From Deuterostichococcus epilithicus (lineage: Eukaryota; Chlorophyta; Trebouxiophyceae; Prasiolales; Stichococcaceae), in contig JAVTLE010000011.1 in assembly GCA_033439295.1 (NCBI GenBank), forward strand, positions 2,418,082-2,482,081: DNA of 64,000 nt, read 5' to 3'. A model generated the notes under the pieces. That model was not told the origin of the DNA and did not search any database. It saw only the letters and a list, made by a program, of their open reading frames with translations. Made by a program: the position numbers and the translations under genes. Positions 1-64,000 of the stretch are shown here, in pieces (within the stretch, counting starts at the first letter, position 1; every line of letters starts with the position of its first letter).

Positions 1-2196
1 GTCCGCAACTCTGCGAGCCTCAGGGCTTGTGCATCGTTGTGCACAAGCGGTCTGTTTGCCGCATTTGAGTGTTCCTTGGAGGCGCGCCGGTGTGCCATCA
101 GCGGTGATGACCACATCCATGGCAGCTGCCCGATGACGGCCATGCGCTGATGCACGAGCCTGACGACTCCCTACCTGGCGCGTAGATTGAGGACGAGGAT
201 GTGGCGCACCTGTCAGCTCTGACAGCTCTGACACGCATCAGCATTGGCGGCATCCGCATACGCGAGGTAGGGCGGACAGCTGCTGGAATGCTGGGCTTGT
301 CGATGCTTTGTGACAGCCTGAATCACAGAATAACCTTCTGAGCTGAGTCGTTCACGCACATGGCATGCCGTGTTCGCCAGACACTGTCAAAATATGTGTG
401 GTACACACGCTGGAAGGGCATTATATGCAACAGGCAATGGGAGGCGACGGAGCCTGTTGCCTGCCCCAAGCAGTCCAGCTGACAACAGCATGCTGGTAAT
501 AGCATGCATGCACTCATAAGATTTTAGGCTGCGCATGCGCAGGACGTTGGGAGAGTGCGGCTGAGCGATGCGGCATTCCGCAACACATTTGCGCACCTGC
601 CGGCCCTGCAAGATCTGCAGGCGCGCAGTTGTGTAGCGTGCACCCTGTCACCTCCTGACACTCCCTCTGCAGCCTGATGCTGCTGATGCATTGTTCCGAC
701 TCTGAGCGAGCTTTGCTGACTCTTCGCCACCACATCATTGTGCAATACCCAGCAAGAGCTGGCGCCACTCTGCGATAATGCTGACCCTCCCTACCCTCTG
801 AAAGCACGGTGCAGCACAGGAGAAAATCGAGGAGATGTGCTTGCCACAGGTCGCAAGGTGCATGTTGGCCACAGATGCCGGGATCGCGGCGCTGGCGCCG
901 CTGCGGCATCTCACCTGCCTGGCGGTGCCAGGCTGGGCTCACGACGGCGGCTTCACGGGCGCAGGCGTCGGAGCATTGCCGCACTCAAGGACCTCCCTAC
1001 TGCGGCTGGACCTCCGATCTGAGAGCGTCACAAATGCAGGTTGGGATTACGGTCTGCTGCAAGGCATGGCTAGGAACGATCGACTGGCTCTACTTGGTGG
1101 TGAAAGTCGATCTTGCCTAGCGGGGCTATACTGGCGCGGCAGGGACATTCTGCAAATCATTTCAGGGTTGCCGGCATGTGTGAGTGGCTGCACGCAGTGC
1201 CAATATCGCGGCAAAAGGTGAAGGCGGTGACAGTAGTATGACGAACAACGGAAATGACGCTGCTGCCGCGCCTTGTGGCCGCTCTGATAACTCAGGCACT
1301 CCTTGACCTGATGTCCGGATGATGGCAATCCTTGACTTGCGGTCCGCGCTCCACAGGCCTGGCGGCTGTCGCTACACTGACAGCGCTGATGCAGCTGTGG
1401 CTGGGCCAGCTGCTGCCAAAGCACGACCCCATGTCGCCGGAGTGGAAAGGCGCAGACGCTTGGGACCTGTCGCTTCTGGGCCTGGGAGGGCCCTTTGGCG
1501 GCGGCAGTGGCGGCTCGCCGCTGCGGGAGCTCGTGCTGGCGTCATCGATCGTAACTGACGCTTCGCTGGCGGCCGGGCTGGCGGTGCTGCCGCGCCTGCG
1601 CGAGCTCACGCTGCAGCACTGCAAGTGCGACTGCATGTGTATGTGGTGCAGCACGAGCGTGGATTGGAGTTCAGGGCGCAGGGCGGTGTGCCTGAGGTGT
1701 TTCCCAAATTGTTGCTTGGCCTAGCAGCGAGATCTGTGCAGCTGCTCACATGTCAGTCCTGCGACACAGCCATGAGCATATGCGCAGGATATGGGATGGA
1801 AGCACAGCACCAGGCGCTTTCTGGATATTCAGCGATATGTTGTGCCGCCGCAGCCTGTATGATCACGATACCGGCCTTGCGGCTATGCGATTCTGCCCGC
1901 ACCTCTGGCGGGTGAAGCTCATCGGATGCCACGAGCTCGGGCACGCGGCCCTGAAGTGCCTCGTGGACGCGCCGCGAGTGCGGGAGGTGGAGATCGCCGA
2001 CGGCGGTTGCCTCCACGGGCGCAAGATCAGGCCTGCAAGGGCTCGTGCCGCCGAAATGGGGAAGGATATCGAGTTCGTGGTGCACCCAGACTGGGCGGAT
2101 GAGTCGTCATCAGATGGTGGGCGGGAGGAATCGGAGTGGAGCTACCACAGCTCGGAGGATCAGGATGACGGCTGGTGGATGGCAGATGATGAGTAG
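1..2196 (+). CDS. Leucine-rich-repeat protein, 3' part
   Basis: The gene runs in from the left edge, so its start and N-terminus are not seen. Probable exons are 186-266 (AHLSALTALTRISIGGI), about 549-626 (RLSDAAFRNTFAHLPALQDL), about 849-1040 (ALAPLRHLTCLAVPGW), about 1358-1624 (LAVLPRLRELTLQHC) and 1854-2196. The last junction is in phase: the exon ending at 1624 joins 1854 to give LQHCNLYDHDTGLAAMRF. The repeat pattern (LxxLxxLxxLxLxxC) is that of RNI/F-box-type LRRs such as those in GLMN and AMN1-like proteins, not the plant receptor type. The tail after about 2090 is acidic and Ser-rich and ends DDGWWMADDE before TAG. No catalytic domain is visible. A substrate-adaptor or scaffold role is only a family-based guess. 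The exon near 549 may use a GC donor; the limits of the inner exons are uncertain. Confidence 0.7.
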
Positions 2197-3173
2197 CATA
2201 GCAGAGCCAAGCTCGGCGCCAAGGCGCCAGTGCCGTTGGTGATGAGGAGGGCAAAAGGCATTCGGCATAGGGGGTGCTGCCTTCGTCTCATGAGGTCGAA
2301 CAGATGTGACTCAGGTGTTGTCGCCGGTTCTGCCGCAGTCACTCAATACGACCTTGTTCCTGGGCCGGGAGTTTTGCGGGATAGACATGCACCGCAGGTC
2401 TAGGGTCCAGTGTGCGCGTGTGGGCCAGCAGTCGTACTAAGCATGAGATGGCAGTAGAACGATCCGGGTGCTCTTTGTCAGCAGGTTCATTGATACGCCG
2501 TTGCAGATAGTTGTTGCCATACGGCTGCGGACTGTGTGATGCGCATGCATGTCTGTATCACGCCGACGATTGGGCACCTGCTTGACAAAACCTCCCGAGC
2601 TTTTGGGCAACCGGGTCTCAGATGGTAGAAATTTGATGGGGAGACGTGGTGCAGGTCTGAAGCAATCGACTCCATGTGTTTGGTCACAGCCGCCACAACC
2701 AGTTCAGCGCATGTGCAGTATATCTAGAGGTTGGCAATCAGCAGTGCCATCCAAACTCACGTCCCAACTCTCTTCAAGTCTAGATCACCCAAAAAAAACA
2801 TTGGCAGTGGTGCGTCAACCTCTGCACCCGGTGCACGAGCCGCAGTTCCCCATTGCCAGGCTAAGCCTCTACATAAGATTCCTCTACAGCAGCAGCTGCA
2901 TTGCATGTCGAGAATCGCGCTACGCCTCCTTGTGGCATCTATCTTTGCAATTGCCTCTACTCGATGGCTGGATGGCTACCGTTGTTGAGACTACGCTTCC
3001 TACTGGTCCCCAGCGGTAACCCTGTGCAGCTACTACTGAGCCGCCGCCAGCGTGCACCAGCCGCCGCGCTCTACCTTCCGCCTGCACCAGTGAGGACAAG
3101 CAGTTGCAGCATTGGTCCAGGACAGCCGTCCCAGCCCCGGTCCTGCAAGCACTGAAACGCCACCGCTGCACTG
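2197..3173. other. Intergenic region between convergent genes
   Basis: This stretch separates the stop of the LRR gene (+) from the stop of the long LRR membrane protein (-). It should hold both 3' untranslated regions. I see no ORF with the codon bias of the neighbours and no clear poly(A) signal. Confidence 0.5.
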
Positions 3174-6100
3174 CTACACGTGGCATGCGCCCGCACCCTC
3201 GTCGGAACCGGAGTCTGAAAACTCGATGGGGCGCGGCGTGACTTCCGCGCCGCTGTCGCCAGGCATGGAGATGGAGGCCAGGTTGCCGGTCAGCCCGATG
3301 CGCTCCCGCGGCGTGCGCGGCGTCGCCGCCGGGTCCGCATCGTCCTGTGCAGGGACGCAGCAAATTAATCACACAAGGAGTCGGTGTTCTGCCCAGCATG
3401 GACTCCGTTACCCTAGTAATCCTGCAGGGTGGTGGATCAGCATAGCATAGAATCTACATACACAAACCAAGCTGACATTGGAAGCACCAAAGCGAGCGTG
3501 GCATCGACTGACTCCACTGCTGGGGGACCAGCGTGAGCTGACAGAGCTGCGGCGGTGCAACTGTGCAGGGGGACGAGTGCCGACGGCGGACCAACAAGTG
3601 AGACAGCGAAGCACTGCCTGATCCTGGCGATGGTAGGAAAAGCCGTCCAGAAACTCACCCCGCCGCCGGAGCCGCGCGAGCGGTAGCTGTACTGCCTGGG
3701 CGTGAAGGCCGAGCGCGCGGTCTGGCCGCCGCTGCGGGCGCTGCCGTAGCTGCGCCCGGTGTCGGGGCCTCGCGCCGTGTCCATGCCGCCCGACCGGGCG
3801 GTGTCCATCGCCGTGGAGCGCGATGAGTCGAGCGTCGAGGCGGCGGCCGAGGCGGCGGCCGAGGCGGGATGTCCCGGCGCCGCGGCCGCCGGGGCGGCGG
3901 CGGCAGGCGGCTCGAAAGTGGCCGCCGACTGCGGCACCTCCGTGGACGGACCCCTGCAGAGTGGGTTCACACCAAGCGTTTTAGTAATCAGCTTTGCCAG
4001 GGGAGGNGGGGCAGCGCTGCTCTGACAGTCGCTAGGCGCCTGCCATGAGGCGGCTCTGGTCATGCAGGGCGGGCGGCGGCAGAGGAGAGCGCTGGCATGG
4101 CTCCGCGGCCAAGGCCTGAAAGGTTCAAATCTGGAATGCCCCTACAAGGTTTTAGGATTAAGGGTTTCTCAAGCTCAAACTCAAACCTCGAATGCCCGAC
4201 TGAGCTGCTGTCAGCTGACTGCCACTGGTCTCCCTCGCCCCGGTAGGCAGCAAGGGTGCCGCTGCGACGAAGCGCAGCGGCTCTCTGCTGAATCTCCCTT
4301 GTATTCGATGCTGCAGACATGTGACCCCACCTGCTGAGCGGGCCCTCGCGGGCGGAGTAGAAAGTGGCGTCCGTCAGGCTGCTGAAGCCGCGCTCCATGG
4401 TCGTCTGCGTCGTCAGCACGCTGCGCGCTGACTGCATGCTGGCGGCCGACTGCAGCGAGGGCGCCGGCGCCAGCGCCTCCACCTGTAGTGTGATGGCACC
4501 CAATATTCCACCTTCAGGGCGGCGGCTTGGCTTTCGTGGCTTGCGGACCAAGTGCAGCGCCGCCGCTGGCGCCAGCACTTTTCACTTGTTTGCAAGAGGA
4601 GCCTGGCCTGCCGTCCTCCCCTGGTGCGGCAGCCTCTTGGGCGCCGGCAGTGGACAGCAATCACGCTGTCCACTAGTGCATCCACCTGGCGGGTGCGGGG
4701 CGTCAGCAGTGCAGGGCACGCATTCGGCATCGGAGCGGTTGATGACCTTGCAGCAGCGCAGAGCGAGCGGCGCTGGCACGGTCGCTCACACCTTCCGCAC
4801 ACGACGCAGGCGCCGAAGCACTGGACAATGCCGCCAGGACGTGATGTAAACATGCCAACATGCTGCAGCACTGCGCTCCAGTCCTCACCTGGCCGCCGAA
4901 CCGAGATGCTGCCTCGGCAACGCGGCCAGTCCGCGGCGTGACGCCGCCAGAGCGGAGCGTCGCCACCGGCGCGGCCGCCAGGTCGGGCGCGGGTGCGGGG
5001 ACAGGNGCCGGAGGCGGCGCCGGCGCAGGCGTGGACGGCGCTGCCGTCGAGATTGCGGCCGCGTCCGAGCTGCCGCCGATGATGCCCGAGGAGACTGCTC
5101 GGAGGAAGCAGGGGCTAAATAAGGGTTTACGGTTTTGCAATTGGCGCCTGCTTTGCAGGCGCGTCTTCCCGGAGATGAGCGCAGCTGAGCCCGCTGACGA
5201 GCCTAAGTACATCTTCCTGCGAGCGCTCATGGTTGTCGACGAGGGAAAGGGGGCTGATGTGTTGTGAGATCCATGGAAAGTTGTGAGATGCAGGGAAGCT
5301 CTCGAGCCCTGTAAATGGCACGCACCAGTCGACGCCTGGGCTGGGGAGGACGGCGGAATGCCCGGCCCTGCGGCAGCACAGCAAAGCGGCATGAGCGCAG
5401 CCAGCGTGCTAAACACATTCAAGCATGCCGAGCCTGCACCCCTGACCCTGCACTCCTTCGTCAAACCCCGCTTTCCTGCAGCGAGTAGGCAGCAGGCTCT
5501 CGGCCCTCATCGGAGTGACTTGCACACAATCGTCAAGGTGAGCGAACACAGTCCCGCCAAAACAATGCACCATGGGAGGGCGTCGCCACCGCGGGCGGCA
5601 CAGTGGACGCCGGTGCCAGCGCCGTTGTGTAGGACCTTGCTTCCGGGGTGCCAGCGCCTGCGGCGACATTACGTGGAAGCTCAGCGGGACACGCACCAAG
5701 ACAGAGCATGCTCGGAGCGCTGCTGAGGCCGGGCCAGGAGGCTGCACCAGTAGCTGCCGGCTGCGGGCTGCTTGCGAGGCTGGGCAGCGGCGCCCCTCCC
5801 GAGCTTTCGCGACAAGCATGATCCGGCAAGTTGCGGCACAATTGCAAGGCGTGCAGGAGCCTGCTAGGTCCACGCAGCCCGCGCCGGCCAATCAGGCCAG
5901 ATGCATCGGCATTTACAACCATTTCACCCACAGGCGCGGGCGGCGATACCAACCGCAAATAGTAAACCCTCAAACCCGCACCGGGCAGCGTCGGCGGCTC
6001 CTCGCCCTGGGCGCTGTCGAAGGAGGTGCGGCGCGAGCCGCTGGCGGACGAGCCCTGCGACGACGGCGGCATCGCCGGCCCCGCGGCGGCCGCGCCGCCT

Positions 6101-9100
6101 GCAGCACGACAACGTGAACAGTTTCAGCGGCGCCCGCGCAGGCTGCCGCAACCACCTGGCAGCCAACAGCCGGCCAGCAGAGCTGGGAAGGGGCGGCGGC
6201 ATGATACAGATTCGGCGCTGTCGCGGCGCAGACAACATCCGCACAGGCATCGCTGGACAGCCTAACTCAGCTGATTGAACCGGCAGGAAAGGCTGCAGCG
6301 CCTCTGTAGCTGCCGAAGTCGCAGGACTTTGCAAAGCGGGGCCTGCCGGCGGCGGCGCACCGAGGGCGGCAGCGGCGGCGCCGGCGCCGGCGCCAGAGGC
6401 GCCGGCGCCAGAGCCAGGTGGCGTGGCAAAGTACTTCATCTTGCCCTTCTTGCCAACGATGCCGCGCGTGGCCTTGGGCGCCGGCGACCGCGCGCTCTTG
6501 GCTGCAGGGGGCAGGAGGGGGGGACTTATTATTGTTATTGTTTACTATTTAATATTTAAGATTATTACTATCTCATCGAGGCTGGAGGCCTGGGGCCGTC
6601 TCTGTGTCCTGCTGAGGCGCTGGCTGCTGCAGAAAGCTCCGAGCTGTCGCAGCCGAAGGGCTGCTTGCAGGTCGTAGCCTCATTGGAGTATCGAGGGGAG
6701 AGGCGCCGGCAGCGTTTGCTTTGTGTGCGCAATGCCAAGGGAAACGTGGAAATGCAAAGGAGCGGTTGTGCAGGCGCAGGGCCGGCGCGCACATGACAGC
6801 GCGTTGGCGGTGACGCCCGACGCCGACGTCCCGGCGGACGTCCCGGTGTAGCCGCTAGCGCCCGTGATCCCGGTGCCGGTGCTCACACCCGTCATGCCGG
6901 ACGCGCCGGTGGCGCCGCTGACGCCGGTGGTCGCGCCGGTGGTCGCGCCGCTGGCGCTGGAGCGGTTGGTGTAGGCCGACGAGGACGAGTCGTCGTAGGT
7001 GCGAGCGGTTGCATCTGACGGCGCGCTGCCTGACGCCTGCGTGACGGCAGCAGAGATGTCCGTCAGGGCTTTGGACTGTCGACAAGGAAGGAGGGGGAGC
7101 AGGCCGCATCCCACAGCATGCTTCCCATCGCCTGAGCAGCGGTGGAGTCGATGTCAGCGGAAATTCGCGAGAAAATGCAGTGCGAATGCGCTTTGCTATG
7201 TAGTCGATGCCATACAGCGCCATGCCGCCCAAGTCCCGGTCGCGGTGCGAAGCCCCCGCATGCCTCCCAGATCCTGCTGCAAGCCAGCGCCAGCGCACCG
7301 GCGCGGTGTTGAAACTGCCGCCGCTGATGGCGGAGCCCGCTTCCCGCGGCGAGCGTCCCGGCGGCGTTGCCGCCGACCGCGGCTGCACCGCAGTCGCAAA
7401 GCTCTCGGCCGCGCCAGGCGTCGGCGCGGGGCCCGTCCGCGGCTGCGGCGGCGCCGTCTGCAGGCAGCGTCGTTTGCGCATGAGGAGTGTGTGGCATCCT
7501 CAGGGCGGCATGTGGGATCCACTGTCACAAATTCAAGCAAGTACAGGGCGCCATCTTCACGAGATGCAGCAGCAGCGTCGGCTGTTGAAGTTGCAGCTCG
7601 GGCTCGAGGAGGTGCTTTCCCGACAGTCTCTCCAAGTGCATGCACATGGAGTCACAGGCTTCTGCCGGACCTCTGGTGCTGCCATGCTCCAGCACCAGGA
7701 GCAGCATGCGGAACCACGGCCTAGAATTGCCAAACGAATGGCGCACAAGGCAATGGCCCACATCACCGTCGCCAAACCCAGGCCAACCCACTCACCTTGA
7801 AGCTGTCGGCATATTCCGTGATGCCCGGCGTGATGGCACGACCGCCCGGCGCTGCGGGCGCCGCAGTCGCAAAGCTGCGGCTGTCATCCTCGTCCACCGG
7901 GCCCTGCGCCGCAGTTGTGCCGGCTTTGCGAGTGCTGGTAAGGTGTTAAGCTGCCTTCCCGAGGCTGTGCATGCCTGCTGAAGCCTCAGACGGTAGTGAC
8001 ATCTCATTTATCCGCCTCTTCCTGAGAAAGGCGAACAGCCGGCCCAATGGGAGGAAGCGGGTTTCGAAAGGAACTGGCATGCAGGAAAAAGCCACATGAG
8101 TTAGGAACCCAGGAGGATACGAAAGGAAACGACGGTGTGCGCCGCAAATGCGGTGCTGCTTCCAGCTTCGGCACCTGCCACGGCTTGCGCGGGCTGGGCT
8201 CCTGGGCGTCCCTGTAGGTTCTAGCGGTCGCGTAGGACCCTGCAGCGCCTCCTGCCGCTGCTGCGCCCACCAGCGCCGCCGTCCGCGGCACGGTCTGCAG
8301 GCACACGCTGCAGCTGTCAGCCGGAGAACGGCCCCAGGTTGTCGCACAACATTCCGGGGGCGGCAGCCGGATGCGAGCGCAACAGCAGGGCCACAGACAT
8401 GGCGGCAGACTGCTGCCCGTGAGGAGTCAGCACTGCTGTCTGCCGCTCTGACCCGCAGGAACAGGGCATGCATGCAAGCAGCTGGTGCCGCGCCAAGCGC
8501 ACCCTCGCTGTGGCAAAACTCTCCGGGGCGCCGATCGGCGCCAGCGTCGCCGGCGCCTGCTTCGCCGTCGCGAACGTCTCCGCGTAGTCGGTGCTGCCGC
8601 CGCGTGCGCCGGCGAGGCTGCCCTCGGGCGCCGGCTTGGCTGTGGCGAAGCTGCTGGCGTAGCCGGCCGCCGTCGGCGCCTGTGCAGCGACCGGGGACAC
8701 TGCTGTGAGTGCGATGAGCCGGATCCGGTATCAGGAGCAGCAGTTTGAGACTGCCCCGTGTGGCTGTGGGAAGCCTGCTGCGGGGTAACGGCCTGCGTCA
8801 CGCGCGCTGCACAGCATGCGCAGGGCAGCTGCGTGGAGAAACCCTAAGCAATGCTGCAGACTCCTCAACACAGCCAGCGGTACCCAGAAAATGCCGAGAA
8901 GATCGACGCTGTACACTGGAGGCAGAAGACAGCGGGCGAAGATCAGGCGCACCACAGAGCCCGCCGCCGGGGGCGCAGTGGCAAAGCTGTCGGCGTACGG
9001 CGCAGCAGAGGCGGCCTGCGACTGCGGCGCCTGCCTGGCTGTGGCAAAGGTCTCCGCGTAGTCGGCGCTGCCGCCGGGGCCCAGCTGGCCGGCGCCCGCC

Positions 9101-12100
9101 GGGCGCGCCGTCGCGAAGCTGTCAGCGTAGCCGCTGGCGGCGGTCGGCGCCTGGGAGCGCGGCGCCGGGCGCGCCGTCGCGAGCTGTCAGCGTAGCCGCT
9201 GGCGGCGGTCGGCGCCTGGGAGCGCGGCGCCGGGCGCGCCGTCGCAAAGGAGTCGGCGACCGTCGCCGCCGGCCGGGCGGTCGCATAGCTGCCAGCGACA
9301 GTGGCCGCGGGCGCTGCCGTCGCAAAACTGCGGCGCGGCAGTCGGTTGAGATTCCCGGGCCTCGACTGAGACATTGCAGGCAATCCGAGACAAAGCTGAT
9401 GCATATCGCTGCCTGCTCGCGGCAAGGAGGCGATGCTATGCTTGGCCAACAGCTGTCCACCCTCGAGCGACTGCATGCTTCAGACCTCAAGTTGGCTCAG
9501 GAGCACCACGCGCAGGCGGGAGGCGGACTCGCTGTGAAGGCACGTCACAACCAGACGGGCTTCCACTTGGGAGGCGACACGGGCATGCTGAGTTCCGTGG
9601 TCACCTGGAGGCGTAGGTTGGGGCGGCGGCGTGGGTGCCCGGCTGCGCGCCTGCCGCCACGCCCTGGTCCTCATGCACAGACTCGAAGTCGGAGTTGGAG
9701 CCGCTCTCGAACTCCGGCGAGCTGTCGCGCTTGACCTGCAGAATGGGGCCCTCGTTCAAGTCCGGCAGCTTCCTGCTGCTGGTGCATTGAAAGCGCGCGC
9801 GCACTGCAATGCACGAGGGTGCAGCGCCACACACGGACCTGTGGCAGTGGTCCTGAGAAGGACCACCCCACCACAGGCTGTCGTGTCCTTGGCGTCAGCG
9901 CTTGTGCACCAGGTTGCGAGATGACGGAGCCGACACACCCCCATGTGTGGCTTGGTAAACTGCCAGATAGCTCACCGCGTGCGCGGTCAGGCCGGCCGCC
10001 GCCGCGCCGGCCGCGACGCCGCCTGCCGCTGACCTCGCGGCCTCCTCCCTCTGTTCCTGCTCGTACATTGCACGCTCAACNAACTTGGCCGGCGGCGTCG
10101 CCGCCGGCGCCGCCGCGGCGGTCGCCCTGGCTGCCTCCTCCCTTTGCTCCTGCTCGTACGCCGCCCGCTCGTCGAACTTGGACGGCGCCGCGGCAATGAT
10201 GGGCGCCGCAGCTGCGGCGGCCCCCGGCCTGAGAGTAGCAACCGGCGCGCCCACTGCAGCAGGGACAGCGGCGGGGGCAATGCCTCCCATCCTGAGAGTG
10301 GCCACCGGTGCTGCTGCCGCGGGGGCTGCGGCTGCGGCGGCGGGCGCGCCGCCGAGCCCGGGCCGGTTGTCGGGCACGAGATCGCCCTCGTCGTGGCGGC
10401 CGTGCCGCCCGGCGGCGGCTGCGGCGCCGGCGCCCACCGCGCCAGCTGCGGCGAGCGCGGCGCCGTCCTGCGGCATGGCGGCGAGCCCTCGGAAGTCAGC
10501 AGCCTTTGGCGGGGGATGGAGCGAGTGAATGCAAGATACTGGTCCTGCTGGTCATGTTGACCGACCTTGACATGCGTGCAATTGGCGCTGCAGGCTGGCG
10601 TCATCCCAAGGTGCGGGGACAGCCGACAGCGCAGCAAGACGCATAGGTGCACCCAGCTCGGGAAAAACCGACAACAACTTCAAGTCCGGATGCCAAGTTG
10701 GAATGAACATTCGGGAGGGAAAGCCGCGCGAGGGTCACCTTGAGAACCTCATGGTCTTCGCCGCGCGACACAACGGAGGGGCCGGCGGCGGCGGCGCCAT
10801 TGCCGCCGCTTTCACCCAGCACCTGCGTACCGGGCGGCCCGCCGTAGCCGGCCGGATCCGCCTGCGAAAGCGAATCAGCTCACTTGTTCCTTTGAGAGAC
10901 GAGTTGGCAGCGAGCAAAGGGCCTCAGTCGGCAGGCGTCCGGGACGCCAGCGGATGGTGGAGGGTGGAGGTGCGTGCACTAAAGACAGCCACTGCATACT
11001 GGCTGCGCAATAGAGGACCTCTTCAGATATGCCGCTTGCACAAGACGTGCCGTCCACGAGGTCGATCAACCAAACAGGATGGGAAGAGTGGTCGTACCAC
11101 AGGGACGGGTTTGTCCGGCGTATCAGTGACTGGGAGCGGAGGGTGCCGCCGCCGGTGCATAGCTGGGATGCCGAACTGCAGCACAGGGTGCACAGCGTCG
11201 TTGACACACCGGACTGCAGGTGGAGAATGGTTCAGGAGCAGACGGCTGCGCCGGGCGTCGGCAGGCAAGCGGCTGCAGGCCGGCGAGCAAGCTGGACGCT
11301 CACCAGGAGGCAGCACAGGATGGCGGCGATGACGATGAGGCCGCCCACGACGGATGGCACGATGATTTTGGCCAGGCGCTTGCCGTCGCTGCCGCCGCCA
11401 CCGCCACCGGAGTCCGCCGGCACTTGCACCTGCGGTATCACGAGGCCGTTTAGTGCACGACTTCGACAGTGATGATCCACACTGCATGCCAAGAGGTCGG
11501 CGGATGACGTGCCAGCAAGAAAAGGTCCATATCTTTGCATGGAACATCGTATCACGCGCGAAGCTGCCGCCGCAGCAACACTGCAGCCTGGTGCAAGGGC
11601 TCTGACGCAGAGGCCAGGGCTTCTTGTCAGGTGCTTTTGTACCTTTTCATTGATTGTACTTTCAGGTTTTGATCAGCAGGGACCTCACATTCGAGGTGCC
11701 GAGGCTGCCAGGCACAATGGACAGCCCCAGCGGCGTCAGCTGCTGCTGCAGGCTGCCGTTGGCAATGGCGGCCTGGATGTTACGCTGCGCCGCCGCGGTG
11801 TCGCCGGTCGTTGTGTCCGAAGTGATGGTCAGCGGCATCGCCTGCAGCAGCTCCCGCCTGCAGCGGGGCAGAGCATGCGTGTCAAAGACAGTCGGAGGCG
11901 TTCGATGCTCACAAGGGCTGCAGCCTGTGATCCTTGTGACGAGGAATTCCTCTTCCGTTTGATCTTCTCCAAACATGCTCCTGAGGGCACTTTCGGTGCA
12001 GCTGCAAGCAGGTACTATGCGGTGCACTGCGGAGCCAGATCCGAGGCAGCAAATTTTCTTATGACGCTCTTTCTGACGCGGCAGGAGGGCAGGCCTGCTC

Positions 12101-15100
12101 ACCCAAGCAGCCGACGGCCGGAGGCGGTGCTGGCGGCGGCGGAAACGCCCGACACGGTGGTGGAGCCCAGCGGGGTGCCAGCCGCCTGGTCGATGGCGGC
12201 TGCATAGGCGCGGCGGATGTTGGCGTCGAATGCGCCCTCTGACAGGCCTGCAGGGCATGGGACAGCAGCACTGTGATGAGACAGCTGCATCATGAGAGAG
12301 CACTGGGCTCGCACGGGCGCTGCAGGCCGCGCAGCAAGCGACTGCTCGTGTGGGATGGGACGGAGCCAGCCAGGAGCAGGAAGAAGTTGCAGTCTGTTTC
12401 AGGATCTGCTCAGAAGCCGCTATGGTGGGCCAAACCGCAAATCAACCCCAGCGTCGACAATCTGGGCATGGGACCAGGGGCTGCATCACAGGTGGCGTAT
12501 CTGGCGGGCACCGGCTTTGAGGGAATGATCTCACGCACCTGTGACCTGCAGCGTGGTGCGCAGTGCGGGCTGCGTATCGGCGGCTGAGGCGTTTGCGGGC
12601 GGCGGCGGGGTCGCCAGCATTGACGGAGGCGGCGCGAGTGCCACTGTGAACATTGGAAAGAGGTACAGTTTGAGATCTCTGCTACACGCCAAAGCCACCG
12701 CTGCCCGGCCGACAGGCAGTGCGGTGCAATTGCAGAGGCACAACACCTGTGAGGGATGATATCGTGGCTGGAGACATAAAGCAACGACAAAAAGCAGGGC
12801 AGGCAAGCAAGGCAAGGTGGGTCAGTGTAAGAGTCAGCAAGACTGCAGTTTTCAAAAGTTGCGTTGTTTTAGATTGTCAGGGAAAATGCAGGCGAGTCAG
12901 TGGACGGCAGGTGGGCCAGAGAGGGACACATGTTAGGGGATCAGTGGGCTCAGCCGCATTTGAGTTTGCAGTCAAGCAAAGATGCCGTGCAGCAAAGATC
13001 AGAGCAGGGTGCATGCGACTGCAAGCGCATCACGCATAATTACAATATGCAGCACACATGACATGCAAAATGTTCGTGGTAGACATGCTGCACAAACGCC
13101 TGTCAGCTCACCTCGATGGGCCTGCTCAGTGGGCATGTGCAGCAGGGCGCCTCAAGGGCTGCCCCACGTTTCAAGACACAGCACTAACCATCCATTGGCA
13201 GCACATGCTCTGAGCACAAGCAGCAGAAGCAACCTGGGCGCCCTGGCGGCGGCGGCTGCACAACAGAGGGCGGCAGCTGTGCAGGTGGGTTGGCGGGCGG
13301 CGGGGACCAAGGGGATGGCGTGCCGCGCGGCGGCGGCAGATTCGGCGGCAGAGGCCGCGCAGACGGCAGCGGCGGCGGCGGCGGATGGCTCGGAGGCGGC
13401 CCCGGTGGCGGCGGCTGCTCTGGGGGCGGCGGCACCGGGGGCGGCGCCTCCGGCAGCAGCTGCAGGACAGAAACCGGCGGCGGCGAGCTGAGTGGCGGCA
13501 GCATTAGCACGAAGGCCGGCTCAGGCACGGGTGCAGACTCCGCCGCCAGGGCCTGCTCCGGTGCTGGCGCAGACACTGCCGCTGCACCAGCCGGCGGCAG
13601 CCTCAGGACAAATGCCGATTTGTGCGCTGGCATGGGCTCCGCCGCCGGCACCTGGAGCATGCCTGGTGCCGCTTGCGACACGGGTGCCAGCACTGCCGCT
13701 GCTGGGGCTTGCAGCACGACGGGCGCCGTCTCTGGCACAGGCGCGGCTGCTGCCGCCAGCGGCGGAGGCGCCGGCGGCGACGGCAGCCGCAGAAGCTGTG
13801 CGGACGGCGGCGCAGGCGGTGCCGTGGGGGTGTCCGGGGGAGACAGCGGCGGCGGTGGCGGCAGCGGCGGCGGCTGGGCCTCTGGCGGCNGTGGAGGGGC
13901 TGGCGGCGGCTGCGCCTCCGGTGGCGGTGGCGGCCCTGGAGGCGGCGGCGGCAGCGGCGGCTCTGAGCTCTCCAGCGCCTCGGCCGCTGGGCCCGCCAGG
14001 AGCGTCGCAAATGGCAAATCGGGGGCACCAGCCATGTCGGCGCCTTCCACCGACAGCGCAGCCGTGAGCAAGTCTGTGCCCGCGAGCTCTGCGGCGGGAG
14101 CGCCTGCGAATACAGACGCAGTGGATTCACCAGACTGCAGGGACCTTGCCACGGCAGTCTGACACGACACAGGACAGTGCGTTCTGTACACAGACTGCGG
14201 CGCTGGGAATTTCTGCGCCAAGAGAGCCAATGCAAATGCGGGCTGGTGCACATGCGAATGGGCAGGGTTCTCAGCAACGGCAAGCACAGCCCCGAGCCTG
14301 CGCACCCGCTGGGGTTGGTGCGGCCATTGGCGTGAGAACTGCTGCAGACGCACTTGGCTGCAGCTGCTGCGATAGCACTCTGGCAACGGTCGCCCTGATT
14401 GGCTGCAGCTGCTCGAAGTGGGCGTCTGCACGCAGAGTGACTCTCCGAAGTCACTGCGGCATGGAGCGCGTGCATTGGTGAAGCAAGGATGCCAGTTGAG
14501 CAAATGTGCATGGCTATGCATTACAGGGGGCAGACAATCCCAGAATTGTCGCTGACTGACACAGCAGCAGCTATGTGTGTCGGAGGCACGACACCAGACC
14601 TGCAGTGGCAAGTTAGGGTCGAGGTGGTGGGCAGTGTCCGGCGAGACACACCTGGCCTTCCAGCTGCCTTATGTCATACACTAGGCCCCCTCGGCAGCAT
14701 CCGCCCAATCAGATCCTGGGCTGGGCTCGTCAGTGGGCTTGCGGTTGGGGCTTGCCTCCCTGGCGCATGCCTGTGTCGGATCTTCGGATCTGCGAAACAG
14801 CAACAGAGCCACGCCCGCCCGCGCCTCTGGACCACCTGCACTGCTGCCTGCACGGGCCGCCAGCCCGCCTGAGCACCTGCAACAAGCGGCCGCGCTCGGC
14901 AGCAGAAAGCCGGCGGCAAGGCCCAGACCCTGGGACACACCTGCGGGGGGAGGCCGGCGGGCCGTGAGTGGTCGCGGCGGCGGCCGCTTGGCAGGCGGCG
15001 GCGACTTGGCGGGCGGAGGCCGGCGCTTGAGCGGCGGCGGGCGGCGCTTGACCGGAGGCGGGCGGAGCCCAGGCGGGGGCGGGCTGCGCTTGGTGGTCGG

Positions 15101-16234
15101 CGGACGCCGCTTGATGGGCGGCGGTCGACGCTTGGTCGGCAGCGGCGGCCGGCGCTTGCGTGGCGGCGGTGCGCCGCTGCCGGTGCAGGCGAATGTGCTG
15201 GGCGCGACGAACGCAGAAGTGGTGCAGTCGGCCGCCGAGGTACTGGCAGACCTGCAGGACACGGATTGAGTGCATGGTGAAGGTCGCCACGCGTAGCACA
15301 TAGTGTGGACTGGGTGCCAAAGCACATCTGAGTGAGGACTGGACACAGGTTCGGAGGCAAGACATGGTGCCCAGGAGCAGCAGGTGTTCCGTCATGCAGC
15401 AGCAGCCGCTTGTTCGAAGAAGGTGCGTGCGCAGTGAGCTGCACGCTGGAGGGGCGCGCTCACAGGGACTGCAGCGAGGTCATGCCGGTGATCGCGCCCG
15501 AGGCAGAGCGCTGCCGCCACGCCGCGGGGATGCCGCCGCTGAAGCTGTTGCCCGCGAGGTTGAGGGTCTGCAAGAGAAGGCAGGCGGTTGAGCACAGTGT
15601 CATGTCCATTGACAGACGAGTATAGACAAGCTTCCGAGCAGCTTGCAGGGGAGCAGCATGGCGTGGAGTGCTGACAAGCCACCGGGCTGTGATCAGGCAG
15701 CACTCCGGTGCGTGGCTGCATGCGGCGCCACACGCTGGCGAGTCAGATGAAGCTTCAGGCACCCAACAAGCCATGATGCCGGCCTCGGTGCCTCTGCAAA
15801 TAGACTGCCGCCATGCAGAGGCACAGCGGTGTGAAAGTGTGCTTTGTTGCAGACTGCATGTGGAAATCAGCTCTATGCGGTTTTACACGTGAAAATTTGA
15901 ACCGGCTGTACACCTGGAGCTTGGACAACGACGACCATGATTCCGGCAGCGCCCCAGTCAGCGAGTTGCCGGACACGTCGATGGACTGCGCTGCGGCCAG
16001 CGCGCTCCACTCCGCAGGCAGGCTGCCTGTGACAAAGTCGATGCACAGAGGTGACAACCCAAAGCTCGTGACGCAAGCAGTTGCCAAGCATGCACTTGGC
16101 ACATACGGTTGGTACCAAGCATCGCCGCCGCATGTAGAGGCCTGTGCACACGACGAGCGCCTGTGAGCTGCGCGATGGCTCAAGCCAGCTCGGTATCATT
16201 TACGTGCATGCACACTGCTGATATATATATATAT

Positions 16235-16265
<31 letters not shown>

Positions 16266-17279
16266 TTTCACTTTCACAAAGGACGACCAGCGGTTGGCAC
16301 AAGGGCTTGAGAGGCGAGCGCGCACCGCTGAAGCTGTTGCCGCTCAGGTCAACAGACTTCACGTTGGTCAGCTCGCTGACCTGCGGCGGCAGGAAGCCGC
16401 CGAGCCGGTTGCCCGACAAGTTGACGCTAGTGAGGCTGGCCAGCGGACCCCACACCGAGGCGTCAAAGGGCAGCTGTCCTGACAGCCCCATGCCCGCCAG
16501 GTTCCTGCAGGGGAAAAGCGCACGCCAGCTCAGCGCGACGGGAAGCCGGTGGCGCATCACGCCTGACGGCTGATGGACACCGTCGCTCATCAAATAGCGC
16601 TAAAGCTCCCTTGCAGGTCGGCTTCGAGCCTGTGAGAGGGTGCAGAGGTGCACAGTTTCACAGGCGTGCACCATGGATGGCAGCGGCTGCGACGGCATGG
16701 CACGGGTGCAACGCCGCAGCCGATCGAACTTCAGTGCAGAAGAAGGATCTGGAGTTGCGAGAGGGGCCACTCACAGGCCGGTGACCTGGCCGGCAGGGTT
16801 GCAGGTGACGCCCTCCCAGCCGCCGCACACAGAGTTGCTGGGGCTCCAGCTGGCGAGCGCCTGTGGATCATCAGAGGAAGGCCAGAGATGTAGCCAGTCG
16901 TCGGCTATCGAACATGTTCACAAGCAGCACCGCAGATGATGCCGCGGAAAAAGAACTCTGAAGCCTACGCAGCCAGATGGTGCCAGCCGAGATGAGCGCC
17001 GACTTGGCTGCGGCCATTCCTGCAACATGCAATGCAGATGCCCTGTGGTGCGCACACCTGGTCTCCATCCATGGATGCCTTGAGCAGGTACAGCGACCGC
17101 TCCTGCGGTGTGAGGCTCATGAGCGACGCCTCCAGCGCCGCTGTCAGCTGCCCGCGGGCGCTGCCGGCTAGTGCCAGCAGCACTGCGAATGCCGCCGCAA
17201 GGCCGGCGCCCGGCTGCATGCGGCTGGCGGGTCTCGTGCGGCTGCCCCGCACGGGGCCGCCGCTGTTTGGGCGCGCCAT
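3174..17279 (-). CDS. LRR / proline-rich single-pass membrane protein with repetitive cytoplasmic tail
   Basis: Exons whose phases agree: 17058-17279, 16775-16860, 16326-16504, 15914-16026, 15464-15567, 14941-15251, 13234-14103, 12546-12643, 12103-12236, 11689-11857, 11304-11429, 10739-10861. Order: signal peptide (GLAAAFAVLLALAGSARG), an LRR cap-like segment (WEGVTCNPAGQVTGL), plant-type LRRs (LTSVNLSGNRLGGFLP, TLNLAGNSFSGGIPAAW), a PPPxKRR stalk, a poly-Pro/Ala stalk, a folded-looking juxtamembrane part (12643-11689), and a TM helix (KIIVPSVVGGLIVIAAILCC) in exon 11304-11429. The tail exons (about 9976-10490, 9605-9775, 8480-9350, 8165-8325, 7803-7935, 7310-7470, 6800-7075, 6360-6500, 5980-6105, 4888-5100, 4346-4485, 3655-3958, 3174-3344) are Ala/Ser/Thr-rich with SFATA and YAD repeats. 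The last ends EFSDSGSDEGAGACHV. No kinase domain is seen. It is probably a cell-wall or surface protein. Total is roughly 2,000 residues; two adjacent genes cannot be fully excluded. Confidence 0.65.
9101..9240 (-). repeat. 66-bp coding tandem repeat (22-residue SFATARPA unit)
   Basis: Two adjacent copies lie in the tail of the LRR membrane protein, with looser copies on both sides. The unit encodes SFATARPAPRSQAPTAASGYAD. One copy is 66 bp and the next 65 bp: GCGAAGC in one reads GCGAGC in the other, which shifts the frame. Related SFATAKPAP and SFATAAPA units recur at about 8500-8700, 7300-7450 and 7800-7900. Confidence 0.85.
10034..10172 (-). repeat. Internal coding repeat ERAxYEQEQREEAAR
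   Basis: A charged 15-residue block appears twice about 32 residues apart in the exon at about 9976-10490 (ERAAYEQEQREEAAR and ERAMYEQEQREEAAR). Ala/Pro-rich spacers separate the copies. An N base at 10081 falls just before the second copy. The blocks should be helical in an otherwise disordered tail. Confidence 0.8.
16221..16265. repeat. (TA)n microsatellite in intron
   Basis: About 45 bases of alternating T and A, broken once by TTGTGTA. It lies in an intron of the LRR membrane protein between exons 15914-16026 and 16326-16504. It stands out against the G+C-rich surroundings. Confidence 0.9.
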
Positions 17280-19129
17280 GCGCCCCAGCTTTGCTGCTGA
17301 AACGAGGCTACTCGTCCTCGCGTGCGAGTTTCGAATGCCGTATCTGGGTGTCAGCCTGCACGATGGACGCGGAACGAAAGGTGGGCGAGTGTCTGCTACT
17401 TCATGAAGGAGGCGGCGCAATCGAGGCTGTGCAGGCAGAACGACTAATCAGCAGTCTGTGGACTTCCGCGCGGAGGAACGCCATCTGCTGCACTGATAGG
17501 CGCAGTGCCAATCCCGCTTAAGACATTCCACTGCAGACGAGTTGCCAGTACTTGCATGACGCATCAGCAGCCACCGGATGCTGCGAGGGAATGCAGATGA
17601 CCATGCATGTGCAACACGAATGGCCTGCTGCAACCTGGCCGAGTAGGGTGCTACCATGTGCTAGTGTACGACCGTTAGCTCGGGAGCTTGCCCCGCTGCA
17701 ACAGAGGGCATTGTCTGCTTGCTCCGCAGATAGATGAAATGTGAAAAGGCCGATTGTTGTACGAGGGGCCCTGCACTTCGGCAAGCGCCGAAAACTCTGC
17801 CGGTGTCAGGCCAGCTTGCGCACACAGCGCCTCGTCAGCGTGCGCCTTGCAGCAGACCGCAATCGCGGCGTGATCAGCGCGATTCAGTGGGCTGCAGACG
17901 TGAGCGTGCACCCTAGCCGCACAGGTGCGTACCAGAGACAGGGGTCCTATATCCAAACAGCAACGTTTGGACGGCCTGCAGCCATTGAGGCGCGGTCCCA
18001 TGGCGTACATAGGGGTCAGTGAGGAGCGACGGATGAGCAGAATGCAAATCGCGCCCGGTTTTGCACGCTAAAGCTGGCTGCCACGCCTGGCCCCCCCGAC
18101 ACATTCGTCGAGGGCCCACAGGCCCAGCTCGCTCTACTCACGCCCCCAAAATGCTGCAAAACTTTGCGAAGCATCTTTCCTACGACCCATACGGCGTGGC
18201 ATTTACCTGCGCTGGCGCCTGCGCCCGCTACTGCGCCTGCACTCCGCCTTTCGGAACCTCCCGCTACTTGGCTGCGCCAGCTGGATCCGAGCTGCTGCTC
18301 GGCCGCCAGGCTCGGCTGGCCACGCGACTGCGTGTAGGATGTTCGAAACGGCTTTGGGCGGCGTGGGGCGAGTCAGTCAGTGCCTGCCTACCGACGAAGC
18401 TCGGCCGTGATCCGTTCTCGAGTCGCTACCCCGCCGAGACGCACCACGGTGGTCAAGCCCCTTTCAAACCCTCGCTGCGGAAGCTGTGGCGGTGCCACGG
18501 AGGGCATGACTGGGGGTAAAAGAGCAGCAGCAGTATCGCAGCCTAAGAACCCCAAAGTCACTGCAGTGCGGCTTGCATTGATGAGCCACCATTTTCACAG
18601 GACCACACATCCATGGACTCGGCTGCTCAGACTGCAAGTGTCCACCGCCAGGCTGTCCGCCAGTCGTCGTGACGTCAGAGCTTTGGCTCCGGATTATGCA
18701 AGCGTGTAGCTGAGGTGAAGCGTGCCGTTGCAAAGCAGTACAGCACTTGATACCCTCAATAGCCCAGACAAGAGCGGGATCACTTGTCAGTAGTGAACAC
18801 AGACAGTCACTTGCTGCGCCTCGCCAGAGGTGCACCTTGGGGTCGACCAGATCACCAACCAAAGCTCCACAAGGCTCCGCGAATGGTGCAGCAGAATATT
18901 CTCATAGGCGCAGGAGTGACGCTGGCGGCTGTCGCGCTGCAGAAGCGACAGCATGCGCAGGTAGCGGGCCGCACAGCACGCACAAGTGCACTTCTCACAG
19001 TGTCGTCACATGAGACATACCGGTCTCCACTGCTACTTCACAAGTCTTTGGATGACTTGCGGGCGCTCTGGTGTCTCATGCATGCTGTGCGAAGCTCCTC
19101 TGGGGCGTCTGCCGCTTCTTGCGTTCTCC
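17280..19129. promoter_or_regulatory. Divergent intergenic region, probable promoters of both flanking genes
   Basis: This lies between the starts of the LRR membrane protein (-) and DGD (+), so both promoters should be here. I see no TATA box or recognised motif. A short minus-strand reading frame at about 17765-17890 (AHADEALCAQAGLTPAEFSA) looks more protein-like than its surroundings and might be an exon of an unrecognised small gene. I cannot find its ends. Confidence 0.4.
18883..18960 (+). other. Possible upstream coding exon of DGD
   Basis: ATG opens a 26-codon segment (MVQQNILIGAGVTLAAVALQ, then KRQHAQ) that ends exactly at CAG before GTAGCG, a good donor. It would give a hydrophobic N-terminal helix. 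I found no convincing acceptor joining it in frame to the exon at 19130-19251, so it may be an alternative first exon, an upstream ORF, or chance. Confidence 0.3.
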
Positions 19130-22100
19130 ATGGACCTGCTTCGCGCTTTCTCCACGGCACAGCAGAGAGCTGTGCCATTGCCTGCGCAGCTGGAGCAGGC
19201 GCGAAAGGACAAGGCCGACAAGGGCATCAGCAGCCTGCGGGTGCCTGGCAGGTGTGGCGCATGCGGCCCGCCAAAGATGCGAGTGCCTGGCGCTTGGCGC
19301 AGCAACAAGCCGGCATTGCTGTTGTGGTAACCTGCCATGCTGCAGCCCAAGGTTCAAGCCTTCGGGCGATCCCTTCCTGCTGGCAAATCTGGCGAACTTC
19401 ATACGCAGGCATGTGGTAATCGTCAGCACCGCAGCGATCCCATGGATGACTGGCACGGCAGTGAACCCGACCCTGCGGGCGGCATATCTTGCAGAGTGCA
19501 CCGATCTGAAGGTGCGCAGCCTCCGTCCTGCTTGTCAATGGGTTTCCTGGCATGCACGGCAGCCTGGTACTCTGCGCACGCTTGGCAGCATGCGGCGGTC
19601 TGCACGAAGTACTGCAGACTGCAGCGGAGCAAAACAGACATTTCAGCGGCGAGGCCCCCGGCGTAGTGTCCTGCTCTCGGCACGTCATGCATACTGGAGG
19701 GCGACAGAGAGCCGTGGCAAGGGTGTTTGCGGCCAGACTCCCCCGTCCCGGTCCCTCTCTCGGCGTCCAGGCCTGCGGCGAGCTTGGACCGGTCGGTGAC
19801 CGCCTTGTCGGCTTTTGTGCCCGTCCAGGTGTCGCTCATGGTGCCTTGGATCGCGGAGGTAGACCAGAAGGTGCTGTTCAAGGACCACGTCAGCTTCAAG
19901 ACGCCGGAGGACCAGGTGCTTACATTATGATGTAATTAGTGCTCTGTCAGTCCTATATCAGTGCTCCATCAGCGCTGCTCGGGGGCTTTAAGGCGCCAGA
20001 AGACCAGGCGGGTGCATCTACAGGCTGAGGGACGTACACCCAAAAAACACATCAGATTTTCAGAACATGAAAGCTATGCGGAGGCCACAGCAGGCGGAAC
20101 AGTCCCGCTGTGCACTGGAGGCACAGATCGGAGGCGGCTGCAGCTTCTGCAGCGACAGTGGTGCTGAGTGAAGACTGCGGCTGCGCGGGTCGCAGTGTTA
20201 TGTTTGACGTGTCATGGTGTCCGCAACCGCATACGGCGGATGAGCCGTCCACCAGGTGATGAGTCTTTGCTGGAGGCAGGCACGAATGGAGCGCGTCGAG
20301 CCGCCGAAGAGGCCGGGCCGTGCAAGGCTCGCTGCGGATGACGGTCCGCGTCCAGATGCTCAGGCCCCGCACCGCCGATGCCGCGCAGGTGGCGCACATG
20401 TTCGACTGGGTCAAGGCGCGCGCGGGCTTCGAGGCCAGCTTCCGCGTCATCTTCTACCCGGCAGAGTACAACAAACGCATGCTGGGCATCTTCCCGATCG
20501 GCGACCCCATCCCCTATGTGCCGGAAGCCGAGGTGGGTTGAACTTCACCACAGCCTCTCCAGCGCTGAAGCGGGACGGCTGGCCGGGTCCACCATGCCAT
20601 CTGCACCAGCTCGCCGGACGCAGTCCACACCCTTCTCGCGGTGCGGTGCCACTGCTTGGAGGATGCGCAGCATGCGACTCGGTCCCACAGCGTGGTTCTG
20701 CGACAGCCTGGACGCGCACGCCACAGCACCAGCGGCCTCCGTCTCTCCGCCACCGTCGTCTCCAGAGAACCTGGGACCCTGTCATGACGCTCGGTCTTCC
20801 CTGCAGCAGCCGTTTCACTGAGTAACAAATAATTATAAATAATAATAGTACGCCCTTGCGCAGCGGGACGTGGCGGTGTTAGAGGAGCCGGAGCACCTGA
20901 CCTGGTTCCACCATGGCGTGCGGTGGACGGCTCACTTCCCGCACGTGGTGGGCATCATGCACACCAACTACGCCGAGCTGTCGCGGCGCACGCTGCCGGG
21001 CCCGCTGGGCGTCGCCGTCGGCTTTGTGAGCCGCGTCATGAACGCCTGCCTGTGCGCCGTGCACACGCACAAGGTGCGTCAATAATGAGAAAGGACTGCA
21101 CATGATTTGGACGCTGTGAGCTGTCTGATTCATGTTGCAAGCCTCGCTGGTGAGGGATATCAGCTTCTTCTGGGCTGCTGTGGGATCGCCTGGGCCCTGT
21201 GCGCGCGTCGAGCTGAGTGGAGCCGCCAAGCCGGGGCAGTCCGCCGGCCGCCTCGTGTCGCTGCCTGCGGTGTCTGCAGGCCTCCCCAGCACGCCTCGTG
21301 GTGACGCAAGCAGCACAACCGCGTGCCCGCGTGCCGCGCAGATCATCAAGCTCAGCGATGCGGTGCAGCCGCTGCCGCGGCAGGCGACGCAGTATGTCCA
21401 CGGCGCGCCCGGCTGCTTCCTGGACATCGGCGACGAGGCGTCGAAGCCGGAGCCGGACGGCGCGCCACGCTTCAGCAAGGGCGCCTACACGCTCGGCAAG
21501 ATGGTGTGGGGCAAGGTGTGTGTTTCTGGGAAAATCAGAGTTTGCTGCGGGCTGACCCCAAGCTAGGGTGTAGGGCTCAGGGAAGCTGGAGCCTTGCAGC
21601 GGCCCTCGGCTGGAGTTTGTAATGGCAGGGCACAAGCCGCAATGCGGCTGCCGAGCGTCCTCACAGCGCCACGCTTTAGGGTACAGCTGGTCTCCAGATG
21701 CAGTTGCGGAGGCTGCCCGGACAAGATGCTGCATGCTGGTGGGCAGAAAGCCGTGGCCGAGCGGCCTGATGTATGGTGCAGCAGTGCCAGCGCTGATCCT
21801 TCACTGGTCGGCTTCTGACCAAGTCCTGTGTCGCTCCCAGTGACTCGTGTTGCTTTCTGTATCAATTCAAAATCTGCTGCTACAGGGCTGGGAGGAGCTG
21901 CTGGAGTGCCTGGAGAAGCAGCGCGACCGCGGCGAGCCGCTGCCGGAGATCGCCGGCTTTGGCAGCGGCGAGGCCGAGGACTCGGTGAGCGTCTGTGTAT
22001 GCACCTGTGGTTCCTGCTTTCTTTCTTCTTGCCAATGTGTGCAGCGGCCAGCCGCTGCCAAGGTTGGGTTGCCCGGCTTAGGCAGCAGCGTGACGACTGT

Positions 22101-24580
22101 CAGGGAAGGGGTCCCTTCGTGGCTGCCGCTGCGTCCTTCTACCGGTGCATGGCGGCGTTGCACGGCGGCAGTACGAAAGCATTCAAGCGGTCCATGTGGG
22201 TGACCGCTGCTCAGGCCTCTGCTGGGCATCCCTAGACTCACTGGGAGACGATCCGTCACAGGGGATGCACGCATTGTTGTCCAGGTCACTGCGGGTCACA
22301 GCAAGTGTGATGGGACGCCCGTTCACCAGCGAGCAGCGTGCTGTTTGGCGTCACCGCAGATCAAGAAGCGGGCGAATGACGGGAAGCTCAACATCAAGTT
22401 CATGGGGCGGGTAGACCACTTGGATGAGCAGTTGCGACCGTACAAGGTCGGTTCCCAGAGTTCATGCATGCAGGCCACCCATACCCCACTGCCGCTCCTG
22501 GGCAGCATCGGTCTGCAAGCGTGCTCCCTTCGCCCTGGCGATGGCTGCATTCACAGATGCAAGCCACACATGCGCCACTGCTCCTGTTTTCACTGCTCCT
22601 GTTGTCAAAGGAGCGCATCAACCTGCCTGGCGTTCCCTCCGCCCAGGCGGCATGTGCTGCACTGTTCAATGGCCCTCGCGCCGCGTGCGTCCCGCAGGTG
22701 TTTGTGAATGCCAGCACAAGCGACGTGGTCGCCACGACCTCGGTGGAAGCGCTTGCAATGGTGGGAATCTCTTGTGACCCTTACACCATCGTCCACTTGC
22801 TGAAAAACCGTCCGCTGGAGCGGTCTGACCTGTCAAACTTGCGCTGGATTGCTGCCATGGCGCCTGCAGGGGATGCTAAGTCCCACTTAGAATCCCCTTG
22901 GCGCCTGTGCCTGCTGCTGCCTCCCATTCCGCCAGGCCTCTCGCCGTTCTTTTGGAACCCAAGATTGCACGCCCTGCCTGCAGGGCAAGTGGGTGGTCGC
23001 CGCCAAGCACCCGTGCAACGACTTCATCAGCGGCTTTCACAACGCGCTCATCTACACGACCCCGGAGGAGTTTTCTGCGCACCTGCTGCATGCGGCGGAC
23101 AATCAGCCAAAGCCGCTGACGGAAGACGAGCGGTACCAGCTCAGCTGGGAGGCTGCCACAGAGCGGTGAGGTTTTTCCTGCTGCTGGGCTACCTGCTTGT
23201 AATGCTCAAGGGTCCGGACGACCGGACAGAAGGTGGTGGCAGAACAGCGCGCTGTTCTCAGGCTGTGGTGCATCGTCGATTTGTCTTGGCACTGCCACAA
23301 CTGGCGAGCAGGCTGGGCAAGGAAGCTGTGACAGAGTGGTGACCAAGTTCACAGCCTTTCTTGCTGCATCAGCCAGCATGTGTGCGCTAAAAGCCTAGCT
23401 GCTGCGTCACTCGTTACCTCGAGCCCCTCTGCCATGAACATGGCTGCGATTCTTTGGCTCACCTGCGCTGGAATGTTCACAGTCAAGCAGCGCATTCCAT
23501 CAACGGTTGCCAGATTGCGCAGCCACAGAGCAGATCAAGTAGCCCTTTGAGCTGGCTGGAGCTGTCGTGCATGTGACATGCAAATGTTCTGAGCTCATGT
23601 CAGCGTGCAAACGCTTTCATGACCTGCACAGCATGTTCAAGGCGTAAGCAAAGCCTGCAACAGAATCCTGGACGCTGCGCGGCGGCTGCGTGTCCAGCCG
23701 CCTGGCGGATATATGGTTTCAAACCCGAGAGTATGCCGCTGTGTCGCAGGTTCCTGGACGCGGCGGAGCTGCGCGAAGGCGGCCTGTCCGGCCCCATCCG
23801 GCGGCTGCGAGAGGGGGCGCTGTTCAAGGCGTACAATGCGTACATGGGCGTTGAGCCGCTGCGGACCACCGCCGGCGCGACGCCGGGCACGCGCGACACC
23901 CCAGACGAGCTCACGGATGTGGACCTGCAGGTGACACAGACTGCTGATCTTTCGTGTCAGATGTTTTTTTGGGCGTTCTTGTGTTCAAAAATCATAGCTC
24001 TGGACCCTTTCAGGCATATGGACCCTCTTCAGGCCCTGGACCCTCGTCAGGCCTCAGGGAACCGGAAGCTCTGTCTCAAAGGGTGATGTAGTAGGCCCGA
24101 CAGAAAACGCTGGGGGCTGCGCCTCTGCTGGCGCGATGCCGGGCACGCGCAACACCCCCGACGAGCTCCTGACATCGACCTGCTGCGGGCAGGTGGATGG
24201 GCGTTGCCAGGGGGTGTCCGGCCACCATCGACTTGTTGGAGCCCTGGCACTGCTCGTCCAGCAGCATGCCTCGCTCGTTTTGCTGGAGAACAACGCCTTC
24301 AGGGAGCGTTTGGAGGGGAATTGTCCGACTCGGGAGCCGGGGCTGACGGCAGCACGCCCACACTACGATGCGCCCCCAACGAGGAAGCTCAACAGGCCTT
24401 TTGGGTTTGCAAACATGAAATCATGAAGGGTTTCCGGCCCCGCAGGCCAGGAAGGAGCGGGAGCAGGCGGCCAAGGCGGCGGCAGGCAAGGGCTGGTACC
24501 GCAACGCACGAAGCGCAGTGTCCTTCTCGGACCTGGCGGGCGTCAACATCCGCGTCGCCAGCGGCGCGGGCGACGAGTGA
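19130..24580 (+). CDS. DGD1: Digalactosyldiacylglycerol synthase
   Basis: A GT4-type galactosyltransferase that adds a second galactose from UDP-galactose to MGDG, making DGDG of plastid membranes; plant enzymes sit in the outer envelope. Exons: 19130-19251, 19352-19511, 19829-19915, 20389-20532, 20864-21073, 21342-21515, 21886-21984, 22360-22446, 22698-22760, 22984-23165, 23750-23930, 24446-24580. All junctions are in phase and give 547 residues. Family landmarks: STAAIPWMTGTAVNPTLRAAYLAE at the donor-side start, VLEEPEHLTWFHHG, VVGIMHTNY, FSKGAYTLGKMVWGK, the GFGSGE loop, STSDVVATTSVEALAM, and QLSWEAATERF. The start at 19130 (MDLLRAFSTAQQ) leaves only about 60 residues before the catalytic core. 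The architecture is therefore close to plant DGD2 and lacks the long N-terminal extension of plant DGD1. DGD1 is used as the generic symbol. Four of its introns hold echoes of the preceding exon end. Confidence 0.93.
19986..20007 (+). repeat. Exon-edge echo in DGD intron (FKAPEDQ)
   Basis: A direct copy of the end of exon 19829-19915 lies 92 bases downstream in the intron. The exon (19894-19915) reads FKTPEDQ and the copy reads FKAPEDQ in the same frame. Four bases differ in 22, three of them at third codon positions. Confidence 0.75.
22049..22100 (+). repeat. Exon-edge echo in DGD intron (AGFGSG end)
   Basis: It resembles the end of exon 21886-21984: AGCCGCTGCC, then after a small gap GGCTTxGGCAGCxGCG, occur in both in the same order. 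The exon reads AGFGSGEA and the copy PGLGSSVT. Confidence 0.6.
23311..23341 (+). repeat. Exon-edge echo in DGD intron (EAATER end)
   Basis: The exon end at 23143-23165 (GCTGGGA then GGCTGCCACAGAGCG, before GTGAGG) is echoed as GCTGGGCAA then GGAAGCTGTGACAGAGTG, before GTGACC. The in-frame readings are EAATER and EAVTEW. The copy lies about 170 bases into the same intron and keeps a potential GT donor. Confidence 0.65.
24118..24194 (+). repeat. Exon-edge echo in DGD intron (PGTRNTPDEL)
   Basis: A clear copy of the last 70 bases or so of exon 23750-23930. The exon reads AGATPGTRDTPDELTDVDLQ; the copy reads AGAMPGTRNTPDEL in the same frame, then diverges and ends with a CAG/GTGG junction at 24194. 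Of the echoes in this window it is the longest and best preserved. Confidence 0.85.
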
Positions 24581-25610
24581 GGAGCCGCGTGACCTGCGGC
24601 AGCAGCGGCTGGCGTGCTGCCCTCTGGTCGTACAAACGTGGGCAGCCGGGGCGGGCTCTTGCAGTGTTCTGCTGCCGGCGCTGTCGGCAAAAGCGGGGCT
24701 GCGGCCCTCATGTGAGAAGATATCACAGTAAGTCGAAAGCAATCAGGCACTCCTTTTGCGCTGGGTCGTCCTGAAATTTCGAACTGCAGCATGTCGCACA
24801 AGCTAGCCTCCTGTATAGCAGTTAGCTGATCTGTTGGTATTGGTGCAGTAGTGGGGCAGCGGTGGCTCTGCCTCGTTGCAGCTTTTGCACGTGCCTGATC
24901 CACAAGGCAGGCCGGGCTGGCACCAAGTGGCTTCTAGCAACGCTAGCCCAGCGTGATGTCAAATAACTGCTACTTGCAGCGTCACCTACACCAGAATTTT
25001 GTGGTTTTCGGAGTTCCAATTCAGGCTGCATCTGTGAGACAACATGGTAAGTGTAAGCATCCCTGCCACATATGGTACTAGGGCCTGTAAACACGCTCAA
25101 CGCATGTATGCATGCAAGAGGTTCGGTGTACAATGGACATATTGTACGGCCGCCGCAGCACAAGAAGAGCTGGCCGGCGCACGACTTTGGTTACTCGTTG
25201 GGGTGCATCCAGTGCTGCTGAACTGGACCCTCACATGCACACTTCGCCGCCGTACATCCGACAAAAGACACCGTTCAGGGCAACACCTAGACGAGCCACA
25301 CCTGTTTGCCATCAGCTCGGCGTGAAAGGAGCTGCCCAGAAACACAACGCTGCAGCAACACCTGACAAGGTTGGACCGCATGCATGACTCTGCCAATTTT
25401 GACACCGCCACCTTCAACATTGACACATGCATATGCCGGAGGTCTGCCCGGCATCTTCACCATACATGGTGGCAGGGACCACACGAGTGCCATGAAAAAA
25501 CGGGCAAGATTGACCCCTCGGCTGCTTCCGACGCCCTCCTCAAATACATCTCCATCAATAGGCTGAGCTCCTGCACCCCGCGGCGAGCGTGGGCACGACC
25601 GCTGGCGGGC
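24581..25610. other. Intergenic region between convergent genes
   Basis: It separates the stop of DGD (+) from the stop of the coiled-coil gene (-). A TGTAA, the green-algal poly(A) signal, occurs near 25086, about 500 bases after the DGD stop. I see no coding exon. Confidence 0.45.
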
Positions 25611-28600
25611 TCACTTCGGGTAGTGGATGTCCGGCTCCCGGCGCAGGCTGCAGGCAGGGCACAGGCGCCTCAGGGCGCCTCGAACACCTTCAAAAGTGAT
25701 CAAAATCAGGACCGGCAGGCCAGGAGGCTGGATGCTAAACCCCTTCCGAGCATCACCTGTAGTGCATATTGCGGATGCGGCCGGCGGGCGGCGGCGGGTC
25801 GTGACGCTCGTCCGGCGGCAGCGGCAGCCGCTGTATCTCCTCCGCCTCCTCCAGCAGCTCCGCCAGCTGCCAGGGGAAGGGTTATGAAGTGCTCAGTAGA
25901 TGAAAGACTTTGCTTCTATACAGAACTCAATATACACACTGCTACGGCAGCTCCGCTATCAAGCTTTTGCAACAGCGCATGCATGGGCTCATTGGTGAAG
26001 AGCCTCGTGTGTGTAGTCGACCTCTTGCACAGCCCCAGGCTGGTTCACATGTTTCAACGACAAAAGGGAGACAGGCATGACTCCTCACGCTTGCGCAGGC
26101 TGTACCTAGCCATCTCCAACCACCCTGACACTGACCCACGCCTGCACCACATTGACGGCAAGGAAGCGGCACCGCTTCACTCCATGTGAGGGCGAGTCGC
26201 GGGCACCTGGTGACTGGCGGTTGCACGTCCCCCTGAGGCCCCGGAAGCGCGTGCTGCGGCGCGAGATGCACGGCCCGACGTCGCTGGCGCGGCTTCCGCG
26301 GACTTGCGCGGCGCCCCCGCCGCCTGCGAGGTCTGCATGAATTGCAGAGCTGGGTTGTTGCTCGACATCGTCTCCGAGAAAACCAGCCGGTTTGTTGGAT
26401 AGGCTCTGAGCCTGCTGCTGAGTAGCCCCGGGAGGGTGAGGCAGATGGCGCTATCGGGCAGAGCCCGGTAGGGTTCTGCTGCTGATGCATGGCTAAACGG
26501 CCCGGCAGCAGGCGCCATGGCAGTACCTCCTACAAGCCAAGTTGCCGTCAGAGTGTCAGAGTGCCAAGGAGTGCAGGGAAGCAGTGCATGAAATGCACTG
26601 TTGTCTGGCTCCAAGACGAGGTGCCATGGCAGTGTAGTCCTGCGACGCAGGTTTCCACCAGAGTGCCGGAGAGAGAGAAGTGCAGGACATGGACAGCAAA
26701 CCCAGGACCAGCAGGCAGCACGAGCATGCAGGTCTCTGTGGCAGGTCTGTATGGCAGGCGGCTGTGATCGGCGGATGCCTCAAGTGGGCCCTGTCTGCAA
26801 TGGTCCCCCATCCCCCCTCCCCCTTCTTCACCCGCCTGCTACATTGATGTACGACGGGAAATGGTGCGGCAACTTGTTTTCTTGGCAGCGAGGCACGCAA
26901 AGCGGCAGGCCCTCACGTCTGTGCCGGTGCTGGTGGGGCCGCTGCCGCCGCCGGCGGTCTTGCGGTGTGCCCTGGCGCCGGTGGGGGCGGTGGCGCCGGA
27001 GCCACGGCGTGTGGCGGCGTCCGGCGCCGCGGACGAAGCGCGTGAGCCGCCAGAGCCCGGCTTGGCGGCTGTGGTGGCCTTGCGGGCCGTCGCCTTGCGG
27101 GCAGTCGCGGGCGCCTTCCTGGAAGGCGCAGGAGCGGCGCCTTGGTCCTTGCGCGGGCGGCCGCGCTTTCTGCGGTGGGCACACATGTCAAGGGTGACAG
27201 AACGGATTAGGCAGAAGATTGGTGCAGAAGCGACTGTGAATGTGAAGGACACTGTGGATATTGTCTTTGATGTAGATCGAGTCGTCAAAGGTCTTGTAAC
27301 AATGAACGGCAGGGGCGGCGAAAAAGAACACTTCCCAAAGCACGACAAGAGGCCCAACTTCCGTTTAGGCAACTGTCAGCCATGCTTTGGACCATCTGTT
27401 CATCCCGCCACTGCTGCACTGCACATACGACGCCACGACTACAATGCAGATCCCCAGCCAGCAGTGAGCATGCCCAATGAGCATCAGAGGCTAGTCAAGG
27501 AGCAGGATGCGAAGGGATGTATCCTGCTCGTTCAATGCTCCCGGTCCCTTCACAGGAGCACGGCCGGAAACCACGTGTTTCTCTGCAACGACAGGGTACT
27601 GAAATTGCGTCTCCGGAAACGGATGAAACATCAAGCAAGGCGGGGCAGCAGAACCGGCACCTGGGGGCAGGGCGCTCGCTGGCCTGGCTGGCGATGCCCT
27701 CCGCGCGGCCCTCACCGCCGTCCTCCGCATCCTGCATCGCAGCCGCAGCGGCGCGCGCCGTGTCGGCAGGGCTGGCCGCGGCGTCCGCGGCGGCGGCGGC
27801 GGCGTCCGCCGCAGCGCGGATCTTGGCGGCCGCTGTCGAGCGCTGACGGGGCTGTGGCGGCGGCCTGCGAGTCAGCAACGGTGCAAGCCTTCTCTGGCGC
27901 GACTTTGCAGACTTGCAGGATGTCTGCCCTGGTCCTGTCTGGTCTTTCTCCGCAGTCTTGAAATCGACCCTCAGCAATGCGCATGCCGCCCCTGAAAACC
28001 ATGCTGTGTCGGCAGGCTGCCTTCGTCCAGCGTCCAAAGTTGACAGGATGCCTTCAGCAGCACCTGCTGCCGCGCTGCCGCGTGCGCCGGCTCGCTCCCA
28101 CGCCCGCCGCCGCTGCCGCCTCCTCATCGGCCTCTCCGGCGTCCTGCTGCGTCGCCTGGTCGTCAGCCTCTGCTGCGCCGCCGCCCTCTGGCTGCGCAAC
28201 GGCTTCGGCAGCGCCGAGCGGTGAGCCGCCGGCGGCACTGCCGGGCGTGCGAGTTGCACCTGCAAGGACAGGACCGCCAGCTGTGACACGAGTCATTCCG
28301 GCTCCTGCCCAGATGCTGTGCATGGCGATGCAGTAGCGATTTGCGGCGAGGCAGCATGACATCTTTCTGCCATGTGCAATTGCTCATGCTCAGGGACGCT
28401 GCTCGACGTCACGAGCGGTCTTCCAGTCGAAGACTCCAGGCTGTCAGAACGCGATGCGCGAGGCAGCCCTGTGTTGGTCAGACCCTGGTGCTCACGTCCC
28501 CGACATTCGACAGCCAGTGGCCAGTGCACGCAGTCCTTGGGTTGTCTGTGCAGAGGCAGGCTCGAGAGCGCCAGCGCTCTCAGCCAGGGATCCCATCAAG

Positions 28601-31600
28601 GAGACCAAAAACGCCTCAAGGAGAGGATCCGGGCAGCGGCCTGGACTATCAGGCTGCGGTCATCTGCTTCCGCCTCACGGGTTTGATCTCCTGAATGAGA
28701 CCCAGGCCTTCTGGAGCGGGTGATTGCTCATATGTGCGTTCTGTGAGAGGCCCGGCAAGGCACCGGCCCCCCCCAGAACCGGACAAGGGAAAACGGCAGG
28801 ACGTCCAGCCTCCGCACAAACCTGGAAATCGTTGCCTTGCCGCAACGAGCAGGGACAGCTCGGTGAGGCCAGCGAGCAGCCGCATTCTGCAAGCCAGAGC
28901 CAGCCTGGCTTCGCCGGCGCCTTGCCGGCCTTGAATTTCTCTCTTGACAGCGGACACTGACACCAGGCTGGAATCCGTGTCCCCTGCTCTTGATGCCTGC
29001 CTGCCGGCACGCGCAGGTGACTCGCCGGCGGGTGGGCACGCTCACCCGACTCGCGGCGCATGAGGCTGCGGATGCGGTTGAAGGGCCACCAGCCGGTGGC
29101 AGGCGCGCTGTCGCCCGTCTCGGCGCCGCCATCCGTCCCGGGGGCGGCCCGCTGCTGCTGCTGCTGCGCCGCCGGNGTGNACTCTGCGGCTGCAGGTGCG
29201 TCCGCGGGGCTGCGCACGCCACGGCGACGCTTGGGCGCGGGCGTGGCCGCCGCAGCGGCGCCGCTGCTGACGAGGCCCTGCACGCGGCGCAAAGCGATGT
29301 CAGTGGCAGCAGATGTGCCAACGTGAGCTGCCAGTTTGACAGTTGGACAGCCTTGAAATTTCTGAGACGTGAGAGCTTTGGGGTGCGGCAAAATTTTAGC
29401 CGCGCATCACATGGTCAGTCGCTTTTACAAATCAAAGTTTGTTAGCTTGTGAAGCATTTGTTGGTGAAGAATTTGGTGCTCCATCTGTTTGCGTACGGCG
29501 TCGAGCTTTGTACGGCATCGAGCTTTGTTCAGAGACATGGAGGATGAAGGACAGTCGAGAAATGTACAGCACACCTCGGGCGCTGACGCGGAGGGACGGG
29601 ACCGCTTGCGGCGTCCAGCATCCGCCGAGCCTTCACCGCCGCTGCCAGCCGCCTGATGCTGGAATGGAAATGCTTACGACCTTGAACCGGTCGATCGAAT
29701 ATGACTGTGTCGCGGCAGCGGCGCAGGCACCAAGTCGATCAAATATCATCTGCACGCCTCCTGCTGACGCCAGCTGGATCAGGCGCTGTGCGGCTGTGGC
29801 CGGCATGCAGCGCTGTGGCATCAGCACAACACGGCCGGCCGGCGACCAGACAGTTTGACACGGCAGCTGCAATTGCGTAACCTCGACTCCGTCTCCTCAA
29901 CACATTGCTGCAGTCCAGCGGCAGGGCTCACGTCAGTATCTCAACCAATGGGAGGTGACTGCGAGTGTCTCACCTGGACATCTGCGCCCGCGCGGTGATA
30001 GGGCGTCTGCGGGCGGCGCTCAGCGCCAGCGCCGCCGCCGCGGCCTCCAAATGGCGCAGGGCAGGGAATGCCCGACGCGCCTCCTGCGTCCACACTGACG
30101 ACGCTGCCGGGGCTCTGCAAGCCGTGAATGGACCCACTCGTGAGAACGCAGCTTGCAGTGTTTGTCGACCGGCAAGTGCGCTGACATGCTGCCTCAGCAA
30201 CGAATGACTCTCGAACTGAGGCAGGGCGAGGCGTTGCTTCTCCGTTGAAAGGACTGTCGCTTGAGTCACAGCCGGCAACAGTCCTCAGCAGGTGGTACCT
30301 ACGCCACCTGCTAGGGCGCAGCCGGCTGTGGCGCAAGCGACATCTGCAGCACATGCCACACCATGGAAATTGGCATGTCATCAGCCCGGGGTGCAGCGAG
30401 ATATAGGGGCACAAGACCCGAGAAGCACGCACAATGGTGGCGAAGCGGGCATGCTGCCCCGGGGCGGACGGGCGGGGGCCCGGCTGCGCCACCGGCGACA
30501 GCGCCAGCTGCGTCTGCGGCGGCTGCGCCGCGCTGACGCCGCCGGGATGTCCGCTTCCGGAATCGCCGGCGCCATCAGCGGCGGCGGCGCGGGGCTTGTG
30601 TGGCGGTTGCCGCTGCTGCGCGCCCTGCGGCTGGCCGGAGGTGCCAATGCGGCGCTCCTGCTGAAGGGCGGCGTCTGCCTCACCTGGCTCGGCCGACGCG
30701 CCAAGAGCATCTGGCATGTCCTGCAGCAGATACGTGGTGCCGCTTATCGTGGGATCTTCTTGTTGGCAGCACGGATGCGGGTCTTCATGCGCCGCAGGCT
30801 AGCTAAAGCCACGGTCCCTCCGCAAGGAGGACAAGTCCAGTTGCAGGCCAGAACTCAAACGTGTGTATGCTCCGGGAACAGCAGACCGTGCGACAAGTCC
30901 ATCCCGGGACCCGGGACTACGCCTCAGTCACTTGCAGCCCAGGTAGCACTCAAACTTGAAACTCTGCTGACGGGCTATTTGCGCAACACTCAGCACCTGG
31001 TCGTTGGCATCTGCATCCTCGTACGGCGTGGCGTCCCCATCCGCCGCCTGCACCGCTGAGCCATCGCCCCTGCCGGCCGGCATCTGCTGTCCCGAGCCGC
31101 CCGCCGCCGCGGTCCCGCTGGCCGGCGCCGCAGCGGCTGCAGCTTTTGCTTCCTGCTGCCGGCAGGCGAGCGCTGCTTCCTCATTGTCCAGGGCCTGCTG
31201 GCGCTCCGCCAGGACGGCCTCATTTTCTTCCACCACAGCGGCACGGGCGCCTATGTCGGCGTCTGCTGCCTCCAATAGCCGCTTGTCTGCCTGCAAAGAC
31301 ACAGTGCGGCACAGTGTCATCAATTGGAAAAGGCGCTGAGCAGCAAGCGGACGCCGCAGCCACTGTTTTGCTTCAAGGTTGTACGTAGGTGCCACAGGCC
31401 TGGTGCATACTTCACTCACATGCAGGTACATCAGATCACCGGACGAAACTTGGCCATGCTTGGGCGCAGGCACAGAAAGCTTGCCAGAGCGCGCCCGCCG
31501 CCCTGCTATCAACTGCTGCGGCAACACTCCCTGCAGGTCTGGCAACAGCTTACAGCCACCCTGTTCGACCAAATCAACACCTGATGCTGCTCGGACATGG

Positions 31601-34600
31601 ACTGCAGTCGAGCTGCCTCCTCGGCCAGTGCGCGTTCATGGCGCGCTGCCGCCTGCTGCTTGGCAGCGACCGCCGCCTCCGCGTCCTGCTTCCAGGCGGC
31701 TGCCTTGGCCTCTGCGGCCTGCGGAGGGATATTGCATGCCGTCACACAGGAGCCAGTGGGTTAAGGCGATGACCCAGCCCACAAAACACCCTCACACATC
31801 TGTTCGGCAGCTTGCTGACTTCATGCACGTTGCCGCCCGCTGCTTGTCGGCACGTCATTCGGGGCATTGAATGGCAGGAAATGAACATTCCAGACATGCC
31901 AGCAGACCTGGAGTCGGGTAGAGGGCATGTTCTATAATGTCATGAAATGAGAATATGCAACCTGGCCAATATGACAGTGGCCCGGTGCAGTCTGATCAGT
32001 GGCCTATTGTTGTTATCATGGCGACGGTATGTGGCACACGATCGTAAGACAGCTCACAGGATCAGGAGATGCAGGGCCGATGTAACAGGCAAATTCGCTG
32101 CTGGAGATGAGCGCTCAGGATCAGCAGCGCAGCGTCACCGGTGTGACTGGGCATCAGCAGCCAGCCACACCGCTGCCACTGCTCCACCAATTCGGGAGCC
32201 ATACTGCATGCCGGTGTGGATGCTCAGGCATCCATTGTGATTGTGCATCGATGCGGAAGCAGCAATGAGCAATCATTCCTGCCGTGCGGTGCAAGTTTCT
32301 GGAGCACTGCACCTAGCACGCTGATTGCCATGAAACTGCCACAGGAGGACTGTGCAATGAGAACGCATGCAAACCGGGACGCTGCGGGTCTCACAGTCGT
32401 GGCGACTGGATGGCCATTTGGCGAAACCCATAACTTGGACTTGGCAAAAGCAGCGTCGCACAAGCGGGCTCGAACTCTGCCAGAGCGTCCGCACCTGAAG
32501 CGCGGCGGCACGCTCGTCCAGCCGCCTGGCGGCGTCCTCCGCCGCCCGCTGCTTCTCCTCGGCCGCCGCCTTCTGTGCGGCGGCCGCCGCCTTCTGTGCG
32601 GCGGCATCCGCAGCGGCCTTCTGAGCTGCTGCCGCTGCTGCTTCTAAAACTGTCTCACGCCCGTCGGCGGCCCGCTCACGGCTGGCGGCCGCCTGCTGCC
32701 TGGCCGCCAGGTCGGCCTGCAATGTGGGCGTCAGCAAGGGTTGCCGCAACACATCCACGTGCCAAATCGTGGAGGATATCTGACAGCCGCCCACAAAGGC
32801 GACTTGGAGCGCAGATATGCAGGGACGAGTGGCGGTTGTAAATATACCATATTTGAGCTGTGCGCCTGCTCAGCATTGGACACATCCTGACGGAAGTTTC
32901 TCGACGATACAGAGTGGCAGGTGGAGGTCGTGTGCGACACTTGGTCTATGACCAAGTGTCTCAACAGCCTCGGCAACCCACTCTGCAGCAACCGCCCTGC
33001 CTGCGACGTCTGCTGGAATAAAACAAGGGAATGCTCGGCTGAGCAGCAGCCAGCCTGGCGCAATGGTACGACACAACACACGAGCCTGAAAGCCAACGCT
33101 GCTAGCTGGGAAGATGCCGGGGAGCGGAGATGGAGAACCCACTTCTGCCCGCTGGGCGGCCGCCTCGCGCGCCGCCAGCGCCGCCTCCCGCTCGCCAAGG
33201 CGGGTGTCGCGGGCCGCCGCCGTGCCGTCGGCCGCCGCGACCGCCTTGAGCCGCTTGGCGAGCTCCCTGTCGACCGCCGCCGCTGCCTTTTCCCTGCTGC
33301 CAACAGCGATTGGGCAGTTGGGCAGCAGATTATGGGTCCATTTCTTTGTGACGGCCTCCTGCTGAGCTCCAGCTTGTGGAACAACTTTGCTGGCATGCCT
33401 TGGCCCTGCGGAGGGGTGGTGATGCACGACCGTTCCCAGAACAGAAAAGGTGCCACAGCTGATGGAGAACGCAGTGGTCTGCGGTATCCTGCGGTCTCCT
33501 GGTTGACAAAATTGACAAAACGCCCAATGGTGACAGTGGTGCAAGCAGCCATGCTTTCAACTCTTAGGCGCACCGGACCTCGAGCCTGCACTCGGATAGG
33601 AATACAAGTCTGCTGCTACAAGGATCAGCCGGCGGATGAACATGCCCAATGCGCACCGAGGCACCATGCCACCGTCTGGCTTTGCTTTGGAACTGCACCA
33701 CAATGTGTCGGGGCAGCCTTCAGTGTGCACCGAGGAGGTGTCGGAAGGGCGGCCTCAGCTGCCACAGCCGCCGGTTGAGGTGTGCGGCCAGCTGCCCATG
33801 TTCGAAGAGAGCCGTGATGTGGGGGGTAGCTCGCGGTGATGGGGCAGCAAGGCAGCAGCACCGATGACGGCGCCAGGGCCGCAGGCCACCACGAGCTGCC
33901 GCCCGAACGTAGCCTGGTACAGAGGCAGAGCATGCGATCACCTGGCCGCCAGCGCGGCGTACTTGTCCTGCAGGGCCGCCTCCTGCGCCGCCACCGATTC
34001 CGACGCCGCAGTGAGCGCGGCGCCCTGCGTCTCGGCGTCCGCTTCCCGCCGCTCCAGGGTGGCCGCCTGCTGCTTCAGCTGCGCCTGCGAAGGGGGAGAG
34101 AGCGGGGGCTGCGCATGAGCGAGGGCTGCATCGGGAGCGTGCTGCTCCCGGATCAAGAGCTGACACCTGTGAGTGTGGTACATGCCTGGGACTGTCCCTC
34201 CCGCCCAGCATGCTGCCAAGTGGCCGGATCTGACTTCTGCGAAAACATTCAAGTGTCACCTCCGTGGCCTTGGCGGCCGCCTCCCGCTCCTTGAGCCGCT
34301 CGTCTGCTGTGTTTGCTTTTGCCGTCTTGGCCGCTGCCGCCTTCTCCGCGGCCTTGAGCACGCGCTCGCGCTTCAGGATTTCCTTCTCGCGTGCAGCCGT
34401 ATCCTTGTCCCTGTAGGTGCAGTTACGATCGGATCGGAATTTGCTGTCAAGCAGAGCCTCCTGAGCTGTCCGTGTCAGGAGGCACCGACGGGTCCCAAGT
34501 TCACCGCTGAAACACTCTTTGGCGATGGACCACCGGCGCCTGTGTGCTGCGCCCCTCTGCCGCGCTGCTGCTGCTCGGCGCTGCTGCACCACAACGGGCA

Positions 34601-37600
34601 GGAGCGACCTGCCGGCACGGTTCGAACTTGTACCCGCGCAAAGGCCAGCACAGGAGGCCGTATGGCGCCTACAAAACTAAAATAATATAATCCTAATAGT
34701 GCGCGATTTAGAAATGAAAGCCGGGGAAGGTTCCGCAAGACAAGTATGCGACCAGCTGCCCTGATGGCAGTTGATGGCTCACCTGATGTCTGCGGCAGAC
34801 TGCTGCTCCTTGAGCACCGCTGCCGCCGCGTCCACCTCGGCAGCGCGGCCCTCCGCCGCCTGCCGCCGCTGCTCTGCTGCCGCCGACGCCTCGCGAGCCG
34901 ACGCCTCCCTGCATGGTGATGCCTCACGTCGGTGGCACCGTCTGACACAAAACTGCTTCCAGTTGCCGGGTGCCAGGCAGGCGCCCGTGCCTGCAGATGG
35001 TGCCAGGGGAAGGGTCCAAAGACAGGCGCGCTGCAACTGTTTGGCTAGTTTGTCCACGCTGCACCCCGTGGGAGGTGCTGCAGCGGCTGCTGCGGGTGCT
35101 GCCGCAGTCAGACGTTGCCCCCTGCCGTGCAGCGGTCGTCCGGATGCTGCCACATATGCCTGTGGCCAGTCAGCGCAAGTGCGCAGGCGGCAGAAGCGAC
35201 ATGAGCGGACGCACTTGGCGGCAGCGGCGGCCTCGCGGCTGCGCACGTCCTTGACGCGGGCGTCCAGGGCTTTGCCGCGCTCCGCCGCCTGCGCCTCCGC
35301 CCGCTGCGCCTTCGCCTCCGCGGCCGCTGTAGCCGCTGCCGCCTCGGCTGCCGCCTCGCGGCACCTGCGGGATATGAGAGGTCCCATGTGAGGGGTTCGG
35401 GTTTGATACGGCGGCAGACGGACGATGGGGCAAGTCAATCGCAAGCACCAGAGGACTGGATGCGTTCGGTTGGCCGTGACAGCGGTCAGAAGTCCGTCTC
35501 ACCGCGTCCCTGCCCCTTGGGTGCGAACAGAGCTTGGTGGAGGAGGATCGTACACCAGGCTCTTGCAGTTGCAGAGATGCAAAGGCAAAGAGGCACTCCA
35601 CATGCCGCCAGGTGATGGGTCAGTCTCCCCAGACAACTTGCACAGGTGGGGGCAGTACTATGCTCGTGGGGGCCACTGCTTTGCTCGCAAAGCACTCGGT
35701 TGGTGCTAAACACGCAGTCGCAGCTTGTGGACGAGCAGTGCGTTTCTAAAAGCCACCTACAACAGCGCATCATGGCCATGGACTACTCACTGAAAGCTAC
35801 GCATCCGCACGCGGGATGCGCAACACATGAGTGAGACTTTCATGGCCATACTTATGCAGGTGCTTTGGCTGAACAGGAGGTGACAGCAGCAGCACTCGAG
35901 TCANCGTGCCCCCCCCCCAGCCGGCCAGCTGGCGGAATTGCCTCGATGCCCATGCGGAATTGCCTCGATGGCCATGCATACACTGTGCCGCCGCGCCCTC
36001 TTGAGCATTGGCACGATGGAATTACACGATGGATGCAAAGGAGGCAGGCTCGAAATGCCCGAGTCAGACGCCCACCTGGCTGCCTCCGCCTCCGCCGCCG
36101 CCGCCTTGCTCAGCGCCTTGCGCTCTGCACCGCGGGCCGCTGCCACGGCCGCACGCTCAGAGGCCTCCGCGGCAGTCGCCGCCTCCAGCGCCGCAGCCGA
36201 CGCATCCTCCGCGGCGCGCTTGGCGCCTGGCATGAGCACGCAACAGGAGCTGGAGAAGGGCTGCTGTCTCGAGACACGACCGCAGAGACCTGACGCCCCC
36301 CCGCGCGGGGGACAGGCACGCGCGCGCTGCGCATTCTTCGCTGAAGACCCCGCTTCATCTGCAAGGGAGGCTCGTTCAAGCAGGCATATCAGATGCTTCA
36401 AGAGGCGCTCGCGGCGGGCCATGGTCCTTCCCAGCTCCCGCTCAACCTCTCCGTGATGACTTGGGGTGGTGACCATTGACTCCATTGACCGCCAGCTGAA
36501 GCCACATGGCAAGACCTGCGCCGCCCTGGAGCCTTGCCCCAGCGCGTTCTGTGCCCAAAACCCCGCAGTGGCGACTCCACCTTCGGCGACGGCAGCGGCG
36601 TCCAGGGCCGCCCGCTCGGCGACGCGCGCCTCCGCCTGCGACTGCCGCGCGGCCTCCAGCTCGGCCGCCATGCGGGACGTTTCCGCCTCTGCGGCCGCGA
36701 CCTCCGCCGCGGCCTGGCGCTTTGTCTCTGCCACGCTCGCCTCCGCCGCCTCCCTGCACAGTTGCACAGCGGGAAAAGCTCGAACGAGCTGATTGATACA
36801 AGCTGGTTGGCGAACCGGCGGTGGAGAGGCAGCAAGGGGCGCCCGCACTGCAACCCTGCCACAAAGCTGTGTGTTGGACCCCACACCACATCTCATGAGT
36901 TCATATCAGTCACCCCATGCGCCGGAGAGCTCCGTCCGCTGAAGCACATGGCAAACCAAAAGTTCGATGCTGCAAAAGACCCAGAGAGCCTTTTGCAGCC
37001 TGGAAGGCCCTTTTGATTAGGAAACGAGTTTTCTCTCTACCTCCTTTTGAAAGATGGGTATCAAAGACCCACCTGGCGATGCGCTCGTCATTGAGCGCCG
37101 CCTCAGCCGCCGCCACCCGGGCGGCGTCCTCCGCAGCAGCTTCCTTGAACCGGCGCGCCTCCCGCAGATAGGCCTGCTTCGCCTCGTTCGTGACCGCGTC
37201 CACCTCCTGCGCAGGACGCACGGGGCTTGAACCAAGGTGCTGGTCTGCCGCTGGCACAATCGGGATGATTGGTGGGCGTACTTGCGACAGGCTCTCTGCC
37301 GCAGAGCTGGCTACTTCGCCTCGGTCATGATCACGTCCCACATCCTGCTCAAGGCGCACGGGTTTGGGGTGGGATGAAGATCGCCCGCTCGGGGGCTCTG
37401 CAACGATGATACACCCTTGGTGCAAGTGAGCGAGCTGCTCAGCTGTGCGGCAGATGCATCCCTGTCTCAAGCAGCAACTGAATGCCATATGTGCAACCAC
37501 GTGTGCATAGGCTGCATGCCAGGATCTTGGCATATTTAGCTGCGTTACAATCCAAGATGCTGCTTGAGTTCCCCCAGATGTCCTCAGCGATGGACGAGCA

Positions 37601-38067
37601 GCAATGCCATCGCAACCGGCGCGGAGCCCAGGACAGGATGTGCTCCTGAGAACGCGCACCGCAAGGTGTTCGTCGTACTCGACGATGCGCTGCGTCAGCT
37701 GCTGCACCTCGCCCTCACGCGCCGCCAGCTGCGGGCGCACGCACACACACGAAACCATCAAGCCGTGGCGGTCACGGGTGTGGGACCAGCCTCCAGCTGT
37801 CCCACCCATTTCGCTTGTACCGCGCAGTTGGCCATGATGTTTACGCCCTGATGCGATCTGCAGGCAGAGCTTCCGGCGGGCGAGGCCAGTCACGTCGGCA
37901 ACTCAAATGCGCATGAATTGAGCCTTTTGGGTGGAGCTGCCCACGCGGTTCCCCGACAAACGACGTTTCAGTCTGAAACACCGCACCTGTCGCTCAAGGT
38001 GGGCAACCTGAGCCGCCAGCTCGGCCGCCTCGGCTCGCGGCACGCCCGCCGGCTGCAGCGCACCCTC
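25611..38067 (-). CDS. Long coiled-coil protein with NLS-like and AT-hook tail (N-terminus not resolved)
   Basis: About 24 exons read as Ala/Glu/Lys/Arg-rich heptad-like helices. Checked exons: 37987-38067 (RAEAAELAAQVAHLERQ), 37660-37728 (EVQQLTQRIVEYDEHLA), 37073-37206, 36581-36753, 29046-29277, 26917-27169, 26207-26332, 25757-25866, 25611-25647. Others lie near 36380, 36150, 35300, 34850, 34330, 34020, 33220, 32600, 31660, 31140, 30580, 30040, 29615, 28165 and 27790. After the coil (about 38.0-31.0 kb) the tail has basic clusters (GRRKRSR near 29615, APKRRRG in 29046-29277), a histone-H1-like Lys/Ala segment behind an AT-hook (KRGRPRKD, exon 26917-27169), and an ordered-looking end (LAELLEEAEEIQRLPLPPDE, then DIHYPK and TGA). 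This suggests a nuclear, DNA-associated filament or scaffold protein; a lamin-like (CRWN/NMCP) role is a guess. The first exon or exons upstream of 38067 were not identified. Confidence 0.65.
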
Positions 38068-39346
38068 CTGCCTGCGAGGGCTTGCAAACCGCAGCTTGAG
38101 CAATTTCATGTTTGGAACATGCCAGGCCTTTGTGATTGGTGTGGCTGGACCTGTGCATGTGGCGCAGCGTCTGCGTGCGGCTCGCCTGCTGGTTGCGGGC
38201 CCCCTTCGTGCCTGCGATAGACGCAGCCAACCCGGGTCAAATTGCTTTGAAAGTTGATGGGTGTATGGGGTCATGTGGTGGCCGTCCCAGCTGAGCGCGC
38301 CATCTACCCTGTTGCCTACCGCCCCGGACTCCCCTCCCCCCTTCACGGGCGCAGGTGCGCCATTGTAACGGACGTAAGGCATCAGCAAATGGCCACAAGC
38401 CCCGCCCGATCCGTCGATCATTCCCGCCAGAAATGCCCGCTTCTGGCAGTGCCACCTTCCGGAGCGGTAGCAGCAACAGTAGGTGGCACGTGCGTGCGAA
38501 GGATCTGCAGTCGGGGCGGTCTCCGAAGTGGATCGTTAATCGCGCTGGCCTTCATGGCTGACAGTCCGCGCTCATGCCAGCAAGTAAGCCCCTCAATCGA
38601 CCTGAGTGCAGCCATGCAAGGGTGCGCGAACGCAGAACATCTTATACACGGCACTCACTGAGGTGATATGACAATTCGCGTGCACATCGCCATGTTCTGC
38701 GACGGTGTTGCATTGCGGAAGCTTGCCAGCATGGGGACCATCTTTGACAAGGGGATTTCGAGCGAGCTCATGCCGTCGAGATGCAAGCTTGTGTCACGAT
38801 GGCATGACACACAGATAATGCGCTGCATGTCGGATGCTTGAGGCACGGAAGTGCATACTGGAAGCGGGTCCATAGCGACGGCGAGCCGACGTAGCCGGTT
38901 CCCCCGCCCCGCTGCATGGCTGATGCAGCCTTGCGGATCACTACAGATGCATTTGCGATGTCGGGCCGTGTTCGAGGCCGCCTGTACTAATTTCTGGCTC
39001 GATTCGGGAGCAGAAACTGAAGGAGGGGCCTGCAAATTGAGACGCCCTCGCGCTGTCGTGCAGTGCGCTTTGCGATCTTGTGCTGCTACCGTAAGCGCAT
39101 CAGCAAGATGTCTGTTGTTTTGTGCTTCTCGCTGCCGCAGCCGGCGGCCAAAGTCTGATCCGACACGGTACCCGATCATGCAACATCCCATACATTTTCC
39201 GAGACCAGAATTCTCGGCGTGACGTTTGCAAAATCTTGGTGTGACAACCCACAGAGCCTGGTAAAATATCTGAGTAATTGCAGCAGCGATGGCGGCACTG
39301 TTGGTACCGCGACGTCGCATCCGTTCTCGTGCGCATTAGCGGCGCC
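38068..39346. promoter_or_regulatory. Divergent region: unresolved 5' end of coiled-coil gene and promoter of nicastrin
   Basis: It should hold the missing first exon(s) of the coiled-coil gene (-) and the nicastrin promoter (+). A long open minus-strand frame (38655-39320) lacks the codon bias and splice context of the neighbours, so I do not call it. No core promoter motif is recognised. Confidence 0.4.
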
Positions 39347-42300
39347 ATGATGCCAAGCCTCCTGACATTGGCGGCGGCACTGCTTGTCGCCCCAGGTAGT
39401 TCTGTCACCCAAGCATCGTCTCACTGGACAATCCCACCTGAGACGGAACAACCCGCATGCTACCTGAAGTGGCAGCGCCAATGCGCCTGGCAGACACACC
39501 TGCACAGATGCAATATGCGGCCTCCAGTCCTTCTTGTTTTGCTTTTGCGCAGGGTGCTGGGGTGCCGGACCGCAGTTGAAGAACCACCTGGACCTACAGC
39601 GAGCAATATACACGGACGTCGCGCCCGCGAATGCGTGCGTGCGACTCCTAAACGCCACCCACGAGATCGGCTGCGCAGGTGCCTGCGGACCGTGATGATC
39701 TGCCACAGGCTCGCTTGTCTGACAATCATAACGCTGCACAAACAACCGACTGCAAGAGCTGGCTCCAAGACATGGACACGGACATGGACAACCTCAATGG
39801 GGCACTGTCATCCCTGCTATACAACCATACGACCATGTGAACCCAGGACCTCAAATGATGTGCAAAGCCCAGGTTCAGCGCCTGCAAGTGAGCTTGCAAT
39901 GGCCTTGACGGCTGCCTCACTTCGCGCTCCTCTCTGTGCAGCGCCGGGTGCGGTCACAGTGAAGGGCACCCTCGTGCCCTGGCACAACCTGATGGCAGCT
40001 GCCCTACCAGGTGAGCAGCTCCACTAAGAGGAAGGAAATCTCACCCAAAACACACCCATGGCCATGCGCATGGGCCTGCGCTGCAGCACTGTGGGACAGA
40101 CACCCACCCACCTGAGCAGCTGCTGATGCCTGTCTGCCGTCAATGGCTGGACGAACGCTTCCAGGACAGTCGCAATGCCGCTTTTGACTGCCGCAGATGC
40201 CGGCGCCATCGTGCTGGTGGTGCCCCCAAATGACGTGGCGGATGCGCTGGAGGTGGCGGCATCATCCGAGAGCGTCAAGGGCATCCTCATAGAGCCAGGT
40301 CTGTGCCTGCTGCCCTGTGAAACCACGCCATCTCCTGCCCTGTTGCGATCTACTGCGAGGAGATTGCAGTGTGTGGCGGCGCAGCCGTGCCATTGCATCT
40401 GGGCAGCCCAGGACTGCAAAACCCGTGCTGTTTGTATTCAGTGCGTTGTGCCGGGGTGATTACGGGTACTGGCTGGGACACCGCAAGTGAATAGCCGTCA
40501 CGCCGTCACAGAGCAGGCATAGGTTTGCCTGCTGTGTCTGAGCCACCCCGCTGCCGCCACTGCAGGGCCAATTCCACCCAAGGGCTTCTCGGCGGCGCCC
40601 GCATTCCCCGGCGCCGCCTACGCGCCCTATGGGGACCGCAGCCATGCCTGGAACCCGCTGGGAAACGGGCTGGCCCGCCGACCGCTGCCGCTGCCGGTCA
40701 TGCTGCTGGACGGTGATGCGGCAGCCGACGCCGCGCTCCGCGCCGACGCCAACGCTCGGCAGGTTGGCGCTGCTTTGCCTGGAGCTAGCTGTTGCGGACG
40801 GAGGAGAATTCTGGTATCATACAGCGTCCTGCGCGGCGGCGACTGCCTTGAGCGAGGCACGACACTGCCGCAACCTGCAAGTTCGGTGCAAGGCTTCTTC
40901 AATATTCCAGGGAGAAAATGTGTTTTACGGCTCTGATGTGGACCATGACAGTTTCATGAAAGTGGGCACAACAGCTGCCGACTGATGACGCTGCAGGGGT
41001 ACGGTGGCGCGGTGCACTTTGCCGAGCTGCGCGCGGAGATGTCGGCACGCCACAACAGCAGCGCCTGCGTCGCCGCCGGCGCCTGCCTGCCCTTGGGCGG
41101 GCACAGCGTCTGGGCGGCGCTGCCGCCGCTGTCGGCGGCGGATCCACAGGGCAGCAAACGGGAAGATGCGCTGCCGGTGACGCTGGTGGTGGCTTCCATC
41201 GACGCTAGCGGCCTGTTCCACGACTCTGTCGTGGTGAGTGACTCTCGTCGGGGGTTGCTGAGCTTGTGCTGCGGCTGGCAGATTGGGAGCTCTGGGATAT
41301 TCAGCAAGGCACGTCAGTGCAACTCAGCAGAGCAAACGGGCGTCCAGTCCGCCATTTGGCCACATGGCGTGCTCCGCTAAATTTGACTGCGGCTCCCGCA
41401 TGCAGAACTCAGGAACCCGCATGCAAACATGTGCACCTCGAAAGCGGCAGTCCCTGTGCAGGGCGCGGACGCGCCGCTGTCGGGCCTGGTCGCCATGCTG
41501 GCGGCGGCGGATGCGCTGGGGCGGGCGCGGGCGGCGGGGGCGGTTTTCAGACGGCGGTTGGTGTTTGCGGCGCTGGCGGGCGAGGCGTGGGACTTTCAGG
41601 GCAGCCGGCGGCTGCTTTGGGACATGCACCAGGGCGGCAATGCGACGGCCGGGCTGCGTCTGGCCTCCATCGACCAGGTGATGCGGGACGTGGAACTGTA
41701 AGGCATATGGGGGCTATACCCTCGCAGTCGCCGCGGAGCTGGGTGCGGGGCGAAGAGCGAGTCTGGCCGCTCCCTGCTGCACGAGAGGGTGGCACCCAAG
41801 AGAGATTCCAGGGTGGCGTGAGCCATGTGCAGTCGGGCAGCTCGGCAGGCGGCAGCAGGCCTCGCAACTGGGTCTGACTGAACCTGTCGGCTGGACAGCA
41901 CCTGTTTTCGTTCTCGCACTCGCAGGCCGACCGTCAAATTCCTGTGCAGTCAACTTTCCAGCCACTTTCTGTTACGGCATTTGCTGCACGGCATGACCCC
42001 ATGCCCCCCGATATGAGTCGGGAGCTGGGGCGTCCATCTTGGCACTGCAGGGCGTCGTGCAGCAGCGGCCGCAGGCAGCCAGCCCCTCCCTGGGTTGCCT
42101 GCCCCGGTTGCCACGGCCCTGTTCCTGCGCTGACACCCAGCATGAGGCAGGGTCATCAAGAGGTCGCCAGAAACCTGACAAGTCAATAGCAGCCACTCGG
42201 GGTCCCACGCCTCTCTGCAAGTGCCCATTTGCACCAGCCGACGCAGAGGTGCTGAGTCCCAAACCCTGAAACCCTAATACCCTGACCCCCTTTCCTTTCC

Positions 42301-45300
42301 AGGTGCTCGAGCTGGGTCAGGTGGGTCTGGCACGCGGGCCGGCGGCGGAGGCGGCGGGAGCCATGGAAGCTGCGCAGCTGTTCGTGCACGCGCAGCCGGC
42401 CGGCAGCGGCTTCGGTGACGCGTCCGCGCTGGTGGCCGCGCTGCAGGCGGCCGCCGCCGACGGCGGCAACGCTGCACGGGTGAGTCAGCAGCTGCCCGCA
42501 ATGGCTCGCGCCTGCCTCAAAGCGATGCAGCGGTCCAGAACATGTGCACGAGTTTTGCACGAGGTTTTTCGCCTTCTCCCCAGCACGCAGCATCGTCGCG
42601 CACCACTGTACTTCCTCCCAGCAGCGTCTGTCGGGCGCCCACTCCTGCTGCCGGCCTGCCGATTTGCCTTTGCTTGCCTGCTCGGCGTGATGCTGCAACG
42701 ACGGCTGTGGACGGACGGCGGCCATTCTATGACGAGGCTGTGGTTCCGGTGCAGGCGACAGTCAGCCGTGCCTCGAGCAGAAACCCGGGCGTGCCGCCGT
42801 CGTCGCTGTTCAGCTTCCTGCGCGCCAGGCCCTCCCTCGCCGGCGCCGTGCTGGCGGACTTTGACGCCGAGTACGTGAACTGCTTCGCGGACAGCCGCTT
42901 CGACAACGCCAGCAACGTGGACGCCGGCAGCGTCACCGCGGCGGCGCTCGTGGCGGCGCGGGCGCTGCACTCCCTGGCGGCAGGGCCTGACTCGGCGCCG
43001 CTGCAGGTGTGGTGCCCAGAACTGGAACCTGGAACGATGTGGCTCGTGAGTGGCGGGGGAGGCTCGAAACATAATGTCGCCTTATTCGCTTCGACCGTGT
43101 AGCCCGTGGCTGGCAGCAAGCGGCAAGGGCTGTCTGTAGCGATCGGCTCACACTGCTCCTCTACGGCGCCTATAAGCACCAAGTGCAGCCGTCCGGCGAA
43201 AGCTGTGCGCGGCAGAGGGCCGCAACACCACATGCTCAGAACCATCCAACAATCATAGACCTGATCCTAGTACTGTCTTGTAGGCAAGACTCGAACTTGT
43301 GCTCCCTCTGCAGCGCCCACACGGGTGCTTTACCCTGATCCTCAGCAGCTCAGCGAGTCTCTGATCTCGACTCTTGCATGCAGACCAACGAGACCGCAAC
43401 GCGTGATCTAGTGGTGGAGCTGCTGGGCTGCCTGGCGGCGTCAAGGCCCGGCCTGAGCTGCCCGCTGGTGCAGGCGCTCACCTCGACCTCGGGCGCGCCG
43501 GCGCAGCACTACATAGGCGTGCTGCACACGCTGACGGCGGACTCACAGGTTGGCGGCTATCTCGTTTCTGGCCTCGTTTGTCCGCCTAACCTGTCTGTAA
43601 ACATGCCTTGTAAGCATGTTTACCCCTTGGGTGGATATGTAAGCAGTGGCTTCCCGGCAGCGGCACCGCCAGGGCGAGCTGCACACACTGGCGGCGGACT
43701 TGCACCGAACTTCAGCAAATCGTCAAAAACTCATTTGTCTCCTGGATCTCGCGCAGGATCCGGACCCAAGCGTCAAGGGCGACCTGCCGCGCTTCCTGTG
43801 GAACTTTCTCGCACAGCGCACCACGCAGGTGCGGCGCCGATTCGAGCAGATGTGGGCACGCCCCTGCACAGGTCTACGTGCATGCCAATTGCTGACAGTG
43901 ACGGAAACACAGTGCCTGCACGCTGCGTTAAACCGGCATTCAAATTGCTTTGCACCTGCACACAGCTGTCAGCCGTGACCTCTGCAATTCAGGTGGTATG
44001 TGGCGTCCTGGGGTCTCTTAGCAAGCCCCTGGCGCTCCTGGCTGTCGCACACCACAGCATGCAGCCCCCCTGCACGCAGGCTGGGGAGGGCGGCGGCATG
44101 GCCTGCGACTTTGGCAAACGCGCATGCCCCGGCGGCGGCGCATGCATCGGATACCGTGCGGCGCTCAGCTGGCCGGCATCCGCAGGGAAGTGCGCCGCTG
44201 CGACGGCGCGATACGTGCCGAGCTACTCGACAGCGCTGAGGTGACTGGCTGCCGCGTGGATCACTCACTCCTGCCCGTGAGCACTCATGGACAGGAAATC
44301 AGCGGCCAGCCGCCGAGGGGTTTTTAAAGGTGCTCCCTCATCACGGCAGCTCCAGCTCAAGGCGCCCTGGACAGCCTGCAAGCGAAAGCGAAGCAGGATG
44401 CGAAGTGTGGAGCCATCATCAGCGCCTGATGGCTTGGAAATGGTTCTTGCACTTTCAAGTACATTGGGTCCACGGGCACTGGCCTGTAAGCCCTGACCTC
44501 CAGCTGGAGAGCCACCAGGCTGGAAAGAGACCACATAACAAGGAGTGACCTCTTCTGCCTGTGCGCAGCAGGGTTTTTTTTCCGCAACAGAAGCGCATGG
44601 CCTCTGATTGCTGCCACAGGTGCGATGGGTGCGACGGCGCGAGGACGTTCTACAACAACCGATGGCAGGTGCGCAACAAATCCAGCACGTCTTGGGTCCC
44701 AGTGCATTTCCTGAAACCCGGGGTTGCCAGGCCCCCAGCGCAGCCCCACACCGCACCGCGTTCGACTGTGAAGGCACGAGCAAGAACGCACCTCTTGTCG
44801 GCTGCAACTGCAAAGAGGCAAAGCCAACGCCTGTTGCGGCAGCTCTTCGCATGACCTACCGAGTCTGCGCCCGACGAGCAAAGCTGTTGAGCTTGCAGGT
44901 TACGGCTGAGGCCGACGCCTGGGCGGCGGACGGCGGCTGGCCGGTCGACCCGGCGTGGACGGAGAGCAACTGGCCTGAAGCGCAGCCTTCGTTCCTCCTC
45001 TACCAGGTGGCGCCTGTGTTGCCTTTGGCGCCCCCTCCAACGCTCTGCTACTGGAGATCACACTGTCATGCGTGGTCTTAGGAGAGCTGCAGGCCAGAGC
45101 TTGCGCAAGACAGGGTCTGGACTGGGCCAGCGCCCCTGCCGGTAGTTATTCATTGCGCACTGGATGGCTTGCAATCGGATCATGCTTCATGTGGCAGAAG
45201 CGCTGACGGTGTAATCGCAACCCCCTGTTCAGGAGGAGTCACTCGCGGTGGTACGGTTCGTGTGGCTGGCCGGAGTGCTCGCAACGGGCGCCACTGCCGC

Positions 45301-45349
45301 CACAATGCTCGCCGCGCGTGTGGTATTTGCCGCCAAGTTACAGCGATGA
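39347..45349 (+). CDS. NCSTN: Nicastrin, gamma-secretase subunit
   Basis: A type I membrane glycoprotein of the gamma-secretase complex (with presenilin, APH-1 and PEN-2); it gates substrate entry by sensing the free N-terminus. Exons: 39347-39395, 39553-39678, 39942-40010, 40197-40298, 40566-40762, 40997-41233, 41462-41677, 42303-42479, 42755-43006, 43384-43548, 43757-43828, 44080-44240, 44892-45006, 45233-45349. Phases agree and give 684 residues, against 709 in human. Landmarks: signal peptide (SLLTLAAALLVAP), CVRLLNATHEIGC, WNPLGNGLA, GEAWDFQGSRRLLWDM at the place of human GETFDYIGSSRMVYDM, PPSSLFSFLRARPSLAGAVL, the plant-type ARYVPSYST, DPAWTESNW, and a final TM helix (VRFVWLAGVLATGATAATML) with a short KLQR tail. 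The acceptor at 44891 (TTGAG) is unusual but required by phase. The DYIGS motif is changed to DFQGS. Confidence 0.93.
43673..43706 (+). repeat. Exon-edge echo in nicastrin intron (GELHTLAADLH)
   Basis: A direct copy of the end of exon 43384-43548. The exon reads GVLHTLTADSQ and the intron copy, 156 bases downstream, reads GELHTLAADLH in the same frame. A weaker match to the end of the exon at 44080-44240 (TGCGACGGCGCGA) occurs at 44620-44667, bounded by CACAG and CAG/GTGCGC, and could be spliced as a cryptic exon. Confidence 0.75.
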
Positions 45350-46085
45350 CAAACGAGCATTAGCAGGCGTAGAATGCTCAGCGGTCCTGGTCGTGACGTG
45401 GTCGTCTAGACCTACCTACCTCTCGGTGGGCTGTTATACAAAAGGTGCTGGTGCTCACATTCATCTGGCGCAGGGCGGCGGTGGACGGCCAGGCGAACCT
45501 TGTACAGTCTGCTGCAGTGTCGCTGCATTCGTGAACAGCCTTTATGGACGGAGCTTTGATTCGGTGCTCGTGCTACCTACCTGCAAGCCACAAACGCAGG
45601 GTTTCCTCAGCAGCCAGCAATTTCTTCGCTGGTGATGTCCTGACCTTGCTGCTCCCCAATGATGCCTTACAAGCCACCGATTACAAGCCCGAGCAAAGCG
45701 CGAGAACGCTATCATAAGTGTCACCCAGGCATCTCTGGGCAGTAATTCTCTCACAACACTGGAGTCGATGCTCAGGTGCAGTGTTCCAAGCGCAGCATGC
45801 GGAATGCGCATGGGTACAGGTTTTATGAACTCCTGCCCCGTGACTGACTGAGAGGGTCTGCAGGGCTCCAGGCTCGATGCAGTATCGTGCCTTCACAAGT
45901 AAACAGCCCACGAGCCGCACACAAAGCAACCAGCGTCTCCACGGCAAAGTCCTGATGTGCATGCCGTGTTCGGCGCATTGCACGTCATTCATCCGCAGTG
46001 CCCGGTGCGGCGCGACTTGCTGCCCTGCGGCCGGCCTGTGCGGACAATATCGCAGCAGCATCGCAGCGCTGCTGTGGCTGTGACT
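45350..46085. other. Intergenic region between convergent genes
   Basis: It separates the stops of nicastrin (+) and asparaginyl-tRNA synthetase (-). Two TTACA motifs on the plus strand (45667-45671 and 45681-45685) read TGTAA on the minus strand, about 400 bases beyond the synthetase stop. They are candidate poly(A) signals for that gene. No coding exon is seen. Confidence 0.45.
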
Positions 46086-49000
46086 TCAGAAGTCGGCGTG
46101 GCCGGGCCACCGCGGGAAGGGCAGCGCCTCCCTGAACACAACCCACATAAATTCGTCAGGGCTGGAAAATTGAATAGCAGCAGTTTGTGGGGCAGCCCGC
46201 GCACGCAAGCTGCTGAGCAGAGCATGGACCCTCACCACTCATCGGCGGGTGGTTCAGCAGGATCTGGCAGGGGGTGGGCGGGATGGAGGCGCACCTGATG
46301 TTCTCGAGCCCTGTGGCGAAGAGCACCTGCACACACCAATCGCAGGTGTTGGTGACATGCAGCCAAAGATGGTAACCGCCAACGCCCACACGGGCACTTT
46401 CATGCATCGCGGCGGATCCAGGGGCTTGGCGGCAGGTGACCCCGGACAGGGACGGTTTTCCCGACATCCTGGCCATACGGCGCTGAACAGGCATGCAGTG
46501 ACAGCCTGCTGGCAGCACCAGGCGCTCGAAGCCGAGACCAAAGCCGGCGTGGGGAACGGAGCCGTAGCGGCGCAGGTCCAGGTAGAACTCGTACTGCTCC
46601 AGCTCCATGCCGCCCTCCTTGATGCGCCGCTCCAGCACCTGTGCTCGGTTGGCGGTGGACGCACGTGGGCAGGGTTCACCAGGGTTGAGGGTTTTGCGGC
46701 TCGCGGTAGCCTGCTCCAGCTCGGTGCTGCCTTATTGGTGCTGCGCACCAGCACTCGACGGCACAATGACAAGCCTGAGCCAATACGAGGGTCTCAGGTC
46801 GTGGCAGTGTCAGAACAGAAAAGGCTCTGCGTTTCGTAGAATTGACTATTGGCGGTTTGCCGGGTGTGCCGCTCAGGCGACACTGATACCCTGACCGCGC
46901 GGCAAGCGCACGACCCGGACGCGCGGTCCGCCGCTCGCGCAGGGCGGCCTTACGGGCCGGGTCACTATTGACACAAGGCGAAGGCACAGCAGGGGTGATG
47001 GGCCGGCTTTACTGCCCGTCCATCCACCCATCGACAGAAGGGGCAGGCACAGCAAGGGTGATGAGAAGAAAAAAGATCGCACGTCAAGGCGCTCCTCGCG
47101 CTGGGAGCCGCCGATGAGCTCGCCCACCTTGGGCACCAGCACGTCCATCGCAGCGACGGTGCGGTTGTCGTCGTTCAGCCGCATGTAGAACGCCTGCCGC
47201 AGTGGGACACAGCAGCTGTCGGTTTTCACGGGCCAGGGTGCGCCGCAGACTGAACCAGGCCAGCACGTCCGCGTATTACCACGGAGGTGGTCCTCGCCAA
47301 ACAGCCGCCTGCAGAATGCCCCGCCACTCTTTGTGGATTTGTGTGGATTCTTTCTAGCGGATCTCCTAGGCTCGAGTGCACTGCAGGGTCATGCAAGGCT
47401 ACGATTTTTGTGCCCAATTTGGCAGTCGCTGCCCTTCAAAAATGATGCTCGTTTGCAAAGGCCCATCCTTCATCTTGCAGCGCATCTCAAGATGACATCC
47501 AGCTTATTCACTGATTCTAGGAGATTTAACCTGCCGCCGGCTGATCTTTCATAGTGAACCATTGCAGCTATCATTCAGAATATGACACAAGGCGTGCCTT
47601 GATGTCTTTGGGATAGTTGTAGACGATGACGGGCTGGCGGAAGACCTCCTCGGTGAGGTACCGCTCGTGCTCCGACGCCAGGTCGATGCCCCAGGACACC
47701 TGCACGCGCGACGGGTTTCTCTCAACTTGCACAGCGTTCTGCCAATCACGAGCACAATGGACGTTTAAAGTTCCAGGTGACACCTTCGTGAGGTTCCGCC
47801 CGCCCAGTGCCGCATGTCGATGCCGAAGGACACCTGCGCGCATCCTCCCGGGACATGAACATCAGCGAGCTTGCTTGCGCCTTGCCAGTGTACCTGCTTC
47901 GAAAGAACCCACAATTACGTACGTCCGAGGACACTGTTTGTTTCATGTCTTGGTTCAGGGTTTGTTTTCAACAAGACCAGCCGAGAAGTGGCCGCTGGGC
48001 ACCAGGAGGGCCGTCAGCCAATGCAGCCGCTTGGCATGCAGAAACACACAATACGTTCAACACATCAGCTGTGCGGGGGAAGAAGGTGTGCGACCACAGC
48101 GGCACTATGGCCCCTGCAACGGCGGCCACTGCGGCTCAGACCCAGACCTTCCCACGCCCAGCAGGTGATGCAACCTCATGCAGGGTACAATATCGGCGCG
48201 GGAAACAGGGTCAGGCCACGAGGGTGTGTCGACTGTTGTGACAGCAAGCGTCTGAGCCACAGCTCAGCGCCATGATGAGTGGCCTGAACGCCACACCGGG
48301 ACAGCACAGCACGCGCTCGATCCAGTGCAGCAGCGCTGCTGCCGCGCGAGAGCTGCACAGCGCACGACCGCCCTCCGGCGCAGCAGCGACAGAACTGCTC
48401 AAGATGCCAAAAGCCCTAGACCCGACGCACCGGGAACTCGAACTTCTTCTTGCCGTCGCGCACGACGCCCTCCAGGATCTCAACCGCCTCCGTGTAGGAC
48501 AGCCGCTTGAAGGGCGTAGAGGCGACGTGCTCCAGCCGCGCCACGGCCGTCTTGTCTATCTGCTTGGTGATGAACTCCAGGTCGTCCCTGCATTCAGGGT
48601 TTAGGGTACTTTAGACGATCATGCTCGCAAGTATGGGATTTTGCCACTTCGGTGGGTGTGCATCCCTTGTGTCCGCCTGGCTCATGATAAGCCATCTGGC
48701 GGTCCTGTAGAGTAGAAGGAAAAAAGCAGCTGCAGCTGTTCATTGACAGGTGCAGGATTCGGCAGTCCAGCGGTCCAGCGGGTCCAGCGATGTTCGAAGC
48801 ACGACACCACGAACTTGTCAACCTGATATACTATGGCTCTTGTCCCTGCTCTGGACCGACGACGACGCACGCTAGTAACTTGCTATTGTTGCTGCAGCCT
48901 GTATACCACCCACTCAGCTGTGACAAAAGACAACGCTGCACACAGCGCAGGCCTTGGCTGTCAGGCCGTGCCCTGATGCGGATTCAGATGTGGCAGCAAT

Positions 49001-49254
49001 TTGCCGCCAGATGAAAGTTGAGCATTTCGGAGGCAGCTTTGAAGGAGTTTTGATTGCCAGGCGTTGGCCTGCACGCAAATCTTACGGCAAAGGCGGAAAG
49101 GGAAAACCTCGCTCACCGACAGTGCTCCAGCAGCCAGCGGCAGGCGTAGCGGACGTAGTCTTCAGCGCACTGCATGTCGTCTTGCAGCGTGCAGAAGGCC
49201 ATCTCCGGCTCGATCATCCAGAACTCCGCCAGGTGGCGCGTGGTGTTGGAGTTT

Positions 49255-49286
<32 letters not shown>

Positions 49287-52200
49287 ATTGCTCAGCGAGC
49301 ACGCAAAGTTCTCCACCTGGCGCGCAGGGACGACGGCAGCTCAGCATGGCAACTCTGCCATCCCAAGCCTCAAACTATTTCAAGTTTTCAGAATTACTAA
49401 AAAAGAAGATTACAGTAGTTGCATGGCGAATCTGCCATCTCAAGCTTCTGGTCTGAGCAGTAGGTAGCGTGCCGAGCCCAGCAAGCATCAAACCTGCAGC
49501 TCCTGAGTGGGCGGCATGCGCCTGCAGTGCCCGAATCTGAAGCTGGAAACGGTCAAGCAGTGAGGAGGTGATTGGACCAAGGGGTCCTTGGCGTCGCTGA
49601 GCAGCTCGCCACACGGGTCTGAGCTTGGCGCACCAGGACGACATTCCACCCAGGTTCACAGGCTGTGCAGCCGTCACTTTGCATGGTGCTAGACGATGTA
49701 CCAGCTGCCCACCTGCAGCTGGCCGGACACGGTGAGGTAGGCCGGCTTCCCGAAGAAGTCCTGCCTGTAGTCGACGCCGCCGCCGGGCACCCGCGGCAGC
49801 CCGCCCTCATACCGCGGCCTGGGGCGATCACATTGTCGCTAACATGATCAACTCCCTGAGGGCAAGCGCTCGACTGCTGCGGTGTTGTTCGAGGAGTAGC
49901 ATGCGGTTTGCAGCTTATGGTGCTGCTTCATGCGTGAGTGACCACTCTGCCGCCAGGCCCCGCTGCCGCCGCCCTCCAACAACCTTGTGCTCTGAGCGGG
50001 AGCTGTGCTCCGCTCCGTGATGCTCCTCGCGGGCTATGGCTGTCGAAATCAAGGAAGCAGATTGTGAAGGCGCACCCGGTTTCGGCAGCGGTGACCTCGT
50101 TCTTGAGCGCCACCAGCTTAGCGAGCTCCGTCTTCACCGTTTCTGCCAGGCCCTTGTCCTCCTTGTTGGCTGCCGCCGCCTGCAATACAGCAGCGGGCTA
50201 GGCGGACACGTGGCGGTTTCCTGCTTGTTCCTGCACGTTGGAACCTCGATGCTGCTGGTCCTGCCCTCGTTGTTGGCTACCGCTGCCGGCCAGGTCACGG
50301 CAGAAGAATATGAACAGCCCGTTCTGCTCCTCAGATATGCCGCTCAAAAGTCACGCCAGATCAGGGATTTTGCTGTAGATACGTCTTGGCCGTGCCACGA
50401 CAGACTTAGGTTGGCCAAAATCCTTGTACAAACACAGCGCCACAAATTGCAGCACCCACCGCCTTGGCCTCCTTTACGGCAGAGCCCTGCGTAGAGGCAC
50501 GCTGCTTCAGCTCCGCCAGCTGCTCTGGACCCAGCTGCTGCCCCTGGGACTTGGCCTCCACATCGCCCAGCAGCGTGGTGACCTGCGTAGGAGCGCCGAG
50601 GAGGGTCTGGTGTTGGCTGCAGGAAGGATACAGACGGGCAAGCGCACGATGTGCTGCTGGCGCTCTGCTTGGTCTTGACCGGGCTGCGGGGCCAACATCC
50701 TTGCCACAGGGTGTCGTGTGTCTTCAAGACGACAGCCCGCAAGCAGTGAGAGGCGAAAAGATCTCCGTGCGGCTCGCAGGCGCTCACTCGGTGCACGGCA
50801 CAGTGCCGACAACACACCTGGAACATCTCGCCGGCGCCCTCGGCGTCGCTGGCGGTGATGATGGGCGTGTGCACATACAGGAAGCCATGCTCCTGCATGC
50901 ATCCACAGTCTTGCATTTGTGAGGAGGTTTGGTCGTCGGCTGTGCATAGTCGAGCAGCAACCCGGCGACAGCATGTGGGCTAGAAGCGCATTCGCCACCA
51001 GGTCTCTTGCCGTGGCTGGCAGGGCCTCGGTGCCTGCCGAATTTGAACCCAATCGCAGGTTTCAAGCTCCGCTCTGCATGTGCGGCTTCCAAATGCGCCG
51101 AGCAGATGGCGAGCGAAGCCCGTGCAAGGCTGCAGGCAGGCGCTCTACATTGATGCCTGCTGGCGCCGACAGGGCAGGGCAAACAACGGGGTTCCACTCC
51201 AAGCACAGGACGCCTCCAGCACCCGTAATCGCAGCGGCACCTGGAAGAAGCTGTGCGTGGCGTAGGCGAGCGCGTTGCGGATGCGCGCGACGCAGCCGAT
51301 GGTGTTGGTGCGCGGCCGCAGGTGCGCCTTCTCCCGCAGGAACTCGTAGGACGTCTTCTTCTTGGCCAGCGGGTAGGCCCCCGCGTCGACGGCCCCCACG
51401 TGCACCACCCTGCTCGCCTGCAGCTCCACTTGCTGCGCAGACACGAGAGGAACCCGGCTGGGAACTTGCTTTATATTTTGTCTCATGCCAGCGTCAACGA
51501 CGCCCATGTGTAGTACGCTGCTCCACAGCAGCTCCCCCTTGCTGCACATGGGCGATGCGGGCGACAGCGCATTATGACCTGTCCGGGTGCACGGCCAGGC
51601 AGCGTCCTGTGGGCCGCCAGAGCCGGGTGGTTGCCACAGCATCCGCGGGGTCCGGCATGCGCCGCCGCGCTGTCCATGCAAGCTCAGCGGCTGGTCGCGT
51701 CTGGGCTTAGCCAAGTTTGTACGCACGACCTCCAGCCGCCGCTGCGCACACGCACTGCAGCTGCACCCTGCCTCGGCCCGGCGCAGATCCAGACCTGTAC
51801 AGACCTTCTGACCCCTGTTCTGAGCCCACGGTCTTCGCTTGCCATCATCAACCTACTAGTTGCTCATGCATCGCTGAGCCCGTGATGTAATGCTGTGCAA
51901 AGCAAAGCAAGGCCATCACCAACCAACCTGCTTGGTGCCCTCGGGCGTTTTGACGAGCTGGCCCTCTACCAGGACGCAGGTCCCGGTGGCGGTGACGTCC
52001 TTCAGGCTGCTCAGCGCCTCGCTCGCATCCACCACCTCCTTCTTCACCAGCACCTGTGCGGCGCGGCGTTACAGATACAGTGAGCAGGCCGTACATGGTG
52101 TTGCTCTGCGTGCCGAGTCTCTCCAACACTTCGAACCTCATGCACAGCAGCGCGGCGCATCCTCACCAGCACCTGTGCGGTGTGGCGCTAAGAGGTAAAG

Positions 52201-53732
52201 TGATCGTGCAGGCAGGCAGGCAGGCGGGCGGGCAGGCAGGCCGTACAGGCTGTTGCTATGTGTACCCGAGGTGACACAAACGTCTAAGATCTCGTGCACA
52301 GCAGCGCGGTGCATCAGCACACAGGGTTGCGCTGCCGCCCGCTGGCGTCCTCAGCACAGCGTTCGACTCCACCCAATCGACATGCGGCATGCGCATTGCT
52401 TCGGATCTGCCCCAACCATAACTACCCTTGCTGGCATGAATGTCGAGCCAGCACGAAGCTGAACGTCCATTCTAACATTGATCCTACCTGGAGGTTGGGG
52501 AAGGTGGAGCCGTCATTGACCTCCAAGAAGGCAAAGTCGCCGCCGCCGGCCGTCCGCCCCGTCTTCACCCAGCCGCCCACCCGCAGCGTGCGGCCCACCT
52601 GCAGGCAGGGATGAGCACCGCCTCCACAGCCTGCAGAGGCTGTCCATCCGAACACCGCGTGCATTCAGCCATCCAGGGTATGCCAGCACGCGCCGGCCGC
52701 TGCTGGACACACATGCGAGGGCTCCGGGGATCCGAAGCTGCAACTCTTTTGCACGTGGCGCCTCACGGCTGCAAGCGGGCCGACGGCTGAAACAGTGCAT
52801 GCAAAGTGCATGCATGCAATGCGGCACCTGGCTGACGCCGCCGTCGTCCGCTTTCAGGATGGCGGAGATCATTGTGCGCTGGAAGCTGGCCGAGTATGGC
52901 GCCACTCGCTCCGACTCCCGCTGCCGGATCGTCATCTGCTGCCCAAGGCCGCACCGTCAGTTTTCACAGTCTCAGAGGCTGTGGCGGCGCGGTCACGGAG
53001 CATGCCGCCCTCCGGCGGGGGCGGTGAGGTGGCAAGCGGCGCCGCCGCAGCCCGAGCTTCTCCTGAAGTTGATTGGGATGTGCTGCCCTGTATCTAGGAC
53101 GTGGTGAGCTGAAGGTTCGAGGCGTCACAGCTGCAAACTGGATCAGATGCTGGCGTCATGCCGAGCCGAAGTGGCGGCCACCGCTGCCGGCTGCGGTGTT
53201 TGGCAATGTTGATCAAGAGGAATAGCCAAAATACACTCCTCAATCGGCCATCTGGATCACCTCCGCGTGGAACGACTGAGTGAGGTCTTTGGAACGTAAC
53301 ATGCAAACATGATTTGCACATGGCGCCCCGCCGCCACGACTGGTCGACATTTCGCATTTATTGTCCGGCACAGTACCTTGCATGCAGATACCCTTTGAAA
53401 TGCAAATTGTAAGTTAGAGCTGTCTGTCAAAGCAGTTGTCGACTTGCCTGCAGGTCCGCGAGCTGCTTTCTAAGGGCATCCAGCTCCTGTGACTGTGCAC
53501 CACCATCCGCGACGGAGGGTGGTTGTGCTGTGCTCATCGCAACAGTTCGAGAGCCTCTGCAGGACTGCAAGCTCCTACCGAACTGAAGCCTTCGCTGTGC
53601 GACAGATTTGCTGATGTCGGGACGGCTGCCCGCTGCCAATGCGAGGTTTCTGAATGATCCGCTGGTACCCCAAAAACGGCGCAAGCTTGCAAGGCGCCCT
53701 GTAATCATGTCCTGAAGAGCTACCTCACGCAT
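46086..53732 (-). CDS. NARS1: Asparaginyl-tRNA synthetase, plant cytosolic type
   Basis: A class IIb synthetase charging tRNA-Asn. Exons: 53448-53732, 52828-52935, 52488-52598, 51928-52053, 51241-51432, 50818-50892, 50460-50582, 50076-50179, 49713-49818, 49117-49316, 48431-48587, 47598-47699, 47083-47193, 46519-46638, 46295-46326, 46086-46131. All phases agree: 665 residues from ATG 53732 or 600 from ATG 53537. Order: OB-fold ([27 protein letters not shown]), linker, motif 1 region ([36 protein letters not shown]), the charged insert typical of plant cytosolic forms (50076-50582), motif 2 ([20 protein letters not shown]), [34 protein letters not shown], motif 3 (GFGLGFERL), end [11 protein letters not shown]. 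The 65 residues before the second ATG are rich in Arg, Ser and Ala and almost free of acidic residues near [18 protein letters not shown], like an organelle presequence. Introns after 53448 and 47598 start with GC. Confidence 0.95.
47780..47841 (-). repeat. Exon-edge echo upstream of AsnRS exon 47598-47699
   Basis: It resembles the acceptor side of the exon. GCAG then GTGTCCTGGGGCATCGACC in the exon is echoed as GCAG then GTGTCCTTCGGCATCGACA in the intron before it, reading VSWGID and VSFGID. Looser similarity extends over about 60 bases. Confidence 0.75.
49344..49448 (-). repeat. Intronic direct repeat, two 28-base copies
   Basis: Plus-strand copies at 49344-49371 and 49421-49448 (GCATGGCAACTCTGCCATCC and GCATGGCGAATCTGCCATCT, then CAAGCxTC) lie in an AsnRS intron. 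An A+T-rich spacer separates them. I see no coding potential. Confidence 0.75.
51491..51541 (-). repeat. Exon-edge echo upstream of AsnRS exon 51241-51432
   Basis: A degraded copy of the 5' part of the exon (51384-51432, encoding [17 protein letters not shown]), about 60 bases upstream in the intron. It keeps an AG acceptor-like GCAGCAAG. About two thirds of the 50 positions agree by eye. Confidence 0.7.
52045..52315 (-). repeat. Imperfect tandem duplication spanning an AsnRS acceptor, with (GGCA)n expansion
   Basis: Two copies, 52045-52161 and 52164-52315, share CACCAGCACCTGTGCGG at one end, GCAGGCCGTACA in the middle and GCACAGCAGCGCGG at the other. The first copy contains the acceptor and first nine bases (VLV) of exon 51928-52053, so the second copy carries a duplicated acceptor. 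The second copy is longer because of a GGCA-type tetranucleotide run at 52210-52241. Confidence 0.85.
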
Positions 53733-53957
53733 GTCACAATCGCGTGTATGAGGTTGCTGGCCGCTGAATTGGAGTGTTGTCTGATGGCTGGATGCTGGAA
53801 GCTGGGGAAGTTGGTTTTAGGTAAACAGGATGGCGCACTGGCGCTATGCTCCACGAAGCCAACCTCACGATTTCTTCTAGTCAACTGACAATAATTGCGC
53901 AGGCTGAGAAAGAGGGTGCATGGCAGCGGGATTTGGCGGCAGATTCGCTCGACATGG

Positions 53958-54707
53958 TTACACCGCTAAACAGCCAATGTTCCTCAAAAACCACAAGCGT
54001 GACCAACAAATCCTGTAGCGAAACTGCTTTATCTGCCCAGACAAGCGGCAATCAGAGGTGCATCCATGTTGTTCGGGAAAGCCAACGTGGGAAAGGTAGC
54101 CAGACTTCTGTTTCAAGACGCATCTCCACTGGGCCTTTCGCTTGACTTTGTGAAACGGCCAGCGGCAGCTCCGCTGCTTCATCTTCTCCGCCTCCTCCTT
54201 CTTGCGTTTCGCGGCGGCCGCCTTCCGGGCCTCCCGCCGGCGCTTCAGCTGGCGGCTCTGCAGGCACAAGGGCGGTGACAATCAACATCGCAGGAACACT
54301 TGACGGCAAAACATGCTTGGCAGATTGCAGTCAGAGAGCTCCTTGATGTGGACACTACAGAAAGCAAGAAGCCCTCTCACCGGAACTGCCTCACCTCGTC
54401 GTCGTCGTCGTCGTCGTCGTCTTGGTCGGTGAGGTCCTCCGCCTCGAAGGAGGCCTTCCACCGGCTCGCCCTGACGCAAGAAGGACTGGGTGCTGTTAAA
54501 CTGAGCACTAAGCCGTTGCAGACACGACTTCGACAGCTGCATAACCGCACAATCGTTCCGGAGTTGTTCCGTACATACTCACTTTGCGGATTCCATAACG
54601 CCCACGCCGACATCGCGCATTCCGCGCTGGATAATCATGCTGCTGAAGACCCACGCGCAGCTGATGAGCGCCGCGCTGACAATCACCGCGCCACTGCCCA
54701 CAGGCAT
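53958..54707 (-). CDS. Small single-pass membrane protein with basic tail, tandem paralogue 1
   Basis: Exons 54583-54707, 54395-54470 and 53958-54257 join in phase to give 166 residues. The N-terminus is a TM helix (GAVIVSAALISCAWVFSS) followed by IIQRGMRDVGVGVMESAK. Exon 2 encodes SRWKASFEAEDLTDQ and then eight Asp from a GTC-repeat tract. Exon 3 starts with a strongly basic, probably helical stretch (RQLKRRREARKAAAAKRKKE). The region after about 54170 has weaker coding character, so the true stop may lie earlier by a further splice. The gene has the same exon structure as the one at 55353-55989 and no family that I recognise. Its 3' end lies only about 225 bases from the AsnRS start. Confidence 0.6.
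54398..54421 (-). repeat. (GTC)8 trinucleotide repeat encoding poly-Asp
   Basis: Eight GTC units on the plus strand give eight consecutive Asp codons in exon 2 of the membrane protein gene. The paralogue has only HDDD here, so the tract expanded after the duplication. Confidence 0.95.
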
Positions 54708-55352
54708 GTTGCTGCTCAGACTCTGACACTGGCGATGACGAGCGCGCAAGAATTCTGGCCATCTGCTTCGGAAGTGAGTCTTACTCTGAGTCACGAGACG
54801 TGTCAGAGTTGTGCGGAGCAGTTGAATGTTGAGTGTTTGAAAGTTGAAAGTTTGGCGCCGTCTGCGCCTGGAAGGGCGTCGGGCGTGAATCAAGCGTCAG
54901 GATTCCTAATCCCCAGTTGTGGAACGTGGAAAGCAGAGGAGCCTGGCTGCAGCAATTTTAGGATGGAGCGAAGACGAGGGTGCGTGCTTGCTGTTTCGGG
55001 TTTGGTGTCTGTTGGAAGCTGGGGAAGCAGAAGCTGGTTTCAGCTGCAGAGACAGGGTGCGCCGCAAGCCCGATCTACTAACTGGATGTAAGACAACAAA
55101 ACTCACGTGCTCGGGGCCGAGAAAGACAGACAGGGTATGTCTGTGGCACAGAAATCAGGATCGACGTCGAGTTACATATCCAAACAGACAATGTCACTCA
55201 AAACCACTGGCGCGGACAAGACAACAAATATGACAGCTAGACTGGTGTAATCTTGTTCATGAAGGCTGCAGCCCATCTGTTCAGGACAGAACAGCTTGCA
55301 AAGTAGCTTGCAAAGTAGATCGTAGTGCACTCTGCATGACCATACCGGGCTT

Positions 55353-55989
55353 TTAAGGCGGCCACGGGCAGTGCTGTTGCTTCCCCTTGTCCTCCTCCTC
55401 CTCCTTCTTGCGTGCGGCCGCCATCGAGTCCGCCCGACGGCCATTGCGCTTGTGCCCTGCAGCCGGAGGGACAATGGTGACAACAATCGACATCGCTGCT
55501 GAACTCCACGGCAATACATGCTGCGCACATCGCGGTCAGAGAGCACCTAGATATCGAACCTCAAACGAAAAAGAAAGGAGCCCTCTCACCGGAGCTGCCT
55601 CACCTGCATCAGGTCATCGTCGTGGAGGTCTGTGAGGTCCTCAGCCTCGAAGGTGGCCTTCCAACGCGACGACCTGATGCAGAAAGGTTCTCGTTCTCTG
55701 AAATGTGCACCACGCCGTTGCAGACACGAACTCCACAGCCGCTCAACCGCGAACTCGTTCCGCAATGTCATACAGTGCATACTCACTTCGCCAGCTGGAC
55801 GACGCCGACGCCGGCATTGCGCATGCCGTCACGCATGCCGTCGCCGATGCTGGACATGCCGTTACCGACGCTGGCCATCCCCTGCTGCATGCCCTTCTGG
55901 ATATTGTGGCTGCTGGCCACCCAGGCGCCGCCGATGATGACACTGCTCAGCACGGCACTGAGGACGATGGCCTCGGGAGTGCTCACCAT
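55353..55989 (-). CDS. Small single-pass membrane protein, tandem paralogue 2
   Basis: Exon 55787-55989 encodes MVSTPEAIVLSAVLSSVIIG and continues through a TM helix into an amphipathic Gly/Met-rich repeat (GMQQGMASVGNGMSSIGDGM). It ends AGVGVVQLAK, matching DVGVGVMESAK of the paralogue. Exon 55604-55673 encodes SRWKATFEAEDLTDLHDDD. A third exon near 55353-55465 aligns with the paralogue's basic exon, and in that frame reads ARKKEEEEDKGKQQ with a stop at 55353. However, the splice phase I find does not lead into that frame, so the C-terminus is uncertain and may have been altered. The gene faces the diflavin reductase across a short divergent promoter. Confidence 0.55.
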
Positions 55990-56425
55990 CTTGTCAGGCG
56001 CTGCTGCCTGCTGCGCTGCTGATAATCTGACGCTGATGCAGGGGCAAGCACCGCCTAGAATGGCACTGATGGCGAGACGTGCCGAGACGTGTGGAAGCAC
56101 CTATTGCAGCGATGGAGCGACGACGAGGTAGCGTGCTGTTATTCAACTGGACCCATGGAAAAAGCCGACTACGCCCACTCATTCACGACCACGCAACGCA
56201 ATCGCGTGCACGCCATTCTTCTCGCATGAGTCTTCTCGCATGAGTCTTCTGGCGATGAGGCAGCGCTTCTCCCACTTCGACCACTCACTCGCCTAGTCTG
56301 GCGCTGAAGTGCAATCCGCGCCAGGATGGGTGAATGTCGACATGCCATGTGATCAACAATTCAGCATTGCAAAATCTCGGATGCATCAGAAAGTAGTTTG
56401 ACTTCGCTGCAAGGGAGTCTGCGCC
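55990..56425. promoter_or_regulatory. Short divergent promoter region
   Basis: About 435 bases separate the starts of the small membrane protein (-) and the diflavin reductase (+). A tandem CTTCTCGCATGAGT occurs near 56218-56247. I recognise no other motif. Confidence 0.4.
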
Positions 56426-59357
56426 ATGCCGGACGGCAGCATGCAGAGCCGTATGTGGCAGCAGGTGCAGCTCACGCGGTCGCAGGCGCTGGCGGCTGCC
56501 ATCAGCGTGCCCCTATTGTATGCCACCTTGTCCGTGGTCTTCCGGCGCAAGAAGCGGCAAGATGTTCAGACCGGCTTTGATTCCTTCCTGAAGCAGCCGG
56601 CGGCAACCAGCGCCGGCAGCGCAGGTGTGCAGACCGGCTGTGAAAGTACCTGGCCTTCACCTCAGAAGTTGTGCCGGATTACCTGGCTCAGCCACGCCAT
56701 CAATGACGAGAAGCACGCGACCACCCGTTGGAATTTGGCGGCGGCGCCATGTCAAAGATCACAATAGAATGCGGCGGCAGCATTTGACTGGCATGCCATG
56801 CCGCAGGGCCGCTGGCAGCCACAGACTTTGGCTCCTTCCTGAAGCGCGGAGCGGCCGCCGCAGCCGTGGCGCAGCCGGCGGCGGCCGCCAGCGACGGGCC
56901 GCCGCTGACGCCGGACTCTGTGGTCGTGACCATCCTGTTTGGCACGGAGTATGGCTTCTCAAAGGAGATCGCTGAGAAGCTGCGGGACGCGCTGCGTGCT
57001 CAGCCGCCCTACTGGTGAGTGTGACATGCACTGCTGCGCAAATGCAAGCTAGACAAAGCAGCAGAACAGAAAGGCAGCTAGACGGTGGTCGCCTGCCAAG
57101 GGTGGGCGCACGCTGCCCATGCTGGCCGCCCAAACATGTTGGCAATGCCGAGCAGGCACAGAGGGAGCTGCTGCATCTGCATGACCTGCCCGCAGCCTGC
57201 AGCCCCTCAACCAGAACGAAAGTCATGCAGCCTGTCTCCGGTATGAGGTGGGGGACGCTTGCAAAATTGCGCGCAGGCCGCGGGTCGTTGACATGGCGGA
57301 TCATCCAGAGGGGCTGGACCTCAGCAAAGAGCAGGCGCTGCTGGTCGTCTGCTCCACTCAGGTGCGCCACCGGATCAGGAGACTATTGCTTTGCACGGCA
57401 TCACTTGCCGGGCACAGCAGGGAGCAGGCACTGCTGGCATCTGCTCCACTCGGGTGCGTGCACAGCCCTGTTGGCAGTGGTAGTCGTGCCTTTGGCGGGC
57501 AGCCAGACAGCACCACTGGCTGCATGCTAGATGCTGAAGGAAAGGGTCCGGACACCTGATTCCCAGCCCCTGGGACCGGGCGGACATGGTTTGCGCAAAT
57601 CGCGCCAGCTTGTTCAACGCCTCACACAAGGCATTAGAGTTGCTGCAGACGCTTCTCGATGTATCTAACTGCAGGGCGATGGCGTGCCACCTGCGGAGGC
57701 ACGTGACTTCTGCGACTGGCTCGGCGGAGGCGCGCTCGCGGAGGGCGCACTTGCCAACACATCCTTCTCAGTTTGCGCCCTTGGGGACAAGTGCGTGCCC
57801 TGAGTCCGCCCAGCGCCGCCATGAGAACAACAGCTGCAACGATGCGGCATGCGGCAGGACACCTCACACTCGAGCTCCCCAAAGGCACCGCTCTTGGACC
57901 GATGCCCATCAGGCTTTGCGATGTAATTGCGGGTGCCCACGCCAGCAGCACGACTCCTCGTTGCGGAACGCCGTCGTGACAACATGCGGGTTTGCGCGCG
58001 GGCAGGTCATATGAGCACTACTGCGCCTGCGGCAAGGCGCTGGACGCTCGGCTGGAGGGTCTGGGTGGCCGCCGCTTCGTGCCGCGGACCGACGTCAACC
58101 GCGAGGACTGGCCCGCGGTCGACGCCTGGCTGGCGGCCGCGGCGTCAGGCCTCAAGTCGCTGGCGCTGCGCCCAGCGGCGGACACAGGTGTGCTGAAATC
58201 CGGTTGGGTTTTGGTGCTTCGAGATGAGCAGTGGCATGAGCCAGCGACAGGCTATACCTGCCAAGAGGGTGCTGGGAGCGGGGCGCCGGCAGCGCGCCAT
58301 GACCACAGGAGCGTTGCCTGTCGTCCTGTAGCAGTCGTGCGGCGGGCCGTCTCATCCCGGCAGCATTTCTAGCCTTGTGCCTGCCACACCGAAGCACGTT
58401 TGCACGGTCGGCATCCTGAACGTAGCAAAGAGCTGCAGCAGCAGAGCGCCGCTCTGCCATGGTGCAACCGAGTGCCACTCTGCCACGGTGCAGGCCAGGT
58501 TGGCGAGGGCTCAGCGGAGCCGGCGACGGCGCGACGGTGGGGCAAGAACCGTCCGTACCCGGGCCGCGTGGTCGCCATAGAGGGCCTGTGCGACATTCGC
58601 AGCGCTGACGACAAGGACACGGTGCGCTGCGCATCCTGCATCCTGCAACGCGCGTTCCGCATCCTGCAGCCTGCGTGCAGCTCTGCAACAGGCGACACAG
58701 TATACCAGCACTGCAAGGGGGGAGGTGCCCGGCAGCCATGCTCGCAGCTGCGCCAGAACGGTTGATGCCCTGATGCGGCGCCCAGATGCTGCATCTTGGG
58801 CCTGCCCGACGCCTGTGCTCCAGTGGGTATGGTGTTGCGCACAGCGAACAAGTCGATAGTTTCTGCATCAGGAGCTTGTGCCGTGCAGCGGTGGCATGCT
58901 GCCGCTATCACTCAGCAGCCGACCTGGCCGCTGTGGCGCATCACCTGATGTCTGCGGTCGCAGGTGCGGGTGGAGATCGACCTGGGGGACTCTGGTATTA
59001 CCTACGCTCCCGGCGACGCGCTCGGCATCTGTCCCAGCAACCGCTCCGAGGTGCGCTTTCTGGGTCATCTGTACTTTGTCGTCGAAGGATCGTGCGTGCA
59101 GAGGTCGTGTGCATTCAATCGCGTTTGCAGAGCCGAAAGGGAACCGGTGCCTCCGAAGCCAGCAGCTGGTCCCACAGCGCAACCGCGTGTCAGTCTCGCA
59201 TCATCGGCGCTCGAAATCGCATTCAGATCTGGACATGTATCTCAGTAAACGTGCCTGGCCCCGCTGCAGGACGTGGAGCAGCTCCTGGAGGCAATGGGTG
59301 CCGACGGCGACGAGGCGGTGCCGCGCCCCGGCTGGCCCTTCCGGCAGGCTGGCGACG

Positions 59358-59390
<33 letters not shown>

Positions 59391-62300
59391 TGCTGCCGCT
59401 GCGCGACGCCCTCACCTCCTGCTACGACATCAGGCAGGATTTCTGGGGATGTGCTGCAAGGCTTCCCCATGGCTTCAGGAGGATGCTGGCGGCCACCGCT
59501 GGGGCTTTGCCACCCCAGTCAGCGGCGCCGCCGCCACAGGCAGCTGCGAGATTAAAGCGAAGCGCGGGCTCCTGGCTGTTCCTTGAACCCACAGGCTGAC
59601 GGAAGCAGGCACTGTGCCCTGCAGTTGCTGCATCCTCTTCTTGTTGTAGACGCCACCACCTTGCTGCGATGTGTTGCCGGCCAGGTTGCTGAGTGCTGCT
59701 ACACTTTCTTGACGCAGGGCGCCAAAGCCGGAGCTCCTCCAGGCGCTGCTGAAGGCGCTGCCAGAGGCCAGCAAAGCCAGCGCGACCGCTGGCGTCTCCG
59801 CCCAGGGTTTGGCAGATGGCGCCGCAAACGGCCTGCAGAACGGGAACGCGCACGCGCATGCCAATGGGAACGCAAATGGGCTGGTGAACGGCGCACCGAA
59901 TGGCACAGCAAACGGCACGGACTTCAAGCAGCCTGTCAAGCAGTCTGTGAGCCCTGAGGACCAGGTGATCACGAAACAGTCTGGAAAATCTTGCAGAGAT
60001 GCTGCTGTTGTGGACAAAGCCTGGTCTCCAGTGCAATCAGCACGTGCGCTGAGGCGGTTGCAGGGGCCTCAGAGGCTCGGCCGATTGCTTCCATGGAGCG
60101 AGTGTGCGTCTCGAGAGGTTGCTCTGCGCTGATCTAGCCACTGGCAGGCCCCTCCGGCAGCTGCCGGGGGTACCAGCAGGCGTCGTCGAAGTGAAAGCTC
60201 GCATGGAGGCTTGCTCAGGGAGAAACCAACCAGCCTGGCCTACAAACCTAACTTTAAACCCTAAAGAAAGTCTGTAAATTCATGTGTGGCAGGCGCAGCG
60301 GCTGCAGGAGGTGCTGGCGGGTGATGCCGAGGCGTACCTGGCGCCGCGCCACGTCAGCGACGTGCTGGTGGACTTCTCTGCGGCGCGCCTCCCAGCACCC
60401 GAGGTGGGCACACCGGCGCTGAAGTAATGGACACCCGAGTGTCACCAGGGCGTGCCCTGCAGCAGTTGGTTTTAAGGCTTAGGGTTTGCGCCTGCGGGCC
60501 TGCATTGTCGTAGCAGAGCCAACGGTGGCCGCTGTGTATCTGCCTGCATGTTCCGCCTGAGTGCAGCGCGCCCGCTGGGTCTCCCTACCGTGCCACAGCT
60601 GCTGGGCGGGCTGCGGCGCCTGCAGCGGCAGGCTGCGAACCCACAGATGTTCCTGCGCAGCGCAATCTCTTTGCAAGGTTCATGTCCCACGGGCGCTGCG
60701 CCGCCTGCATCGCGCTGCATCCGGCTGCACGATGCCAAACTCAACGGCTCACAATTCTGCGGCTCAGCGCCCACCCCCTGTGGTCACGCTCCGCAGGCGC
60801 TGGCGGAGCCCCGCCTGCTGCATTGCGCTGCACAGTTCCGGCTGCGCGTTTTTAAACTCTGCGGCTCAGCGTCAGCCCCTGTGGTCATGTCAAACCCTAA
60901 ACCCGCAGGTGTTGGCGGGGCTGCGGCAGCTGCAGCCGCGGCTGTACTCCATCTCCAGTGCTCAGGCGGAGGCGGCCGACCGCGTGCAGGTAATTTATTT
61001 GCTTCGTCTCCCACTTCTATGTACTTTTTGGCGAGATCCGGGAGGATTTATCCGCTTTACTCCATCATTACGATGCTCTCCACTGCCTCCGGGTGCAGGT
61101 CACCGTCGCCGTCGTGCGCTACGACGCGCTCGGGCGGCAGCGCGTCGGCGTGACGTCGACGCTGCTGGCGGAGCGGCTCCAGGTGTGTGTGGCGCACCTC
61201 TGCTCTTTGCCAAATATGTGCAAATGTCATATATACATGTCAAATTGAATGTGTGTGTGTGTGGACCTGTGAGAAGGCGTCGCTTGGTTCTTGCGCCTGT
61301 GGCAGGCCCATGTGAGTGAGTTTGTGCCTGGCCCATCACCAGTGGTGTGCACCTGACGAGGCCATTTAGTGGTGGCGCACCACGGGGGTTCGGCTGCATG
61401 GGCGTCAGCAAGGCGTCAGCTCGACGTCTCAAGAGGCCAGGCGCGCAGCTGCGGCGCCCCCGTCTCTCCCCCCTCGATAGAGCTCCCACTAAACCCTCCG
61501 CAGGTGGGCGACACGCTGCCGGTGTACGTGTCCAAAAACCCCGACTTCCGGCTGCCGCCCCAGCCGGCGACGCCCATCATCATGGTGGGGCCGGGGACCG
61601 GGCTGGCGCCCTTCCGCGCCTTCATGCAGCACCGCATCCTGGGCGCCGACTGCGGCGGCGCAGCGGAGTCCGGGCAGAGGCACAGCAGCGCCGGCGACGG
61701 CGCGGCCGCCGGGCGACCGGGGAGTGAGCAGCCGGCGCCGCGGCGGGCGGCGGCCAGCGCCGCGGAGCCGCCGCACAGCCACGCCACGCCGCCGCCCAGC
61801 GTCGCGTCCTCGGAGGCATCCGCGGCGGAGGACGCGGCCGAGGCGCAGCCAGAAGCGGCCCCGGCGGCGGACGGCGCGGCGGTGGCGGCGGCGGCGGCGG
61901 AAAAGCCCACTGCGGGAGCCGCGATGCTGTTCTTTGGCTGCCGCCGCGCCGACCAGGACTACCTGTATGGCGACCTGCTACAGGGCTGGGCGGATGCCGG
62001 CCAGCTGGAGCTGCACACCGCCTTCTCCCGTCAGCAGGTGCCTTTGATTCTCGGTCAAATTTCTCAGCTTCAACAGGCTTCAGCCAAAGAACGACGTGTT
62101 TCCACCGGCGCCTGGCGTCCGGTGTGCGGCCACCAGCAGGTTGCCACATGGTGTCTGGCGATCAGAGTCTGGCATTCATCGTCTTGGCACCCTGTGCAGA
62201 GCTAGGCTGCTCCAGCCTGTCGATCATTGTCGAGCGCCAGCCTTCAGGAGCTCCTGCACAACACGCAGCTGACGCCAGTCCTGGTGCGCGCCGCAGCAGT

Positions 62301-63094
62301 CACACGCAGCGTGCGGCCCCCGACGCTGCAAACCTCTGTCTTCTGACGACAGTGCCGCTCTGATACCAGCAGAACAAGCAGCGGCACTGTCGCCAGCGTG
62401 CAGGACGGACCTTTGTGTGCAATCATGGCGCGCGCAGGCGCAGAAGGTGTATGTCCAGGACCGGCTGCGGGAAGCAGGAAGCCGCGTGTGGGCGCTGCTG
62501 GAGGCGGGCGCCCACTTTTACGTGTGCGGCGACGCGGGTGGCATGGCCCCTGCGGTGCAACACGCGCTGCTGGACATAATCGCGGAGCGCCAGGTGGGGG
62601 CACAAAGCAACCAGAGCCATGCATTCAAATCTCACATGGGTACATTCACCGTGGTTAGGCCCTCTGTTCAGGCAGAAATGCTGGGGGAACCGGTGCGGCG
62701 GCAGCCGGCTCGGTGAGCAGGGGCTGGAGTGTCTCGAGTTGCGGCTGCCCAGCAAGTGGGCGCTGCAGCCGTAACGAGCAGATTGACCGCTTGGCCCATA
62801 CAGCATTGGCCGCCGCCGTGGCTGAGACGCCCATGGTGCTTTGATTCGGCCACTCAAGAAACACTGGATGGCAGTCTCTGGCGAATATCGATCGAGTTTG
62901 AGGGTGGTCTTGGTGTCGCCTACCCAGCACCTTTGCAGCCGCCGTCTGGCGTTTGGCAGATATGTTGTGCCGCCGGCAATTGTCGACCTGTGTGTCCTGT
63001 GCTGCTGCAGGACGGCAGTCAGGCGGCTGCTGAGGCATATCTGGCGAAGCTCAGCAAGGAAGGGCGCTACCAGCGGGACGTCTGGCTGGTGTGA
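56426..63094 (+). CDS. Membrane-anchored diflavin reductase (NADPH-P450 reductase / sulfite-reductase flavoprotein family)
   Basis: It transfers electrons from NADPH through FAD and FMN to a partner protein. Exons: 56426-56624, 56825-57014, 57277-57361, 57675-57790, 58006-58187, 58494-58621, 58964-59050, 59270-59433, 59718-59964, 60293-60403, 60909-60989, 61099-61182, 61504-62037, 62444-62593, 63011-63094; phases agree, 813 residues. Order: TM anchor ([19 protein letters not shown]) and RRKKR; FMN domain ([38 protein letters not shown]); FAD domain ([20 protein letters not shown]); NADPH domain ([29 protein letters not shown]); end [10 protein letters not shown]. The anchor and aromatic end resemble P450 reductase. 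The [10 protein letters not shown] segment, the [13 protein letters not shown] to VAVVRYD stretch and [10 protein letters not shown] resemble bacterial CysJ. Odd: a Gly run (59350-59385), an Asn-Gly-rich linker (exon 59718-59964), an Ala-rich insert of about 85 residues in exon 61504-62037, and a GC donor at 59434. Confidence 0.92.
57414..57455 (+). repeat. Exon-edge echo in diflavin reductase intron
   Basis: It copies the end of exon 57277-57361. AGCAAAGAGCAGGCGCTGCT in the exon matches AGCAGGGAGCAGGCACTGCT in the intron, followed in both by TCTGCTCCACTC and a GGTGCG donor-like end. The frames read SKEQALL and SREQALL. Confidence 0.8.
60595..60638 (+). repeat. Exon-edge echo upstream of diflavin reductase exon 60909-60989
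   Basis: CACAG followed by CTGCTGGGCGGGCTGCGGCG and CCTGCAGC resembles the start of the exon (GTGTTGGCGGGGCTGCGGCA, then GCTGCAGC). A second, looser pair of copies near 60757-60810 and 60860-60920 shares TCTGCGGCTCAGCG and CCCCTGTGGTCA. Confidence 0.6.
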
Positions 63095-64000
63095 GCGGCG
63101 CAGTCCTGCGCACTGGCTGTGCGCTTGTGAGCAGCATTGAAGTCCCGGGGGCTGACAGACCCAATCCCAGACAATCGACTTGATGGTGCAGCTGTCAGCA
63201 GCCATGGGTAAAAAATATTCCTTTAGCATTCCTTCCTGCTGGGCGCATGCGAAAGAGGGCGGCGAGCGTGAGCGACTTTATGTCGGCAGGGTGTCTCCTG
63301 CTGTTGCGTCGGAGGCTCCGAGACAGTTTGAATTGCCCCAGCCGGGTGAAACTTCAATGGAAGTTAATGCCCTGTTGCACCTGAACACCAGATCTGAGGT
63401 CAGGTTGGCGCGCTGCGGGGACCAGCAGAGTAATTGATTGCACCGGTAGTTTAATTCCTTCGTATGAGTTCCTGCAGATCATCAGACATACCGTATTCGT
63501 TCGTATTGAAGGTTGCACCGCTCTCCGATTGAAATCTGTTGAATGCGGCAGCATTAAACGGGTGCATCATCAGGTCGTCATATAAGGTGCGACTTCAGGC
63601 ACGCATGCCTCATCGTACTCTGTCCAAGCACGCACATTCAAGCCAGGAATGATCCTGGCCACATTCACGGCGCCCTCACGACTCGTCAACGGCCTCCGCC
63701 ATCGTCACACTGGACCCACTGAGCGTCACACCGCATCCACGTCATCGCCGCCATGGGAATGGCGACGATTGCTGCGACGTCGGCGGCAGCGGTGACGGCG
63801 GCGGCTCATCGATCTGCATTCATCGATGACACAACCTGCTGAGCACCATGTGCACCTGATGCCAGCACCTGGAGAAATGTCTCTCGGCTCTCTCTGCCGT
63901 GGCTGTGCAGCCCCAAACTCACTCGCTCCCAGGCACCCAACAGTGGTGCTCTGCTATGCCGGAATTCCTGACGCTACTCAAGTGGAGCCTCCGAGTGGGC
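63095..64000. other. Intergenic region at right edge
   Basis: This lies downstream of the diflavin reductase. I see no exon with the codon bias of the neighbours. A short G+C-rich open stretch at about 63754-63841 ends at a stop and has no support. A neighbouring gene may begin beyond the window. Confidence 0.4.

Follow-up and report, generated by a model that had tools for sequence, protein, structure and literature searches.

Decayed copies of neighbouring exon edges within introns of the green alga Deuterostichococcus epilithicus

Introns of the trebouxiophyte alga Deuterostichococcus epilithicus contain decayed copies of the edges of their own flanking exons, and the comparison with several kinds of control exons confirms that these copies are real. 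Such copies had been claimed in the initial annotation of a stretch of 64,000 nucleotides (contig JAVTLE010000011.1, positions 2,418,082 to 2,482,081; hereafter the window), and the claim is borne out on a larger sample, in which the introns match the adjacent exon edge at 29 of 858 borders against 1 of 8,580 draws of exons from other genes. The origin that we favour, with roughly even confidence, is that the copies are scars of old repair insertions, each of which duplicated a stretch of about 50-80 bp spanning an exon border.

Introns match the edges of their own exons

The own-exon match test covered 264 kb, namely 164 kb ending in the window and 100 kb of another contig, and in all 0.31 Mb of the 46.8 Mb genome was examined in three regions (C10, C1 and C5). 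Gene models were predicted from DNA alone by a self-trained HMM, and the exon-intron borders are those of the predictions. The main test set comprised 429 of the 539 predicted introns, i.e. those of at least 60 bp with both exons of at least 30 bp (110 were left out), both edges of which supply the 858 borders, and a score of at least 34 was taken as a match. At this threshold the intron matched its own upstream exon in 13/429 cases and its own downstream exon in 16/429, compared with 1/4290 and 0/4290 for exons of other genes, 3/4290 for the latter when reversed, 0/429 and 0/429 for the own exons reversed, and 1/1204 for same-gene exons at distances above 1.2 kb. Thus, in the comparison of true flanks with randomly drawn exons for which the initial annotation had called, the own exons stand far above the controls. 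The copies are direct, as had been claimed, with 0/858 for reversed own exons. The alternative that they are a by-product of G+C-rich, low-complexity sequence could appeal to the G+C content of the regions (61-64%), but it is refuted by the failure of other-gene, reversed and distant same-gene exons to match, and we regard its probability as negligible.

With fresh random controls the matches were again in excess in C10 (19/484 own vs 2/4840 other) and C1 (10/374 vs 2/3740), whereas C5 gave 0/198 borders vs 2/1980 random controls; reversed own exons in this second run yielded 0, 0 and 1 match in C10, C1 and C5, respectively. Given that the rates of the first two regions lead one to expect about 6.7 matches in C5, the pattern is patchy across regions, and over all three it amounts to 29/1,056 borders. 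Removal of low-complexity matches leaves 29 copies at 25 borders in 24 introns. A local repeat scan of the 264 kb that is free of gene models recovered 114 direct vs 11 inverted pairs before, and 79 vs 4 after, the complexity filter; it replaced a BLAST repeat scan in which spacings below 60 bp were missing, probably as an artefact of BLAST. On the two contigs, 13 of 36 gene blocks contain copies, and a tendency of the copies to cluster by gene is no more than suggestive (permutation p 0.065).

The copies lie 82-317 bp from their source, close to the 70-300 bases initially proposed, with aligned lengths of 17-75 bp (for 26 copies, length 42.9 and identity 0.833). At a score of at least 30, 27 of 34 copies (79%) end within 8 bp of the splice border. 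They are concentrated in long introns, being found in 20 of the 102 introns of at least 350 bp vs 4 of the 327 shorter ones (median length of copy-bearing introns 464 vs 258). Splice signals are retained in decayed form: an AG is present at 12 of 15 acceptor-side copies, while donor positions +3 to +6 score 0.67 (s.e. 0.83) in the copies, 1.66 in real donors and -1.86 in random sequence.

Copies in the window

The eleven sites named in the initial annotation were each compared with 585-609 exon-border windows on the same transcript strand, more than 8 kb away within the same 164 kb. Nine of them exceed every control (p 0.0016-0.0017, the floor for this number of windows), one is marginal and one proved to be exonic. 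In a glycosyltransferase group 1 gene (initially labelled DGD), the end of exon 19829-19915 (19893..19916, + strand) is 20/24 identical to a decayed copy at 19985..20008 in intron 19916-20355 (score 28). Further along the + strand of this stretch, the source 21929..21970 near the end of exon 21886-21984, in an alignment ending 14 bp short of the border, has a decayed copy at 22044..22090 in intron 21985-22359 (score 32). The top-scoring copy of the window (score 68), at 24116..24183 (+) in intron 23931-24445, is 58/71 identical to its source at 23858..23928 at the end of exon 23750-23930, and when the genome was searched with this intron, the only matches were the intron and its own exon edge. 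The marginal case is the site at 23311, where 23321..23342 (+) matches 23148-23169 at the end of exon 22984-23165 (score 24, p 0.043).

In the nicastrin gene, the source 43516..43543 (+) at the end of exon 43384-43548 is 25/28 identical to a copy at 43673..43700 (+) in intron 43549-43756 (score 41). The weaker nicastrin site at 44620 (score 26, p 0.008) is no intron copy, as 44620-44668 is exon in the gene model; its 13-bp match lies inside exon 44080-44240.

The gene initially labelled AsnRS belongs to the class II tRNA synthetases of the D/K/N type, and its sites lie on the - strand. Here 47788..47841 copies the start of exon 47598-47699 (source 47653-47707, 42/55 identical, site 47780, score 40) and 51488..51548 copies the start of exon 51241-51417 together with 22 bp of intron (source 51380-51439, 46/61, site 51491, score 44). 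The third, 52160..52203, copies the border 52053/52054 (source 52041-52083, of which 30 bp are intronic and 13 bp exonic; 36/44; site 52164, score 45). At this copy the adjoining spacer is repeated too. Two copies unlisted in the initial annotation were also found on the - strand, namely 46711..46754, matching the start of exon 46519-46638 (source 46594-46638, 35/45), and 37299..37362, matching an exon start (source 37162-37224, 50/64).

In the gene with flavodoxin, FAD and NAD reductase domains, a source comprising the end of an exon and the first 5 bp of intron 57362-57674 (57322..57366, +) is 39/45 identical to a copy at 57415..57458 (+) in that intron, which keeps the GTGCG donor motif (site 57414, score 57). 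At the other reductase site (60595, score 38) the copy lies upstream of its source: 60593..60635 (+), in a 505-bp intron, is 34/43 identical to 60903..60944 (+), the start of an 81-bp exon with 6 bp of intron.

Decay, age and relation to intron gain

The initial annotation had suggested from differences at third codon positions that some copies were translated for a time. Mismatches at codon positions 1, 2 and 3 number 51/409, 64/406 and 90/403 (0.125, 0.158 and 0.223), so mismatches are not depleted at position 2; of the 19 indels, 14 are of 1 bp, and the spacings fall 11, 8 and 10 by remainder of three, i.e. with no frame preference. These observations tell against past translation. The excess at position 3 arises because synonymous change in the exon adds there, and in a neutral simulation, with decay rates calibrated on two local duplications, position 3 takes 41-43% of the mismatches vs 44% observed; the exon third-position rate was fitted to the observed excess, and the agreement is therefore no independent test. 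Third-position differences thus do not imply translation of the copies, which show no coding constraint. That they are present or past functional alternative exon edges might be argued from their partly kept splice motifs, but conservation at codon position 2 does not exceed that at position 1 and the indels and spacings disrupt the frame, making this reading very improbable.

The idea of a duplication process active at present likewise finds no support. A steady process with uniform ages is rejected both on the high scores (P 0.0013) and on identities of at least 0.92 (P 8e-8), while a single, narrow, old age class of 0.2-0.3 changes per site fits. High-identity pairs had been considered as young, and this was dropped on simulation, which yields such scores as the best of many old copies. 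No fresh border copy with a clean insert was seen in the examined regions.

The further proposal that the duplications produce introns also fails. Under the AGGT tandem-duplication model of Rogers (described in PMC4974935; Drosophila cases in PMC2891723), which shares with the present pattern an exonic duplication beside splice sites, the ends of the intron should match the opposite exon edges, and in 502 introns no such signature exceeds shuffled pairs. Matches of at least 10 between intron start and downstream exon start occur in 1/502 (0.20%) vs 0.33% shuffled (means 2.04 vs 1.92), and between intron end and upstream exon end in 6/502 (1.20%) vs 0.73% (means 3.06 vs 3.11), although old cases may lose this footprint. 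The copies instead sit inside long introns, and the presence of an exon copy nearby is not in itself a sign of intron gain. The best reading of the copies is accordingly neither that of spare exons in use nor that of newly formed introns. Introners are dispersed families that add intron sequence, with target duplications of 3-9 bp where shown (PMC9860276); the algal copies would likewise represent added intron sequence with possible target duplications, but no dispersed family was seen, with just 12 matches at E<1e-3 between introns of at least 40 bp (of the set of 539), several of them neighbours.

Origin of the copies and what they record

Short duplication at exon borders, the kind of cause initially put forward, is supported by matches far above chance. 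Its plainest form, and the first that we preferred, is that the entire interval of 80-160 bp, comprising an exon edge and the start or end of the intron, was duplicated head-to-tail in tandem and then decayed neutrally. The pairs B25121, B19537 and 52041/52160 are well supported as such, spacer homology is seen at B21785 and B26269, and intron-only tandem duplications exist here (spacing 32-77 bp, identity 88-98%). There is also a documented precedent in the potato RdRp gene, where an intron was gained by a tandem duplication that, as in the alga, spans an intron-exon border with its splice signals (PMC4974935); that case concerns a new intron in a single gene, whereas the algal copies lack signs of new introns, extend over 13 of 36 gene blocks and have mostly unrelated spacers. 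At 0.15-0.35 changes per site, however, whole-unit duplication predicts homology of the flanks past the border (pair-HMM log-odds >1) in 50-97% of pairs, and only 6 of 27 show it. The spacer matches the corresponding region at p<0.05 in only 4/31 pairs (3/31 with other scores; combined p 0.03 and 0.08), while real local duplications in these regions retain introns that are 80-86% alike. Pure tandem duplication is therefore rejected for the set, though several pairs stay tandem, and as the general explanation we hold it to be rather improbable.

Alternatively, a strand copied from the exon interior as far as the splice site might have been placed in the adjacent intron, for example in a process linked with transcription or splicing. 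Over the last 8 exon bp the identity is 0.71-0.90, and it drops to the null level about 5-8 bp past the border, and on the donor side flank homology (1/12) is no more than null, with mean log-odds of -1.35 vs -1.43. Against this stand the 5 of 15 acceptor-side pairs with flank homology and simulations of an exactly border-limited set, which reach log-odds >1 in 4-7% of cases vs 22% observed and are thus rejected; moreover, at such an age an overshoot of 10-20 bp is hard to see. A spliced-RNA template is not indicated, as the sequences flanking 27 copies are no more similar to the neighbouring exon than in the null (mean 1.93 vs 2.13). We consider such copying unlikely, and the same doubt applies to its historical version, in which most copies would derive from exon strands copied as far as the splice site, to within about 6 bp, and inserted in sense orientation into the adjacent intron 80-300 bp away, and would have lengthened introns in one ancestral burst that has since stopped. 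Such an episode does not fit all copies, as homologous flanks are present in some acceptor-side pairs.

Imperfect break repair that captures nearby DNA at random positions is also known, and the proximity, short length and unrelated flanks of the copies fit the published repair-mediated duplications and doublets of vertebrates (PMC2671141). In the data given there few of 824 donors contain exon sequence (Table 2: 4 partial exon/intron, 2 full exon and 2 intron/full exon/intron donors) and one exon copy is inverted, whereas in the alga exon borders dominate and the copies are direct. Blocks simulated from anywhere in the exon fall at the border in 25-54% of cases vs the 27/34 observed, and random capture provides no reason for direct orientation, so that it appears quite unlikely. 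None of the three processes, whole-unit tandem duplication, strictly border-limited copying or free pasting, can thus account for the copies by itself.

The favoured repair insertion would begin with a staggered double-strand break, at which fill-in and filler DNA would leave direct repeats of about 50-80 bp at the ends of the insert, separated by about 40-250 bp of unrelated sequence. Insertions of this kind could occur anywhere in the genome. Those within a coding exon would be lost because they destroy the reading frame, but where the duplicated stretch spans a border both copies carry a splice site, so the spliceosome could drop one of them with the filler and leave the protein intact. Purifying selection would then freeze the copy kept as exon, and the one in the lengthened intron would decay freely. 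Several features lead us to infer that the insertions arose by break repair, that those spanning a border were the ones to survive and that splicing chose between the two copies. A direct repeat around a non-homologous insert is found in most pairs, though not all. Simulated border-crossing blocks of 50-80 bp with unrelated spacers, at 0.25-0.3 changes per site, give 71-83% at the border, identity of 0.85, length of 40 and flank homology in 27-32% (observed 79%, 0.833, 42.9 and 6/27), with scores slightly low (mean 41 vs 44.7; share of at least 60, 0.05-0.06 vs 4/29). Given the donor-side flank homology of 1/12, no more than null, the edge of the duplicated block may be sharper at the border than the simulated model assumes. 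Further points against the insertion model are short exact pairs with unrelated spacers that do not lie at borders (A41717, B48991), the lack of copies in C5 (0/198) and the absence of a fresh border example with a clean insert. A source of the filler was not found in a genome-wide search with two copy-bearing introns, which gave no match beyond their own exon edges.

Several known systems resemble this scheme. In Daphnia, introns are attributed to staggered double-strand-break repair, with terminal bases of the adjacent exon directly repeated and sequence inserted (PMC4202315; cited in PMC3443670), and staggered breaks were proposed to lengthen introns (PMC4202315). The likeness lies in the direct repeat of exon-terminal bases with inserted sequence; however, the Daphnia repeats are of 4-12 bp at the opposite end of a new intron, while those of the alga are of 17-75 bp, old, and inside long introns with ordinary borders. 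In mammalian cells with induced breaks, small tandem duplications arise by fill-in of 3' overhangs, which set their size (about 50 bp in the experiments; PMC8355091). This offers a plausible enzymology, although there the copies are head-to-tail and in the alga a spacer separates them. Among the literature matches listed (titles and abstract openings), no report of frequent exon-edge copies in introns was found, above all for algae.

Exon borders may thus act as a recorder of border-spanning duplications: selection preserves one copy of each, so that scars too old to be recognized in pure intron DNA stay readable. Exon-edge copies would then allow intron-lengthening insertions to be counted and dated, and the reasons for intron growth to be studied, in a single genome. 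If border-tied copying were instead true, exon edges would document a mutational process coupled to splicing or transcription, for which the literature searched gave no description.

Exon-edge copies in long introns

The sample covered 0.67% of the genome (46.79 Mb in 21 contigs): region A (164 kb of C10, the window at C10:2418082-2482081 and the 100 kb preceding it, window position being A position minus 100000), region B (100 kb of C1) and region C (50 kb of C5, added later). Gene models are computed predictions of a self-trained two-strand HMM, which yielded 539 usable introns for A and B together; its matrices for these 264 kb show a strong splice consensus, with the donor CAG|GTGCG (~8% GC donors) and, at the acceptor, C at -3 (98%), G at -4 (76%) and G as the first exon base (76%). 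The initial annotation had reported copies of exon edges in four genes, whose predicted spliced products contain only the terminal stop and respectively match glycosyltransferase group 1, nicastrin, class II tRNA synthetase (D/K/N) and flavodoxin/FAD/NAD domains; its labels 'DGD' and 'AsnRS' fit these matches as putative assignments from sequence.

Against local controls nine of its 11 sites hold up, site 23311 is marginal, and site 44620 falls within a predicted exon. When the suggested comparison of introns with their flanking exons was run, own exons exceeded other-gene and reversed controls: in A and B, a score of 34 was reached by 13/429 upstream and 16/429 downstream edges, versus 1/4290 and 0/4290 for other-gene exons, 3/4290 for other-gene reversed exons, and 0 and 0 for own exons reversed. 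A repeat with fresh random controls on A and B gave 29/858 borders versus 4/8580. On region C, 0/198 borders had a copy (~6.7 expected at the A and B rate), versus 2/1980 controls and 1/198 reversed; introns of at least 350 bp number 13 on C, 74 on A and 28 on B. Once low-complexity matches are removed, 24 introns retain 29 copies, located at 25 borders.

Copies occur in 20/102 introns of at least 350 bp and in 4/327 shorter ones, 13 on the donor and 16 on the acceptor side, with two at each of four borders. Those scoring at least 34 lie 82-317 bp from their source, align over 17-75 bp of exon (median 40) and are separated from it by a spacer of 41-255 bp. At a score of at least 30, the splice border lies within 8 bp of the copy end in 27/34. 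AG is retained in 12/15 acceptor-side copies; donor-side copies retain GT in 2/12 and GC in 3/12, followed by donor-like bases. At 52084-52315, in the tRNA synthetase gene, an intron-intron repeat (60/80) adjoins the border copy at 52160, and this intron seems to be built of several local duplications.

Sequence beyond the splice border

Copy-source identity is 0.56-0.90 per 4-bp bin across the first 36 bp of the exon, and drops to the null level within a few bases of the intron. By pair-HMM, the intron flanks are homologous in 6/27 pairs (donor side 1/12, acceptor side 5/15). Were the copies derived from whole-unit tandem duplication, homologous flanks would be predicted in 50-97% of pairs, while a purely border-limited set, which is likewise rejected, predicts only 4-7%. 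In two genuine local duplications from the sampled regions, introns are 80-86% and exons 78-89% identical, and hence the loss of flank homology is not merely a consequence of fast-evolving introns. One, a 383-bp exon and intron unit near C10:2374784-2375547 with two copies 86-89% identical, is a true local tandem duplication that served as calibration. The other (54156-54624 and 55359-55828), an incomplete tandem duplication of ~1.2 kb, comprises stretches resembling exons (78% identical) and stretches resembling introns (80% identical), with many indels; it is possibly a gene fragment decaying next to its source.

With 0.25-0.3 changes per site and an unrelated spacer, simulated border-crossing blocks of 50-80 bp jointly match the identity, length and flank statistics as well as the border ends, with scores slightly under those observed (41 versus 44.7). 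Blocks drawn from anywhere in the exon fail to give the observed border ends. These simulations rest on an exon third-position rate of 0.6 of neutral and on indel rates calibrated on the two duplications. For this small number of pairs, either a border-spanning block or a border-limited copy may fit part of the set.

Codon positions and age of the copies

Mismatches at codon positions 1, 2 and 3 number 51/409, 64/406 and 90/403. The initial annotation took the third-position differences as possible traces of past translation, which is not needed, since positions 1 and 2 decay alike, 14/19 indels are of 1 bp and copy spacing is out of frame. A neutral model yields mismatches of 0.14/0.13/0.20, its exon third-position rate (0.6 of neutral) having been picked from the observed excess itself.

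If ages were uniform between 0 and 0.35 changes per site, 42% of copies would score at least 60 and 49% would have an identity of at least 0.92, versus 4/29 (P 0.0013) and 1/29 (P 8e-8) observed; a single age of 0.2-0.3 changes per site fits. Thus, of the proposed active process, past activity is upheld, while present activity is not evident in these 264 kb. Young copies taken for exons by the gene finder could escape this count; B25753 (spacing 78 bp, 68/79 identical), a border tandem duplication of fairly young age, was called as an exon. In a gene-model-free list 8 pairs reach 92% identity, only A75293 being both longer than 25 bp and spaced at least 80 bp.

Tandem duplications of short intronic units (32-77 bp, 88-98% identical) do seem to be recent. 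A minisatellite at 9097-9249, in a predicted coding region, has a repeat unit of 65 bp and includes a 64-bp repeat that is exact. On C1, an exact 21-bp direct repeat around an unrelated 42-bp spacer (B48991-49074), within one intron, resembles a recent insertion that produced a long target duplication.

Relation to known duplications

In Daphnia neointrons, staggered breaks gave rise to 4-12 bp direct repeats at exon borders, with internal repeats proposed as intron lengtheners (PMC4202315); a duplication crossing a border is described in potato (PMC4974935); tandem duplication is credited for some Drosophila introns (PMC2891723); local repair-mediated duplications and doublets are described in vertebrates (PMC2671141); and small duplications in mammalian cells arise by 3' overhang fill-in (PMC8355091). 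Compared with these cases, the algal copies differ in block length, in age profile and in their location at ordinary borders of long introns.
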